Source of the DNA: Cavenderia fasciculata
Taxonomy: Eukaryota > Evosea > Eumycetozoa > Acytosteliales > Cavenderiaceae
Assembly (NCBI RefSeq): GCF_000203815.1
Contig: NW_004457718.1
Span: 682,001-746,000 of the forward strand
Direction of reading: 5' to 3'
Length of the DNA: 64,000 nt
Shown here: positions 1 to 64,000 of the stretch, piece by piece
Numbering within the stretch: position 1 is the first letter of the stretch
Layout of the letters: each line of letters opens with the position of its first letter
The notes under the pieces: model-generated
The model's input: only the letters and a program-made list of their open reading frames with translations
What the model was told of the DNA's origin: nothing
Database searches by the model: none
Translations under genes and position numbers: made by a program

Positions 1-518
1 CCAGAGGCATTATATCCGTTAACAATTGCACCATACTCTTTGAAATGATTCATAATATTTTCAACTTTGCTACATAGAGATTGAATCCATCCATTACAAG
101 TTTCCTGTGCCGATATTAAATTATTTTGTCCATGTAGAAGGGTATGCATACCAAGTATATATTCATTGGTTTGGTATCCCTTTTGTACACCTACAACACC
201 TTGATTTGGGCGATCCATAGTAGGTTTAAATATACCACTAACTCTAGAGATTGAACTATCATTTTCTGATCCTTTGTATGGACCACTACACCATAAAACC
301 TCGCATGTCCCAAGAGATACACCAATCTCATACTTTAAACCATAGACCTGTGTTTCTGGATCATAGTATTCGGATTTCTTTGTTTCCAGTGGACATGTAA
401 TGGTTTGTACTGCCAAACATAAATATTGGTACTTTGGATTGAGTGGGTCTATTGGTTTTGAGAAATCTTGTTTCAAGTCTAAAATTAAACTTATCGAATT
501 TAAAGGATCATTTGGTAT
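1..518 (-). CDS. Partial hypothetical gene running off the left edge
   Basis: The minus strand is open for about 172 codons from an in-frame TGA at 519-521 to the window edge. Codon use looks protein-coding, and the predicted product contains clusters such as YDPETQVYGLKYEIGVSLG and a Cys/Trp-bearing stretch, with no low-complexity runs. No start codon is visible in this frame until close to the edge, so an upstream exon is likely. A plausible acceptor (TTTAATTTTAG) lies inside the open stretch near 480, and a GTAAAG donor candidate near 540. I do not recognise the family. A decayed or mobile-element-derived fragment is possible. Confidence is low for the boundaries and moderate that it is coding. 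Confidence 0.4.
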   Translation of the reverse strand, partial: MPNDPLNSISLILDLKQDFSKPIDPLNPKYQYLCLAVQTITCPLETKKSEYYDPETQVYGLKYEIGVSLGTCEVLWCSGPYKGSENDSSISRVSGIFKPTMDRPNQGVVGVQKGYQTNEYILGMHTLLHGQNNLISAQETCNGWIQSLCSKVENIMNHFKEYGAIVNGYNAS

Positions 519-1122
519 TCATAAAGAGGTGGCTCTTTACATGCACAAAATAGTTGGTGGTCCCCAAGATGTCGTAATTTATGCACTTGATTATCTGTTA
601 CATTATTCAACTCAGAAGCTTAGAAGTGAAAAGTTTAATATTAGACTTGAAGCATTGGAACACATTGATTGAAAGAATCGGTGTACCATTCAAATGATGA
701 TGATTATGCTTCTTACTTGTCGGATAACACATCGATACACATTGTGAATGTTTGCTAGAGCTTGTTTGAGGAAGTAAGTTTGAATATATCTCTTGGTCGA
801 TAACTTGTTGTTGATGTTCGCTGCCTTCCTATCTTTTTAAGATCATATCTTAGATCTCTGCTTGTTTCATTGATTCTACTCGAACTTGAAGAAGTTTGTT
901 TCTTTCGAAAGACAAGAAGACAGAGATAAAAGAGAGAGACAATGTCTTCTTTTGGAACAATAACACCCGATCTACATCATTTTATATTGAGATCTCACAA
1001 TCTTATTTTATTAGAACAAATTGTTTTGGGGTAGGCACGATATGGTTGTTATTTATTTTACAATAAGTTTTGTTACAAAGAAAAAAAAGTATTTTACACT
1101 ATCTATCTAGCTAGATAGTTTG
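519..1122. other. Intergenic stretch between gene fragment and RasGEF 3' end
   Basis: About 600 bp with no gene I can support. A 90-codon plus-strand open frame (400-672) overlaps the better minus-strand candidate and is probably chance. The right end, near 1080-1120, has an A-rich run and a CTATCTATCTAGCTAGATAG imperfect palindrome just downstream of the RasGEF stop codon. That could be 3' untranslated or polyadenylation sequence of the minus-strand gene. Confidence 0.4.
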
Positions 1123-4100
1123 TTAAAATACTTGAGCGGCACCACGAGGTTCTTTTTGCAACGAGATTGAATAAAGATCTTTTTCGGGAGGTGGATTCAA
1201 TTCTCGGATAAAAGTTTGGATGATTGGTACAATGTTGAGGTTGTAGTCACTCCATTGATAGGTTTGCACCTCTGAGATGACCTTGTACATCAATGTGTAC
1301 TTTGAAAAATTGATGAGACTGTGTTCGGGGAGAATGTTTGGATTGCCCTCTTCGATAAACGTCAGATCCTGTAGATAGACACCGACAAATGGGATGCATG
1401 GTGGATCAGTGTTGTGGAGAATACCTCTGTAGCTCTTGTACGAACCTTCACAACTCATCTCCTTTTCCAGACCCTCCAATGTTTCCGTATATCTTTTAGA
1501 TACCAATGCACGTGTAAACTTTAATCTCAACAATGCAGAGTTATTTAATCCACCAAGGAAACTCATCAATGTATTATAATTTTTTAATTCTCTTAGTTTC
1601 TAAAAACAAAAATAAACAAAATAAATTAATACTTGTATTTCTTTCTTTTTCTTTTTACTTGTTTTTTTTTGATTACATACTTCAGCAATTCTAATTACTC
1701 TTTCCATTCTTTTGGCTCTAGTTTTGACTCTGTCAGGTTCGAGGATTAATTTTACAACCCAGTGACCAATCTCGTTGAAACGGTTGACAAGTTTCAAAAT
1801 GTTGGGTGATTTACGCTGGGCAATGGATGGCTTGTTCCAAGCTTGGTTGAGGAATTCGGTTGGTTTGATGGCACTGTAGAGCATAAAGTCGTAGAGAGTG
1901 ATTTGACGGGCAATCTCTTCATCGTCAAAATCAAAGATGGAGCGTGGGTTTTTCATTCCCTTCATTCTTGATTCCGGTGCTTTACGAGGTGACGATGGTT
2001 GAATGGTAAGTGAAACTGAAAGTGGTGATGAAGTAGACACTGATGATCCTCCACTACCTCCACTACTACTACTACTACCTCCACTACTGTAGGCAGACCC
2101 AGACAAAGAAAGTGGAGAGTTGGAATTAGAAGAGAATTCTCTTGATCTCGATTTCTTTTGTTGTTTCTGTTGTTGTTGTTGTTTTTGTTGTTGTAGTAGG
2201 TATTCGTTGGGGTTTAAGAGTATTTGGTTCTTGGGTACTGTGAGTGTCCCGTTGCTACGTGTTCGAGAGAGCTCGGTTTTGAGCCCGCACGTTCTCTTTA
2301 GGATACAGGCACGGATCAAGTTACCGAGGTTGGGGAACGCCTGCATGAGATGGGTGTCGACAAACTCGACCATCATCTTGTTGGACACGAATCCAAAGTC
2401 TTCGTAGTGATGCTCGACCCAGTACTTGATGACGTTGGCCACACGCAGCTGGATCGATGCCTTTTCCTTTTCGTCGATATTGGCAGTCTCGGGCACCTTG
2501 AATCGCTCAAACAGCTTGGCAAGCAGTACTGTCGATGTAGTGTACGACGAGTAGGTCATCAACAACGTCTTCATAAACATGAGATCGTGTGTTGTCTCGG
2601 ACGTCAACCGAATGATCAGTTTGTTGAGTGTACCAGCTTCGACCGACTGTGGATGATCCGATGGCACAATTTTACTATATACAATATTTTGTGGCGAGTC
2701 TGGTAATTCCTCCCAAATATTAACATTATTGGTTTCATCCAATTGTTCTAAATTTATCACTTCTTGTTGACCATGTTGATTATTATTTGGATGACCACTA
2801 TTATTTGGATTATTATTATTATTATTATTTACTTGCTCTGCTACCTCTACTTCTTCATCTTCTTCATCTACTTCTTCTTCTTCTTCCTTGCTATCTGATG
2901 ATCCACCATCAACTTGTTCTAGAGTTGAATCAGCAGCAGTTTCACCATTGGCGAGTTGACTTTTGTTGTTTCCTTGTTTTTGACTATTCAATTCAATGAT
3001 TACACGATCATTTGGTTGTACACCAACTTGTTTTAAAGATTTACGGAAATCTAGATTGATTTCAGCTTCACCCAATCTCTTTAATGTGAAACCACGTTTT
3101 CTTCCACCACCAGGTGGCAACAATCCCAAGTTTGATGACAATCTCTTGCAAACATCTTCAATCGGGTCATTGAAATCAACATAAAACAAGTTTTGTTGAC
3201 CTTCCTTATCAAATACTAATAATCTATTTGGTATTTCTTTAAATTCAAGTTCCTAAAAAAAAGAAAAATAAAAAATGGTTAATATTTGATTCATTTGGTT
3301 GATTGATTCATTTTTTGTTTCACATACAGTAAAATCATATGACCAAAGATAACGACTACTTTCAAGGATATGTCCATTATCTCTTGAAGCCAAACAAAAT
3401 CCACTTGTATATTCCATATGTTCATTATGAGCAATCATTTCAAATGCAGTTGAAACTGTTACAAATTGATCAAATTTAAATGTAAACTTTCTATCACTAG
3501 ACTTTACATAAATATTATATTTTCTACATCTTTCTTTAAATTCAATTATTGTCTAAAATAAATAAATGGAATGGTTAATATTAATCATTATATTATACGA
3601 ATATATTGTTCAAACATACTAAACTTTTAAGACGATAATTTTCAAGTGTACTATCTTCATCCATCCAAAAACCTTCATCTTCATCTTCAGATGGGGTTAG
3701 ATAGAATCCACATTTGTTGAGACTGTCTAGGAGACCTGTACGGAGACCAGTCAATTTGATGGCTTTGGAGATAGTGGTAGTTGGATCAAAACGGAGAATA
3801 AGATGGTTATAGTTGAATCGAGCAGATGAGAGACTGATAAGGATTTTGAGTTGAAGAGTCTTTTGTGAAATGATGTCAGTGTCGGTTTGAGCAGACAAGT
3901 TACGGAATACCAATTGTGACTGTGGTGGAATATGGTAGTTTGAAAAGAGATCTTCTTCATCTAAAAGGGTCTCTTGGTTGGCGGTATCAACTAAAAAGAT
4001 ACCATACTGAGAGATATCTACAGATGTATGGAATTTGAGATATAGTTTACGAATGATTGAACGTACCGAGGTGAATTGAGTCAATTTAAGTGTAGCTTGA

Positions 4101-6079
4101 GCAGGCAAGACACCTTGACTAAACCCAGGAATATGGATTTTTACAAAATTGATGTTGAGTTGAACCACTAGTAAATGTAAACGATCACCATTCTTTAATC
4201 CCAATTCAAGAATAGTTCTTTCTTTATGTAATGGTACTTCTAAATTTGATGATTTAAATAATGCAAATGATTGATGCTGATCTCCAAAATCAGCATTACC
4301 ACCATTATTATTATTATTACTATTACTATTATTATTACCACTATTGTCAGTTTCCCATTCATCATTTGATGTTTGTCTAGCAGCTTGTAAACCTCTATGA
4401 TGCATTAGATTTGGGATAACCAAACTTAACACTTCTTCAATCGTTGAACAACTTGAAAATTTGAATAGTTTTTCGACAAACGATGAAATATTCTCATTTT
4501 GTTGTTGTTGTTGTTTGCCAGACGGATAACTAACAAACAATAATGTTTCGGCTGGTATGGATTTGGATTCATGGTATACTCTTGGTGTAAGTGATGCGTT
4601 TTGTCGAATCATCTCTTCTAGTCTAGAGACAGACTCTGGAGTCAAGTCACCACCACTACTACTACCACAACTATTACTTGAATCTTGACCTGATACACCA
4701 TTTCCATTATTGACACTATTAAAATCAACTTTACTTAAATCCAATGATGGCATTCTATTAAACATTGTAGTTTTTGGTTTGTATGGTGAATCATTATTAT
4801 TACTATTATTAAGATGATTACTATTATTATTGTTATTAAGATGATTATTTGATTGTGGTGGTGTTGAATCTGACAATACTATACTACTAGTTGTAGAAGT
4901 ATTGGGTTTTAAAACTTGAGGTGAATTATTTACAGATGATTGATTATTTTGATTATTATTATTATTATGTTTGATTTCCTTTTCCTTTTCTTTTTCTTTT
5001 TCTTTATCTTTTAATCCCTTTTTGAAAAGTTTTACAGTGATTGATTTTCTATTTGATTTTTTGGCAGATGCATTATTGTTGCTGTTGTTGGTGTTTTGAC
5101 CACCAAGAGGTGACACTGCAATAGGAGATGAGGATGGTGAGGAAATCGGTGTGACATTATTAGAAGAGTTTGGCGTAGAAACTCCGTTTGGCGTAGATGA
5201 GGATAAACTCGTTGATGATGATGGGGTAAAGGACTTGGGGGATGATCCCAAGTTGGGAGTCGATAGAGATTGTTGGGTTTGTTGGAGTTGTTGGAGTTGC
5301 TTGTTTCGGACTTGTGGAGACATGGTCGATGGCGAAGACCAAGATGTTGGCGTTGGAGGTGGTCTACTTGGTGGACTCATTGTTAAATCTCTACCATTTA
5401 ATAAAGGTGATGATGGAGCTGAAATTGATGAATTATTATTATTTTGATGATGATTATTATTATTATTTCCAGAATTATTATTGTTGGAAACTATATTTTG
5501 ATTTAAATTATTATTATTAATATTGTTGTGATGATGATGATCGAAAGCAGCAGCTGGTGTACTTTGAGGTGAAGAAGAAGGGGAAGAGGAAGGAGATGAG
5601 GACGATTGTTGTTGAGTTTTCTGTTTGTTGTAGAATGGTGATTGGTGTGGTGAGTATAAGGGTGAGGATGCATGATGTTGTTGCTGTATCATCAATGATT
5701 TATTCAGTTGCTTCTTGAGCTCCTCTAGTTTGGATTGGGATGATCTTAGAGGATTAACTCCTTCCACCTGTTCATCCTCCTCCTCCTTTTCCTTTTCCAC
5801 TACATTGTCTTTTCCATTAGCTGCTCCAGTGTGACCACTTCCACCACCCTTATTGGAAATATTGATATTGATATTGATGTTCCCACTGTTTTTATTGTTA
5901 TTGTTGTATGGCGATGTTATGGTGTTGTTGTTATTATTATTGCCGTTGCTGTTGCTGCTATTGTTACTGTTATAATGCTGTTGCACACCTACCATTTTGG
6001 TGGTTGTGGTGGTGGTAGTTTTGGAAGAAGTGGATTCACCCTCCTCCTCATAATGATCTTCCATCAAAGCAGGTATCAT
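1123..6079 (-). CDS. Ras guanine-nucleotide exchange factor with tandem talin F0/ubiquitin-like domains
   Basis: Predicted exons are 6079-3620, 3552-3328, 3252-1681 and 1599-1123. All introns are phase 0, 67-81 bp long, with GTATGT donors, and the total is 1577 residues. Residues 1-600 are Asn/Ser/Gln-rich. From about 640 to 990 there appear to be three repeats resembling the talin F0 fold (for example FYLTPSEDEDEGFWMDED) followed by another ubiquitin-like segment. RasGEF_N lies near 1103-1223 and the CDC25 catalytic domain near 1343-1577, including SFLGGLNNSAL, which is rebuilt across the last intron. Known role of the family: it loads GTP onto Ras or Rap GTPases at membranes. F0-like domains in talin bind Rap1, so a Rap/Ras feedback role is my inference. 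An acceptor-like TATCCAG lies just upstream of the first ATG, so a further 5' exon cannot be excluded. Confidence 0.85.
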
Positions 6080-7297
6080 CGATTGATTGGACTGTTTCTG
6101 GATATATATAAAATATTGAATATATAAATATATCTATATATGTAGTACTATATAAAATTTAAATTATAATTATTAAATTATTATAATAATACAATGTCGT
6201 TATGTTGATTGATTGATTGATTGATTGTTATGGATGATGTCGTTTCTATTAACGAAAAAGGGAGAGAATGGAAATCAATTAATTGATTGATTCACTACTT
6301 GAGGTTTGGTTTGGTTTGTTTTGGTTTGTTTCACCCACGGGTTAGGGTTGGGAGAGGTAAGGTATATTATGATAGAAGAATCTATATTTATAAAATAAAT
6401 TGAAAAGTGTAAGTTTAATCACATGATATCATGCCAATATATAGTAATAACGACGACGACGATATAAACATATATATATATATGTGTTTGATTGATTGAT
6501 TGATTGATTGTTTGGTGGTTTGGGTGGTTTGGGTGACTATAGATTTTGCAAAGCATCATATGATAGAGCAAGCAGTCTACTGCGCTTGCACTACACTACA
6601 CTCTCCTCCCACAAAACACTCACACTCACACCCACTCCCATTCAATGTTTCACACGCACACACGCTGTTAATTATCACGAATTATTCCGTATGAATGTCT
6701 TCTAGCACAGATTTCAAACGGTCCCTACCCTTGTTTGGTATGTTTATATCTATGCTTTGTTGTTATTTCTTGTATAACTTGTTTGTTTGTTATTAATATT
6801 ATTATTATAATAATAAATGTTTTGTTGTGTTGTGTGATTGCTAATTATTACTATGTTGTTATTCTCTCTCTCTCTCTCTCTGTCTTTCTCATAATACACT
6901 CCTACTCTTTAGTAGTAGTAGTAGTAGTAGGAGGGTTGTTGTTGTTGTTATTATTGCAATCAATAACTGTTAATTCCATTAATCAAACTTGTCTTGATGC
7001 AGCTGCTAACTTGACTAATCTGGCTTGAAGCTAAAGCTAGCAAGCACTAACTTTATCTTTAAAGAAGAAGAAGAAAGAGCTCTTTCTTTGTGAGGTAGGT
7101 GGTAGGTGTAGTGACGGCATGTGATTGTGTGTGTGATTGAGGCAAAAACATTACCTTTCAACAAAGAGATATACAATAAAACGATGCAATGCGACTAATA
7201 ATACTAATACTAATAATAATAATAATAATAATAAATATACATGTACTAATGATAAAAGGTGATTTAAATATTTATCTATCGATAGAAGAGTGGGACC

Positions 7298-7328
<31 letters not shown>

Positions 7329-7799
7329 TGTGTGAAAAAGAGAGAATGAAGAATGTGAGAAGGGTTTGGGCTTCTTCCTCCTTTTGATGATGATGAGTAG
7401 TAGTCTGTCGTCCTACTTGTCAAGTAGCGTTCGTATTCTCTTCTATTGATGTTGTTGTTTAAAGAGGGAGAGAAGGAGGGAGGGAGGGAGGGAGTTGGCT
7501 TGGTTTTGTTTGGTGAGTGCCCTCGACAACCATAACACTCTGTTTTTAGCGTCTTTCCAATCTCGAAAACGATCTCTTAAAAATCGTATATACGATTTTC
7601 TAAAATACCACCAACCACAATAAAGTAGAGTAGAGTAGTGTAGAGTAGTTGATTGTTTGTTTGTAATATTACATACTAGTAGGATTTATATTATATGATA
7701 CCGAATAGATAGATGGTTTTTTAGAACCTTAACTAATGAAAAGGTAAAACAACAAACAATGATGATAATATAATGGTTTGGGGATGGTTGAACCGAAAT

Positions 7800-7830
<31 letters not shown>

Positions 7831-9091
7831 GAATGGAAAGGTGGAATTGGCGCCGATAAGATATCTTCCCTATACCGATCCACTGTTACCTATATTTGTA
7901 ATCATAGTTGTGTGGTGGTTGGTTGGGTAGAGTGAGTGTAACTATAGTATGATAGATATACACATATGATGATGATACTATTAAAAACAGATCCCCAACT
8001 CAACTCTTTTAAAAGTGAACAAACAAGCAAGTGGTGATGATGATCATGTTATCTATGGTGGTTCATATGATATATATATATATATAATGAACTAACTGAT
8101 ATTATTAACCTCACACCATTCCGTGGTGATGATGGTGATTATTTTTAGTTTTAGGCAAGATCGATCAGTCCACCCACACTCACACCATCCATCTTGGATT
8201 GATCCATTCGTCCATCCATCTATTCTACAATTATTGTTGTATTTTTGAGTCTATATTGTTTGTTTACCTGTTGATAGTGATGTTGCGTGTATTCTTTTCT
8301 TTCTATAGCTATAGGTTGTTATGTATGTTTTGAGTTCTTATTTCTTTCTATCTCTATCCTATCTCTGTTTCTCTCTCTCTCTTTTATTTAAATATATATA
8401 TAGATAACTTCTAGAATAACTAATAAAAAAAAGATTCAAAGGGGCAAGGGGGATCGATCTGTTTTCGCCTTTTTGTTCCTCCCTTCAACTTCAAAAATAT
8501 CTGTTGTTTGATCAACAGCTTTAAGTGAAAGGATCGATTTGATCCCCTGCCCTAAAATAAGCTCGAGGGCTTCATTTCGAAGGTTTTTTTTTTTTTTATG
8601 AACATCACCTCCAGAAACTCACTTTGCAAATACAACCGTTATTCATCAATACTACTTTTGATATCCATCCAAACCAATGAATTACTACTGTTCAGATGAA
8701 TCAAAAGTGGTGAAGGGAGTCGATTTTTGACAAAGGGGCAAGAACCATCAAATCAGCCCATTGCCTTGGTGGTTGTTTATTTGTTGTGAAGAGGACTCAT
8801 TTTAAATCAGAGTCGACAATGGAAAGAGGGTGTTATTATTTTGATTTGGTTGTTTGGTTTTAAATAGATATTGTATTTATACCAAAACAAGGGTGTGAAA
8901 GGGTTAAAGTTTTAATCGTCTTGCAAACAGTTGTTGTCATTGCGCAATGTTAAATATTTTTGTTGGAAGGTAAAAATGAAAGATTAAAGAGTTGGTTGTA
9001 AGGGTGTGATCACAATTATATCTTCAAATGTAATGGGGGTACTTATTTATTTTTTTTCAATCATTTAACATTTAACAACTATTAGAGTGAA
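6080..9091. other. 3.0-kb intergenic region upstream of the RasGEF gene
   Basis: No convincing gene. It is rich in GATT, GTT, TAT and AT simple repeats (for example around 6200, 6480, 7210, 7300, 7800 and 8070) and a CT run near 6860. Open frames here are short and follow the repeats. The only non-repetitive, relatively GC-rich block is around 8430-8780, annotated separately as a nested hairpin. The RasGEF gene reads away from this region and the PQ-loop gene reads into it, so the part near 6080-7000 is the likely RasGEF promoter. Confidence 0.5.
8440..8553. repeat. Nested imperfect inverted repeat, possible structured RNA
   Basis: The arm at 8440-8458 (AGGGGCAAGGGGGATCGAT) is nearly complementary to 8533-8553, with a few mismatches and a 3-nt bulge. 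Inside lies an exact small inverted repeat at 8501-8518 (CTGTTG, 6-nt spacer, CAACAG). The block is much less AT-rich than its surroundings and has no long open frame. A related AAAGGGGCAAG string recurs near 8735. It could be a small non-coding RNA or a decayed miniature element. Structure and expression are untested. Confidence 0.35.
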
Positions 9092-10194
9092 TTAAATATT
9101 AATTTCGACGGGACGAATTTGTTGATGTAATTGTTGGAATTGTTGATTATTCTTATCGAGTATGGTGGCGGCTAGGATCACTGGTGATCTATCCATATCG
9201 ATGATTTGGTCGTGTGAGATGAGCTTTTGCATGACAATAGGGGGACATCCAAAGTTGGCGTCTCCTTCATCCATATCGATGTTTTGGCCACCAGTGGTAG
9301 TATCCTCTTGATCATCGAATCCACCGACACTGGGAGTAGAATCTGGAATTTGGTGACGTGGACCCTTACCAGTGTAAAAGTGGTCATAGTAGATCAACAT
9401 GACAAACTGGACAGCTTGAAAGATAGGAACGACGACATAGGTGCTAAAAGCAAAAAAGTCAAATGGCAAATCAAATGCCAGCGACAAGATCGATGCGATA
9501 CCACCACATGCATCCATCACCACAAAGATCTTACTAATACCAACCGATGATTTACGGTCATAGATCTCTTTGATCTGTGGTAAAAACCCAACAAACATGA
9601 GAGTGGTTGCCAACACGGTGACAATGGTTGAAACCACCTTGTTGTCTGGTCTACCATTGGTAGCTGCGCTCATCACTCCATAGATGATACCTCCGACAGC
9701 AACTGATATCACCAATGTTCCACTAAACCAAATACCCAACTTTTTACGTGGGAATTGTCTGTAAGACAAACATCAAATAAACATGTATGTTAGTACAAAT
9801 ATGTACTTGGTGTGAGTGTATGTATATTTATGTGATTACATACTTTTCATAAAATAAATATTGAAAAATAATGATTAAACAAAAGGAAGTAAATAGTAGG
9901 ATTTGGATGATAAGCGAGACTGGAGACTTTTCATGGATGAGATAAGTTCCTAAAATCAAACCACACAAGTACCATGACATGAAACAATATGGTGATAGAC
10001 CTTGAGTAGATGCATTCTTGTAGTTTAATTTAACTAAGAGAGAAAAGAATGGAAAGTAACAGACTGGTTAGGGATACTGAATTGAATGGGAAAATATATT
10101 ATATATATTTATACATACTTTGAGGAATTAATTGGACAGACCAAATAATGGAACCCAAGATTCCAAAGATATTTGAAACAATTTCATTTTCCAT
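9092..10194 (-). CDS. PQ-loop repeat membrane protein
   Basis: Three exons, 10194-10119, 10033-9844 and 9758-9092, give 310 residues. Exon 1 starts MENEIVSNIFGILG and ends in the first PQ-loop (WSVQLIPQ), which continues into exon 2 as IKLNYKNASTQGLSP. A second PQ motif appears as FVGFLPQIKEIYDRKSSVG. About seven hydrophobic segments precede a hydrophilic tail. PQ-loop proteins include lysosomal cystine and cationic amino-acid exporters and SWEET-like carriers, so a transporter of an endolysosomal membrane is the likely role. The substrate cannot be read from the sequence. The splice model restores both repeats, which supports it strongly. Confidence 0.8.
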
Positions 10195-11289
10195 TGTTTG
10201 TTATTAATATTGATTGATTGATTGATTGATGTTGTTTCTTCTTCTCGACAATGAGTGAGGGGGGAATGATCGTGTTAATCGTATTCTTTTGTTAAAAGTA
10301 TGATGAATACAAGGAATAGTGTATTGATAATCTTAGCCAGTTCTGAATTAATAAGATAAATAGAATGTTTATCTATTATTAAATATAAAACAAAAAAAAA
10401 AGGTTTATATATATATAAATTTATATAAAGAGAGAAAGAATGATATGAATGAACGATATGAAATTTAAAACTTGTTGTTCTTGTTGTTCTTGTTGTTCTT
10501 TCTTTAACAATTGATTAATCAATTAAACAACAGTGAAGTGTTATAAAATGTGACGAAGTGGTCGGGGTGTGAAGATAAGATTGATTGAGTGATCGGTTGT
10601 TTTTACTTGAGAGATGTGATAGACTTATAAATTAAGTGTGTGGGTATAATAGACTGCTGTTGTATAGTGCTAATAATGATTAATGAATAATATAATAGAC
10701 TGCTGCTTTCGTAACCGAATCTATGCTCTATTTATGCAAAATTGCAATTTTCCAAAACGAAACCTGTTTTCCCTTTTAGAGCGGTTATGATTAATCACCT
10801 CTTTACTCTCTCTTGACCTGGTCTACCCTAAACAACATAAATAATGATGATGTGGTGGATTGACCAAACCATTGTGACCTTTGCACCATGTCTCACACAA
10901 ACAACAATTAAAAAAAATTCGATAAACAAACCACCATACACCTCGTCGTGGTGGATATTAAAAAAAAATCAGTTTAAACTTTAACACTTCGTCACGTGTC
11001 AATGGAGATCTTTTTTGGAGAAGATCTTGATTTGATTGATGATCATTGACCTTGACCTGATTTAAGTGGAATGGGTCCAATACTAAAGGTCATTGTAAAA
11101 AATATATATATATCAACATAAATATACAAATAATAATGTTACAAATAAAAACAAAAAATAATAGACTTGCACTTTGACTTGTAACAAGCTGGCAGTTTCA
11201 TTATTCCAATTAATTTAAATTTAAATAAATAATAATCAAACAACAAAAATAGAATAGATGATGGTTGGTTAAAATTAAATTTTTATTAA
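10195..11289. other. Intergenic region between divergent genes
   Basis: About 1.1 kb of AT-rich DNA between the start of the minus-strand PQ-loop gene and the plus-strand zinc-finger/LRR-like gene. It holds GATT repeats near 10210, CTTGTTGTT repeats near 10470 and short AT palindromes near 11215. It is presumably a shared bidirectional promoter. No gene or RNA was recognised. Confidence 0.4.
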
Positions 11290-12926
11290 TTCACAAGATG
11301 GATACAACTCAAACAAACAATAATAATAATAAAAGTAGATAGATATAAAGTGAATAAAACATTCAAAGCATTTGAAGATAACAAATGTCCGATATGTGGT
11401 GATAGTCAACAACTGCAGCTGTCTGAAAGAACAGCACTTAATCATCATATTGCATTGTGTTCAATCTATTTCATGAGACACAATCAAATAGATGTAGATC
11501 AAATGTTGAATCTTGTAAAAGATAATCAAGACGAAGAACAAAATTTGAAGAGATTAGGATTAGTTCAAGCTATACCTAGAATGATGATGATGGATATTGG
11601 ACTATTTAGATCGGTGGTTATTGTCAATTCATACATTCGAATAGTAGTGCCATCAAACATCAAAGACAAATCAATCAACATTACCAACAACAATTAGTTT
11701 TAACAAAAACACAACAAGAACTAGATTCATTAAATATATTACCTCAATACGACGGCATCCCAGTAGTAATACAAGTTGGAGAAGGTAAATGTCGTCTTTT
11801 GATTGATTTTTCCAGGGGTATATATTTGGCTGTGGAGCAAGTAGCTCAAGTCAGAAGAATCATTCAACAATCTAAATTGGTTACATATCTAACTGTTATC
11901 ATTCGTTTCAATAATGAGGTACTTGAACAAGGTATGTGTGGAAATAATACATTTAGTACTATGAAACGAAAAAACTATTATTAATCTTTAGTACTATCTC
12001 TATTATAGCACGACCATATGTCAATTTAATCTATCAAGATCTAAAAGAGAATACAACCATCACAGAGTATTCATTCTATCACCCACCATTTGGAAGAATG
12101 ATATATGCAGAGAGACCAAGTACCAGATTCTTCATCTCTCAAAACAGGATCCAGGAAAATAATCAACCTCACACACCAGCTTGTCTACCATCAATGATTC
12201 CACACATTGATAAATATCATGTTCAAGGGGTTCACGTACGTATTATTATTATTGATCATTGAGTAATAATATTGTTATTCATTTATTAAAATATTATTAT
12301 TTATTATGTCAGCCAGTAAATCTTTTCAAACTCATATTGAACAATCATGTCAAGTATTGACAGGATCACCATTTATTAAAACTGTCAAACTGGAGACTGG
12401 TCTAACTAGAAATTATAATGTTGGAGTATTCAACCAATTCACACTCAGTCTACCCAATCTCGAATGTCTTAGATTGCGATGTGACAAGGTGGAAGATCAT
12501 TTACCGATGGTCATTGAACTATTATATAGAAATCAAATCAAACACATGACCATTGATTGTAGTCTCTCAGTATTACAATGTCAACAATTATTCAATAGCA
12601 TCAAGACAAACAAATCACTCATCTCTTTGAGAATCAGTCGTATGTTATACTTTATAACATATAATATAATAATAATAATAATATTAACTCTTATTAAACT
12701 ATATACAGTTTATAGTGAAAGCAATGAATGGTTTCAATTTGTTTATGAGATTTTAAAAGAGATTCACATTTTCACAACATTGAAATATATTTATTTTAAA
12801 TACTATGACCAAGATCTAGAGGACGACATGAAACAATTTAAATCATTGTCGGAGAAGGATTATGGTTATAAAGTCATTATCTATCATTGGACATGTGAAG
12901 AACCCAAAAAAATCCATACTCAATAG
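11290..12926 (+). CDS. UBZ-like zinc-finger plus LRR-like protein (5' end uncertain)
   Basis: An N-terminal Cys-Cys-His-Cys cluster (CPICGD followed by LNHHIALC) resembles a UBZ4/Rad18-type ubiquitin-binding finger. Downstream coding blocks join cleanly as 11610-11931, 12009-12239, 12313-12639 and 12709-12926. They give a helical region (SRGIYLAVEQVAQVRRIIQQ) and a C-terminal leucine-rich part (LSLPNLECLRLRCDKVEDHL). Between the finger and 11610 the frame changes. A 97-bp intron from a GTAAAA donor near 11513 to TTTAG at 11609 would restore it in phase 0. The finger frame has no ATG: an ATG at 11298 is in another frame and stops after 14 codons. So either an upstream exon is missing or the 5' end carries a frameshift. 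The role is unknown; ubiquitin binding is an inference from the finger only. Confidence 0.5.
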
Positions 12927-13264
12927 ATCGATGGTAGATGGTACAATGGTTGTCTCCAATCACCAGTGATAATTATAAACTAAATACCAAAGATCTTGTG
13001 CTATACTTTTTAGCCAACTCTGTTATTGAGCGAGAGGATCCTCTGGTTGGTATTTCTGCAGATTTTCAAATAATAGTTGGTCTTTGGAAGTTATATACAA
13101 GTTGTGGATCACTATTTGAAAATCTTATAAGATATTCTTTTTAAATCTTATTATAATAATAATATTAATAATAATGGATATTTCAGTGGATTTAAATACT
13201 AAAAGTCATAATCTATATTTATATTTATACATGAGGAGGAAGGAGGTTTATTTATTATTTATTA
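12927..13264. other. Short convergent intergenic region
   Basis: About 340 bp between the 3' ends of the plus-strand LRR-like gene and the minus-strand uracil-DNA glycosylase gene. A 68-codon open frame at 12938-13144 starts 11 bp after the upstream stop, but it has no recognisable features and I do not call it a gene. The rest is AT-rich, with TAATAA repeats suited to polyadenylation of both neighbours. Confidence 0.4.
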
Positions 13265-14995
13265 TTATTCTTTGTTATTATCCTTATTCTCTTTGTTATC
13301 ATCATTGCAGTTTTTAGAGTCTTTATCGGTATGGTTATTATTATTACTGTGATGATAGTGGTGGTGATGATGGAGGTGATGACTTGAAATCATATTTTGG
13401 TGGTTTTGATCAATCATTATATCCGATTGATCAAGATTCCAATCGATTGGTTGTTGATTCTTTTGATTCTGTTGATTCTGTTGTTGTTGTTGTTGTTGTT
13501 GAATGATAGAGTTTGCTTTACTGAAATGTTTACAACCAAAGAAACTACTATTACTACCACTACTATTATTATTATTAGTGGTAGAAGAGGATGTGAATGA
13601 AAAGGGGTGTGATGAGGTGAGAATACTGTGATGGTTGTCTTCTTTGATGAGTGATTGTTTGGATTGAGCTTGTTTACCCCAGAGCATAAAGACGATACCC
13701 TGACGGTGTTGGGAGAGTAGCTGGATGGCACGGTCGGTGAATGTCTCCCATCCCTTGTCCGTGTGCGACTCGGGTGCCCCCTTTTTGACAGTGAGCACGC
13801 TGTTGAGGAGCAGTACGCCCTGCTTGGCCCATTTGTCGAGTATACCGTGCTTGGTCTGTGCACATACACCCAAATCACTTTGCAGCTCCTTGTAGATATT
13901 GATCAATTGTGCAGGAAGATGTTTTGTCGATGGAAGCGATGCCATTTCCTGTAGCGTTAGATCGGGTTGTCCAAAAGAGAATGCAAGGCCGTTGGCCTGG
14001 TCAGTGCCATGGTAGGGGTCCGATCCGACAATAACCACCTTGACCTGTTGAAAGGGGGTGATATTGAATGCACGAAACACTTGGTCGAGTTTGGGACACA
14101 TCAACATGCCAGTGTCATCTTCCTTTTCGAGAAACTCAATCAAACGTTTGAAATAGGGTTGTTCAAACTCTCCTTGCAATACATCTCTCCATCCACTCGT
14201 AGATACGAGTGATTCCTTTAATCTCTCTCCATATGTCTTTTCTTGTACGGTTGGTGTAATGTCAGTAGTAGAATATTTTGTAACTTGTCCATCTTTTGAT
14301 TGATATTGTAATCGTTTGGTTGGTGTAGAAACAGTCAAGTTTGTTGGTTTATCAATGATAGATTTTAAAAGAGGTGATGAATATAAATTATTATTATTAT
14401 TATTAAAAGTTGGTGATGTTGTAGTTGATAGTGTTATAATGGATTGAATAGGTTGTTGATATAATAAATGACTAGAAGGGAATGATTGTTGTTGTGATTG
14501 TCCTATTACTATATGATCAAATGGATTATTACTACTACTACTACTACTACTATCTATGATTGTTGTTGTTGTTGTTGGTGTTGATGTTGATGTTGGTGTT
14601 GTTAGAGGTGTATCATTCTTTCTTTTCTTTACAAGTAAACTATTATGTTCTTGTTCAAGTTGTTGATTAAATAAATTATGTTGTTGTTGTTGTTGAATCT
14701 TATTACTATTACTATTATTATCGCTTATATTCATTGCATCATTATTGTGATTATGATGATTATAGTTCATTTTTATATCATTACTATATACAAATTGTTG
14801 TTGTTGTTGTTGTTGTTGAGTATTACCTAAATTGTAGTTGTAGTTATTGTAGTTATTATATTGTTGTTTATCGTTATATTTAAATATAAATGGTGTAGTA
14901 TTTAATTGTTGTTGTTGTTGTTGATTCTGTTGATATTGTTGCTGTTGCTGATAATAGTTCTGGTGGTACTGTAAGTTCTCAAAGAATTGTACCAT
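13265..14995 (-). CDS. ung: Uracil-DNA glycosylase (family 1) with low-complexity insertions
   Basis: Single exon, 576 residues; typical family-1 enzymes are about 220-310. Residues 1-260 are Gln/Asn/Ser/Thr-rich. The catalytic domain follows, from WRDVLQGEF onward. The water-activating motif reads GSDPYH (near residue 324) where the family normally has GQDPYH. LLLNSVLTV keeps the uracil-binding Asn. The minor-groove loop begins HPFS rather than HPSP and then carries a Ser/Thr/Asn insertion before FFGCKHFSKAN. Poly-Gln splits the final helix before QPIDWNL, and the tail is His-rich. The family removes uracil from DNA and starts base-excision repair in the nucleus or mitochondria. Asp and His of the active site remain, so activity is plausible but altered uracil recognition is possible. 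Confidence 0.9.
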   Translation of the reverse strand: MVQFFENLQYHQNYYQQQQQYQQNQQQQQQLNTTPFIFKYNDKQQYNNYNNYNYNLGNTQQQQQQQQFVYSNDIKMNYNHHNHNNDAMNISDNNSNSNKIQQQQQHNLFNQQLEQEHNSLLVKKRKNDTPLTTPTSTSTPTTTTTIIDSSSSSSSNNPFDHIVIGQSQQQSFPSSHLLYQQPIQSIITLSTTTSPTFNNNNNNLYSSPLLKSIIDKPTNLTVSTPTKRLQYQSKDGQVTKYSTTDITPTVQEKTYGERLKESLVSTSGWRDVLQGEFEQPYFKRLIEFLEKEDDTGMLMCPKLDQVFRAFNITPFQQVKVVIVGSDPYHGTDQANGLAFSFGQPDLTLQEMASLPSTKHLPAQLINIYKELQSDLGVCAQTKHGILDKWAKQGVLLLNSVLTVKKGAPESHTDKGWETFTDRAIQLLSQHRQGIVFMLWGKQAQSKQSLIKEDNHHSILTSSHPFSFTSSSTTNNNNSSGSNSSFFGCKHFSKANSIIQQQQQQQQNQQNQKNQQPIDWNLDQSDIMIDQNHQNMISSHHLHHHHHYHHSNNNNHTDKDSKNCNDDNKENKDNNKE

Positions 14996-15385
14996 ATTCT
15001 ATCTTTAACTTTTCTATTATCATTTATATTGATTATATATCTATCTATCAATCAATATTAGTATCCACAATAACTTATATTTATGTATGATATATATTTG
15101 ATCAAATATAATGTATGTCTCAAATCAAGTCAGCGAAGATGTCTCTGACCAAAACAAATATTTTTTTTAATTTTGGTCTGTTTTTTTGGTTCGTGGAATT
15201 TCATCAATCCAATCCATCCACCAATTGACCAAATATGGAATAAAGTATATGTTTTAGATTTATATTATAATATAAATGTATCAATTGAGTTTTATTTTAA
15301 TTGAAATATATTGTTAAGGGAGGGTTAGGGGGGTTAGTTGTTTGGTTATTGACTATTATTATTGTTTGTTGTTTTAGAGTTGATT
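14996..15385. other. Intergenic region, uracil-DNA glycosylase promoter side
   Basis: About 390 bp between the start of the minus-strand uracil-DNA glycosylase gene and the 3' end of the DOCK gene. It holds AT-rich sequence, a TTTTTTTAATTTT tract near 15165 and the likely DOCK polyadenylation region near 15290-15385. No gene was seen. Confidence 0.4.
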
Positions 15386-18300
15386 TTAGTTGTTATACAT
15401 GTACTTTGCAGTCTTTTCACTTTTCATAGTATTAAAGATGCTTTCGAGTTTTTCTTGCATGGCAGCCATGGAAGAATTGATGAGGGTGCCGTGAAGTTTG
15501 AGTGCCTTTTCGAGGACGACTATCTGCTGGTCCATAGAGACACGCAGACAGTCGGCGATATGTTTGTTTTCCGGGTGTTTAGAGAGATATGGTTCGGTGA
15601 GGAAGAGTTCATAACGACTGACACCACCGTTTACAGAGGCGTCGATGATTCCATTCAAAGTCATGGTCAGAGGATTGATATTTTCGTTTTGGTTTTGTTG
15701 ATAGCGATCGATACGCGCCAACAATTCTTCATTCTTTTGTACAATAGAGTTGAGGGCATTCTCGATGGGACTGACCTCGACCGAGATGCGGTCCACTACG
15801 AGCGACCGACGTTCAGTGCATGGGAAGGGTGTCTCGCAGACGAGGTAGTGGTTGTTGAGCCACAGGTCCTCAAACTCGTTGGTCGACGAACGGTTGGCCT
15901 GTTTCTTGAACGGTTTGCTATATAAAAATACATTGACCTTGGTGCGGGCGTTGAACTGCTGCACACGCTGCGGTACACGTTTCTTGCCGCCGGCAAAGGC
16001 ACCGTCGCTGCCGTTGAGGTTGAGACTCTGGCGCTTCTGCGCTTCGGCCATGCTCGACACGTTGACCGAGGTGATGAGCACGTGCATGCCGTCCGACTCC
16101 ATCACCTCTTTGCTGGGCGTCTCGGTCGATTTGAGCAGCTCGGCCTTGGGCCACTTGTCGAGTGTCTTGGTGATGAAATCCGACAACCGCTCAAACTCGT
16201 TGCCCTTGTAGATAAACTCGCGGTTCTGAATCGACGCGGGGAAGCGCTTGCCATAGTATCCCACTCTAAAGTACTCTTCAAACACCAGTTCCGACTCGTT
16301 GATCTTTTGATAGAACGTGCCCTGCTGGCGCAGATAAGTGGCCGCCGAGTTCATGTCGCAAATGTTCATGGTAAAGTGGTGGATCAGCTCCTTGAGCAGC
16401 GGGATGGCGCGTTCCCAAGCCTTGCCCTTGTTAAAGCAGGCGAGGATCTCTTTGTATAGCAGTTCCTTGCGTTCTGACTCCTTTTGCACGTGGAATGAGC
16501 CGTACTCGTTGTTGATGCTGTTGATGACCTTGTTGTGGTCCCACTGGTAGAGCGACGCGTGCAGCATCACCGTGACACCGGCCTCGACAAAGTTGCCGTT
16601 GGAAAAGTGACGCTTGCTGCACATATGGACAAAGCGGATAAAGTGGTTGTAGCGCTTGGTCTCTTGCAGGTAGTAGATAAGCTTGGCCACCGACCCAAAG
16701 ATCTCCTCCTCGTCGCCACCCTTGATATCCGACATAAAGGTGGTGAGGAGGGTGAGGAACGAGACAATGTCGCCGATAAACTGCTCGGCCTTTTTGCGTA
16801 TGGCGTCGGTTGATTTGCTCAACACCAACTGCATACACTGCACGTAAAAGAATGTTTGGAAGGTCTTCATGGTGAACGGCAGCTTGCCGTCAACCGAGCC
16901 CGCGCCAATAGTCGGCCATGTCATGCCGTCGCTGACACCCGTGCCAATCTCGAGCAACGAGTCAATCGTGCGTGTCATCAAGTCGCTGTATCCACCCGTC
17001 TGCAACACCTCACTCTCTAGCATGTCATAGTAGATCTTGGTGGCCACACGTTTGGCATCCATCGTATCGGATATCGACAGTTTCATGATTGGATCAATCA
17101 GCACTGGAATAAAGGCTGCACGCTCCTTGATGGGGACGGTCGTCCACACACGCTCAAATACACGTGCCATCTCGATACGGACATCTCCACAACGAGTCTT
17201 GAGAAAGATGGCTTTGGCAGGGTTGACCGATTCAAGTTGTAGATCCTTGCAGTTGAGGTAGGATGTAGTGAGCATGAAAAAGGCACGCCACATACCAAAG
17301 TCATAGGACGTTGATCCCTTGCTTGGCTCTTTACTCGAATAAAATGTAACATCTTCCAAGATACGAGTCATACGTAGTATAGTTTTGAGTTGAAACACTG
17401 TAAATGTCCAGAAATCGGTTGGGAACTTGGGAGAGATAAAGAGGTGTTGCAGACTCTCGTAGAGGTCGACAAAGAATGTCTTGTTGGATTGGACGGAACG
17501 GGAAAACATCTCCCAGTTGTGTACACCGGCCAAACGCGATGTGCCAAGGATAAAGGCATAGATTTTGAGACGCAAGTCGTAGAGTTGGTCCTCTGACATG
17601 ATCGAGACAAGTGCCGACAAGGATAGCGACGGGGATGCACCATTGAGAGACGCAGCCGACGACGATCTACGCGACTTTATAGGTTGGGACGATGAGGCAA
17701 TGACAAAGTTGATGAGTTGGAGTAGTTCGAGAATAGGTGTAAAGAATGACATCATCTCGAGCAACCACTCGTCTTTATCACGACCGCGCATCTCACTCTT
17801 TGTAATCATAATATCGACAATGAGACCGAGGATGGTGAGACACATGTCAGTCTCTTCAACCGACTTGCCAAAGTGGAATTGGAGTGTTTGAAAGACGATA
17901 GGGTGAAGTTGCTTACGCGTGTCCTTGTTGAGCATGAGTTGGCCGTGGAGGTAGCTTGAGAGTAACTTGAGTTTGAGCAAGTTGAACGTCTTGTTCTTTT
18001 CAAGGTGTTGAATGGATCGCATAAACTTGACGGCGATAATAGCCATCTCTTCAATCGTAAAGAATCGTTTGAGATCCGAAAACATACCTTCAAAGTTTTT
18101 GAGTGCGATGGTCTGTGCACCAATGAGCGATGGCGCATTGCTCAGCATAATCTCGCATAGAATATCCACTACATTTTTAAGATTCTTTTGGTACGTGTCG
18201 TTGGCATTGGCCGTGTCCTTGTTGGGGAACTTGGTCTTGCTAGCAACAACCATCTTGAATATGTATTCGAGTGCTTTGAGTGAGGACGAGATACGCGATG

Positions 18301-21300
18301 CGTTGGACGGGTCTTGGAAGTTATCGAGGTTCTTGACAACCGATCGCAAGAGGTGGGAGTGTGCAGACATGCCCGATGGCTGGCCACTCAAACTCGTGGG
18401 GATACCGAAAAACTTGCTGACATAGGTATCGAGTGCCGGACGGTAGTTGGTGGTACGCGAGTCGACCAACACACCAATGATAAAGATAAAGCTGCGGAAG
18501 ATCTCCATCGAGAGCGGAGAGTCGTTGAGTTGCTGGTCGAGAATCGACAAAAAGTTGAAAAAGATCTCTTGCAGGTTACGAACGAGTTCGTGTGACCCAA
18601 GGAAGGTGATGTCCTTGACTAAACTGCTCAAGTCGCCCTGGAACGACTGCCAGCGTGCCAAGTTGACCACCAAATGGTTTTGGGTGAGACATGTCGACAC
18701 AAAGGTTGTGCGGATACGGATGACGTCGCTGGTACCCTTTTTGTCCTTTTTGCCACCCGTCTCGTTGACGCCGTTGATGTAGGTGGCGATGGGCACGTCG
18801 TCAGACGACACTTTGTACAACTGGATTGTGTGCACGCCGTCTTTGATGATAGCACCGTCGTCGCCGATAAACTTGAGGTATCCAAATGCCAACGGTGCAC
18901 GTTCCTTGTCCTTTTTCTCGGAGCACTGACGCACCAAAAAGAAGAGGTGTGACTTTTCATACGACTTTGATGCCATCCACACGCGGACTGTTTCTCCCCA
19001 CTTGCCACTTGATCCCGACACAAGCACGGGTGTGCGGTACTCGGATATCTCTTGCTGGCCGTTGGCAAACTTGATCGTGTCGTTCATAGTCATACCACTC
19101 TCGTTTTTGATCAACATACCAACCTCGACGTTCTTGTCTGAAAACTCTCCCTCTTCAATCTGAACATACATGTCATTTCTGTCGTACCCTGGTAAGATGA
19201 CCTCGGGAAGACACATCTTTTGAGAAATGCTAACGTTTCGCATCGCTATATTCTCGTTTAAAAAGTGAGAGTACTCTCCCAAATAATGTTGAACTGTGAA
19301 AACGACACCCTTGGCACGGGTGATCAACTCGTAGCTGCCAGTGTTCTCCTGGATGATCTGCTCGTGCAGGTTGTGGAACATGGCCTCGTTGGACGACGTG
19401 TACAACGTGATCAACACCTCGAACGCCGACTCTTGCTGCGCCGACAAGTCGATCCTCTTGACACCGCACCCAATAAACTTTTTAAACAACTTGTGTGCGG
19501 CTGCTGGCGTGGGTGGCATCGCGTTGTGCTGCGAGCCGGCCGTCGCACTGCTACGCGACAATGTCGGCGACGAGTTGGGGTCTTTGGACGACAACGACGA
19601 CGTGCGACGGTAGATACGTGTCACCAAATACAACTCTCCCTGCAAGTCACGCGAGTCAAGGTCTTTGAAAATGGTGCGAATCTTTTCGTTTGGATTCTCT
19701 GGCTCGACAAACAAACCAGTTGGCGGAATCAACCCACTGTAACTCTCTGTCACGAATCGATTCTCTGTCTTGTTGTACAATGTAAAGATCATCTCCAAAA
19801 ACTCGCCCGACGAGTACAAAAAGTTGTTGACTGACACGAGCAGCTGTGACGATGTGTGTAATGGCTTGTTGGACGAATCCGACGCAGCCGATGACGAGCC
19901 AGCGCTGGTCGATGGCTGGTTATTCGCACCCGATGCGGGGTTGGACAAGAACGACCCCTGCTTTTTCATGATGCCCGGGCCGCCCATACCAGTCGACCCC
20001 TTCAACGGGTTGTTCGACGCCTGCAATTTCTTGGACGCGCCAATTGGCTGCAACGGAGAGTTAAGGTTGAGTGATGACGTTGACTGTGATCCATTCTGTC
20101 CATTCAATGTAAGTGATGATGCTTGTGGATTAGATGTAACTGATATCGTAGAGTTTGATAATGATTGAGTTGATGATGTAGTATTATTCCCATTAATATT
20201 TAAATTACTACTAGAATTTGATGATGATGAAGATAAAATAGCAGAGGAAGATGGAGATGATCCATTTGATGACGATGATGACGACAAAGAAGGTAGAATA
20301 CTACCACTTGATCCAAGTGAAGATTTACCTTTGATTCTAACACTATTGAGTAAATTCATTGAACTTGAAAACTTTGATACTTTTTCACCGCCACCCGATG
20401 ATTTGTTGGATGACGGTGATCCTACGGGTGAGGAGCTGATCGCAACCGGTGCCGTATTAGATGTGTTGGCCGGTGTTCCCTTCTCACCCGACTCTCTCAA
20501 CGACGTGCTACTTCCACCTCCACTAATAATTCCTATATTTCCTGAACTGGTGCTTGGTGATAGATTAGACATTGATCCACCACCACCACCACCACCATTT
20601 TGACCATTATTTATATTTCCACCACTACCATTTAATGATGATTGATCATTTTTTAAACTTTCTAAAATTTTAATATTTTCTTGTACTGCTAAATATTTTC
20701 TTTCTTGATACTAAAAATAAAATAAAGAGATTAATAAATGAAATATTATATAATATTTGTTTGGTTAATTTTAATTTTTACCATTGTACATAAATTAAAT
20801 ACACCAGAATTTTCTGCATCGGCTAATACCAAATCAGTAGCGGTACTTGTTGGTAAAATGGTATTGGTTGTATTTCTCGAATTTGAATTATAATATGTAT
20901 GGATATTTGACATTTCCTTTCTTAATACAATTGACATTCCAGTCTCTTGTCTGCCTTCATCAATCACTCCTAATATTTTGTCTCTTAATTCAAATGTAAT
21001 TTCCTAAATATAAAAAAGAATAAAGGTTAGAGATGATTGATCATCATTCATTCCTTATATTTGATATATTTACTTTTGGAGATTTAAAAGCCAATAATTG
21101 ATTTTTAAATTGAATTAGACAAGTAATTCTTTGTGATAGAATCTTAAAATCATTATGTTGTTTGTTTTGGGAAAATATTTTTAATAATGTTGCCCATTCG
21201 ACTATAGTTGATGTAACCTCATTGAGTAATGAAGAATTTGTCATTTCTTGATTCGTTAGTGATCTAAATGATAGATAGATAAACAGGTGGTTAATATCAT

Positions 21301-21707
21301 ATCCATTACATTACTTGATTTGTTCTTTTGGTTTCTTACAATTTAGTACTAATTGGAGTTGATGCTTGTGAAATGGAGGAATCTTCGGTATTTGTATTTT
21401 CAGGTAATATTACAACATATGATTGAGGAAAGATTCCACTTTCCTGCGTATTGACAGAAACACCACTGTACCATCCTCCACTTGCTGCTGCATTTGTCAA
21501 TGATGGTGAGGTTGGTGCAGAAGAGTCGCTATTTCCATTGCTGCTGTTGCTGCTATCGGCTGTTTGTGCGTGTATATGTACCAAATCTCCAACTGACAAT
21601 GGTAATTGGAATTTGTGAGACGCATTAAATGGAAACAATACAATACAAGTCTTTGAGATCTCTACCCATTCTTCAGACGTTGTTTTTCGAGTTGTACTTG
21701 TTGCCAT
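15386..21707 (-). CDS. DOCK-family Rho/Rac guanine-nucleotide exchange factor
   Basis: Four exons, 21707-21340, 21263-21074, 21003-20782 and 20710-15386, give 2034 residues. Exon 1 carries an SH3 domain (VLFPFNASH ... GWYSGV ... GIFPQSYV). A Ser/Asn-rich linker follows. DHR-1, the C2-like phosphoinositide-binding domain, lies near residues 767-887 (NDMYVQIEEGEF ... VRVWM). Helical repeats lead to DHR-2 near 1630-2013, which contains the catalytic segment with NEFERLSDFI and RISVEVSPIENAL. The SH3 plus DHR-1 plus DHR-2 layout matches DOCK-A/B proteins, which act with ELMO to activate Rac at the leading edge and during phagocytosis. The region beyond about residue 460 is clearly GC-richer than neighbouring genes. 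AAAAT precedes the ATG, as is usual in dictyostelids. I do not assign a specific paralogue. Confidence 0.9.
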
Positions 21708-24700
21708 ATTTTGTTTCCAAGTGACACAAATTACTCTCTATTATTATTATTATAATTAATATATATATATTTGGTAGGGGGTATCTAATCTATCTTTCTT
21801 TTTTGAAAATTATATAAATATATATGTTGTTGAAATTTTTTGGATGGTTCTGGAAATGAAAAAAAAAAAAATTGAGAGATTCCCTAAAAAAAATTGTATA
21901 CTATAATAATAATAAAAACTAGTTGGTTAGTAAAACTATTATTATTATTATTATTATTTTGATCGATTATTATTATTATTATTCTTGTGATTATTATTAT
22001 TATTATTTTGTATTCTATTCTAGTTGGTGTAATAATTATTATTGTTGGGCAATATAAACCTCTTGCTAACCTGATACACACACACACCACACAGACAGAC
22101 AGAGTGAACACAGAAGAAAACAATACAAAAGGGAAAAGAAAAAAGGAAATAATAATAATAATGGTAATAATAAAAAAAGTCCAATCAATCAATCAATAAC
22201 AATCAATAATATTGTTGTTCTTGGTATTGTTGAAAGGTGGAAGAAGAATAGATGATGATGATGATGATGATAATAATAATATTGGTGATGATGTATTGTT
22301 GGATTTGGGTTGATTGGATTATTTTTGGGGGTGTGTGGATGCAATTTTTGATATCATCTCTCAATCTTTCAATCTATCCATCTCGTGTAATGCTTTTTAT
22401 AATATAAATATATGTTATATACTCTTAAATTATTATTCCTCTACCAAAGTAGTTGGGGTTGGTTGGTTGGTTGGTTGGTTGTTGACCGATGACGATGTTT
22501 TGAGAGGAGGACGGGTGTTACATGTCATTTGTCATGTAAAACAAAAACAAAAAAGGGGAGTGTTGTAGTGATTTGATTGAGATTGATTTAATGATTGGAT
22601 ATTTTTTTGATTTACTGATTTTTGATCCAGTCAGTCAATCAATCCACAAAGAGTGGATATAGGGTGGGGTATATATTTTAATATTATATTCCAACAACTC
22701 TCTCTATTTTATATTATTATTATATTATATTATATTTTACAAGGTGGTGAACTGGGAAAGGTTTGATTTGGTTTGGTTTGTTTGTACCAATAAGTAGTAG
22801 TAGTCACATCAATACCAATTATATAAATATATATATTTTATAATGTTTACAACAACTGTACGTACAAAGTAAAAATGATTACTTGCAAAGGAAATGAGAA
22901 AACAAACAACAAGAGAGGAAGGAGGAGAAAGTAAACAACCACAAGAATGTATATAATCACTGTTGTTGTTGCAGTTGCAGTTGCAGTTGTTGTTGTTGTT
23001 GTTGTATTATTATTAAATTCATTTTGATATTATAGGTTTAGGTTAAGTTTTTGGGTGTTTTGGTGGGTAAGGAAGGAAGGATAAGTATATCAATTAATTA
23101 CCCAACTAACCTTGTTGTTCCAAAGCACGGATGGATGGATGGATGGATGGATTGGATGATGTGTGATATTGTTGTGATAAAAATAACAACAACAATAGTG
23201 TCGAGAATAGAATCTATTCAATCATCGTTTTCCTCCTCCTGCTGATGATATATTAATATTGCTAAAGAGGGTATATTTCTAAAGCAGGTTATGATTGATG
23301 TCTGCTGGCCAGCAGAAGTGATCGGGGTAAAAAATGGGTGGGTGGAATCAATTGATTCCATTAGAAGCAGTCTGTCGGTCAGGTGAGGTGTATGACTGGA
23401 GATATATATATCACTACTACTAAATTTCAATTGTCGCATTTAGAAAAAAACGGTATATAGTGATTGGTGGGGGTTGGGGTGTGGGTGGTTGAATTTGAAA
23501 CGGGTTGATGATGAACAGGCTGGCTGTTTGACCAAATACCACCCCCTGATATCATCAAATTAATTAATCAGCACTTCTTCTATTTCCAAATCCAACACAA
23601 AAGGAGGAGGAGATGAAGAAAGAGGAAGAGATAATTGTTGTGTTGTTGTTGTTGCTTTCTTGATTTGATTTGCTGTTGGTACTGATTGTTGTTATTGTTG
23701 CTTTCTTATTTTGCGATTCGTTGAAGTATTAAATATATATATTTCATCGAATATATATTTAAATACTATACTATACGACTATATAATACTGTACGAGGAA
23801 ACGGATGATGATGCTGATGATAATACTGATGATCACCAACCCATCCTCTTTTATGGAGGGAGTGTAGAAAGTTGAGTAGACATTTTAAAATGCCCGTTTA
23901 CATACAAATAAATAAATAAATAATTACCTCTCTCTTTAAAAAATGTTGGTTATGATGAACTGACAATAATAATAATAAATGACGGTGATGATGATGATGA
24001 TGTATTATTTGTGGAGATGGCGGAAATGATGATCAATATGATATATATTAATTGATGATGATGATGGTGAAGATGAATTGTAATTTAAAATTAGATATAT
24101 CTTCCCAGCCAGATGTATATATGGGAATTGCTGCTACGAATATTATTAATTGGTTTGGTTGTAAATTTGTTTGTTTGTTTGTACTCTCTTAAAGAGTAGT
24201 GGTGGTAGTGGTGATGGGATTGGGGTAGGTAGGTAGGTTAGGTGGGTTGGATAGGGGGGGGGGAGACGATTTCATTGCGGTAGGGTTTGAAGTGTTACAC
24301 TCTGTTACACGCAACACTTTAAATATATATATATATATATTTTTGATTGATTGATAGAACAATTGTTGGTGTCTGTCTCTGTCTATTCTGTCATTGCTGC
24401 ACAAAGAGGGGGGAGGGGTATTTTCAACGCACCACCATTGTCATTCTTTCATCGATGCACTTTGTTCATTGTCGCCACCCATTTACCAACAACCCATCAA
24501 ATATTTGATTTCGTCACTGTGTCCTAGTTTGGGTTATGCAATGTATGTAATCCCCAATCAACTGTTAAACGTCACACAAAAAAGTAAAGTAAACTTTGGT
24601 ACTGCCACATTAAATCGATGTGTTTGTTGATTGATCCGTCACACATATATTTGCGATATATGTGATAGTGGTTGGTTTGTCTTCTTCTTCTTCTTGTTTG

Positions 24701-24990
24701 TTGCTACGACTACTGTCTGTGTTTGTTGTTATATATTCTTCGTTGTTGAACCACATGTTCACACTTACTTTTAAATTGTCTGTATATATGTAGGGAGGGG
24801 AGTCGACTCTTAACAATTACTCGTAACTTTCTTCTCTCTCTCTCTCTCTCTCTCTAACTTTAACTCTACTCTCTTTCTCTCTCTAGTAATAGATAGATAG
24901 ACAAGACAGATAGATAAATAAATAATGCAAAGGATAATAAAATAAAATAAAAAAGGATTCGAAAAAAGAGGGGCATCGCACACAGATTTT
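21708..24990. other. 3.3-kb intergenic region upstream of the DOCK gene
   Basis: Dominated by ATT/AAT, GATGAT, GGTT, GTT and AT repeats and homopolymers. A near-palindromic AT block at about 23727-23768 could form a hairpin with arms of about 16 bp. Open frames of 60-80 codons (for example minus 23218-23439) have no family features and are not called. The stretch near 21708-22300 should hold the DOCK promoter. The length is unusual for a compact dictyostelid genome. Confidence 0.45.
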
Positions 24991-25111
24991 TCAAGATGGG
25001 TTTGTTTTTTGTTTTTTGCGTGGAGTAACTGACCGCGGTGCCGTCTCAGCAAAGAGTGGTTTGATCAAAAGACTTTCATTGGGTTGTTGTCCGATGAGAT
25101 TTTGTGTGTAG
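24991..25111 (-). CDS. Orphan exon-like open segment
   Basis: On the minus strand an acceptor-like TTTTTTCGTAG ends at 25112. It is followed by 39 codons of balanced composition (ending RSVTPRKKQKTNPS) and a TGA at 24991-24993. The block is less AT-rich than its surroundings and contains no simple repeats. It has no start codon and no obvious partner exon. The stop codon of the neighbouring upstream gene on the same strand lies before any donor that would join the two. It may be a last exon of an unseen or alternative transcript, or a relic. Function unknown. Confidence 0.25.
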
Positions 25112-25313
25112 CTACGAAAAAAAGTTGGTTGTCACAGGAGAGATATTTTCAGCACTTAAGTTCGCGTAGATAAGATAAGATATCTGGGATAATGACGAAT
25201 CACACGATAATCATTATAATATCAAGGGTTAGGTCTAATCAGATTTCAAGTATTAATTATTTTATTATTAGTACGATTGTTATTTGTTATTGTTATTATT
25301 ATTACAATTGGTG

Positions 25314-25736
25314 TTAGGGATGTTGTTGTTGTTGTTGTTGGTAGTTTGGATAATAGTATGTAGGTTGAGGTGGAGGGTATTGCGGATATTGAGTGTTTGG
25401 ATGTTGTTGTTGTTGTTGTTGTTGTGGAGGAGGGTATTGGTACGATGGTGTTGTTGGTGGTGCATGATGGGGAGGTTGGTATTGTTGAGGATGATGGTAG
25501 TGATGATCGGCATAGATAACCGTTGTTGTAGTCTGTCCAAGATTTGGAGCAGACACTGATTGATGTGGATGTGGATAATGGTATGTTTGATAGGGTGTTG
25601 TACCATTATTATTATTGGTTGGTATCGCATTTGGTGTATATGAAACTTGTGGATATAGTCCAGATGAATATGGTGTTGCCGTTGCAATTGGAGTAGTATT
25701 ACTATCAATATCAATATTATTAATATTATTAATATT

Positions 25737-25772
<36 letters not shown>

Positions 25773-26906
25773 TGTTGGTTTTGGTGGAGTTGGTGGAGGT
25801 ACAGCTGCAGAGGATGATGATGATGAGGATGATGACGTTACTAATGGAGACCTGGTCATTTGTGGAAGTGGAGTAGGTGGAGTCATAATATCTTTAATGT
25901 CCCATGATGCAGATGGACAAATGAAAATGGTAAAGTCAACACCATTAGACAGTGATTCTCCACTGCTCCCAATACTACTATTCGAATCTCTTCTACTACC
26001 ATCATTACCACTACTACCATTACTACTACTACTATCTGTTGATTTATGTTTTGATGAAGAAGAAGAAGAATCATTATTATTCTTATTACTTTTACTTTCA
26101 TCCTTTTTAATTTTCTTTGGAGGTTCCAAAGTAAAATGTTTGCCTTGGTTATTTCGAATATCATTTAAAGATACATTGATCAATCCTACCAATGCACTTG
26201 CTCCAACTTTTTTATGATGATATGCTTCAATTATAAATGGTTGGTCAAGATTCTAGAATTGATTGATTTAAAAATATTAATATATTTCTGTCATTTTAAA
26301 AAAGTTGTATATTTTATATATGTAATATTTTAATGTATAATACATACACCGGCACATAGGTCATAAAATCCAAGCCTCATTTTCCATTCAACTAGAAAAC
26401 TACTTGGTAATTCTTTGTAGAGATGACTACAGTAGACTTCTTTGTAACCAGGTGTTTGGCTATGGGTGGCAGCTGCCTTTTTATGAATATGACCGATAAT
26501 TCCCATGACATTGGTAACATCTCCGAAATTCGAGAGTAAGGTCCCCCCAGCCAAGATTCCTCCCCCGGCTACCATACCAGCAACATTACCAAAGAACTCC
26601 AAATCCTCTGTACTCATTGCTTCATTACCAAGATTTAGAATCAAAGGTGCTTTTACTACAAAATAAATATCTTCAACGACCATCATCATTAGTTTACATT
26701 ACATTATAAATATGATTATTAATTATTATCTTTGATATCAAAGACATACTTGTTTTACAATCAGATCTATATTTTCTATAGATATTTGTTGCTTTGACCA
26801 TAAAATCGACATAGCTAATATGTTTGACAATTGCAATGTCAGGGTGATCTACAATCACACCATGTTTATGAGGTTTACTTGATACTTTGCCGCCGCCACC
26901 TGACAT
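25314..26906 (-). CDS. C2-like domain protein with Pro/Gln/Tyr-rich tail
   Basis: Three exons, 26906-26750, 26655-26348 and 26252-25314, give 467 residues. Joining exons 2 and 3 produces a beta-rich stretch (VEWKMRLGFYDL, then IIEAYHHKKVGASALVGLINVSL) that resembles a C2 domain's later strands, though the calcium-binding aspartates are not evident. A Ser-rich linker follows, then a C-terminal tail of Pro, Gln, Tyr and Asn repeats. I would expect a membrane- or protein-binding adaptor, but this is inference from a weak resemblance. A copine-like relationship was considered and not established. Exon phases 1 and 0 close the frame exactly. Confidence 0.55.
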
Positions 26907-27736
26907 AATGATCTATCTATCTATCCGTCTATCTATCTATCTATTTATCTATCTACCTATCTATCCTATCTATCTATCTATAGCTAAGCTACTCTTTTGT
27001 AGAACAAAAATAAAAGATGTGATCTCTTGTTGTTGTCATTTAACTAGTTATTTTAAAATTCTAATTCTAATAATATTATGTTGGTTGTTGGCTGAACTGA
27101 ACTAATCTGATCTGGTCTTGGTCTGTAACTCTTGTAATAATTATAATTAGAATGTGATAGATGGTTATTACATACATTATTATGGTGAGCTTATATTTTT
27201 TTCAACGATGTAACCCGTCCCCATTTCGCGACATTGTTATAACAGACACCCTATATATTCATTACATTACTGTTCTGTTGGTGTATTACATTGACAGTGT
27301 CGCGAAATGGGATACTAAAGGGTAGTCCTTGATTAAAGGAGAATCTCTTGGGATGATTGATGGCACTAAAAATTAAAAGAATAAACAAGTAATGTACTGT
27401 ATCTGTATTTGTTGATAGGTGTTTGAAAATTTATACTTTGGTTTTGAATATTAAGATTTGAAGTTTTGGGTGATTGATTGGGTTGAATAACTTTGGTTGA
27501 AGTACACGTCAAAAGGGGTCGACGACCGCTACTGAGACCTGTTGCTGCTGTCTGAGATCTCACTCAGATCTTAGTTCATCATGCTGTTTGACAATGAGAT
27601 TTAATGATATTATTGCTTTGTAGTTATTTTACATATAAAAAAGAAATGGCTGAATATGGTATTTCAAATTCCAAATATGCTCCTGAGAGCTTTAATTTAT
27701 TTGCTCGTGCACGGTAACGGTGGGTACCTTATCTTT
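26907..27736. other. Intergenic region with CTAT repeat and inverted repeat
   Basis: This region starts with a CTAT microsatellite (about 26910-26982) just upstream of the C2-like gene start. Minus-strand open segments at about 27366-27560 and 27253-27385 look partly coding and are flanked by splice-like signals (GTACAT ... TTTTTAG). No start codon links them, so I do not call a gene. A plus-strand 23-codon frame at 27646-27717 is also unproven. The inverted repeat at 27220-27311 is listed separately. Confidence 0.35.
27220..27311. repeat. Perfect 14-bp inverted repeat with 64-nt loop
   Basis: CCCATTTCGCGACA at 27220-27233 is exactly complementary to TGTCGCGAAATGGG at 27298-27311. Two CGCG cores within AT-rich DNA are unlikely by chance. 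The loop is AT-rich. It could be a hairpin RNA, a transcription-factor site pair or the ends of a small decayed element. The right arm lies in an open minus-strand frame, so a coding origin is not excluded. Confidence 0.5.
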
Positions 27737-29683
27737 TTAATTGTGACATTTATTATTGTTGGCAAGTGATTGAGCTATTTGGAGAACATATTTAGCATGA
27801 CCTTTTGATCGACTGCATGCAACACTATGACATTGCTGTGATAGTTCATTTTGTGCCAATTCAATGACCGTTGGTATTGTGGCACACAATTCTTTTGTTT
27901 GACCGTGTTGGTTGTAGTATCGAATGAGACCAGCTTGGAATTTAAGTTGACTGGGATACTGTTGAGCATATTTGGTGTAGAGGTTGTGTGCTTCATTCCA
28001 TCGATTAAAATGTTCTAAAAACAATCCCAAGTCTCCAACAAATTCAAACTCCTCATTACCATCCATTGCAACCAATCTACCAATCCCTCCCTTTATCTCT
28101 CTATCACCTAATCTTTCTGCAATTAAATAATTATCAATTGCAAGTTGATAATTTGATGCACTAAATGCAATACTTCCCCTAAACAAATTAGAATAAATTA
28201 AATTAAATTAATAAATTAATTGATTGGAATAATAGTATTATTAATCTTTTATACTTACTTTTCTTGATAAATTTTTCTTAAATGAGGTGTAGAGATTGAT
28301 AAATACAATATAAATAGTATTGTCATGAATGTGAATATACATTGTGTGAATAGTGTTGAAGAGTAGTATGATTTCTCAGAGTTGTTGTTGAATAATGGTA
28401 ATGATGTAATAAATGAATAGACTATTACAACTACCAATGATGAGATGAACAAGTTGGTGTAGGGGTCTGGAATAAATTGGTATATTAATCCAACTGAACC
28501 AATTGTAATGAATAATGATGATACAATATTTCTTGGTATTGAGACAAGGTTGACCAATTGAATGATGGTATTGTATACCTTTAACCCAAAACCAACCAAT
28601 AAATCAGAGAATTGTCTTGGTAATGTAAATACATAAAACAAAGTCATGAAATATGAAAATGTTCCAATTCGAAGTCCAGATGATCCCATTAAAACATGCA
28701 TTGATATACCTGTAAATGAAACCTATATAAATTTAATTAATAAATTAGTTATTTTAATTTAAATATTATTAAGTATGATTATATATTCATACAATTGGAT
28801 AAAGGAATGGAATGTGAAGAGCAAAGACTAGGAATAATTCAGCAACCAATGTTGATACGGATAGAATGGCCATAGAGTTGTCAGCTAGTATTGGTGAGAT
28901 TGTACCAAGGACAGATGCTAACGTCTCTTTAAATTCAGGACCGACCATACGTGGCAGTACCGATCCATCTATCCAAGACTCATTTAATTTGGCAACAGAT
29001 GTCCAAAAATAAACAATTGACAATTGAATAAATAATAATCTTATTTGCCATGGACATTGGATAATATTATTCTTTTCTTTGTCATTGTTGAAATTAAATG
29101 ATAATGTTGAAAGTATAAATAATACCAATACCAATAAATAATGATGTTGATAATTATCAGTTTGACTTGATAGTACCATCCATGCTTTGATAGTAGCAAT
29201 GAATAAACACTCAAACCTAGTTGTGCAAACAAAACCAAATGCACACCTGACTGAAAGGAATAATGCAGTGATTGCACAAATGATAAAGGTGGTGTCGTTG
29301 ATAAGTGGTAGATGATTGGTTAGATAGAGGAGTGTACTACTACTACTACTAGTAAAGTGAGGAACGTTAAATTCACTTATACCTCTCCAATAGTTTGCAG
29401 CACGTGGTAGTTCATTCCAAAAATCAATAGCCATCAATGAAAAGAAAAGGAATCTAAATAATACCAATGTTGATACCCCAACTTGATTCCAACTAAACAA
29501 GAATGATCTCCTCGCGGTCAACAAACTATCACCTTTTCGAATGTTGCTACTTCTTCTTGTTTGATCATCTTTGATAGTGTCATGATGACTGGATATCTTT
29601 TTTTTGTCTTTTGTCTCTGGCACAGATCCTCTCCCATTTGTTCGATGACTGATGCTCGACACATCCCTACTAGATCGGTCCAT
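27737..29683 (-). CDS. HTTM (vitamin K-dependent carboxylase-like) multipass membrane protein with TPR-like tail
   Basis: Three exons, 29683-28793, 28722-28259 and 28178-27737, give 598 residues. After a charged N-terminus there are about nine hydrophobic segments. The stretch WQIRLLFIQLSIVYFWTSVA followed by KLNESWIDGSVL matches the HTTM signature shared with gamma-glutamyl carboxylase. The last 145 residues are soluble and helical (NYQLAIDNYLIAERLG; FNRWNEAHNLYTKYAQQYP) and look like TPR repeats, probably facing the cytosol. Carboxylase activity is not implied: most HTTM relatives have no known reaction. The gene lies 24 bp downstream of, and on the same strand as, a small gene carrying a motif usual in HTTM protein tails. 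Confidence 0.75.
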
Positions 29684-29707
29684 GTCTTTGAATATAATGT
29701 ATCTATT

Positions 29708-30067
29708 TTAATCTAAATGAGAAAGAGAATTATTCGTATTAATACTAATAAGAGTATCCTTGATGATGGTACATACATTCTTTGATAGATCGTTTTGATA
29801 ATAATAATTAACTCTACACTTTGTTTCAATAGCTGTAGGTGAGAACATACGCCAGACGAATCGTTCGTCGTCTGTTGCTAGTAATGATTCTAAAGATATA
29901 CTATCAATAGTATCTTCTTCTTCTTGGGTGAGTGAAGGTGATTGTTGTTGTTGTTGTTGTTGTTGATGTTTGTTGTAATAGTATCTTGTTGGAGGATACG
30001 ATTGAATGACTAGAAATGCAATGACAAATATACTAATTATAATTCTATTATTCAAGATTGATTTCAT
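29708..30067 (-). CDS. Small secreted or membrane-anchored protein with WRMFSP motif, HTTM-associated
   Basis: 119 residues from the first ATG in frame. An N-terminal hydrophobic segment (IIISIFVIAFLVIQ) is a signal peptide or anchor. A poly-Gln run follows, then DERFVWRMFSP and a single following Cys. The (S/V)WRMFS type motif is, to my knowledge, common after the membrane part of HTTM proteins, so this looks like a detached C-terminal module of the adjacent HTTM gene. A GTATGT inside the frame near 29771 could act as a donor. Splicing from it to the acceptor at about 29714 would not keep the HTTM frame, so I keep two genes. Confidence 0.5.
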   Translation of the reverse strand: MKSILNNRIIISIFVIAFLVIQSYPPTRYYYNKHQQQQQQQQSPSLTQEEEDTIDSISLESLLATDDERFVWRMFSPTAIETKCRVNYYYQNDLSKNVCTIIKDTLISINTNNSLSHLD

Positions 30068-30235
30068 TATAATGAGTACTAATAACAATTATTAATAATA
30101 TCTGTCTCTATTTCTATCTCTTGCTTTGTGAAGTTCAATATTATTAAATGATTTTTTTTGGTGAGGGGATCTTTGCTAGTTTCATAATTTAGAAAGTCAT
30201 ATGACTTTGTGAATAAGAAGAGATAATTAACTAAG

Positions 30236-31171
30236 ATGTATAGATGTATTGCTCAACGATGTAATCTGAGACAATCTTGGAATACGATAATGACAATGAC
30301 AATGATGAATTCATCATGTTATTATTCATCGTCATCAACGACAAAGAAACCTCAATCAGATATGGATACGATGATTGAATTGGATAACAAGAAATTAACA
30401 AACAACAACAAGAAGAAAGAAAGTGTAGATATGGATGAAATTAAATCAATCATTGATAGAATACAAAATGGTATTCATAATAATCATGATCAGACGTCGA
30501 TCAAGACAGATGATCTTGAAAAAGCAATCAAATATTCAACCATTCAACAATTTACAGATACTGTATTTGATAAAGTGTATCATCAAACAAATAATAATAA
30601 TGAACAACAAGAAATATTACAATTAAAAGATACAATGATTAAAAGATTAACACAAATTGATAATATTGAATTATCATTTAAATATATCTTTAAATCTAAT
30701 CAAAATAATAATCAGAATAATAATAATAGTAATAATCAAAATAATAACTTTGAATATTTATCATTCATTTCAACAATATTAAAATGTTTGGAATTAAATC
30801 AATCATTAATTCAAAATAATCAGAATAATAATAATAATAATAAGAAATTGATAAAAGATATAATAGATCAAGTTTGGAGAATGATAAAGATTAGTGGAGG
30901 ACATCCCAACACTGAATTGTATAACAAGGTATTAGAGATTTATGCAGAGATGATGGACAAACAATTGGTCAATGAAACATTGGAAGAAATGGAGTTAACT
31001 GCAACACGACCAAACATTGATACTTACATGTCAACTTTTATGTTACTCGAACCTGAAACTTCAAAAAAATTAATGGCTAGTATTAAAAATCAATCATCCT
31101 ATAAATCAGGTCCAAACAGTTACCAATTATTTAAAGATTCTTTTAATTCTTTTAATAATAATAAGGATTAA
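30236..31171 (+). CDS. PPR-like protein, candidate mitochondrial
   Basis: Single exon, 311 residues. The N-terminus is Arg/Ser-rich and lacks acidic residues for about 40 positions, as expected for a mitochondrial presequence. The C-terminal third has two helix pairs typical of pentatricopeptide repeats (PNTELYNKVLEIYAEMMDKQ; RPNIDTYMSTFMLL). The middle contains Asn/Gln runs. PPR proteins bind organellar RNA for processing or translation. With so few repeats the RNA target cannot be guessed. It starts 168 bp from the divergent small WRMFSP gene, so they may share a promoter. Confidence 0.65.
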   Translation: MYRCIAQRCNLRQSWNTIMTMTMMNSSCYYSSSSTTKKPQSDMDTMIELDNKKLTNNNKKKESVDMDEIKSIIDRIQNGIHNNHDQTSIKTDDLEKAIKYSTIQQFTDTVFDKVYHQTNNNNEQQEILQLKDTMIKRLTQIDNIELSFKYIFKSNQNNNQNNNNSNNQNNNFEYLSFISTILKCLELNQSLIQNNQNNNNNNKKLIKDIIDQVWRMIKISGGHPNTELYNKVLEIYAEMMDKQLVNETLEEMELTATRPNIDTYMSTFMLLEPETSKKLMASIKNQSSYKSGPNSYQLFKDSFNSFNNNKD

Positions 31172-31294
31172 AAGATAGATAATCAATCATTTCATTTACA
31201 AAAAACAAAAAGAGATATTATTTATTTATTTTATTTATTTAATTTAATATTACAAAAATGGAAATGAGAGATTGATATATTATATATTATATAG

Positions 31295-34200
31295 TTAATC
31301 TCTCATTGAATTTAATCTTACACTTCTAGAACTACCACCTTTACTACTTGAACCACCACCATTTGTACCACCACCTGGTCGTTGTCCTTTCAAGATGAAA
31401 TAGAAACGATTCTTTTTAATGATGGAAATGAGGACGATGGAGATACATATGGCACCAACAACACCGACTACTACACCAACTATAATCTTCCAATTTGAAC
31501 GACTAGTTGAATCATCTTGACAATTACCAAAGGTGTTGCTACGAATGAGCAATGCACTAAAGTCAGGATCGAGTAGACATGTTTGACATTGTGGCATACC
31601 AATGGCAATGGTTGCCAATGATTCTTGGTCATCGATTTTTGTGAGATTAAGTAACTCTGTCTTTGAGTAAGTCTTTCTTCCATCAGACACTGCATAGTCT
31701 AGGAATCGACCAAAGAATTGTACACTGCCTTTGGTGACACGAAGGTATTGGATCGAATCGGCATTGGCAAAGTTTTGGAATGATTCAATTGTATTGACAT
31801 TGCCATCACAGTCTGTTACTAGTTGATCATTATTAGTCTTGGTTGCAAATATGATTCGAAGCGTTGAGGTGAGTGTTTGGAATGGCCAGTTGGTCACATT
31901 GACACCAATCTTGATCGATCCACCTGCTAGCTGGATAAGAGTGCCTCCAAATTCAATAGATCTCGATTGGTTGGAGAACTCAACCGTCGACGTTACATTT
32001 AGGTTCGAGTAGATGGGTGACAGTGTCGAGTTGATCTGATGAGTAGTCAATTGATACACCATTGACGATAGATCATTGGTTGATTGGTTGGTTACATTCC
32101 AATTGACCGTTTCAATACTGTCTATGATCGTATCATCAATATCAATCTCTTGAATAGCAATCATACTAAATGAAAATACATAATCATTGTATGAAAATGT
32201 TGGAGTTGGATCAGTTTGATTTGGTGTAAAAATAATATTTGGATCTAAAGAAAAACAAATAATAACAATAATTAGCATCATGAAGGAATTGATAATTTGT
32301 TTCTATCTTTGAGACATACCAGGATTAGATTGTAATTTACAATCATCATACCAACCATCATCACATTTACAAATACCATCTACACATGTACCATGTCCAT
32401 TACAATTATTTGTTCTAGTCATACAATTGTCTTGAGTTGGTAGTGGGTATGGGACAGAGAGGATAGATGTTCCAAAAAATGTGTCAATCTGTATATTTGT
32501 TGTACCTGGTTGTGGAACAACTGTAAATGCACACTTGATATAGGTTGCATTGGAAACAGATGTATCAACTGTACAAGTAGTCATTGTAGTATTACCAACC
32601 CAAACTTGTGCCGATGAATCTGCAAAATATCCATTTAAAATTAAATGTGTTGGAGGGTATACTGGTGGATCCAAAGAAACTGTTTGTATACTTGTTTCTA
32701 AATAATTAATTTCAGAGAGTTGGATTAATTAATTATCAACTTAGTAATATAAATATTTTGTTCTATACACATACTTCTAAAAAATGCAAAATTTGTTGAA
32801 TATGAAAAATAAGGCGACACCAAGAGTAATTCTTTGGATGCTTGTACTACTGGTAATTCAGTTAAAATATAGTAGGCAGTTTTAAAAGTAGAATTGTAAT
32901 TTGAAAACAAACAAGATACACCTCCAAAAGATACAGTTGGCATGAAATCAGAGTAGATGTACGAAAAGGTGACTGAAATATTGGCAGAATAAGCATTTTG
33001 ATTCACTACACTGATAACAAAAGTTTTAAATGCACGTTCATTGATTTGAAATGTTTTAGTCGTTGATGCAAATGTAAATGTTTTGTATACAACCAATCCA
33101 TCAACTTCTGGATCAAATACTGAACTATAGTATAAAAAAAAAAAAAAAGTTGGTCATTTTGTAAATCATTCTTTTTTTGTTCTAATCTAATCTTACGAAA
33201 GTCTTTTGTTTGGTATGACTTGTTGTAATCCTTGATTGATATCACCCCATCCTATATTTTCTCCATCTATGAAATACGCTCCTTGTTTAGAGAATAATTT
33301 ATCTTTAAAAAATAATATTCCAGCTACATATAAAAGTAAATAATTATATTTTGTTAATTATTAATTAATTAATTATTACCCCTGTAAATAAATATTAATA
33401 CATACAACACACATCACCTCCTGGATCTGTTAATTGAGTTGAAAAGATGCTTGATGAAGGAGAATAACACCACCAACAATTGGGAATACTTGTTATATTG
33501 GTATTTGAAATATGAAGTTCTCGGAGGTAACAATAGGTTTGTGAAAGTGTTCCAGAAATACCATTATTTGTGAATAAATTCAAAGCCAACCCATAAGAAC
33601 TAGGTGATATGAAATTAGTTGGTATAGTTCCAGTTATACTATTAACTTGTAATACTCTATAAAAAACAAATGAACAAATTAATCTGAGAATTGAATCATT
33701 TAATTTAAAGTTTAAACTAGGTCTTACAAATTGTTAATTGATTGTGGAACTGTTTGAAATGGAAATTCAGATAACCCTGAAAATTGTACAGTTCTATATG
33801 AAAGATAGAAAGATAAATAATACATTTAATTAATAATTAATCTATGGATAATGAATTTAATAATGTTTTTCCTCGAACTTACAATGAATTTAAATTTGGA
33901 TAATTTGAACCATCATTGGGAGGATTATAGAAATAATTGTAGGGACCATGTAATTTTAAAGTTTGTAAATTGGCGGGATACTTAAAGAATGGGATGATTT
34001 GACCTTTTTCGCAAGCCAATGAAACTGTTTTAATGCCATTATTAAATGTGACATGGATCGTTTCATTGTAAATAGTGGTCATCGATTGAAATGCAACCGA
34101 TGTAAGAGAAGGGAATGCGTTTGCGTCGAATGTCCAAGTCTGATCATACTGTGTAGTTATATCAAAATCGATTGATTTCAACTTGGGTAGATACAATTGA

Positions 34201-35191
34201 TATAATTCTGGATCCAATTGCATCAATGCAATATTAGCGCCTTTAATTGAGATTGTTTCAAGATTTGATCCATTGAAAAAATTTGAAGGAATTTCTTTAA
34301 TATTATTTCCATTAAATATATTACTACACACATAATTATAATTATAAAAATGAATGAATGAATGAATGAATGATTAATAAAAATGATTATTAATAGGATT
34401 ATTAATTAATTAAATGATTGATTGATACAAACAATGTAGTTAAAGAAGGTAAACCTAATGGGAATTCAGGTGGTATTTTTCTCAGATTAATACTGTTCAC
34501 GACCTCTAATCGAACTAATTTAGGTAGATTCTTTGTATAATTTAAAATGTTTATATCGGGTGAGCCGGCATCTGCCGATGGTATGTCCAACTTCAACTCT
34601 GTCAATTCTGGGAAATCCAGAACAGTATTAAAGTCTGGAGATTGCAAATTCGAATTCAATGCATTTACAACCAAATTACTATATAAATATTGATTAATGA
34701 TAGTTAGTTTAGTTTGTTGTGCCAACCACGGTGAGAAAGTAACAATACTGGTGGGTACATACATTTGTTCAATATGTCTTTCTCCTCCATTCGGTACTGA
34801 ACAAACAAACTGAACAGGTGACACAGTTGAACAAATACCAGTTTCATTTTGTGGAACGGTAGATCCAAAAGCTTGAATTATAAAAATAGCAGAGTTTACT
34901 AAATATAGTAAATATATAAATGTACATACATACATACATACATACATACATACATACATACATACATACATACAAACAAAAAAAGAATTAGGTTATTTAT
35001 TTATCAAATGATTAAAAAGAGAAAAATGATGATTGAAGTCAATCAACAAAATACTTACACTCGTTAAGTGGTATTTGTGCATAAGCTATTCCTGTACTAC
35101 TACTACTACCACTAGAGTCTCTCAATTGCAATAATGATATGATTACAATTAAAAAGTATAATACAAATATCAAACTAGTTGTTGATTTCAT
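31295..35191 (-). CDS. LRR/EGF-like type I membrane protein (dictyostelid ComC-like group)
   Basis: Nine exons: 35191-35059, 34871-34433, 34323-33883, 33793-33728, 33656-33406, 33323-33197, 33124-32775, 32697-32320 and 32244-31295. They total 1044 residues with the frame closing exactly. A signal peptide (SLIFVLYFLIVIISLL) is followed by leucine-rich repeats, Ig/TIG-like beta regions, one EGF-like module near residues 698-721 (NNCNGHGTCVDGICKCDDGW), a large beta domain like that of dictyostelid ComC-type proteins, a transmembrane helix near 976-998 and a short Gly/Ser/Arg tail. Proteins of this kind act in cell-cell signalling or adhesion. The ligand is unknown. One donor (GTTTGT near 34432) is non-consensus. 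Confidence 0.8.
34921..34976. repeat. CATA tetranucleotide microsatellite in intron 1 of the LRR/EGF gene
   Basis: About 13 tandem copies of CATA lie in the first intron of the LRR/EGF gene. It is a simple length-variable repeat with no evident function. Confidence 0.9.
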
Positions 35192-36138
35192 ATTGTTATA
35201 TTACAATGTTTCCAATCTGTTTGTATATCTATCTATATATATTTGTTATGAATAAAAAGGATGGCAATGGCAACGATGAAGATGATGATGATGAAGGTCC
35301 TATTATTATCATTTTTTTTTCTTTAAAGTAGACAAATTATAATTAGTTAACTGACAGATAAATAGATGAGATACTACAAATATCTTTTGAAGACCAAAAA
35401 AAGTAAAGTGATGATGGATGAGCGAAACACCAAAAAGAAAATCCTCTTTTTTTAGAACCCGCCACCAAAAGACAAAAATCTCTTTCCTGCGCTATAGTAC
35501 TTTCAGAACTCTGAGGAGAGATCAGAGAGTTTGCATTGTTAGTGCCTCTCGATCAATCGAATCGACGATAAAGAAGTAGAGATAGAAAGATTAAATGTTT
35601 TACGAGGGACTTGAGGAAAAGTTCAACTTGCACATCAAAATAGATCTTGGATGATTGAAAGAAAGTAATATTTATTTAAAAAAAAATACAACTAATAATT
35701 ATTTACTTTTGATTCTATATTAAATAATATATTATTTAGATTTGATAGGTAATAAAACTCTTCTTCCAAAATATTTGGCAATAGCGAAGACGAATTCTAC
35801 TGCCAAGGAAAGATCTATCAAATGAATTGGCTCTCTCTCTCTCTCCCTCCAGGAAATCATTTGACATATCTTTCCTTGGTGATAGACTTGCAACTAGTTC
35901 CGTCTCATCATCATCAACATCATCATCTATGATATATATATAGGTAAATATAAATATTATTAATAATAACCTCAACATTCGTACGTACTACGTACTAGGA
36001 ACCACAAAAATATATAAAATAAAATAATGCATGTTCACTCACAGACACACAGTCGAGTCTCTCTTATTTTTCGTAATAGCTAGATAAGTAGATAGATAGA
36101 TAGATTAGAACCATATAATTTATAACAAGAAGCTAGAC
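35192..36138. other. Intergenic region left of the tandem array
   Basis: About 950 bp between divergent genes. A minus-strand 80-codon frame at 35736-35978 begins with a hydrophobic N-terminus (LRLLLIIFIFTYIYII) and continues as a charged segment (SPRKDMSNDFLEGERERANS). It could be a small secreted protein but has no known relatives that I recognise. The remainder is AT-rich with GAT and CTT repeats. Array copy 1 starts at 36139. Confidence 0.35.
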
Positions 36139-36770
36139 ATGTCTTCTTCTTCTTCTTCTTCTTTAACTACTACACAATCATTGCTAGAGTTGGTTGGATT
36201 CAAATCATTGACTAGGTTTGACAAGACTGCGCTATACGCATTATACGTTGGATTGTTTGGTAGTAGTATGTAGCTAGTTGTATCATTCACACATCATATG
36301 ATGTGATATCAATATCTATCTATCTATCTAACTCACTACCTTTCTTTTATGTGTGTTGATTCTAGAATTAAGGGAATGTAATAGAATTGGAATAGACTTT
36401 CAAATGGTGAATGGAGTCGATGTGATTGGATTCTTTCATGAGAATATGCTTCAATTGAATCGATTCCTCCCTGCACTGTATAATATGATTGAAGAGGTGA
36501 GACTGAGTATTCCTCTATGCAAGAAGCTTGCCACACCAACTGTACTCGGACAACTATTGGATATGGCAAAACATCAGAATGTAGTAGAGAGTAGATCTAC
36601 CTTTTACCCATTGACAGAGTATCAAGCTGATCGTGTATTCATCTATACTCTATCACGTAGTATACAAGCTTGTCTAATTGAATTAATTGGTCTAATATTA
36701 CCTCATTGTATGTAGTAGTATAAACATATATGTATATTTTATATTTAATATCTATATTTATATTTATATT

Positions 36771-36809
<39 letters not shown>

Positions 36810-37723
36810 TCCAAGATATCAATGAAATACCATTTAAAAAGATTATAAAGTATGCTGGAAGAGGAGGATACCCTGTTGAAATCATGGTTGCTAGTAAATT
36901 GGCAGGACTTTTATTGGATCGTCCGAGCAAGGAGATGGCACTGTTGGCCGTACAGAATGGTGTACATAGTTTGTTTCTAAAACAATTGCGACATGATCAA
37001 AGAGGTGAATTTTGGAAGTTAAAAGTAGCACTCTATCGAATGATCATTGTTCATTTGGAGGGTGAAGAGAATACTCGAAAATACTTTACTGATCCACAAG
37101 ATTTAAAAGATGCACTCGTCATACTAAACGACACTAACCAAATCAGAAGACTATACTATCTCAAAGTACCACACCGTGTCATGGGTGCTCAAAGTCACAA
37201 CAATTTCAGAGAGATGGTGTTTGGATCATTGTACGGATTATTTAGTGGATTCATATATGGTATATTAAGGAAAAAGTTTGATTACAACAATAATAATAAT
37301 ATTAATAATAATAGTAGTAATCATTCAAATTCAAATTCAAATTCAACAATGTCAGCATTACAGTATGGATTAATATTGGGAATGAGTTGGATGGCATTAA
37401 GATCGATTAGATTTATATCAGTACTGCATTTTAGTTTGATGAGGCGTATCTACACAACGAGATATCTTAGACTGCTCGATGTACTCGTTCTAGACTACCC
37501 AATGTATGTCACCAAATACATGTTTATCAAGAATTATCCTATTGTCGAATCACTCTACACACTCTTGATTGTAGGGTTAGGTCTCATACGACAAAAACAA
37601 AATCATTCAATGTATAATATTTATTTAGAGTCGCAGTACTACCAATCATATCGATCAAAATCAACATTAAAAGATTATAAAAAGCCAGATAATAATCATA
37701 TTGACCTAGATATCAATATTTAA
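36139..37723 (+). CDS. Array copy 1: ARM-like/transmembrane family protein
   Basis: Exons 36139-36265, 36366-36707 and 36810-37723, 460 residues. Exon 1 opens with a Ser run. Exon 2 is helical (LPALYNMIEEVRLSIPLCKK resembles an armadillo helix). Exon 3 keeps the family opening (DINEIPFKKIIKYA, GYPVEIMVASKLAGLLL), but the glycine-rich membrane block is shifted and an Asn/Ser insertion (about 37288-37350) splits it. It is the most divergent member with an intact frame. Intron 2 contains a long AT dinucleotide run. The frame closes exactly. Function unknown; membrane anchoring is inferred from hydrophobic segments. Confidence 0.75.
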
Positions 37724-37798
37724 CAAAACAACCAATGTAAATAAATAATATTAATGTAAATAATATATACAAAAATAAATTAATTAAAATTTCTGTTT

Positions 37799-37812
37799 TC
37801 AAGACGAGTCTT
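37799..37812. promoter_or_regulatory. Inverted repeat upstream of array copy 2
   Basis: CAAGACGAGTCTTG has 6-bp arms around GA, about 114 bp before the copy 2 start codon. It resembles a dimeric binding site, but it is not shared with the other copies, so support is weak. Confidence 0.25.
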
Positions 37813-37925
37813 GAGGAGAGGATCTTTCTTTTTAGCTATTTTGATTATAATGCAATAGTTTAGAGATATATATATATATATATCTATAGATAGATAGGAA
37901 GAGTCAAAGAGTAAAGAGTAAAGAG

Positions 37926-39471
37926 ATGGTGAAGATTATTCTCGAGAATAATGTAGTGACTATGATACATGCTGGGGTAGGTCGAATGATAGGTCGTATA
38001 ACAACAACCAAAACATGGGATTATATTGGGTTTCAAAGTATATTGGATTCATTCACATCGAGACACAAGATTGTAAAGATTGCATTATCTCTATTTTTTG
38101 TTTATTCTGTTGGTGAGAGTATGTACTCTTTATTGTAATGAATCAAACTATAGTTATACTAAACTACTACTTTTTTTTTTTTTGTTTGTTAGGAATATTG
38201 TTAACATATAAAAATGTTAAAAGATCACAAAGACAATATGAAATAGCCAAACAAGTAGTTGAACTAATGAATATGATACCTGATGAATCTCAAAACGATT
38301 ACAACTCGTTGGTACTCAGTTTACTTAATCTCTCTAATCAAGATTATCGTGTCAGAAAACTAATGGCGACCCGTCAATCAACCAAAATCCTCATTCAAAT
38401 CACCTACACATACATACGAGCCTACTACAAGGCAGTACGAGGAACACAACCATCAGAGACACAAATCGATACTGTCTTTATCCGATTACTCTATTCTGAT
38501 TTAACTTCATCTGCTGCCATGTCACTTTTAAATAATTTACTTTATCATTGTAAGTATTAAAAGAGAGAGGAGAGTAGAGTAGAGTAGATTTGAATTAATT
38601 ATATTTATTATTTGTTAATTTGTTTATTTATTTAGTTGATAAAATTGAAGATATACCATTTGAAGATATGATGTATTTAGTAAGAGAAGGAGGATTTCCA
38701 ATGGAAGTGATGGTAGGAAATGTATTGGCAAACTTTATCTTATCGAGGAATAGTATAAATGTGATTAGATTGTACTTTTATCACGGGATACATACTCTAT
38801 TTTTTAAATTACTTGCGTCAGAGGTTGGTAATCAATTTGATACCATTAGAAAGGCAACTAAAATGATGGTATATGAAATTGGTAGAATTGAAGATCGTCG
38901 TCGTATATCCTCTTCTTCTTCTTCTGATCAGTTACATCCAATGTACAAAGATGATGATGATGCTATGCGTCAAATGTATGATAGTATTTCATTTTTGGGA
39001 CCTGTCCCAAAGTTTATTCACAAGTTTTCAGTTGACCATCGCGAAAGATTATTGTCAATTGTATTATCTACACTTATCTCATTTTCATGTGGTGCTACTT
39101 TTGGTTGGAAATATCACGGTGGATCAATTAAACATTCTTTGATCGTCGGTACGGTATGGGGAACACTCAGATTATCTCGATCTCTTCTAATGGAATACAG
39201 CGATCGTATGACCAAAGATAATCCCAGTCTTCCACAAATGGTCCTTCAAATGGGTGTCGTCGCACCACTCTGCTTTTTAAATATGTTGACATTACTTACA
39301 TTCCCTCGAATAGGGTTCCATGTCGGACTATACCTACTCGAAAAGAACGATCAATGGTCACGCGGTTACCGAAAGTTTAGGTATCTCCAAAATCAATTAT
39401 ACAATGAATTTAAATCTAAAATATATATTGATACATTCAACACACCAATTCCAAATGCACTTAAAGAATAA
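37926..39471 (+). CDS. Array copy 2: ARM-like/transmembrane family protein
   Basis: Exons 37926-38118, 38193-38549 and 38636-39471, 461 residues with the frame closing exactly. Exon 1 ends in a hydrophobic helix (IVKIALSLFFVYSVGE). Exon 2 reads as ARM-like helices and contains RGTQPSETQ, shared with copy 3. Exon 3 has GGFPMEVMVGNVLANFIL, a Ser-rich loop, then the membrane block SCGATFGWKYHGGSIKHS and a second hydrophobic segment. The tail YRKFRYLQNQLYNEFKSK is conserved across the family. Function unknown. Confidence 0.8.
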
Positions 39472-39737
39472 CTAACTAATATAATATACACTTTTGTAAA
39501 AATAAAGAAAAAATAACGAGCTTTAAGGCTTTATCACAAGTCAAATTCGACGTATCTTCACTTTTCGCAAGATAATTATTCTTTATTATAATTATTCTTT
39601 GCACAAAGACAACATGATGATGATGATGTGCCGTAAACCAACATATGCATGATGATTAAGTATTTTTATACATATAATATATATATATTATAGATAGATA
39701 ATAGAGATATAGAGATATATAGTCAAGAGAGAAGAAG

Positions 39738-41195
39738 ATGATAGACTTTGAAAGTATAGTAGGTCAGATGACACTTGAAAGAGTGTTGGATTATTTTGGG
39801 TATCATACTTTATTCAAACCATTTGAACCTCTTAAAGAAAAGATTTCATGTTCAATACTCTTGGTTGGTATGGTTGGGTATAGTAAGTGTGCACATTATA
39901 TTAGTTAATATAGATTGATTGATTGGTTATTAACTTATATGTTGTTGTTTTTTTTAGAAACATACCATACATATCTTACTGTAAAAGCTTTAAAGACACA
40001 CAAGGCGTTTGTAGAGCAATCTATAGAACAGTTAAAGGCACCCGATGTAACATCTAGTCCTCAAATGTTAATAACTGTCAGAAATCTATTGATGCTTGCC
40101 AATAACCATACAGAGTTGTCAAAGAGATTGGCTAATCGTGAGATGGTTCAAATACTACTCAACCTGAGTCAACAATACATGGACAATACCATTTATAATG
40201 TTAGAGGTACTCAACCATCAGAAACCCAATTCTCTACTCTCTTTTACGCATTCCTATATTCCGATATATCACCCATTTCATTGGTCAGTCATATAATATA
40301 TTATTGTAAGTAAACTCTGTGAAACAAACAATCAAACAAAACAATATAATATAATAATAGTTATTTATTTACTTTTCAATTTCTAGTTGATAATATTAAA
40401 GATATACCATTTGAAGATATATTAAAATTGGCTGATCATGTTGGATTTCCAGCTCAAGTTTTAATTGGCAATATGTTGGCTACATTTCTTTTAATTAATA
40501 ATCATGTTGTTGAATTGTATACTCTATACAAAGTACACTTGTTATTTTTTAAATTGATTAAACATGAGGTTGGCAATGAGTTTTTAAACATTCGACAGGC
40601 AACTAGTCTATTGGTACGTAGTATCGATCGCAAAGAGTATACTTTATTGTTTGCACCATACCAAGAAGATGCTCTTGCCATGTCTAGGCAAATCATCCGT
40701 GTACCTCAATTCCTCATCAATTACTCTGTCAATTATCGTATGTCATTCAAGTGGATTGCTCTGTCATCATTGATATCATTTGCATGTGGCTCTGCATTTG
40801 GTTGGAAACATCATAACGGATCAATTAAACATGCTTTGGTCGTAGGTGGAGTGTGGGGAGCTCTAAAGTTTACAAGATGGGTTATATTGGATCGTGTTGA
40901 AACCTCACTCAAAGACTACCCAACCCATTGGAATACTGCACTCCAAGCAGTCATTTATACACCCTTTTATTTCTTTAGTATTAGTCGGTTCACGTCGAAT
41001 ATGTTACCAGAAATATGCTACCGTATAGGGCACTCACTCTTCAACACCTACGACAGAACATCTTGGAACTATAGAAAAAGGTTGTATTTACAAAGTGATT
41101 TGTATCAACAATTTAAATCTCGATTCCTTATTGATACAGCCCAACAATTCCCTCCTGACAACAATAACAATAACATCAATCTCGAGATAATATAA
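39738..41195 (+). CDS. Array copy 3: ARM-like/transmembrane family protein
   Basis: Exons 39738-39882, 39958-40305 and 40387-41195, 433 residues. It is closest to copy 2: both share RGTQPSETQ in exon 2, and FACGSAFGWKHHNGSIKHA here matches the copy 2 membrane block. The tail is YRKRLYLQSDLYQQFKSR. A trailing Asn run (NNNNNNIN) precedes the stop. Copies 2 and 3 look like a recent duplication. Function unknown. Confidence 0.8.
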
Positions 41196-41722
41196 CAAAA
41201 TCATACTACTACTACTACTATCATTATTATTCACAAAAATATAAACTCTTTAATAAATATAATATAATAATAATAATAATAATTATTCATATTTTTTGTT
41301 TATGCTCAAGAGGTCTTCTATCACACATCACTTTAGATTATTCTTTGATGTAAGAAAGTTGGGGTATGTCTTTACTAATTGTACATGTTGATATGTACGG
41401 ACTGTTTCTATTTGTAATGAATGAGTAAAAGTAAAAGGTTGTATTTACAAAGTGATTTGACCATGTAAATCTAGATTCTATATGAATTGATGGAATGTTG
41501 AGAACAACTCAAGATATTAACATAACTTAAAAAAATAGACTTGATGCTTTGTCATCACTCACCAAAAGGTCTAAAAAAATAGGATTCCCTCTAGCCTCAT
41601 GCAAAAATATTAAAGTGTTTTTTTCAAACATCTTGTCTATTATATAATCTCGTAACACATCAGCAGTTAGATTTAGATATAGTAGATATAGAAGAGAGAG
41701 ATATATAAATATATAAAGGGAA
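41196..41722. other. Spacer with decayed copy of an array 3' end
   Basis: A 27-bp string at 41433-41459 is identical to 41076-41102 in exon 3 of copy 3. The following sequence (about 41460-41490) continues to match with small gaps. It therefore appears to be the remnant of a deleted copy between copies 3 and 4. The rest is AT-rich, with ACT and ATA repeats. Confidence 0.6.
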
Positions 41723-43030
41723 ATGGATTTTATTTTCGATATAATGTGGTTTGGTTTTATCTGTTTGATTCACAATGGCATACGTGAGTAATAGTAAAAA
41801 ATTGGACAAATTATAGATAAATAATTAACATTTCACTTTACAGATTTCTATATATTAAAAAATGATCATCAAACAAACAATTTTGAAGAGGGATCAGTGG
41901 ACCACTTGTTCCAAATGGTAAAGGAAGGTCACCAATCTCAATTTAGGTATGCCAATGCTAATAATTTGAAATCAATGTGTGCAATGGCACAAGTTAACAT
42001 TGAACGACGCCACCAAGAACTTCAAGACGCTGCAACTGGGCTTTCCAATCAACAATGGGACAACAGTTTTCATCGTTACTTGACTTGTTCAACTGAATCA
42101 AAATCTATTTATATCATTCTCAAACTTTTACCATATATAGGTAAGTATGTGTAGATCTACACAATCAATTTATAAATATATAAATGTCTAATTAAAAAAA
42201 TATTTATATTATTTAGGAGATGAAAATGAAACTTTTATTATTATTTCAATGTTAATGCAAATAGTCGAGAATGGATCGTATCCCGAAGAGATATTGGTAG
42301 CAGAAGGACTTGCATCACACCTTTTAACAAACTATAGTTCAAGGTTGGCAGATATTTACTTTTTAACCAAAGTTCACAAACTCTTTCTAAAGATGCTCAG
42401 ACACGAAAAAATTGGTGAGTTCTCTTGCATACGAAGAGCAGCAGTTGCATTCTTTAATGAATTTGGTCGTTTAGGCACCTTCTATGGCACAACATTAAGA
42501 TTCTCCGAAGAAGAAATCAAAGAAGGAATTGCTCTACTTCAAAAGCCCGATTGGTCATCCCTCCCATTTTGACTCGATTCTACTACTTGATACGTGAAGA
42601 CCAAGACAATCGTTGGAGAAAGCAACTTGTAAATTTTGTATTTTGGTTGGTGTTTTCAATCAGTGTATTTTGGTCAGATGGTATCACTTTAATCATCAAT
42701 TCCCTTTTCATTTGTTGGGGCATAGAATATTGTGTGGATATGATACTTCATACTGCCAGCTACCATAGAAAAATGAATCCAACGGGTTGGAGAATTTTGT
42801 TAGAGGCTTTCTTGTTCACACTACCCATGATGATTGCAATCTTTTTGTCGACGGAGTCATTTATATGGGTAGTAGTTCAACAATTTGTTTTCAAAATGGT
42901 CGTCCCTTTATACGAGGATTTCAACAACAAAACAAGTTTTAAATCATTTTATAAAAATGATTTGTACTTTCAATATAAAGATTCATTCAAGTCTAAAATA
43001 TCTGATGGTTTCACAACAAAAATAGAGTAA
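41723..43030 (+). pseudogene. Array copy 4: frameshifted family member
   Basis: Exons 41723-41783, 41844-42140 and 42217-43030. Exon 3 is open in the family frame to a TGA at 42570-42572. The homologous sequence then continues from about 42551 in another frame (PPILTRFYYLIREDQ ...) to 43030, so a single indel lies near 42545-42560. Copies 5 and 6 are continuous here. The marker GSYPEEILVAEGLASHLL groups it with copies 5 and 6, whose membrane part lacks the FGCG..GWR motif. It is either a recent pseudogene or a sequence error, since the rest is undamaged. Confidence 0.75.
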
Positions 43031-43208
43031 CATAAAAATAAATAATTAACTTAATTAAATTTTAAAGGAGGGGGAAAAAAAGATGTATCAAAAATTTGGG
43101 TTTCATCTTGTCCATGTATGATCATTTATTTCTTTGATATAATAATATATATTTATAAATATACATATAGAATATATTTAAATACAAATAGTTAGCCTAG
43201 ACAGCTGA

Positions 43209-44644
43209 ATGGAAGAAAATCAGAGCCTTATTGAAACTGTGTTGATTATTTGGGTTTTTGTTTTGATTTATTTTTGTGGATGTAAGTAGTATTGCAAGAA
43301 AAGAGTATAAATTAAAAGAGAATAAGTAATTAGAACTAAGTGTTGTTTTAATTAATTAATTTATTTCTATATAGTCTTGCGATTGAAAAGATTTAAACAT
43401 TTTGTAAATGTTTCAGCAACCAACAATCATGTTGTAGGAACATTCGAACATTCAGTAGAATCCATCTTCCAAATGGTACATAATGATCCATCATCTAAAT
43501 CCAATCAATCTGCGATTGACGTTTTAGAATATTTATTGTCAGAGGCAAACTTGAAAAAGAAACGACGTATTAGATACATTGAAGAAATAGCCCTTGGATT
43601 GTCAGATCTTCAATGGGATGTCCTACTTGATTATTGTTTGAAAAATTCTACCGAATCAAAAGTTATATCAATCCTATTTAAAGTCTTACCATTCATTGGT
43701 ATGTATCATACATAGATTCCTCATAATTAATCTAGTGGCACTCACTTACTTAATCATGAACAATTATTTGTTCTTTTTAAGACATATCCAGGTCATTTTT
43801 TATTATTGGTCTTTTAAATAATATTTTAGAATTGACCAAACCATCATCATCATCTTATCCTGAAGAGATATTGGTGGCCAATGGGCTTGCAATACACCTT
43901 TTAACCAACTTTAGGACTGATATGGTAGACCTTTACTATGAGGCAAGAGTTCACTCTTTATTCCTCAAGATGCTTAGAAATGAAACAAATAATGGTGAAT
44001 TTAATATAGTACAGAGGGCATCTATTTTATTCTTTAACAAATTTGGTTATCATGACATTAAACATAGTATCAAAGGATTCTCAACAGAAGAAAAAACACA
44101 AGCTCTTGTACTTTTAGACAGCCATTATCAATCCTGCAGTAGTCTGATCATCCCTTCATCTTTTATTCGTCTCTATTATCGATATAATAGTGATAAAGAA
44201 AACCCATTATTCAATCAACAGTTTGTCTTGGTATTTTGGTTTCTGTTTTCAATTAATTTCAGTCCTTGCAATGATGATGGAGAAACAACAGTCTATTCAA
44301 GAGTCAACCTCTTTTTATTTTATGCTACCATTGAATATGTATTGAACAAGGTTTGTGCATATACAAAAGCATTGACAAAAAGGAATATGACCGATTGGAG
44401 ATTCATTCCGGAAGCAGGCTCTATTTTTCTTCATTTCACAACCATTGCATTTTATTTCATCTTCAATGTGCTTGTTGATACAAAGTATAGAGTATGGACG
44501 TTAGTCTATGTGTTTTTGCAAACTATCTACCCCTTTATTCTCGATGGATACAGTAATGATCACATTCAACCTTATTTTAAGAATCTTGCTAAATACAAAG
44601 ATTCTTTCAAACCTGTACCCGATGGTTTCACCTTTGTACAATAA
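43209..44644 (+). CDS. Array copy 5: family member of the SYPEEI sub-group
   Basis: Exons 43209-43281, 43375-43698 and 43782-44644, 419 residues. Exon 1 encodes a short hydrophobic helix (TVLIIWVFVLIYFCG), likely a signal anchor. Exon 2 is helical (ALGLSDLQWDVLLDY). Exon 3 has SYPEEILVANGLAIHLL, VHSLFLKMLRNE and several hydrophobic segments (FVLVFWFLFSINF and AFYFIFNVLV), ending KYKDSFKPVPDGF. It resembles copy 4 closely and supplies the reference frame that shows the copy 4 indel. Function unknown. Confidence 0.8.
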
Positions 44645-44689
44645 TAAATAAAATGTAATTATTTATTTTAAAGATTATTATCTAGAAAA

Positions 44690-46726
44690 TCAAATACTCC
44701 AGAACCATAAAGAGATCGGTTTGAAATGGTATACTTGATCTTTAAGTTTCTTTTGTATATCCCATTTGAAATGATTATTTAATTTGTGTATTCTCTTTTT
44801 TGGAATGATTATTATTTTTGGCGATAGCTGGTTGTCAACGATGACGGCGGTAGTCTTGTGCTCCCATAGAGAGAGACACTTGTCTATTTTAATGACAGAT
44901 AGTTTTGACTTGGGTCCTACACTTGATTGGAAAGAGGTGAGTAGTGCTGACGACACTAGATCTAGATGATCATTGGAATTGTCGGCAACAACATCCTTCT
45001 TTTGAGTACAACAATGGTATGGTTCAATTGTCGATCCAATTGACAATTCTTGAATGGCTTCAGAGTTTTGAACCAAAGATTCAAGTGCCTTTTTAATTTG
45101 ACCAAGTTTTGATGCCAGATGAGTGAGTTCCTCCAAATCATAAATACCCCTGTACGCCTTGGCAGTTGTAGATATATTGTTGTGACCGCCACCGCCGGCG
45201 GTTGTTGAACAATCATTGTATACAGTGACGAGTGGCAACCATGCATTTAGTTCATGTTGAAGAGTATATGAAAAATGTGTGATTGTGCTGTTGGCCGCTG
45301 TTTCAAGGTATGTCAATAGTGCCACTGAAATCGATGTTGTCGCCGAGACCTTTTTACACAATCCACCACTATCAGTCTTTGGAGAGATGGAGAATTTGAA
45401 TCGAGTCAACAATGGCAAAGAGTCGAGACAAGAGGTGAGATCGATCGGTTCAATGTACTTGATTTCCTTTAAAGTGAGGTTACTGAGTGCTTTGAGTGTT
45501 GAGATTTGTCGCAATAGATTGTGGACTTGAATGTCTGTCTTTACACGATTTTGCACCTTTTCAAAGAGTCGTTCGATTGTCAGTGACGTCAAGTTGGTAA
45601 ATACATCGAGTCGTGAATGTGATGCATCGACAATATTGCTCTCATCGGGTGAGTAGCAGTTGATAAGACGCAAACGTCTCAACTTGTCCTTGTTTAGTAT
45701 TGACCTTGCCCACCAGTTGGGGTCTTGTACCACGTCATGCTCGTACTCTGCCAAGTGGCTGTTGAGCTGGATTTTGAGGTCACGTAGGTTGGTCATTGAG
45801 TTGAACCACACCTGAGACACGAGGAATCCGCCATACGACTCGATACCACCAATCCAAACATACTTTTCTAGTTTGGCGAGTGGCGCCAGTACATCCATTG
45901 TATGCTCGTGATTGTCAACAAACGGGTTCATAGTGCCGGATATCTTGATAGCCAACTCACAAATTAAAGGCATTGAATCCAACAATCGGAGCAGGACATC
46001 GTTGTCTAGTCGCGACCAATTGGTCGGGTAGATGCAAAGTCGCTCTAATTGCTTGCAAGTGGATTGCAGCCCTTTGAGAAGCGATTCGTTGATCTCGACA
46101 CTGTACAAAGTCAGACGACACAATGTAGCAGATGCCAAGCCAATTGACGAAAACACTAAAGCATTGACACTTTGAGGCAGTTGTTGACCTGGTCGTTGAA
46201 TGAATACCTTGAGTGTACGGATATTCAAGAAGGTATTCTTGTCATGGTTGACCGTGACCGTATCGGTTGTTGTTGTTGTTGTTGCTGTAGATTGTTCTTC
46301 ATTATCCACCAACAACAAGAAGGCAAGTGATTGGACGAGTCTATTCAACGGCATGGATGTCGGTTGTGTGACAGTCTGAAAGAATGATTTGATTCTTTGG
46401 AGCACTGGTTTCCCATAGTGTACTGTGTCGTGGTAGGGCACCATGTACCGGTATTCGAGAATAGTATGAGGGATGATACGTCCAGCCCAATAGGTGCAGA
46501 CCAGGAACAATCTGACAATATTTGATCGGTCATTCACTCTACTTGCATAGCGATATGCATCGACGTTGGTTGACCTATCTTGGCCTCCTTTAACCCCATC
46601 TCTGGTGTCCAAGTGACATGAATAACCTAGTTGCACTAATCGCAAGATACCAATAACTAATCTATCTGGTAACCCAACTTGATTGTTATCTATTCGTCTA
46701 GTATTATCTTGTTGTTGTTTGTTCAT
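44690..46726 (-). CDS. F-box/LRR-like protein, antisense within the array
   Basis: Single exon, 678 residues. The N-terminus has an F-box-like helix set (GLPDRLVIGILRLVQLG, then IVRLFLVCTYWAGRII). The rest consists of irregular leucine-rich repeats (LCRLTLYSVEINESLLKGLQ; LRDLKIQLNSHL; LRRLRLINCYS). The stop lies 45 bp from the end of array copy 5. F-box proteins recruit substrates to SCF ubiquitin ligases through Skp1. Dictyostelids carry many divergent ones, so a substrate cannot be named. It is the only non-family gene inside the array and faces the other way. Low-complexity sequence is limited to short Thr and Gln runs. Confidence 0.7.
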   Translation of the reverse strand: MNKQQQDNTRRIDNNQVGLPDRLVIGILRLVQLGYSCHLDTRDGVKGGQDRSTNVDAYRYASRVNDRSNIVRLFLVCTYWAGRIIPHTILEYRYMVPYHDTVHYGKPVLQRIKSFFQTVTQPTSMPLNRLVQSLAFLLLVDNEEQSTATTTTTTDTVTVNHDKNTFLNIRTLKVFIQRPGQQLPQSVNALVFSSIGLASATLCRLTLYSVEINESLLKGLQSTCKQLERLCIYPTNWSRLDNDVLLRLLDSMPLICELAIKISGTMNPFVDNHEHTMDVLAPLAKLEKYVWIGGIESYGGFLVSQVWFNSMTNLRDLKIQLNSHLAEYEHDVVQDPNWWARSILNKDKLRRLRLINCYSPDESNIVDASHSRLDVFTNLTSLTIERLFEKVQNRVKTDIQVHNLLRQISTLKALSNLTLKEIKYIEPIDLTSCLDSLPLLTRFKFSISPKTDSGGLCKKVSATTSISVALLTYLETAANSTITHFSYTLQHELNAWLPLVTVYNDCSTTAGGGGHNNISTTAKAYRGIYDLEELTHLASKLGQIKKALESLVQNSEAIQELSIGSTIEPYHCCTQKKDVVADNSNDHLDLVSSALLTSFQSSVGPKSKLSVIKIDKCLSLWEHKTTAVIVDNQLSPKIIIIPKKRIHKLNNHFKWDIQKKLKDQVYHFKPISLWFWSI

Positions 46727-46992
46727 TCAATATATCTTTATCTACATAGGGTTGAATAAGTAATAAAAGGGTGAACATGATTGTTGAGGTAGATAATGAT
46801 GAGCAACACATATTAAAAGAGAAGAAGGAGAAGCGACGTATACACCACCCCCACTTGTTTTTTCCTCTCTCATTGCAGAAAGAACTTCTTTTTTATTAGT
46901 ATTATTTATTCAAGTTGAAATTTGGTCGATTTAATAGAGACATGTCGATAGATTACCCTACCTAAAGTTTATGAAAAGAAGAAGAAGTGATA

Positions 46993-48422
46993 ATGGAAGA
47001 GATAATGGAAGAGATACTACAACTATTCAATCATGGGAGGAGTTTTACCGAACTATTAATAGTCCTCTTTACCCTGGCTATAATATGGATCCCTGTTAGT
47101 ATGTATGATTGATGATCATGCATGATTATGTATGATTGATGATCATGATTGCATATGTTGATATGGTGCACGTTTCTAACTATCTCTCTCTCTTTTTGAA
47201 TATTAGAATATGTAGAGCTGAGTGAAACACATGAAAAGGAGATCATAACATATCAACAAGATGGAGATGATCGACACAAAGTTAACTTCCTCTACTACTC
47301 TAGAGAGTACCAGACATCATTATTTCGATCATTTGCCGATCATCCTACAATACGTCGAATCAGTGAAATAGCATCGACAACAATCAGAGATCGCAACCAA
47401 ATCAGAGACGTGCAAAGATCTGGATCATCAAATTACCAGTTAGATCAACTCTTTACCGATACTATAACCATTTCAACTGAATTTAGATCTCTATGTGTTA
47501 TCTTTGGATTATTACCTTTTTGTAGTATGTTATAACATAAACACGTTTAAATGAATGAATGAATAGATAAATCTAACAGTTCTTTTATTATTATTTAGAA
47601 AATAATGAAGATTTGGATGTATCAATATTAAGACTAGTTGATTTGACTCGTCAATCAGGTGAATGGTCGTATCCAGAAGAACTGATTGTATCGTATGGTC
47701 TGGCATTACACCTCTTATCAAACTATAATTCTCAATTGGTTGATGTATACTTTGCAACTTGTGTGCCATCACTATTTTTAAAGATTCTCAGACACGAACA
47801 ATCAAATGAATTCAAGGTGATTCAAAGAGCTACTTATATATTATTAAAAGGTATTGGTCGTAAAAATATTGATCGTACCTTGTCACTAGAGGTAGAAGAA
47901 AAAGAACAAGCTTGCAAGATAATACGTCTAACTCAACCAATCAGTCTAATCCCTCAACCTTTAATACGAAGATACTACAAATTTTGGTCAGATTATAATG
48001 AAGATATTCCATACTTGGGTAGTGGTATATCATTTTGGTTTATTTTCTTATTGATTGATTACTTTTTGCCGTTGGGTGAACAGACTGGTAAATCAATCAT
48101 GGCAACTATTTTCTTGTTTGGTCTTTACTCAACATTGGAAATCATTCTTTGGACAATCAATAATATTGCCAGAAATTTAAGAAAAAGAGAAACAACCAAA
48201 AAGACATGTAAAATACAAGCGGTAGTCGTTATTATGGCAGAGGCGTGTATCGTAACATGTCTTTTCTTGACATGTTATAGAATGGATATTTGGTGGATCT
48301 ACATTTCATTTAAATTAATCTTGTACCAACTTAATAGGTGGTTTGTTAGGAATACATTCCTCCGATCATTCTTTAATAGTGATTTGTATAAACAATATAG
48401 ATTAAAATTTAAACAAGATTAA
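46993..48422 (+). CDS. Array copy 6: family member of the SYPEEI sub-group
   Basis: Exons 46993-47098, 47207-47524 and 47599-48422, 415 residues with exact frame closure. Exon 1 ends in a hydrophobic helix (ELLIVLFTLAIIWIPV). Exon 3 has SYPEELIVSYGLALHLL, CVPSLFLKILRHEQSNEF and hydrophobic segments (GISFWFIFLLIDYF and WIYISFKLILY). The tail is FNSDLYKQYRLKFKQD. It is separated from copies 4 and 5 by the antisense F-box gene. Intron 1 carries a GATGATCATG repeat. Function unknown. Confidence 0.8.
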
Positions 48423-48791
48423 TAATATTATTAATCATGGCACTGACCCAGTCTCACCATTTCACAGCTCTAGATCAGAGAGAGAAACAGTGTATAATAT
48501 ATATCAAAATAAACTAAAAGGAACAATAAGTTATTTATTTATTGTTTAGTATTTATTAACTTCATTCGAATGCATTGCAAATAATAGTAATAATAAGTAT
48601 ACAATAATTAAAAATATTATCTCTTTGATTTTGTTGTAGAGTAAAAAAAAAGAATTGACCTGCACGTCATCCAATTAATTAATTATTTTGTTGTTGCACA
48701 AGACATATGTACGTCATCAAAGATGACAAAGATTGTTGTTGTTGTTGCTTATCTATCCTCTAGTTATCAACACAAATAGATAGAGACAGAG
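48423..48791. other. Spacer between array copies 6 and 7
   Basis: AT-rich, with no gene. It contains the upstream palindrome shared by copies 7-11 (listed separately at 48714-48726) and a GTTGTT run after it. The 3' end of copy 6 transcripts probably lies near 48500-48560. Confidence 0.5.
48714..48726. promoter_or_regulatory. Shared upstream palindrome, copy 7
   Basis: TCATC-AAA-GATGA, 66 bp before the copy 7 ATG, followed by CAAAGATTGTTG. The same element stands before copies 9, 10 and 11 with AAC as the spacer and at similar distances. It is a candidate transcription-factor site or promoter core of this sub-group. Confidence 0.5.
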
Positions 48792-50273
48792 ATGAATATT
48801 TTATTAAAGGCAATCAAACCAACATCTATTACACTTGCAGGGATGGTGCATATTGAACCTATAGTCAACTTTTTAGTAAATAGTAATCGTTATGTCGTAC
48901 CATCATACCTGTTATGTGTATTTGGATATAGTAAGTACTACCTAAATTAATGAATGAATGAATAGGTCAATAGAATATTAATATCTATATATTTATAGGA
49001 TTATACAAAATTAATAAGTCTATGCTTGTACCTAGAGACATTGATGGTGAAAGTCAAGTAGAACAATTTGCTACGTTGTTGGAGAACAATGATACAATGA
49101 AGAGTACTCTACAGGCACTCTATTACATCTGTGGAAACAACGATCCAATGTGTAAAAGGTTAGCACATCCTCGTCTTGTCAAAGCTTTGATTGACGCCTC
49201 TCGACTAGTCACTTTATGCAGATTTACAACAGTGACAACAAATATTTATAGTACCAACCCAAAGACACGAGACAAGGCTATTGAACAACTATTCTATGAC
49301 ATTCTAACGTCTGATGAAAAATACAACATGTTTACCATCTCTTCCCTATTACCTTATCGTAAATATTCATTCATTCATCATTTTCAAAAAGATTAATATT
49401 ATTTATTCGTTCATTCTCTCTTGTATTTATTATTATATAGTTGAAATTGATGATATACCAATGGATGAATTAATGGGGTATTGCGAACTGGGATTTCCAA
49501 TTCAAATTCTAGTTGCAGAGTTGTTGTCCAAATATTTAGTATCGGAATATAATAACCGTCGCTTGTCAATACTTTATTTCAATACTCCACTCCTTGCTAG
49601 TATGTTTCTAGGATTGATTTGGTTTGAACAAAAGAATGAATGTTCTGTGATTAAAAAGGCGGCTGTTATCATGTTTAATCATGTTGGTAAAGAATTAATT
49701 GATAATACCGATTTATTGGATGACAATGAAAAGATGGCAGCTTACAGTCTGTTGAAAGAGGGTTGGTGGACCAACAATCAACTATCAAAATCCATCAACA
49801 AGATATTGGTAAAAAACGAATTGTTTGTTCAAGATTTGACTGCCAACACATTGATTTGGTTTGGTTGTGGTATGGTATGTGGTTGGAGACAACTAGGTGG
49901 AGGTGGAGGTGGAGCTGGATCAATCAAATATATTGTAGGTATGGGATTAGGGTACGCCGCTGCAGAGATTACACGATCAATTGTCAAATACTCAATTGAT
50001 GAGCGACGAAAGAGCAATGTCAACCATTTAACAACTGTTCTCCTTGCTGCCATTAGCGTACCATCTTCTTACATGTACATCTCGATGCTCAAGATATCAC
50101 CCATTCCAGTTCTACTCTTACACCTTGGTAGATATCTCTATACCACCTATCAGAAAGGAATACAATACAGAAAGGTACAAACACATTTACAAAACAATGA
50201 ATTGATGGACCATTACAAACAAAAGATCATAAATGTTAGTTCAGAATTCAAAGGTTCAAAGCTTGAAAAATAA
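48792..50273 (+). CDS. Array copy 7: intact reference member of the FGCG sub-group
   Basis: Exons 48792-48930, 48999-49358 and 49441-50273, 443 residues. Exon 1 ends in a hydrophobic helix (RYVVPSYLLCVFGY). Exon 2 looks ARM-like (STLQALYYICGNNDPMCKRL). Exon 3 continues with helices (FPIQILVAELLSKYLVSEYN) and then the membrane part: LIWFGCGMVCGWRQ, a Gly run, SIKYIVGMGLGYAAAEITRS, LTTVLLAAISVPSSYMYI and IPVLLLHLGRYLY, ending in a basic/amphipathic tail. It is the only undamaged member of copies 7-11. A glycine-rich helix pair plus ARM-like helices suggests a membrane-anchored scaffold. That is inference, and no function is known. Confidence 0.85.
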
Positions 50274-50548
50274 TAAATAAAATAAAAAATAACCCATGAA
50301 GAAGATGAAGAAGTTCATTGTTGTTTTTACTGTTATATATTTAGATATCTATCTATATATCTACAGATATCTCTTTCTCTCTCTCTATCTATTTATGATG
50401 GAGAAGAAGTTTCAATCGATTGATCAATGTGTGATCAAAAGGGTTGGTTGTTTCCCCTTTCTTTATTCGTTCGCAACTTGTGGCTCAACTATAATCGATT
50501 TTGATGGTTCAACAAAGGATGAAGTAATCAATAGATAGATAGTGAAAT

Positions 50549-50983
50549 ATGGATAAATTATTGCAATCAATCAAACCATCGATTACACTTGAAGGTTCAT
50601 TCATTCAAACATGTTCCGTTCAAAAAGATGAAAACATTATCTATTTATTTACAAATATTAATTTAATATCTTTATCTAGTTGAAATTGATGATATACCAA
50701 TGGATGAATTAGTCGGATATTGCTTGGTTGGAGGATTTCCAATTCAAATTCTAGTTGCAGAGTTGTTGGCTAAATATTTAGTATCGGAATACGACAATCA
50801 ATCATTGTCAATGCTTTATTTCAATACTCCTCGAGTCGCTGCTCTATTTCTAAGATTGATTTGGTTTGAACAAAAGAATGAATGTTCTGTCATACGACAG
50901 GCAGCCATTATCATGTTTAATCATGTTGGTAAACAAGTAATTGATAATACTGATTTGTTGGATGACAATGAAAAGCTGGCAGT
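50549..50983 (+). pseudogene. Array copy 8, 5' part: exon 2 deleted, broken at inversion
   Basis: Exon 1 begins MDKLLQSIKPSITLEG and then stops matching the family. The next sequence matches intron 2 of copy 7 (TTCATTCATTCA followed by a TTCAAAAAGAT string), so half of exon 1, intron 1 and exon 2 are gone. Exon 3 resumes at 50680 (EIDDIPMDELVGYC) and runs to LLDDNEKLAV, where homology ends abruptly near 50983. The remaining half of exon 3 lies inverted at 51530-52056. Upstream sequence matches the region before copy 9, confirming a tandem duplicate. Confidence 0.8.
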
Positions 50984-51187
50984 CGATAACAAGAGTGATG
51001 GGACGACATAACGATTATTAATCAACATGTCGACTATATGTTCAATTCGTTCACTTGCAATTGACTGTGTATTTTGATTGACAACTAAAAGGTTGTTGAC
51101 TACTGTATACTGGGTTGCAGGTTTGATTGATTTAAGTACTGTCTTTAGTACTTTTTCTAGTACTATTTCTATCTCCTCTACCACCAT
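50984..51187 (-). pseudogene. Array copy 9, exon 1, in inverted orientation
   Basis: The minus strand encodes MVVEEIEIVLEKVLKTV, then IEHIVDMLINNRYVVPSLLL, which aligns with exon 1 of copies 10 and 11. Homology ends at about 50986, where copy 8 exon 3 sequence begins on the other strand. The missing end of this exon (CVFG plus the GTAAGT donor) is found on the plus strand at 52057 onward. Its upstream palindromes (51254-51266 and 51306-51322) are inverted with it. An insertion of about 15 residues relative to copy 10 is present. Confidence 0.8.
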
Positions 51188-51253
51188 CTCTCTCTCTCTC
51201 TCTCTATTTGTTAAGGTATAAGCATCAATTACAACAACAACAAACAATCTTTG

Positions 51254-51266
51254 TCATCGTTGATGA
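51254..51266 (-). promoter_or_regulatory. Shared upstream palindrome of copy 9, inverted
   Basis: On the minus strand it reads TCATCAACGATGA, 67 bp before the displaced copy 9 exon 1 start. The spacing matches copies 7, 10 and 11, which supports both the motif and the inversion model. Confidence 0.5.
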
Positions 51267-51305
51267 TGTACGTCATCGTTTGTTGAACCATCAAAATCGA
51301 TTAAA

Positions 51306-51322
51306 GTGAACTGCAAGTTCGC
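51306..51322 (-). promoter_or_regulatory. Second upstream palindrome of copy 9, one arm degraded, inverted
   Basis: On the minus strand it reads GCGAACTTGCAGTTCAC. This matches the perfect GTGAACT-TGC-AGTTCAC of copies 10 and 11 except at the first two bases. It has decayed further before copy 8 (near 50470-50490). Confidence 0.4.
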
Positions 51323-51529
51323 GTGAATAAACAAAGGGAACAACCAACCCCTTTAGATGACATTGATCAATCTTCCTCCATCATAAATAGATAGATATAA
51401 ATAAATATATGTAACTAAGTAAAATATTATTTAAATATTGCAATGAACTAATAAAAGTTAATGCAACAAATTTAGAAAATGAACTTCTTCTTGGGGTTTG
51501 CAGTATTATAATCAAATTTGAGCTTTTAT

Positions 51530-52056
51530 TTATTTTTGTTTAAGGTAAGCTTTGAATAATTCTGAACTAATGTTTAATGTCTTTTGTTTGTAGTGCACCA
51601 TCATTACACGGTTTTGTAAATATGTTTGTAACTTTTTGGTTTGTTTTCCATCGTGCCAGGTGGTATAGAGATATCTACCAAGGTGTAAGAGTAGGATTGG
51701 AATTGGTGATACCTTGAGCATAGAGATGTACATGTAAACATGTGGGACACCAATGGCAGCAAGGAGAGCAATTGTCAAATGGTTGACATTACTCTTTCGT
51801 CGCTCATCGATTGAGTGATTGACAATTACTCGTGTCATCTCTACTACAGAGTACGCTAATCCCATACCGACAATATATTTGATTGATGATCCTCCACCAT
51901 GTTGTCTCCAACCACAAGCCATACCACATCCAAACAAATCAAACCGTTGGCAATGACATTTTGAATAATCAATTCGTTGTTTACCAATATCTTGTTGATC
52001 GATTTTGATAGTATATTGTTGTTGTTATTGGACCAACGCTTTTTCATCACACTATA
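51530..52056 (-). pseudogene. Array copy 8, 3' half of exon 3, in inverted orientation
   Basis: The minus strand reads YSVMKKRWSNNNN ... ILSKSINKILVNNELIIQNVIANG, followed by a one-base deletion (ATTTGTTTGG where copy 7 has ATTTGGTTTGG). In the next frame it reads FGCGMACGWRQHGGG through the usual membrane block to LLLHLGRYLYTTWHDGKQ and the stop at 51530. Besides being detached from its 5' half, it is therefore also frameshifted. The loss of function seems certain unless the inversion and the deletion are both artefacts. Confidence 0.8.
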
Positions 52057-52159
52057 TGTGTATTTGGACATAGTAAGTACTACCCAATGATCATCTTTGA
52101 TAGATTATACATTAATGTCTATAGATATTAATATTAATATATCTCTTTCTTCTTTAAAG

Positions 52160-53422
52160 GATTATACAATGTAATATGTGAAACTAAAAAGCAATGGCCT
52201 ATTCTTGTACCACGAGATCGTGAGAAGGAAATAATACAAGAGTATTCCTCTTCATTGAGAGATTTTGATAAAATGACTCAAACTATCAACAACATGTTAT
52301 ATTTGGTTCAAAATAACCATGCAATGTGTAAAGTGTTGGCCAATCGTAAGATAGTAATGGACCTGATAGAGACTTCAAAATTGATCACAAAGATATCATT
52401 TGCAAAGGTGACCCGTGATAAAACCAATCTCGGTATAGCATTCATACGTGCAATGTGCGTTGAAGAAGCACGTGTCATTAACATCATTTCTGCCCTTTTA
52501 CCTCATTGTAAGTAAACACATTGCTTTCAAAGATTATACGTATACATACATATTTATTTACCAACCAAATCATTTCCCCATTATTTTAATCCAACTAGTT
52601 GAATCTATCCATGATATACCAATTCAAGAATTGGTTGGGTATTCCAAGATTGGAGGATTTCCAATTGAAATTCTTGTTGCTGAAATGTTGGCCAAATATT
52701 TAGTATCGGATTTCAATAACCATGCCTTATCGATACTTTATTTCAAATCGGGTGTTGGTAATCTATTGATAAAGTTGGCTTGTCAACAAAAAAAGATCCT
52801 TGTGATTCAAACGGCGTCGCTTTTAATGTTTGAACAAATTGGTAAAGAATTCATTGACAATACCGATTTATTGAATGACAATGAAAAAAAGGTTGCCAAT
52901 ATCATGTTTAGACACAAGTACGATTCACTAGTTAAATTAATCATCAAGAAAGGATTAAACAACAAGGATCTTTTTGAAAGTATGTTTGTTAATGGTTTGA
53001 TTTTGTTTGGATGTGGTGCGATAAGTGGTTGGAGACAGGGACTATCAATCCCTCATATTTACGATATGGGAATGCTATACTATGGTGTAGAGATGGCAAG
53101 ACAATTATTTAAATACCAAATCAAAGAACGGCTAAAGAGTCGTGTCTGTTATCCAACCATCATTCTATCTGCTGCAATGAGTGTACCATATGCTTATTTG
53201 GGCACCACTATGCTAAAGATATCACCGATTCCAGTTATACTCTTACAAATTGGTAGATCCTTATATTCCAACTATATCAGCCTCAAACAAGTCAAAAAAG
53301 CCATACATCAATTACACAATCAAGATATGGTGGTTCAATACCATCAAAGGATTCAATATGTTGGTTCACTCTTTCAAAACCCAAATAAAAAACAATTACC
53401 AAGAAGTGTCATCATGGCATAA
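52160..53422 (+). pseudogene. Array copy 9, exons 2 and 3 without exon 1
   Basis: Exon 2 (52160-52507) and exon 3 (52599-53422) are open and carry the full family layout: ARM-like helices (NNMLYLVQNNHAMCKVLANR), GGFPIEILVAEMLAKYL, then LILFGCGAISGWRQ and the later membrane segments. The last bases of exon 1 (CVFGH plus donor) remain at 52057-52074, but the start codon is now in the inverted block. Translation could only begin at an internal Met such as that at 52255. The open frame of both exons suggests the inversion is recent. Confidence 0.8.
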
Positions 53423-53543
53423 CATAATATTATACATTCAACAAGACTCAACTGGACCAATGATATACAACATCAATAATATTGTAAAAAATGAAAGATT
53501 TAAAATAAATAAAAAATGATGATGATTCGTCAGATAGAGACAT

Positions 53544-53560
53544 GTGAACTTGCAGTTCAC
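53544..53560. promoter_or_regulatory. Perfect palindrome upstream of copy 10
   Basis: GTGAACT-TGC-AGTTCAC, 7-bp arms with a 3-bp spacer, about 100 bp before the start codon. It is identical before copy 11 and near-identical before copy 9. It resembles a binding site for a dimeric regulator. Confidence 0.5.
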
Positions 53561-53585
53561 ATTTTATTTTAATTAAACGACATCA

Positions 53586-53598
53586 TCATCAACGATGA
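53586..53598. promoter_or_regulatory. Shared upstream palindrome, copy 10
   Basis: TCATC-AAC-GATGA, 63 bp before the ATG, followed by CACAGATTGTTG. Confidence 0.5.
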
Positions 53599-53660
53599 CA
53601 CAGATTGTTGTTGTTGTTATCTTATCTCTTTCAAGTTAACAAATAGACCGATAGAGAGAG

Positions 53661-55093
53661 ATGGAGATAGTATTAGAGGCAGTATATAAATCAATCAAAC
53701 CATCGATTACACTTGCAGGAGAGCATATTGAACCTGTATTCAACTTTTTATTAACTAATCGTTATGTTGTACCATCATACTTGCTATGTGTATTTGGAAA
53801 GAGTAAGTATTACCTAATTAACTTAATGTTGGTTGTAATAATTATATATTAATCATTTTTCTACTCTTTCTTTCTTTTTATCTCTCTCTATTAATCTAGG
53901 ATTATACAGTATTAATAAGGCTATGCCAACTAGTCTTGTAAAAGGTGTTGGTGTAGATCAGGTAGAACAATTTGCTACGTTGTTGGAGAAGAATGAAACA
54001 ATGAATACTACTCTAGAGGTACTCCATTTCATCTGTGGAAACAACTACCCTATGCTTAAAAGGTTAGCACATCCTCGTCTTATCAAAGCTGTGATTGCCG
54101 CTTCACAAACAATCACTGTATTCAGACTTGCAACAGTGACAACAAATATGTATCGTGCGGACCCAGATACAAAGGAGCAGGCTATTGAACACCTATTCTC
54201 TGTCATTCTAACATCTAATGAAGAATCCATCATGTTTATCATCTCTGCTTTATTACCTCATCGTAAATATCATTCATGCAATCGCATTCATTTTGCATGC
54301 CAACAAGATTATTTATATTTACCAATCAATTATTCTTTTATTTATAGTTGAATCTGTTGATGATCTTCCAACCCAAGAATTCATGGAGTATTGCATGATT
54401 GGAGGATTTCCAATTCAAATTCTAGTTGCAGAGGTGTTGTCTAAATTTCTCATCTCTCAATACAACAATCGTAACTTGTCAATGCTTTATTTCAACACTC
54501 CAAAACTTGCTGGTCTATTCCTTAGATTGATTTGGTGTGAACAAAAGAATGAATGTTCTCTCATTAAAATGGCAGCTGTTATCATGTTTAATCATGTTGG
54601 TCAAGAAGTAATTGATAATACTAATTTGTTGGATGACAATGAAAAGATGGCAGTATATGGTTTGTTGAAAGAGGGTTGTTGGACTAATCAACTATCAAAA
54701 TCCATCAACAAGATATTGGTAAACAAGGAATTGTTTGTTCAAGATTTGACTGCCAATACATTGATTTGGTTTGGATGTGGTATGGCTTGTGGTTGGAGAC
54801 AAGGACTATCAATCAAATATATTGTAAGTATGGGATTAGCATACTCTGCTGCAGAGATTACACGATCAATTGTCAAATACTCAATTGATGAGCGACGAAA
54901 GAGCAATATCAACCATTTGACAACTGTTCTCCTTGCTGCCATTGGTGTCCCACATGTTTACATGTACATCTCGATGCTCAAGATATCACCCATTCCAGTT
55001 CTACTCTTACACCTTGGTAGATATCTCTATACCACCTGGAACGATGGAAAACAATACAGAAAGGTACAAACACATTTAAAAACAATGTATTGA
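53661..55093 (+). CDS. Array copy 10: family member with frameshifted C-terminus
   Basis: Exons 53661-53802, 53900-54262 and 54348-55093, 416 residues. It is very similar to copy 7: the same RYVVPSYLLCVFG exon 1 end, LRLIWCEQKNECSLIKMAAV, and the membrane block LIWFGCGMACGWRQ without the Gly run. Near 55077 a base present in copy 7 is missing (CATTTAAAAAC against CATTTACAAAAC). The frame then stops at 55093 instead of continuing to about 55160, and some 22 residues of the tail are lost. All membrane segments remain, so the product may still work. Confidence 0.75.
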
Positions 55094-55196
55094 TGGACAA
55101 TTACAAAGAAAACCTCATGGACATTAGTTCACAATTCAAAGGTACCTTGAAAAAGAAATAAATAAATAAAAAATAATGATGATTCGTCAGAGACCT

Positions 55197-55213
55197 GTGA
55201 ACTTGCAGTTCAC
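55197..55213. promoter_or_regulatory. Perfect palindrome upstream of copy 11
   Basis: Same 17-bp GTGAACT-TGC-AGTTCAC element as before copy 10, here about 143 bp before the start codon because of an AT-rich insertion. Confidence 0.5.
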
Positions 55214-55266
55214 TTTACACATTTTATTTAATTAAATTAATTATTATTAAATGATAAACGACATCA

Positions 55267-55279
55267 TCATCAACGATGA
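55267..55279. promoter_or_regulatory. Shared upstream palindrome, copy 11
   Basis: TCATC-AAC-GATGA, 77 bp before the ATG, followed by CAGATTGTTG. Confidence 0.5.
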
Positions 55280-55355
55280 CAGATTGTTGGTCTTGTTATT
55301 GTTATTATCTTATCTCTTTCATTTAACAAATAGATAGATAGGATAGGATAGAAAG

Positions 55356-56836
55356 ATGGAGATAGTATTAGATAAAGTATTAAAGTCAATCAAACCATCA
55401 ATTACACTTGCAGGAGAGCATATTGAACCTGTCATCAACTTTTTATTAAATAATCGTTATGTTGTACCATCTCTCTTGCTAGGTGTATTTGGAAAGAGTA
55501 AGTACTACTACTACCCACATTAGATAGATCGCCAATATCTATAGATAGATATTCACCTTTACATCTCAATTTATAGAACTATACAATATTAATAAGCAAT
55601 GGCCTGATACTCTTGTACCTCGAAATATGGGGATTGAAACCATAATCCATGAATATTCCTCTGCGTTGAGAGATTTCTTTACAATAGATCAAGCTGGTGA
55701 AATACTGTATGACATAGCCCGCACTAATCATGCAATGTGTAAAGTGTTGGCCGATCACAGAATAGTCCTTGGTTTGATCAATCTTTCAAAATTAAATAAC
55801 AAAAAGGTGATTACAAGGAAGATTCGTGATAAGCTCCCTCTTGACAGAGTATTCATGCTCTCTTTTGAAGAAGCAACCAACAACATCTACACCATCTCTG
55901 CTCTTTTACCTCATTGTAAATATCACAACTATCCACATTCTTTTAAAAAAACGATTATAAATATAATATATTTACCAACCTAATCCTTCTTTATTTCTAG
56001 TTGAATCTATCGATGAAATACCAATCCAAGAATTAATAGATTATTGTAGGGCCGGTGGATTTCCAATTGAAATTCTGGTCACTGAAATGTTGGCTAAATT
56101 TCTAATATCGGAATACGACAATCATGACTTGTCAATACTTTATTTCAATACTCTGGGCCTTGCCAAGCTATTCTTAAAGTAGATTAGATATGGACAAAAG
56201 AATGAATTTCATGAATTCGCCGTCATTCGACAAGCAGCTATTATCATGTTTGGACATGTTGGCCAAGAATCAATTGACAACTCTGTTTACCTAGATGACT
56301 TTGAAAAGTCGGTTGCTAATATCTTGTTGGAAGTAGAGCCTGGACAACTATCAAAATTCATCGACAATATATTGGTAAACAATGAAATGCTTGTTCAAAA
56401 TATAACTGCCAACGGTTTAATTTGGTTTGGTTGTGGTTTGGTTTGTGGTTGGAGACAACTAGGAGGAGGTGGAGGAGGACCATCAATCAAATATATTGTC
56501 GGTATGGGAATAGGATACGCCGCTGCAGAGATGACAAGACAACTTGTCCAATACCAAATCGATAAACAACAAAAGAGTAATACTTATTATTCAACTGCTG
56601 TTCTCCTTGCTGCAATGAGTGTACCACCTGTATACATGTACATCTCGATGCTCAAGGTATCACCTATTCCAGTACTACTATTACACCTTGGTCGGTATCT
56701 CTACAACACCAACTATATCAACCTAAAACCAACCAAAAAAATGATGTTACATGTACAAAACCAATATTTGATGGAAGAATATAGACAAAGGATCGATGGT
56801 GTCATCTCTTCATTCTGTCAAAAATTATTACATTAA
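55356..56836 (+). pseudogene. Array copy 11: nonsense mutation in exon 3
   Basis: Exons 55356-55497, 55577-55915 and 56001-56836 splice in frame and would give 438 residues, but codon TAG at 56180-56182 interrupts exon 3. Copies 7, 8 and 10 have a hydrophobic residue there (LFLRLIW against LFLK-stop-IRYG), so a single change of TTG or TTA to TAG explains it. The sequence after the stop is otherwise intact, including LIWFGCGLVCGWRQ and a Gly run. That points to a recent loss, a polymorphism or a base error. Confidence 0.8.
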
Positions 56837-57019
56837 CTTTCATAATATCATAAATAAAATTGAATCAATGCAAGGTTAACAGTCCATAATATTATTTTTT
56901 ATTTTTAACTTGTATTATCAAGAAAAGTTTACATTACATTTAAATGACTAACAAATAGTTTAGTTGTAATTTAATTAATTAATTAATCTGTATTTATATA
57001 ATATATCTATATCTATCAA

Positions 57020-58502
57020 ATGATGATGATGGAGAAGATCAATCTATTGTTTCGATCAACGATTGATCTATCATCATTTAAACAAATAACAGAGTTTTAT
57101 AATTTAAATCGACGTATGGTTAGACTATTGCTTTTATGTTTTGGAATAGGTAGGTAATCATTCTTTATCATCATCATCCTCAATACCCCGATCAAACTAA
57201 CTTTGTTTCTCTATTATTAGAATACTTGATAAAGCATAGATATTTTAAAGCATTGAGAGATGAAGTATCAAAAATAGACATTGCAGATACACTTACCGGA
57301 CAATTACTTGGAGCTGAAGAGGGAAATACAACCAGACAAATATTGACACATATATATGATCTTGCTAATAACAGTTCTCTGGTTTGTCAACGACTAGCTA
57401 GATCACAATTGTTTATCAATCAACTCATTGAAACATTACATACAATCACACAAGAACGTTATCAAGCTATAAAACGATCAGGACCATCTAATCAGTATCA
57501 AATAGATATAAACTTTTACCCATTCATGATGAATGATTGTGAAAGAAGAATAATGAAAATATTTAGTTTGGTATTACCTCATTGTAAGTTGTTGAACAAC
57601 AGTTATACAACTACTATAATACTTTAATATTCATTTGTTTGTTTTGTTTTAATAATGATTTAGGTGAATTTATTAAAGATATACCAATTGATTTAATATT
57701 GGAATATGCAGATGAATATGGTTTGCCAACTGAAATAAGAATTGGAAAGCATCTTGCTCATTCTATTGTATCAAATTATAATAATCGAGATTTGGCAGTG
57801 TATTATTTCCAACACCGAGTATCATCTTTATTCCTAAAGTTGTTACGAAACAAAGTAAGGAATGAATTTGAAGTCATTGAAAAGGCTGCCATCATCATGT
57901 TTGGTCATGTTGGTCATTCCCAGATCGATGAGAGCAATATGATATTAGATAAATTGGAAAAAGAACAAGCTCATCTCCTATTGTCAACCGTATCTGGGTC
58001 ATATATAAACAAGATTGGAAATATAGTTTCAAGACCAATCGATAAATTTATAGTTGATCATGGAATACTTTTGAAACAACTGGTTTTCAGAAATATGGTA
58101 TCTCTAAGTTATGGGTTGACTTATGGTTGGATTAATAAAGGTGTGGGAGATGGAGGAATAGGAGATAGATCCATTCTTTCAATGGGATTAATGTTTGCCG
58201 CAGCAGAGTCGGTAAGAGTAATCCTACAATATCAAGTAAAAGCGATTGAAAGGATACATCCCGGTCGTATGATGGTATTGTTAGACTCTGCATTGTATAT
58301 TGCACCTAGGTGCACCTATTTCTTTGGTTGGTTTAATTGGCGTCCCTATCTCTTATCAAAGTGTGTAAATATCTTTTCAAGTCATTTTGATAAACATGTT
58401 CAAAATGCTCAATCTCGATTGTATTTACAAGGTCGACTGTATAAAGATTTTAAATCAACCTTTAAACTACAATCTCAGATTGAACTAGATAATTTATTTT
58501 AA
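57020..58502 (+). CDS. Array copy 12: divergent intact family member
   Basis: Exons 57020-57149, 57221-57583 and 57664-58502, 443 residues with exact frame closure. Exon 1 ends in a hydrophobic helix (MVRLLLLCFGIG). Exon 2 is helical (ILTHIYDLANNSSLVCQRLA). Exon 3 has FIKDIPIDLILEYADEYG, SSLFLKLLRNKVRNEFEVIE, then LSYGLTYGWINKG in place of FGCG..GWR, GDRSILSMGLMFAAAESVRV and the SRLYLQGRLYKDFKS tail. It lacks the upstream palindromes of copies 7-11. It groups with copies 1-3 by its tail. Function unknown. Confidence 0.8.
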
Positions 58503-58613
58503 TGTACAAAAAAAAAAAAATAAAGATTTTTGTTTACAAAGCAATCAAATCAAGGGCAACTCGAAAAAGAAATAAACTTATTCTATCTATTTATTTATTT
58601 ATTTATTTGTTTG

Positions 58614-58888
58614 ATGGAATTTACATTAATATTGAAATCATCAATTAAATCTACATTTGATTTAATCTTTGTTAAACATTATGCAAGGATTGTACTACCG
58701 TTATTGGTAACAGGTGCTCTTTTAAAATTTAGGTACGACAATATGTTATATAAATAGATTATTTCCATCATAATTTATTGATTGATTCAATTGATTGTAT
58801 TAAACGTCGATTGGACCTACACAACCAACGTCGTACAACTCAATTATACGAGGAAAGTAAACTTTATCAACAATATAAATCAAGTTGA
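58614..58888 (+). pseudogene. Array copy 13: truncated relic
   Basis: An exon-1-like frame (MEFTLILKSSIKSTFDLIF, then LPLLVTGALLKF) is followed by a GTACGA donor. About 60 bp later comes a segment matching only the family tail (QRRTTQLYEESKLYQQYKSS) with a TGA at 58886. Exon 2 and nearly all of exon 3 are missing, and no AG acceptor lies just before the tail. A large internal deletion is the simplest explanation. Without splicing, a 75-residue frame ending at 58757 remains open. Confidence 0.65.
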
Positions 58889-59011
58889 AACTGTCAAGAC
58901 AACCCAATAGAAATTTAAAAGGGTGCATTAATGTTGAATAAAATTCTACTTAGAATAATTATTTGTTTATTTAAAGAAAGAAGAGAGAAGATTATGGGTG
59001 GTTGTCAATAT

Positions 59012-61052
59012 TTAATGATTAATTAATGGAATGAATTTGGATTTATCAGTATTCTTGATACCATCCCAATTCAAATTATAGTCCATTGGATCGGTGGTGG
59101 AAGCTGGTAACATTGAATGTTGTAATTGTTGCGAAAATAAGGCAATCGAATTGAAATGGACTGCACCACTAGCAGATGAATCAACCTTTACGTGGAAGGT
59201 AGTTTTTTGACCAACGTTGAAACGAACAGGAGAATTGGGTGCAAAAGTGTCTGAATAGATATCAAAATGATCGGATATCTTAAAGGTTGCAAGTACTGAT
59301 GGATTGCCGTCGGCTGAAACAGTGACTGTAGCATCACCCTTGGTCGATGATGCCTTTAACTTGATTACAAAGATAGAGGTTGGTGATCCATTGCCACTGT
59401 ACGACACTGTAAAGTGGGCAGACTTGCCAACTGGGATGACAGTGTCCATTTGACCTGGGAATGGTGTGTCGGGTACTGTAGAGTATCCATCATCAACCTT
59501 GCAACACTGAAAATCAATGACACTGGCTGGACCATCAGTGATGGTGCTGACACCGTTAAAAGTGAGTGCCTCTGGAACAAAAGCTGCACAGATTGCATTG
59601 ATTTGGTCGTTGAATCCAGGTGTGACAGAGATGCCACATCCAAAGAGGAAACCAATCTTGTGGTCATCGACTTTGAGGTCCTTGTTGATGACACGGTTGT
59701 CACTGCCACCAAAGTACTGTCCTCCAATGCTGAGGTTCCAAGGTACAACCTCGTGACCCACATTGACACCAAGACAAGGATTGGCAGCGTCAAAGTTGTT
59801 GGTGTTTTTTAAAACTCCACCCTTGCCACCATAGTAGTACTCGGTGACTTGGCCAGTAGATGGATTCAAAACACGAGGAAGGATGGCGTCGATTCGCTTG
59901 AAGCAACGGACACCACATCCGACAAACTCGCCCTTGTAACGATACATGTCCTTGAAATGGTCTTGGATCTCTTGTTGGGTGGGATGGTAGTATGCCTCCC
60001 ACGAGAAATACCCATTCTTGGCATAGGTGGTGTTGACAACACCGCAGATGGGTGAGTAGATGTAACGGACAGTATCATAGACTGCACCCTTTGGACAGAC
60101 TCGTGGGTCATATTGCCACCAAAAGTTGACTAGGTCAAAGACATTGATGATCATATCGCTCTTGTACTGGTTTACACGGTTCCATTGGTACACATCCTTG
60201 TACATTTCCTTTGGTACATCCTCACTCGACTCTTGAACGGCCTTTAATCCAATGTTGTAGGCATCCAAACAGTACTTGGTGTACTTGGTCACAGCATCAG
60301 AATAAACCTTTTCAAAAGATTCAATCTCTTCATCGGTGAGTTGCCATGCACGACCATACATGAGACGATCAGCCATGATTGACAGATGGTTGGTGGCCAT
60401 CAATGCGAAAAAGACCAACTCGGATACCTCATAGCCTGGCTTTTGAGCATGTGGAATGGTTTGGATAAAACTAATGTGAGCATCCTCATGAGCAGTTCTC
60501 ACTGATTGGATGGTACTGTTGTTGGTTGGATTCTTTTGCCAGAGTTGAAATACCCTTTGGTACTCTTCGCTGACTGCGGTGAGACCGAAAAAGAATGCAT
60601 GAAGAGTGTCCTTGTCATACTTCTCAATACCTTGCTTGATAAGCTTGGTCATCGCATCTGTAAACTTTTTACTCATCTTTTCACCTGCACTATCATCCTT
60701 TGATTCAGCTGCACTCCAAATTACATCAATAAGTGTTGATAAAATGCCACCAACCTAAAAATATTAAAAAAAAAAAAGAATTAATAATTAAATTATTTAA
60801 AAAAATGTAATTGAATTCATTTTAGAGGTTACTTACATAAGGTACTAATGAAACACCAGCTAAAAGAAGACCTTTAAAAATGTTTAATGGGTCAACTCCT
60901 TGGCCATTGATCAACTTGATCAATTCACTTTTTTCCTTTGCTAGGATTTTATCCAAGATCTTGGATCCTTGTTTTCCCATCTTTGATGAGACTAATTGTT
61001 TTACTTCCTTTGGAATTTCACTACCTTTTAATTGATTGTTAATTGGTTCCAT
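59012..61052 (-). CDS. Cry-like protein with delta-endotoxin N-terminal fold
   Basis: Two exons, 61052-60837 and 60754-59012, give 652 residues. There is no signal peptide. Residues about 75-300 form a long helical bundle resembling the pore-forming domain I of Cry delta-endotoxins. The middle is beta- and aromatic-rich with several Cys. The C-terminal 150 residues form a beta sandwich like the carbohydrate-binding third domain. Proteins with this fold are known in dictyostelids as well as in Bacillus, and horizontal transfer has been discussed for the family; the intron here shows it is domesticated. A defence or storage role is possible, but no activity can be claimed from the sequence. Confidence 0.7.
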
Positions 61053-61743
61053 TTTGATTTACTTAAAAAAAAAAAGAATTAATATTTAATAAATATACAA
61101 TTATTAACAGAATGAATTACCTTTGATTGCTAATTGTTAATTATTAATTGTTTAATTGCTAATTGTTTTAATTGATTGTTTGATGATTTAACCCAAGATT
61201 TCCTATGCCTATTTATATGTTTCCAATTCCATTGTACTGAGGCTAAATTCCAACAGAAAAAAAAAAAAAAAAAAAAAGGACTTGCACCACGACGCAGAAA
61301 AAAACCATCACAAATCGGATACAGGATTGGGATTGATCGGATATGGTTGTTCAATGTGACATTCATCGCTATGCCTTAGCAACAATCATACCGATCTTTT
61401 GTGCAATCACATACATATGTATGTTTCGTGCAACTAGGTGTCAAGTTGAGATTGCAATTGATACTAGTAAAACCCAACAAAGGGTGTGGCTTTAGTCACT
61501 TTGTAATGGAAACCACATGTAACTCTTTTGTGTTTCGATAAACTAAATATCTATATATTGGAAATATACTAGGCATTAATATGAATACTTTACTCTAAAA
61601 TCGTACGTACTTGTTTGAGGATCACGATGTCAGATTTAACGGAAATAAGAGGAAAGGGTTACAACATTGTGTTGGATGATTCTAAAAATATCTTTCTTTC
61701 TTTATTTCTTTTGGGTGTTGATACCATATCTATCTATCATCTA
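61053..61743. other. Intergenic region upstream of the Cry-like gene
   Basis: About 690 bp. It contains TAATTG repeats near 61130-61180, an A18 homopolymer at about 61257-61276 and AT-rich sequence. A plus-strand open frame at 61615-61833 overlaps the 3' end of the next gene and is not supported. The DNA near 61053-61200 is the likely Cry-like promoter. Confidence 0.4.
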
Positions 61744-63351
61744 TCATTTGTTTTGTTTATCTATTCTTGTCTCTATTGTGGTTGGTTGGTGATTGTTTAT
61801 GGATTTGATTTGGGTTTTCTTTGCTGCTGTTGACCTTCTTGTGACACCTGGTTTGGTGGAAGAAGTGGAAGAAGTAGAAGTAGAAGATCCGACAATAGAA
61901 CGGAGAGGTGCTCCTCCTCCTCCTCCACCAGTAGAGTAATCAGATGAAGAAACTCCTGTACCCCTTTTAACAATGGATGATGGTTCAGAGGATGGTGGGT
62001 GGTTGGTAGTTTGAATAATTGAGGCTTGATGAGGATTGTATGATTGAGTCATTGGAGCATCCATTGAAGAGTTGGGTGAAGAAGTGGGATTGGAGCTAGT
62101 GCCAGTGTGTAGTTGATCAGTCTTTTTCTTTCTTGGTGTTGTTGATTTCTTTTTGGTGCTGGTTGTTGTAGTTGTTTTCTTTACCTTTTTTGGTGTTGTT
62201 TTTGCTGATTTCTTTTTGGAAGAAGTCTTTCTTTTTGTTGATTTACGACGACTTTTCTCTTCTTCTCCACTCACTTCTATTTCATCATGATCCTCTTCTT
62301 CTTTATAATCTTCATCATCGTCATCTTCTTCCTCCTCTTCTTCCTCTTCATATTCATCATCCTCCTCTTGTTGTTTCTTCTTTTTACCAGTATTCTTTGC
62401 ACTAGTCTTGTTGTTGTTGTTGTTGGATAGTAGAGTCTTGGTATCGTATGGTACCTTGAACTCTTGTTTACTCTTTTTAATCCACTTGTTGTAATCGGCT
62501 TGAAGCTTCTTTGGTACTTGATCGGATGGCAACCAAATGTAGTTGACAGATCCTTCCAACAATACAAAGTATTCATTCTTTCTATTGACAATCTTTTTGT
62601 CTTGAATCACCTTTATATTTGGAAGAGGGTATGGAATTGGATCTTGAAATAGAGCTTCACCAATCTCTTTTCTCTTTTTTGGTGAAACCAATATTGCTCC
62701 ATCTGGGTCAACCACAAGTGTATCAAGATTGATTCTATATGATTTACCAGATTCCATTGTTGTTTTTGTTTTTGTTGTTTTTGTTTTGTTGTTGTTGTTA
62801 TTGGTGGTAGTAGTAGAAGTAGTAGAAGTGGATGAAGACTCTTCCATATCTTTTCTCTTTCCAATCAATGTCTTGTTAGAGGATTGCTCTTGCTCTTGCT
62901 CTTGATCACTACTATCGTCATCTTCATCAGTCTCCTCCTCGATCAAATGATCAAAGGTTCCCATTCTAGTATGCTCGGCCAAGGAATTTGCAACCAACAT
63001 TGATATATTTTGTAATTGTGAAAATGGTTGTTGTGACTGAATTGGTTGTTGTTGTTGTTGTTGTGAAGGCAGGTATATTGCTTGTTGACCAATATGGATT
63101 GGTGGAGGATGAGAAAATCCTACCAATGGTTGTGATGGTAGTAATGGAAATTGGATTGATTGTTGTTGGGAAGGTGGTGCCAATTCAAATTTGGGTAAAG
63201 TTGAAGAAGCAGACAAATCAGGACTTTGGATAATTTGTGATGACCCCTAAATAAATAAATAACAACATTAATATATTAATATCCAACAAATTCAATTCAA
63301 ATCAATAATAATAAATAAATATACCTCTGGTTCTTGTAAAAATGTGTCCAT
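61744..63351 (-). CDS. Chromo-like nuclear protein with basic/acidic low-complexity tail
   Basis: Exon 1 (63351-63325) encodes only MDTFLQEPE. Exon 2 (63246-61744) encodes the rest, 509 residues in total, joined in phase 0. A Gln/Pro-rich N-terminus is followed by an acidic block. Near residues 218-265 comes KKIVNRKNEYFVLLEGSVNYIW and then KLQADYNKWIKK, which resembles a chromodomain (hydrophobic cage residues and C-terminal helix). Then come a Glu/Asp run and a long Lys/Thr/Ser stretch with many KKK motifs, which act as nuclear localisation signals. Chromatin binding is the likely role, by inference. The chromo assignment is weak, and the basic tail alone would also fit other DNA-associated proteins. 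Confidence 0.55.
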
Positions 63352-64000
63352 TATTTCCTTCTCTTTTAACTGTACTAATATATTTATAAATATGATTATA
63401 TGATTATATGATTGAAAGAGTTGAGTTGAACTAAATTATTTGTTGTTCTGATGATAATGTAATGAATGTACTATGAATGATTATTATTCATACTACTATG
63501 AGGGGACGCACCTACTCTTCTCATTTCAATAACCCCATATATTGTCATTTTTATAGGGTGGTACTATACTAATCTTCATCTGATTAATAAAAAAGGAAAC
63601 TATTGATAAAATAAAATGTGTGAAAAGGTATTGGTTTGGTTAATAAAAATGATTATAAAAAAAGCAACCAACTATGCAGATTGTGTGAGTGTGAAGTTCA
63701 CCAAAGAGAAAGAGAGAAAGAGAGTGGTTTCTTTTCTTTTCTTTTCTTTTTTTTGTTTTTTTTTTTGTAATATATTATTTTATTTTGATTGTTTTTTTTT
63801 AGCAAAGTAAAGACTGTAAATTATACAAATAAAAGAGGACGGCCTACACCAATATGATACGATACGATACGTTGATGGTTGACACAAGCAACCCCCTAGT
63901 TCTTTTTCTTTCTCTCTTTTTTTGGGTGGATAAATAAAAAAAAAAAAAAAAAAATATTTGTAAGAGGACCACTCGAACAAACGGAAGAGAACCTTTGGCG
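63352..64000. other. Right-edge intergenic region
   Basis: It holds the presumed promoter of the chromo-like gene, a GA-rich stretch (63700-63725), T runs near 63745-63770 and 63790-63800, and an A19 run near 63936. Open frames at 63616-63810 (plus) and 63780-63980 (minus) follow these tracts and lack protein features. No gene is called. Confidence 0.4.

Follow-up and report, generated by a model that had tools for sequence, protein, structure and literature searches.

Positions 36139-58888 of the window, the 64,000-nucleotide stretch of Cavenderia fasciculata DNA analyzed here, carry on the plus strand a tandem array of 13 homologous loci; they belong to a real, unnamed gene family that was found here only in C. 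fasciculata. The family is tentatively read as encoding membrane-anchored solenoid adaptors with a diversifying partner-binding half. In whole-genome searches with single members, other members were retrieved far above chance: copy 2 as query retrieved copy 3 at E 7.8e-55, copy 7 retrieved copy 10 at E 6.4e-125, and copy 5 retrieved copies 6 and 4 at E 1.1e-26 and 2.3e-21, respectively. The thirteen-copy array proposed in the first-pass annotation is borne out by these searches. About 3-6 kb beyond the end of the window, the minus strand carries two further intact copies, and one member each is located on contigs C5 and C18, which brings the family to 17 loci in the genome, 11 of them with full frames.

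Three exons are found in 11 of the 13 copies (1-7 and 9-12, with exon 1 of copy 9 cut in two). The introns modelled are all of the GT-AG type, and in the splice models, including those of every intact copy, both are in phase 1. An open three-exon frame is kept in seven copies. Copy 1 (36139..37723; exons 36139-36265, 36366-36707, and 36810-37723), which is also supported by the genome search, encodes 460 amino acids. Copy 2 (DFA_00248 in nr; 37926..39471; exons 37926-38118, 38193-38549, and 38636-39471) encodes 461 amino acids in the splice model, from which the 394-amino acid nr model, P0001, differs at the N-terminus. For copy 3 (DFA_00249 in nr; 39738..41195; exons 39738-39882, 39958-40305, and 40387-41195), the splice-model protein of 433 amino acids agrees with P0002 in nr at every residue. 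Copy 5 (within DFA_00251 in nr; 43209..44644; exons 43209-43281, 43375-43698, and 43782-44644) and copy 6 (46993..48422; exons 46993-47098, 47207-47524, and 47599-48422) encode 419 and 415 amino acids, respectively, while copy 7 (48792..50273; exons 48792-48930, 48999-49358, and 49441-50273), for which exon 3 was additionally modelled as a structure, and copy 12 (57020..58502; exons 57020-57149, 57221-57583, and 57664-58502) encode 443 each.

The other six copies (4, 8, 9, 10, 11, and 13) are broken by a frameshift, a stop, an inversion, or fragmentation. In copy 4 (41723..43030), exon 3 is frameshifted; the first frame ends at 42572 and homology runs on to 43030 in another frame. Copy 10 (53661..55161; exons 53661-53802, 53900-54262, and 54348-55093) has a frameshift near the C-terminus, with homology to about 55161, and copy 11 (55356..56836; exons 55356-55497, 55577-55915, and from 56001 on) has an in-frame TAG at 56180-56182, with homology to 56836. 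Copy 13 (58614..58888) is reduced to its first exon and a short C-terminal tail. An inversion of about 1.05 kb at about 50990-52040, either real or an error of the assembly, splits exon 3 of copy 8 and flips the start of copy 9. On the plus strand, copy 8 (50549..50990, right border approximate) comprises the start of exon 1 and, without exon 2, an initial portion of exon 3 that begins at about 50681; the second half of exon 3 lies inverted at 51530..52024, where the minus strand is 72% identical to copy 7. Likewise, the first part of exon 1 of copy 9 is found on the minus strand (51008..51187, left border approximate; start codon 51187-51185), and the remainder follows on the plus strand (52025..53422, left border approximate) with the last part of exon 1 (splice donor after 52072), exon 2 (52160-52507), and exon 3 (52599-53422), being open from exon 2 on. 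The array is further broken up by an unrelated minus-strand gene (44690..46726), a 678-amino acid open frame with no Pfam match at E 0.001. The shared intron phase claimed at first reading is confirmed, and the three-exon layout applies to all but the incomplete copies 8 and 13, but an intact frame is present in 7 of the 13 copies only.

According to the predicted model (mean pLDDT 68, moderate confidence), the protein consists of an N-terminal anchor helix, a solenoid resembling ARM/HEAT repeats, and four C-terminal membrane-type helices. Exon 1 would encode the short anchor helix, exon 2 together with the start of exon 3 the solenoid, and the remainder of exon 3 the four helices and a tail. 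Both structure models, of moderate confidence, are helical throughout, with four long helices and no beta strands; several glycines are well conserved in the four-helix part. The hydrophobic segments noted earlier are seen in a membrane-helix scan, which, with hydrophobicity values and a home-made weighting, scored an anchor in 10 of the 12 proteins bearing exon 1, the exceptions being copy 10 and the C5 member. Positive charge beside a membrane helix is linked to the cytosolic side. Since positive charge is found behind the anchor helix in 8 of 12 members, a cytosolic location of the solenoid is favored. A profile of exon 2 compared with that of the start of exon 3 gave no internal repeat (E 0.1, probability 0.6%), so that the solenoid units are not demonstrable as sequence repeats.

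The family matches no named domain over cut-off, as had been supposed. In Pfam scans nothing exceeded the cut-off, the best hit being RMI1_N_N at E 0.008 (17.2 bits versus a cut-off of 23); the best NCBIfam hit, CrcB at E 0.0056 in one of seven members, was discarded as weak, and PDB sequences contained no relative (best E 0.076). The Arm profile PF00514 did not match the family in the Pfam scans, none of the 62 matches listed in a genome scan with it is an array locus, and with an ARM profile built from the same genome the 13 family proteins score no better than 520 shuffles. Because ARM is undetectable by sequence, the ARM-like helices of the first-pass annotation survive as a fold-level resemblance only, suggested by the predicted model. 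Three word-based protein searches returned C. fasciculata proteins only. The search of 5.8 billion proteins missed P0001, although this protein was part of the query, and absence from other dictyostelids does not follow from it. No relative was found in IMG/VR, phage records, or prokaryote genomes, where contig searches catch close relatives only, and predicted viral structures gave no fold match at E 0.001. A viral or bacterial origin was rejected, as no relative occurred in the viral, phage, and prokaryote sets searched.

The preferred adaptor reading would combine these features as follows. With its solenoid in the cytosol, the protein would act as an adaptor bound to organelles or endomembranes. 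The solenoid half that is conserved, encoded by the start of exon 3, would serve a common function, while the half encoded by exon 2 would bind partners that differ between copies and would be renewed by duplication and exchange between copies. A fast-changing partner, for example, a selfish element or an effector of microbial origin, might account for the turnover, which is a guess. None of the findings demonstrates the role in recognition, defense, or organelle biology raised in the first-pass annotation. A bolder reading, in which the proteins would form an intracellular recognition system of solenoid receptors bound to the membrane and present as a tandem repertoire, with recombination swapping the variable exon 2 solenoid half and the second half being kept, is considered improbable. 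With its defined architecture, the family leads to a prediction that can be tested, namely, a variable binding surface in exon 2. If the partner proved to be a selfish element or a pathogen, the family would open up a new amoebal recognition system; if not, the array would be one more partly decaying expansion.

Among the 13 proteins compared, identity is 14-29% in 70 of 78 pairs, and copies 7 and 10 are 74% identical, in agreement with the earlier view of an old array that is still turning over. The 13-protein tree and the dN/dS set omit copies 4, 8, 11, and 13 because their frames are broken; they include copy 9 with exons 2-3 only and copy 10 up to its frameshift. With dN/dS values of 0.41-0.68, selection on the family is purifying overall. 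A quite possible alternative to the adaptor reading is that the proteins are redundant adaptors with an ordinary organelle or trafficking job, in which duplication relaxed constraint and copies drift and decay without any arms race or recognition. The dN/dS values, below 1 yet raised throughout, would fit this, as would the six broken copies and the observation that dN/dS is higher for exon 2 than for the start of exon 3 in five of six pairs, with mostly overlapping limits, the membrane helices varying as much as exon 2. Drift would account less well for the recent pair of copies 7 and 10, with an exon-2 dN/dS of 1.22 (limits 0.66-2.72, thus not shown to exceed 1), and for the full frames at 11 of 17 loci despite dS of at least 0.74 in 9 of the 10 pairs compared. 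In addition, the promoter/exon 1 tree conflicts with that of exons 2-3 for copies 10 and 11, which is taken as a sign of recombination and would point to exchange as well as drift.

Known systems share parts of this picture. ARMC10 and ARMCX proteins carry an N-terminal anchor followed by an ARM-type domain, and, to our knowledge, ARMCX lacks a four-helix C-terminal membrane domain. That the array encodes a comparable mitochondrial outer-membrane adaptor, linking mitochondria to the transport machinery, is improbable; the predicted anchor and ARM-like solenoid and the positive charge after the anchor favor it, but an Arm sequence relation is undetectable, and the extra membrane domain also differs. 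ARMCX is described in PMC4776218 as a lineage-restricted ARM family of the eutherian X chromosome that regulates mitochondrial distribution, the restriction being a further likeness, and that arose by retrotransposition, which argues against the comparison. A model of selfish or incompatibility genes like wtf, which encode fast-evolving multi-helix membrane proteins that spread by harming cells lacking them, is very unlikely: the membrane-type helices, the broken copies, the sign of exchange between copies, and the failure to find relatives outside the species would agree with it, but no Pfam family is matched above the cut-off and selection is net purifying over large dS. We know of no solenoid in wtf proteins, whereas one is predicted here. 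According to PMC6526906, the wtf genes of fission yeast encode proteins predicted to span the membrane, lack obvious orthologues outside S. pombe, and undergo pervasive non-allelic gene conversion, comparable to the array family, which was found here only in C. fasciculata, with its apparent exchange. Equally remote is a surface allorecognition family like tgrB/tgrC of D. discoideum; in its favor, the loci of this dictyostelid occur in tandem and inverted and seem to recombine. Tgr proteins have extracellular beta-rich domains, while the present models, of moderate confidence, are entirely helical, and the charge behind the anchor would favor a cytosolic solenoid. PMC12324515 reports duplications, inversions, and intralocus recombination at tgrBC, a likeness in mode of evolution. 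Least probable of all is kinship with the Tim17/22/23 import family, with a solenoid joined to the four membrane helices; the conserved glycines and a weak profile-level similarity between the membrane part and this genome's own Tim17 proteins (hhalign E 0.021, probability 2%) suggest it, but PF02466 detects five other loci and no array locus in the genome, and Pfam scans of ten membrane parts gave no Tim17 match.

Compared with ARM/HEAT-repeat proteins such as importin-alpha, APC, beta-catenin, SARM1, and CNOT9, the array family is devoid of the ARM sequence signature, and its predicted solenoid is framed by the anchor helix and the four membrane-type helices. In the open-licence papers searched, none on this family was found. 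For C. fasciculata, 78 lineage-specific expansion families with 1077 genes are given in PMC8535579, and the array family would be one of this kind.

The upstream architecture claimed to be shared was compared within one subgroup, where the 150 bases upstream of six members show 39-83% DNA identity. GATA runs before the start codons were dropped as a family feature because they also precede another gene of the window. The near-palindrome GAACTTGCAGTTC precedes copies 9, 10, and 11 as well as the C5 member, and it also lies near two C12 genes (ankyrin-like by eye) and at one C21 place. With seven genome matches versus three for the reversed control, it was rejected as a shared regulatory motif or regulon and looks like shared ancestry plus chance.

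The thirteen-copy tandem array proposed in the first-pass annotation was recovered when positions 36000-59200 were read directly and splice models were built: 13 homologous loci lie on the plus strand at 36139-58888. The three-exon structure ascribed to all of them stands for ten copies (1–7 and 10–12, numbered along the array), which were modelled from a start codon; in copy 9, exons 2 and 3 are in place and exon 1 is cut by an inversion, and the claim does not hold for copy 13, which is reduced to exon 1 and a tail. The intron phase is indeed common, with both positions following the first codon base in all modelled introns, which are all of the GT-AG type and 60–108 bases in length. An intact frame of 415–461 amino acids is found in seven of the 13 copies (1, 2, 3, 5, 6, 7, and 12). 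Copies 4 and 10 carry frameshifts, and copy 11 is interrupted by a TAG codon. A single event affects both copy 8 and copy 9, an apparent inversion of ~1.05 kb (roughly 50990-52040; either genuine or an artefact of assembly), which places the second half of exon 3 of copy 8 and the first part of exon 1 of copy 9 on the minus strand. Short inverted matching words were noted by eye at its borders (about 50990-52040). A minus-strand gene of 678 amino acids at 44690-46726 gave neither a Pfam match at E 0.001 nor a family match in whole-genome searches.

The 31.0 Mb genome (21 contigs, the window belonging to contig C8) was searched with exon 3 of copies 1 and 5 and with both exon 2 and exon 3 of copies 2 and 7. 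Outside the window, two minus-strand copies are located on C8 (about 748.8–751.8 kb) and one each on contigs C5 and C18; splice models of all four are intact, with three exons in phase 1/1. The family thus comprises at least 17 loci, at least 11 of them intact, the remaining, weak matches (E 1e-4 or worse) having been left out of the count. The wide sequence divergence noted previously is confirmed by identities of 14% to 74% over 78 pairs, 70 of which are at 29% or less. The starred groups of a 13-protein tree are {2,3}, {5,6,C18} including {5,C18}, and {7,9,10,C5} including {7,10}; five of the ten inner branches are unstarred, and the placement of copy 1, on a long branch, is unsure. Array neighbours mostly group together, as tandem duplication would predict, with the C5 and C18 members as moved copies.

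Within the subgroup {7, 9, 10, 11, C5}, identity between copies 10 and 11 is 83% in the upstream region and 90% in exon 1 but falls to 52% in exon 2, for which copy 11 is closest to copy 9 (66%). In agreement, the tree of the upstream region plus exon 1 joins copies 10 and 11 (bootstrap 96); that of exon 2 pairs 9 with 11 (bootstrap 100) and 7 with 10; and that of exon 3 retains the 7/10 pairing (the split supported at 100) and joins 9 and 11 at 71. When five topologies were compared, the exon-2 topology was rejected by the upstream plus exon 1 data (AU p 0.024), with which two others are compatible (p 0.089), and the exon-1 topology was rejected at p 9e-6 by exon 2 and at p 4e-5 by exon 3. 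Given these conflicts between exon 1 and exons 2 and 3, the simplest reading is at least one exchange among copies whose breakpoint lies between exons 1 and 2.

The first-pass annotation recognised no named domain beyond ARM-like helices and hydrophobic segments; Pfam searches likewise gave no match over the cut-off. NCBIfam and PDB-sequence searches yielded weak single matches only. Only C. fasciculata proteins came back when 5.8 billion proteins were searched by a word-based method with three queries (2, 3, and 1 proteins); one query missed a known member, so relatives in other dictyostelids may have escaped detection. Among the papers listed in literature searches, none was on the array family. 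A survey (PMC8535579) reports 78 lineage-specific expansion families in C. fasciculata, with 1077 genes counted; the array family belongs to the same kind. In the protein database, DFA_00248 and DFA_00249 are the entries for two array genes, both annotated as hypothetical proteins from Cavenderia fasciculata; DFA_00251 is the entry for a third. The start in the nr record of copy 2 (P0001) differs from the present splice model; the record of copy 5 (P0003) places copy-4 C-terminal sequence before copy 5 and has a different splice inside it.

The protein is predicted, with moderate model confidence, to comprise an anchor helix (exon 1), an ARM/HEAT-like solenoid (exon 2 and start of exon 3), and four membrane-type helices with a tail (rest of exon 3). 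Summed over 12 proteins, the charge is +20 in the 15 residues that follow the hydrophobic stretch of exon 1, versus +3 in front; in four of the 12, the following residues are neutral or negative. The positive-inside rule links positive charge flanking a membrane helix to the cytosolic side; the charge therefore suggests that the predicted solenoid would be cytosolic. Among 13 proteins, conservation is highest in two helices encoded by the start of exon 3, 187–201 (mean pairwise identity 0.40) and 214–223 (0.47). Corresponding values are 0.16 for the first two helices of exon 2 and 0.31 for its last, 0.16–0.22 for the membrane helices, and 0.14 for the exon-1 helix; the pattern that stands out most is therefore a single conserved core, in the first part of exon 3, with less conserved sequence around it.

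Our first reading, put forward tentatively and at less than even confidence, is that of a membrane-anchored solenoid adaptor built around this core, whose more variable exon-2 half may bind partners differing between copies. Its closest rival, that the duplicates are merely under relaxed constraint, ranks second as a similarly tentative possibility; it gains somewhat, at the expense of the adaptor reading, from the membrane helices being no less variable than exon 2. Whole-gene dN/dS is 0.41–0.68 (counting method, ten pairs), with upper limits all below 1 in the six bootstrapped pairs, the estimates being rough in several pairs with dS > 1. By region, the six pairs gave 0.37–0.62 for the start of exon 3, 0.42–1.22 for exon 2, and 0.25–0.92 for the membrane part. 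Exon 2 exceeds the start of exon 3 in five of six pairs (reversed in copy 9/C5), which is a trend only, since their limits overlap broadly; the membrane part exceeds exon 2 in two of six.

Directly beside the array, a 580-amino acid open frame (59012-60754, minus strand) strongly matches PF03945, the family of delta-endotoxin N-terminal domains (E 3.6e-41). To the left of the array, minus-strand frames at 28787-29707, 31295-32302, and 13265-14998 match the HTTM, ComC supersandwich, and uracil-DNA glycosylase families, respectively, and a 1774-amino acid frame (15386-20710, minus strand) matches the DOCK family. Inside the latter, GC content is 50% at 16001-20000, versus 29–38% in all remaining 2-kb steps across the window. 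An inverted repeat with perfect arms of 14 bases at 27220-27233 (left arm CCCATTTCGCGACA) and 27298-27311, with 64 bases between them, is perhaps the remnant of a small mobile element. On another contig, region L012 (C12:1202501-1210500) holds two very similar genes ~2.5 kb apart, ankyrin-like by eye, each near the word GAACTTGCAGTTC.
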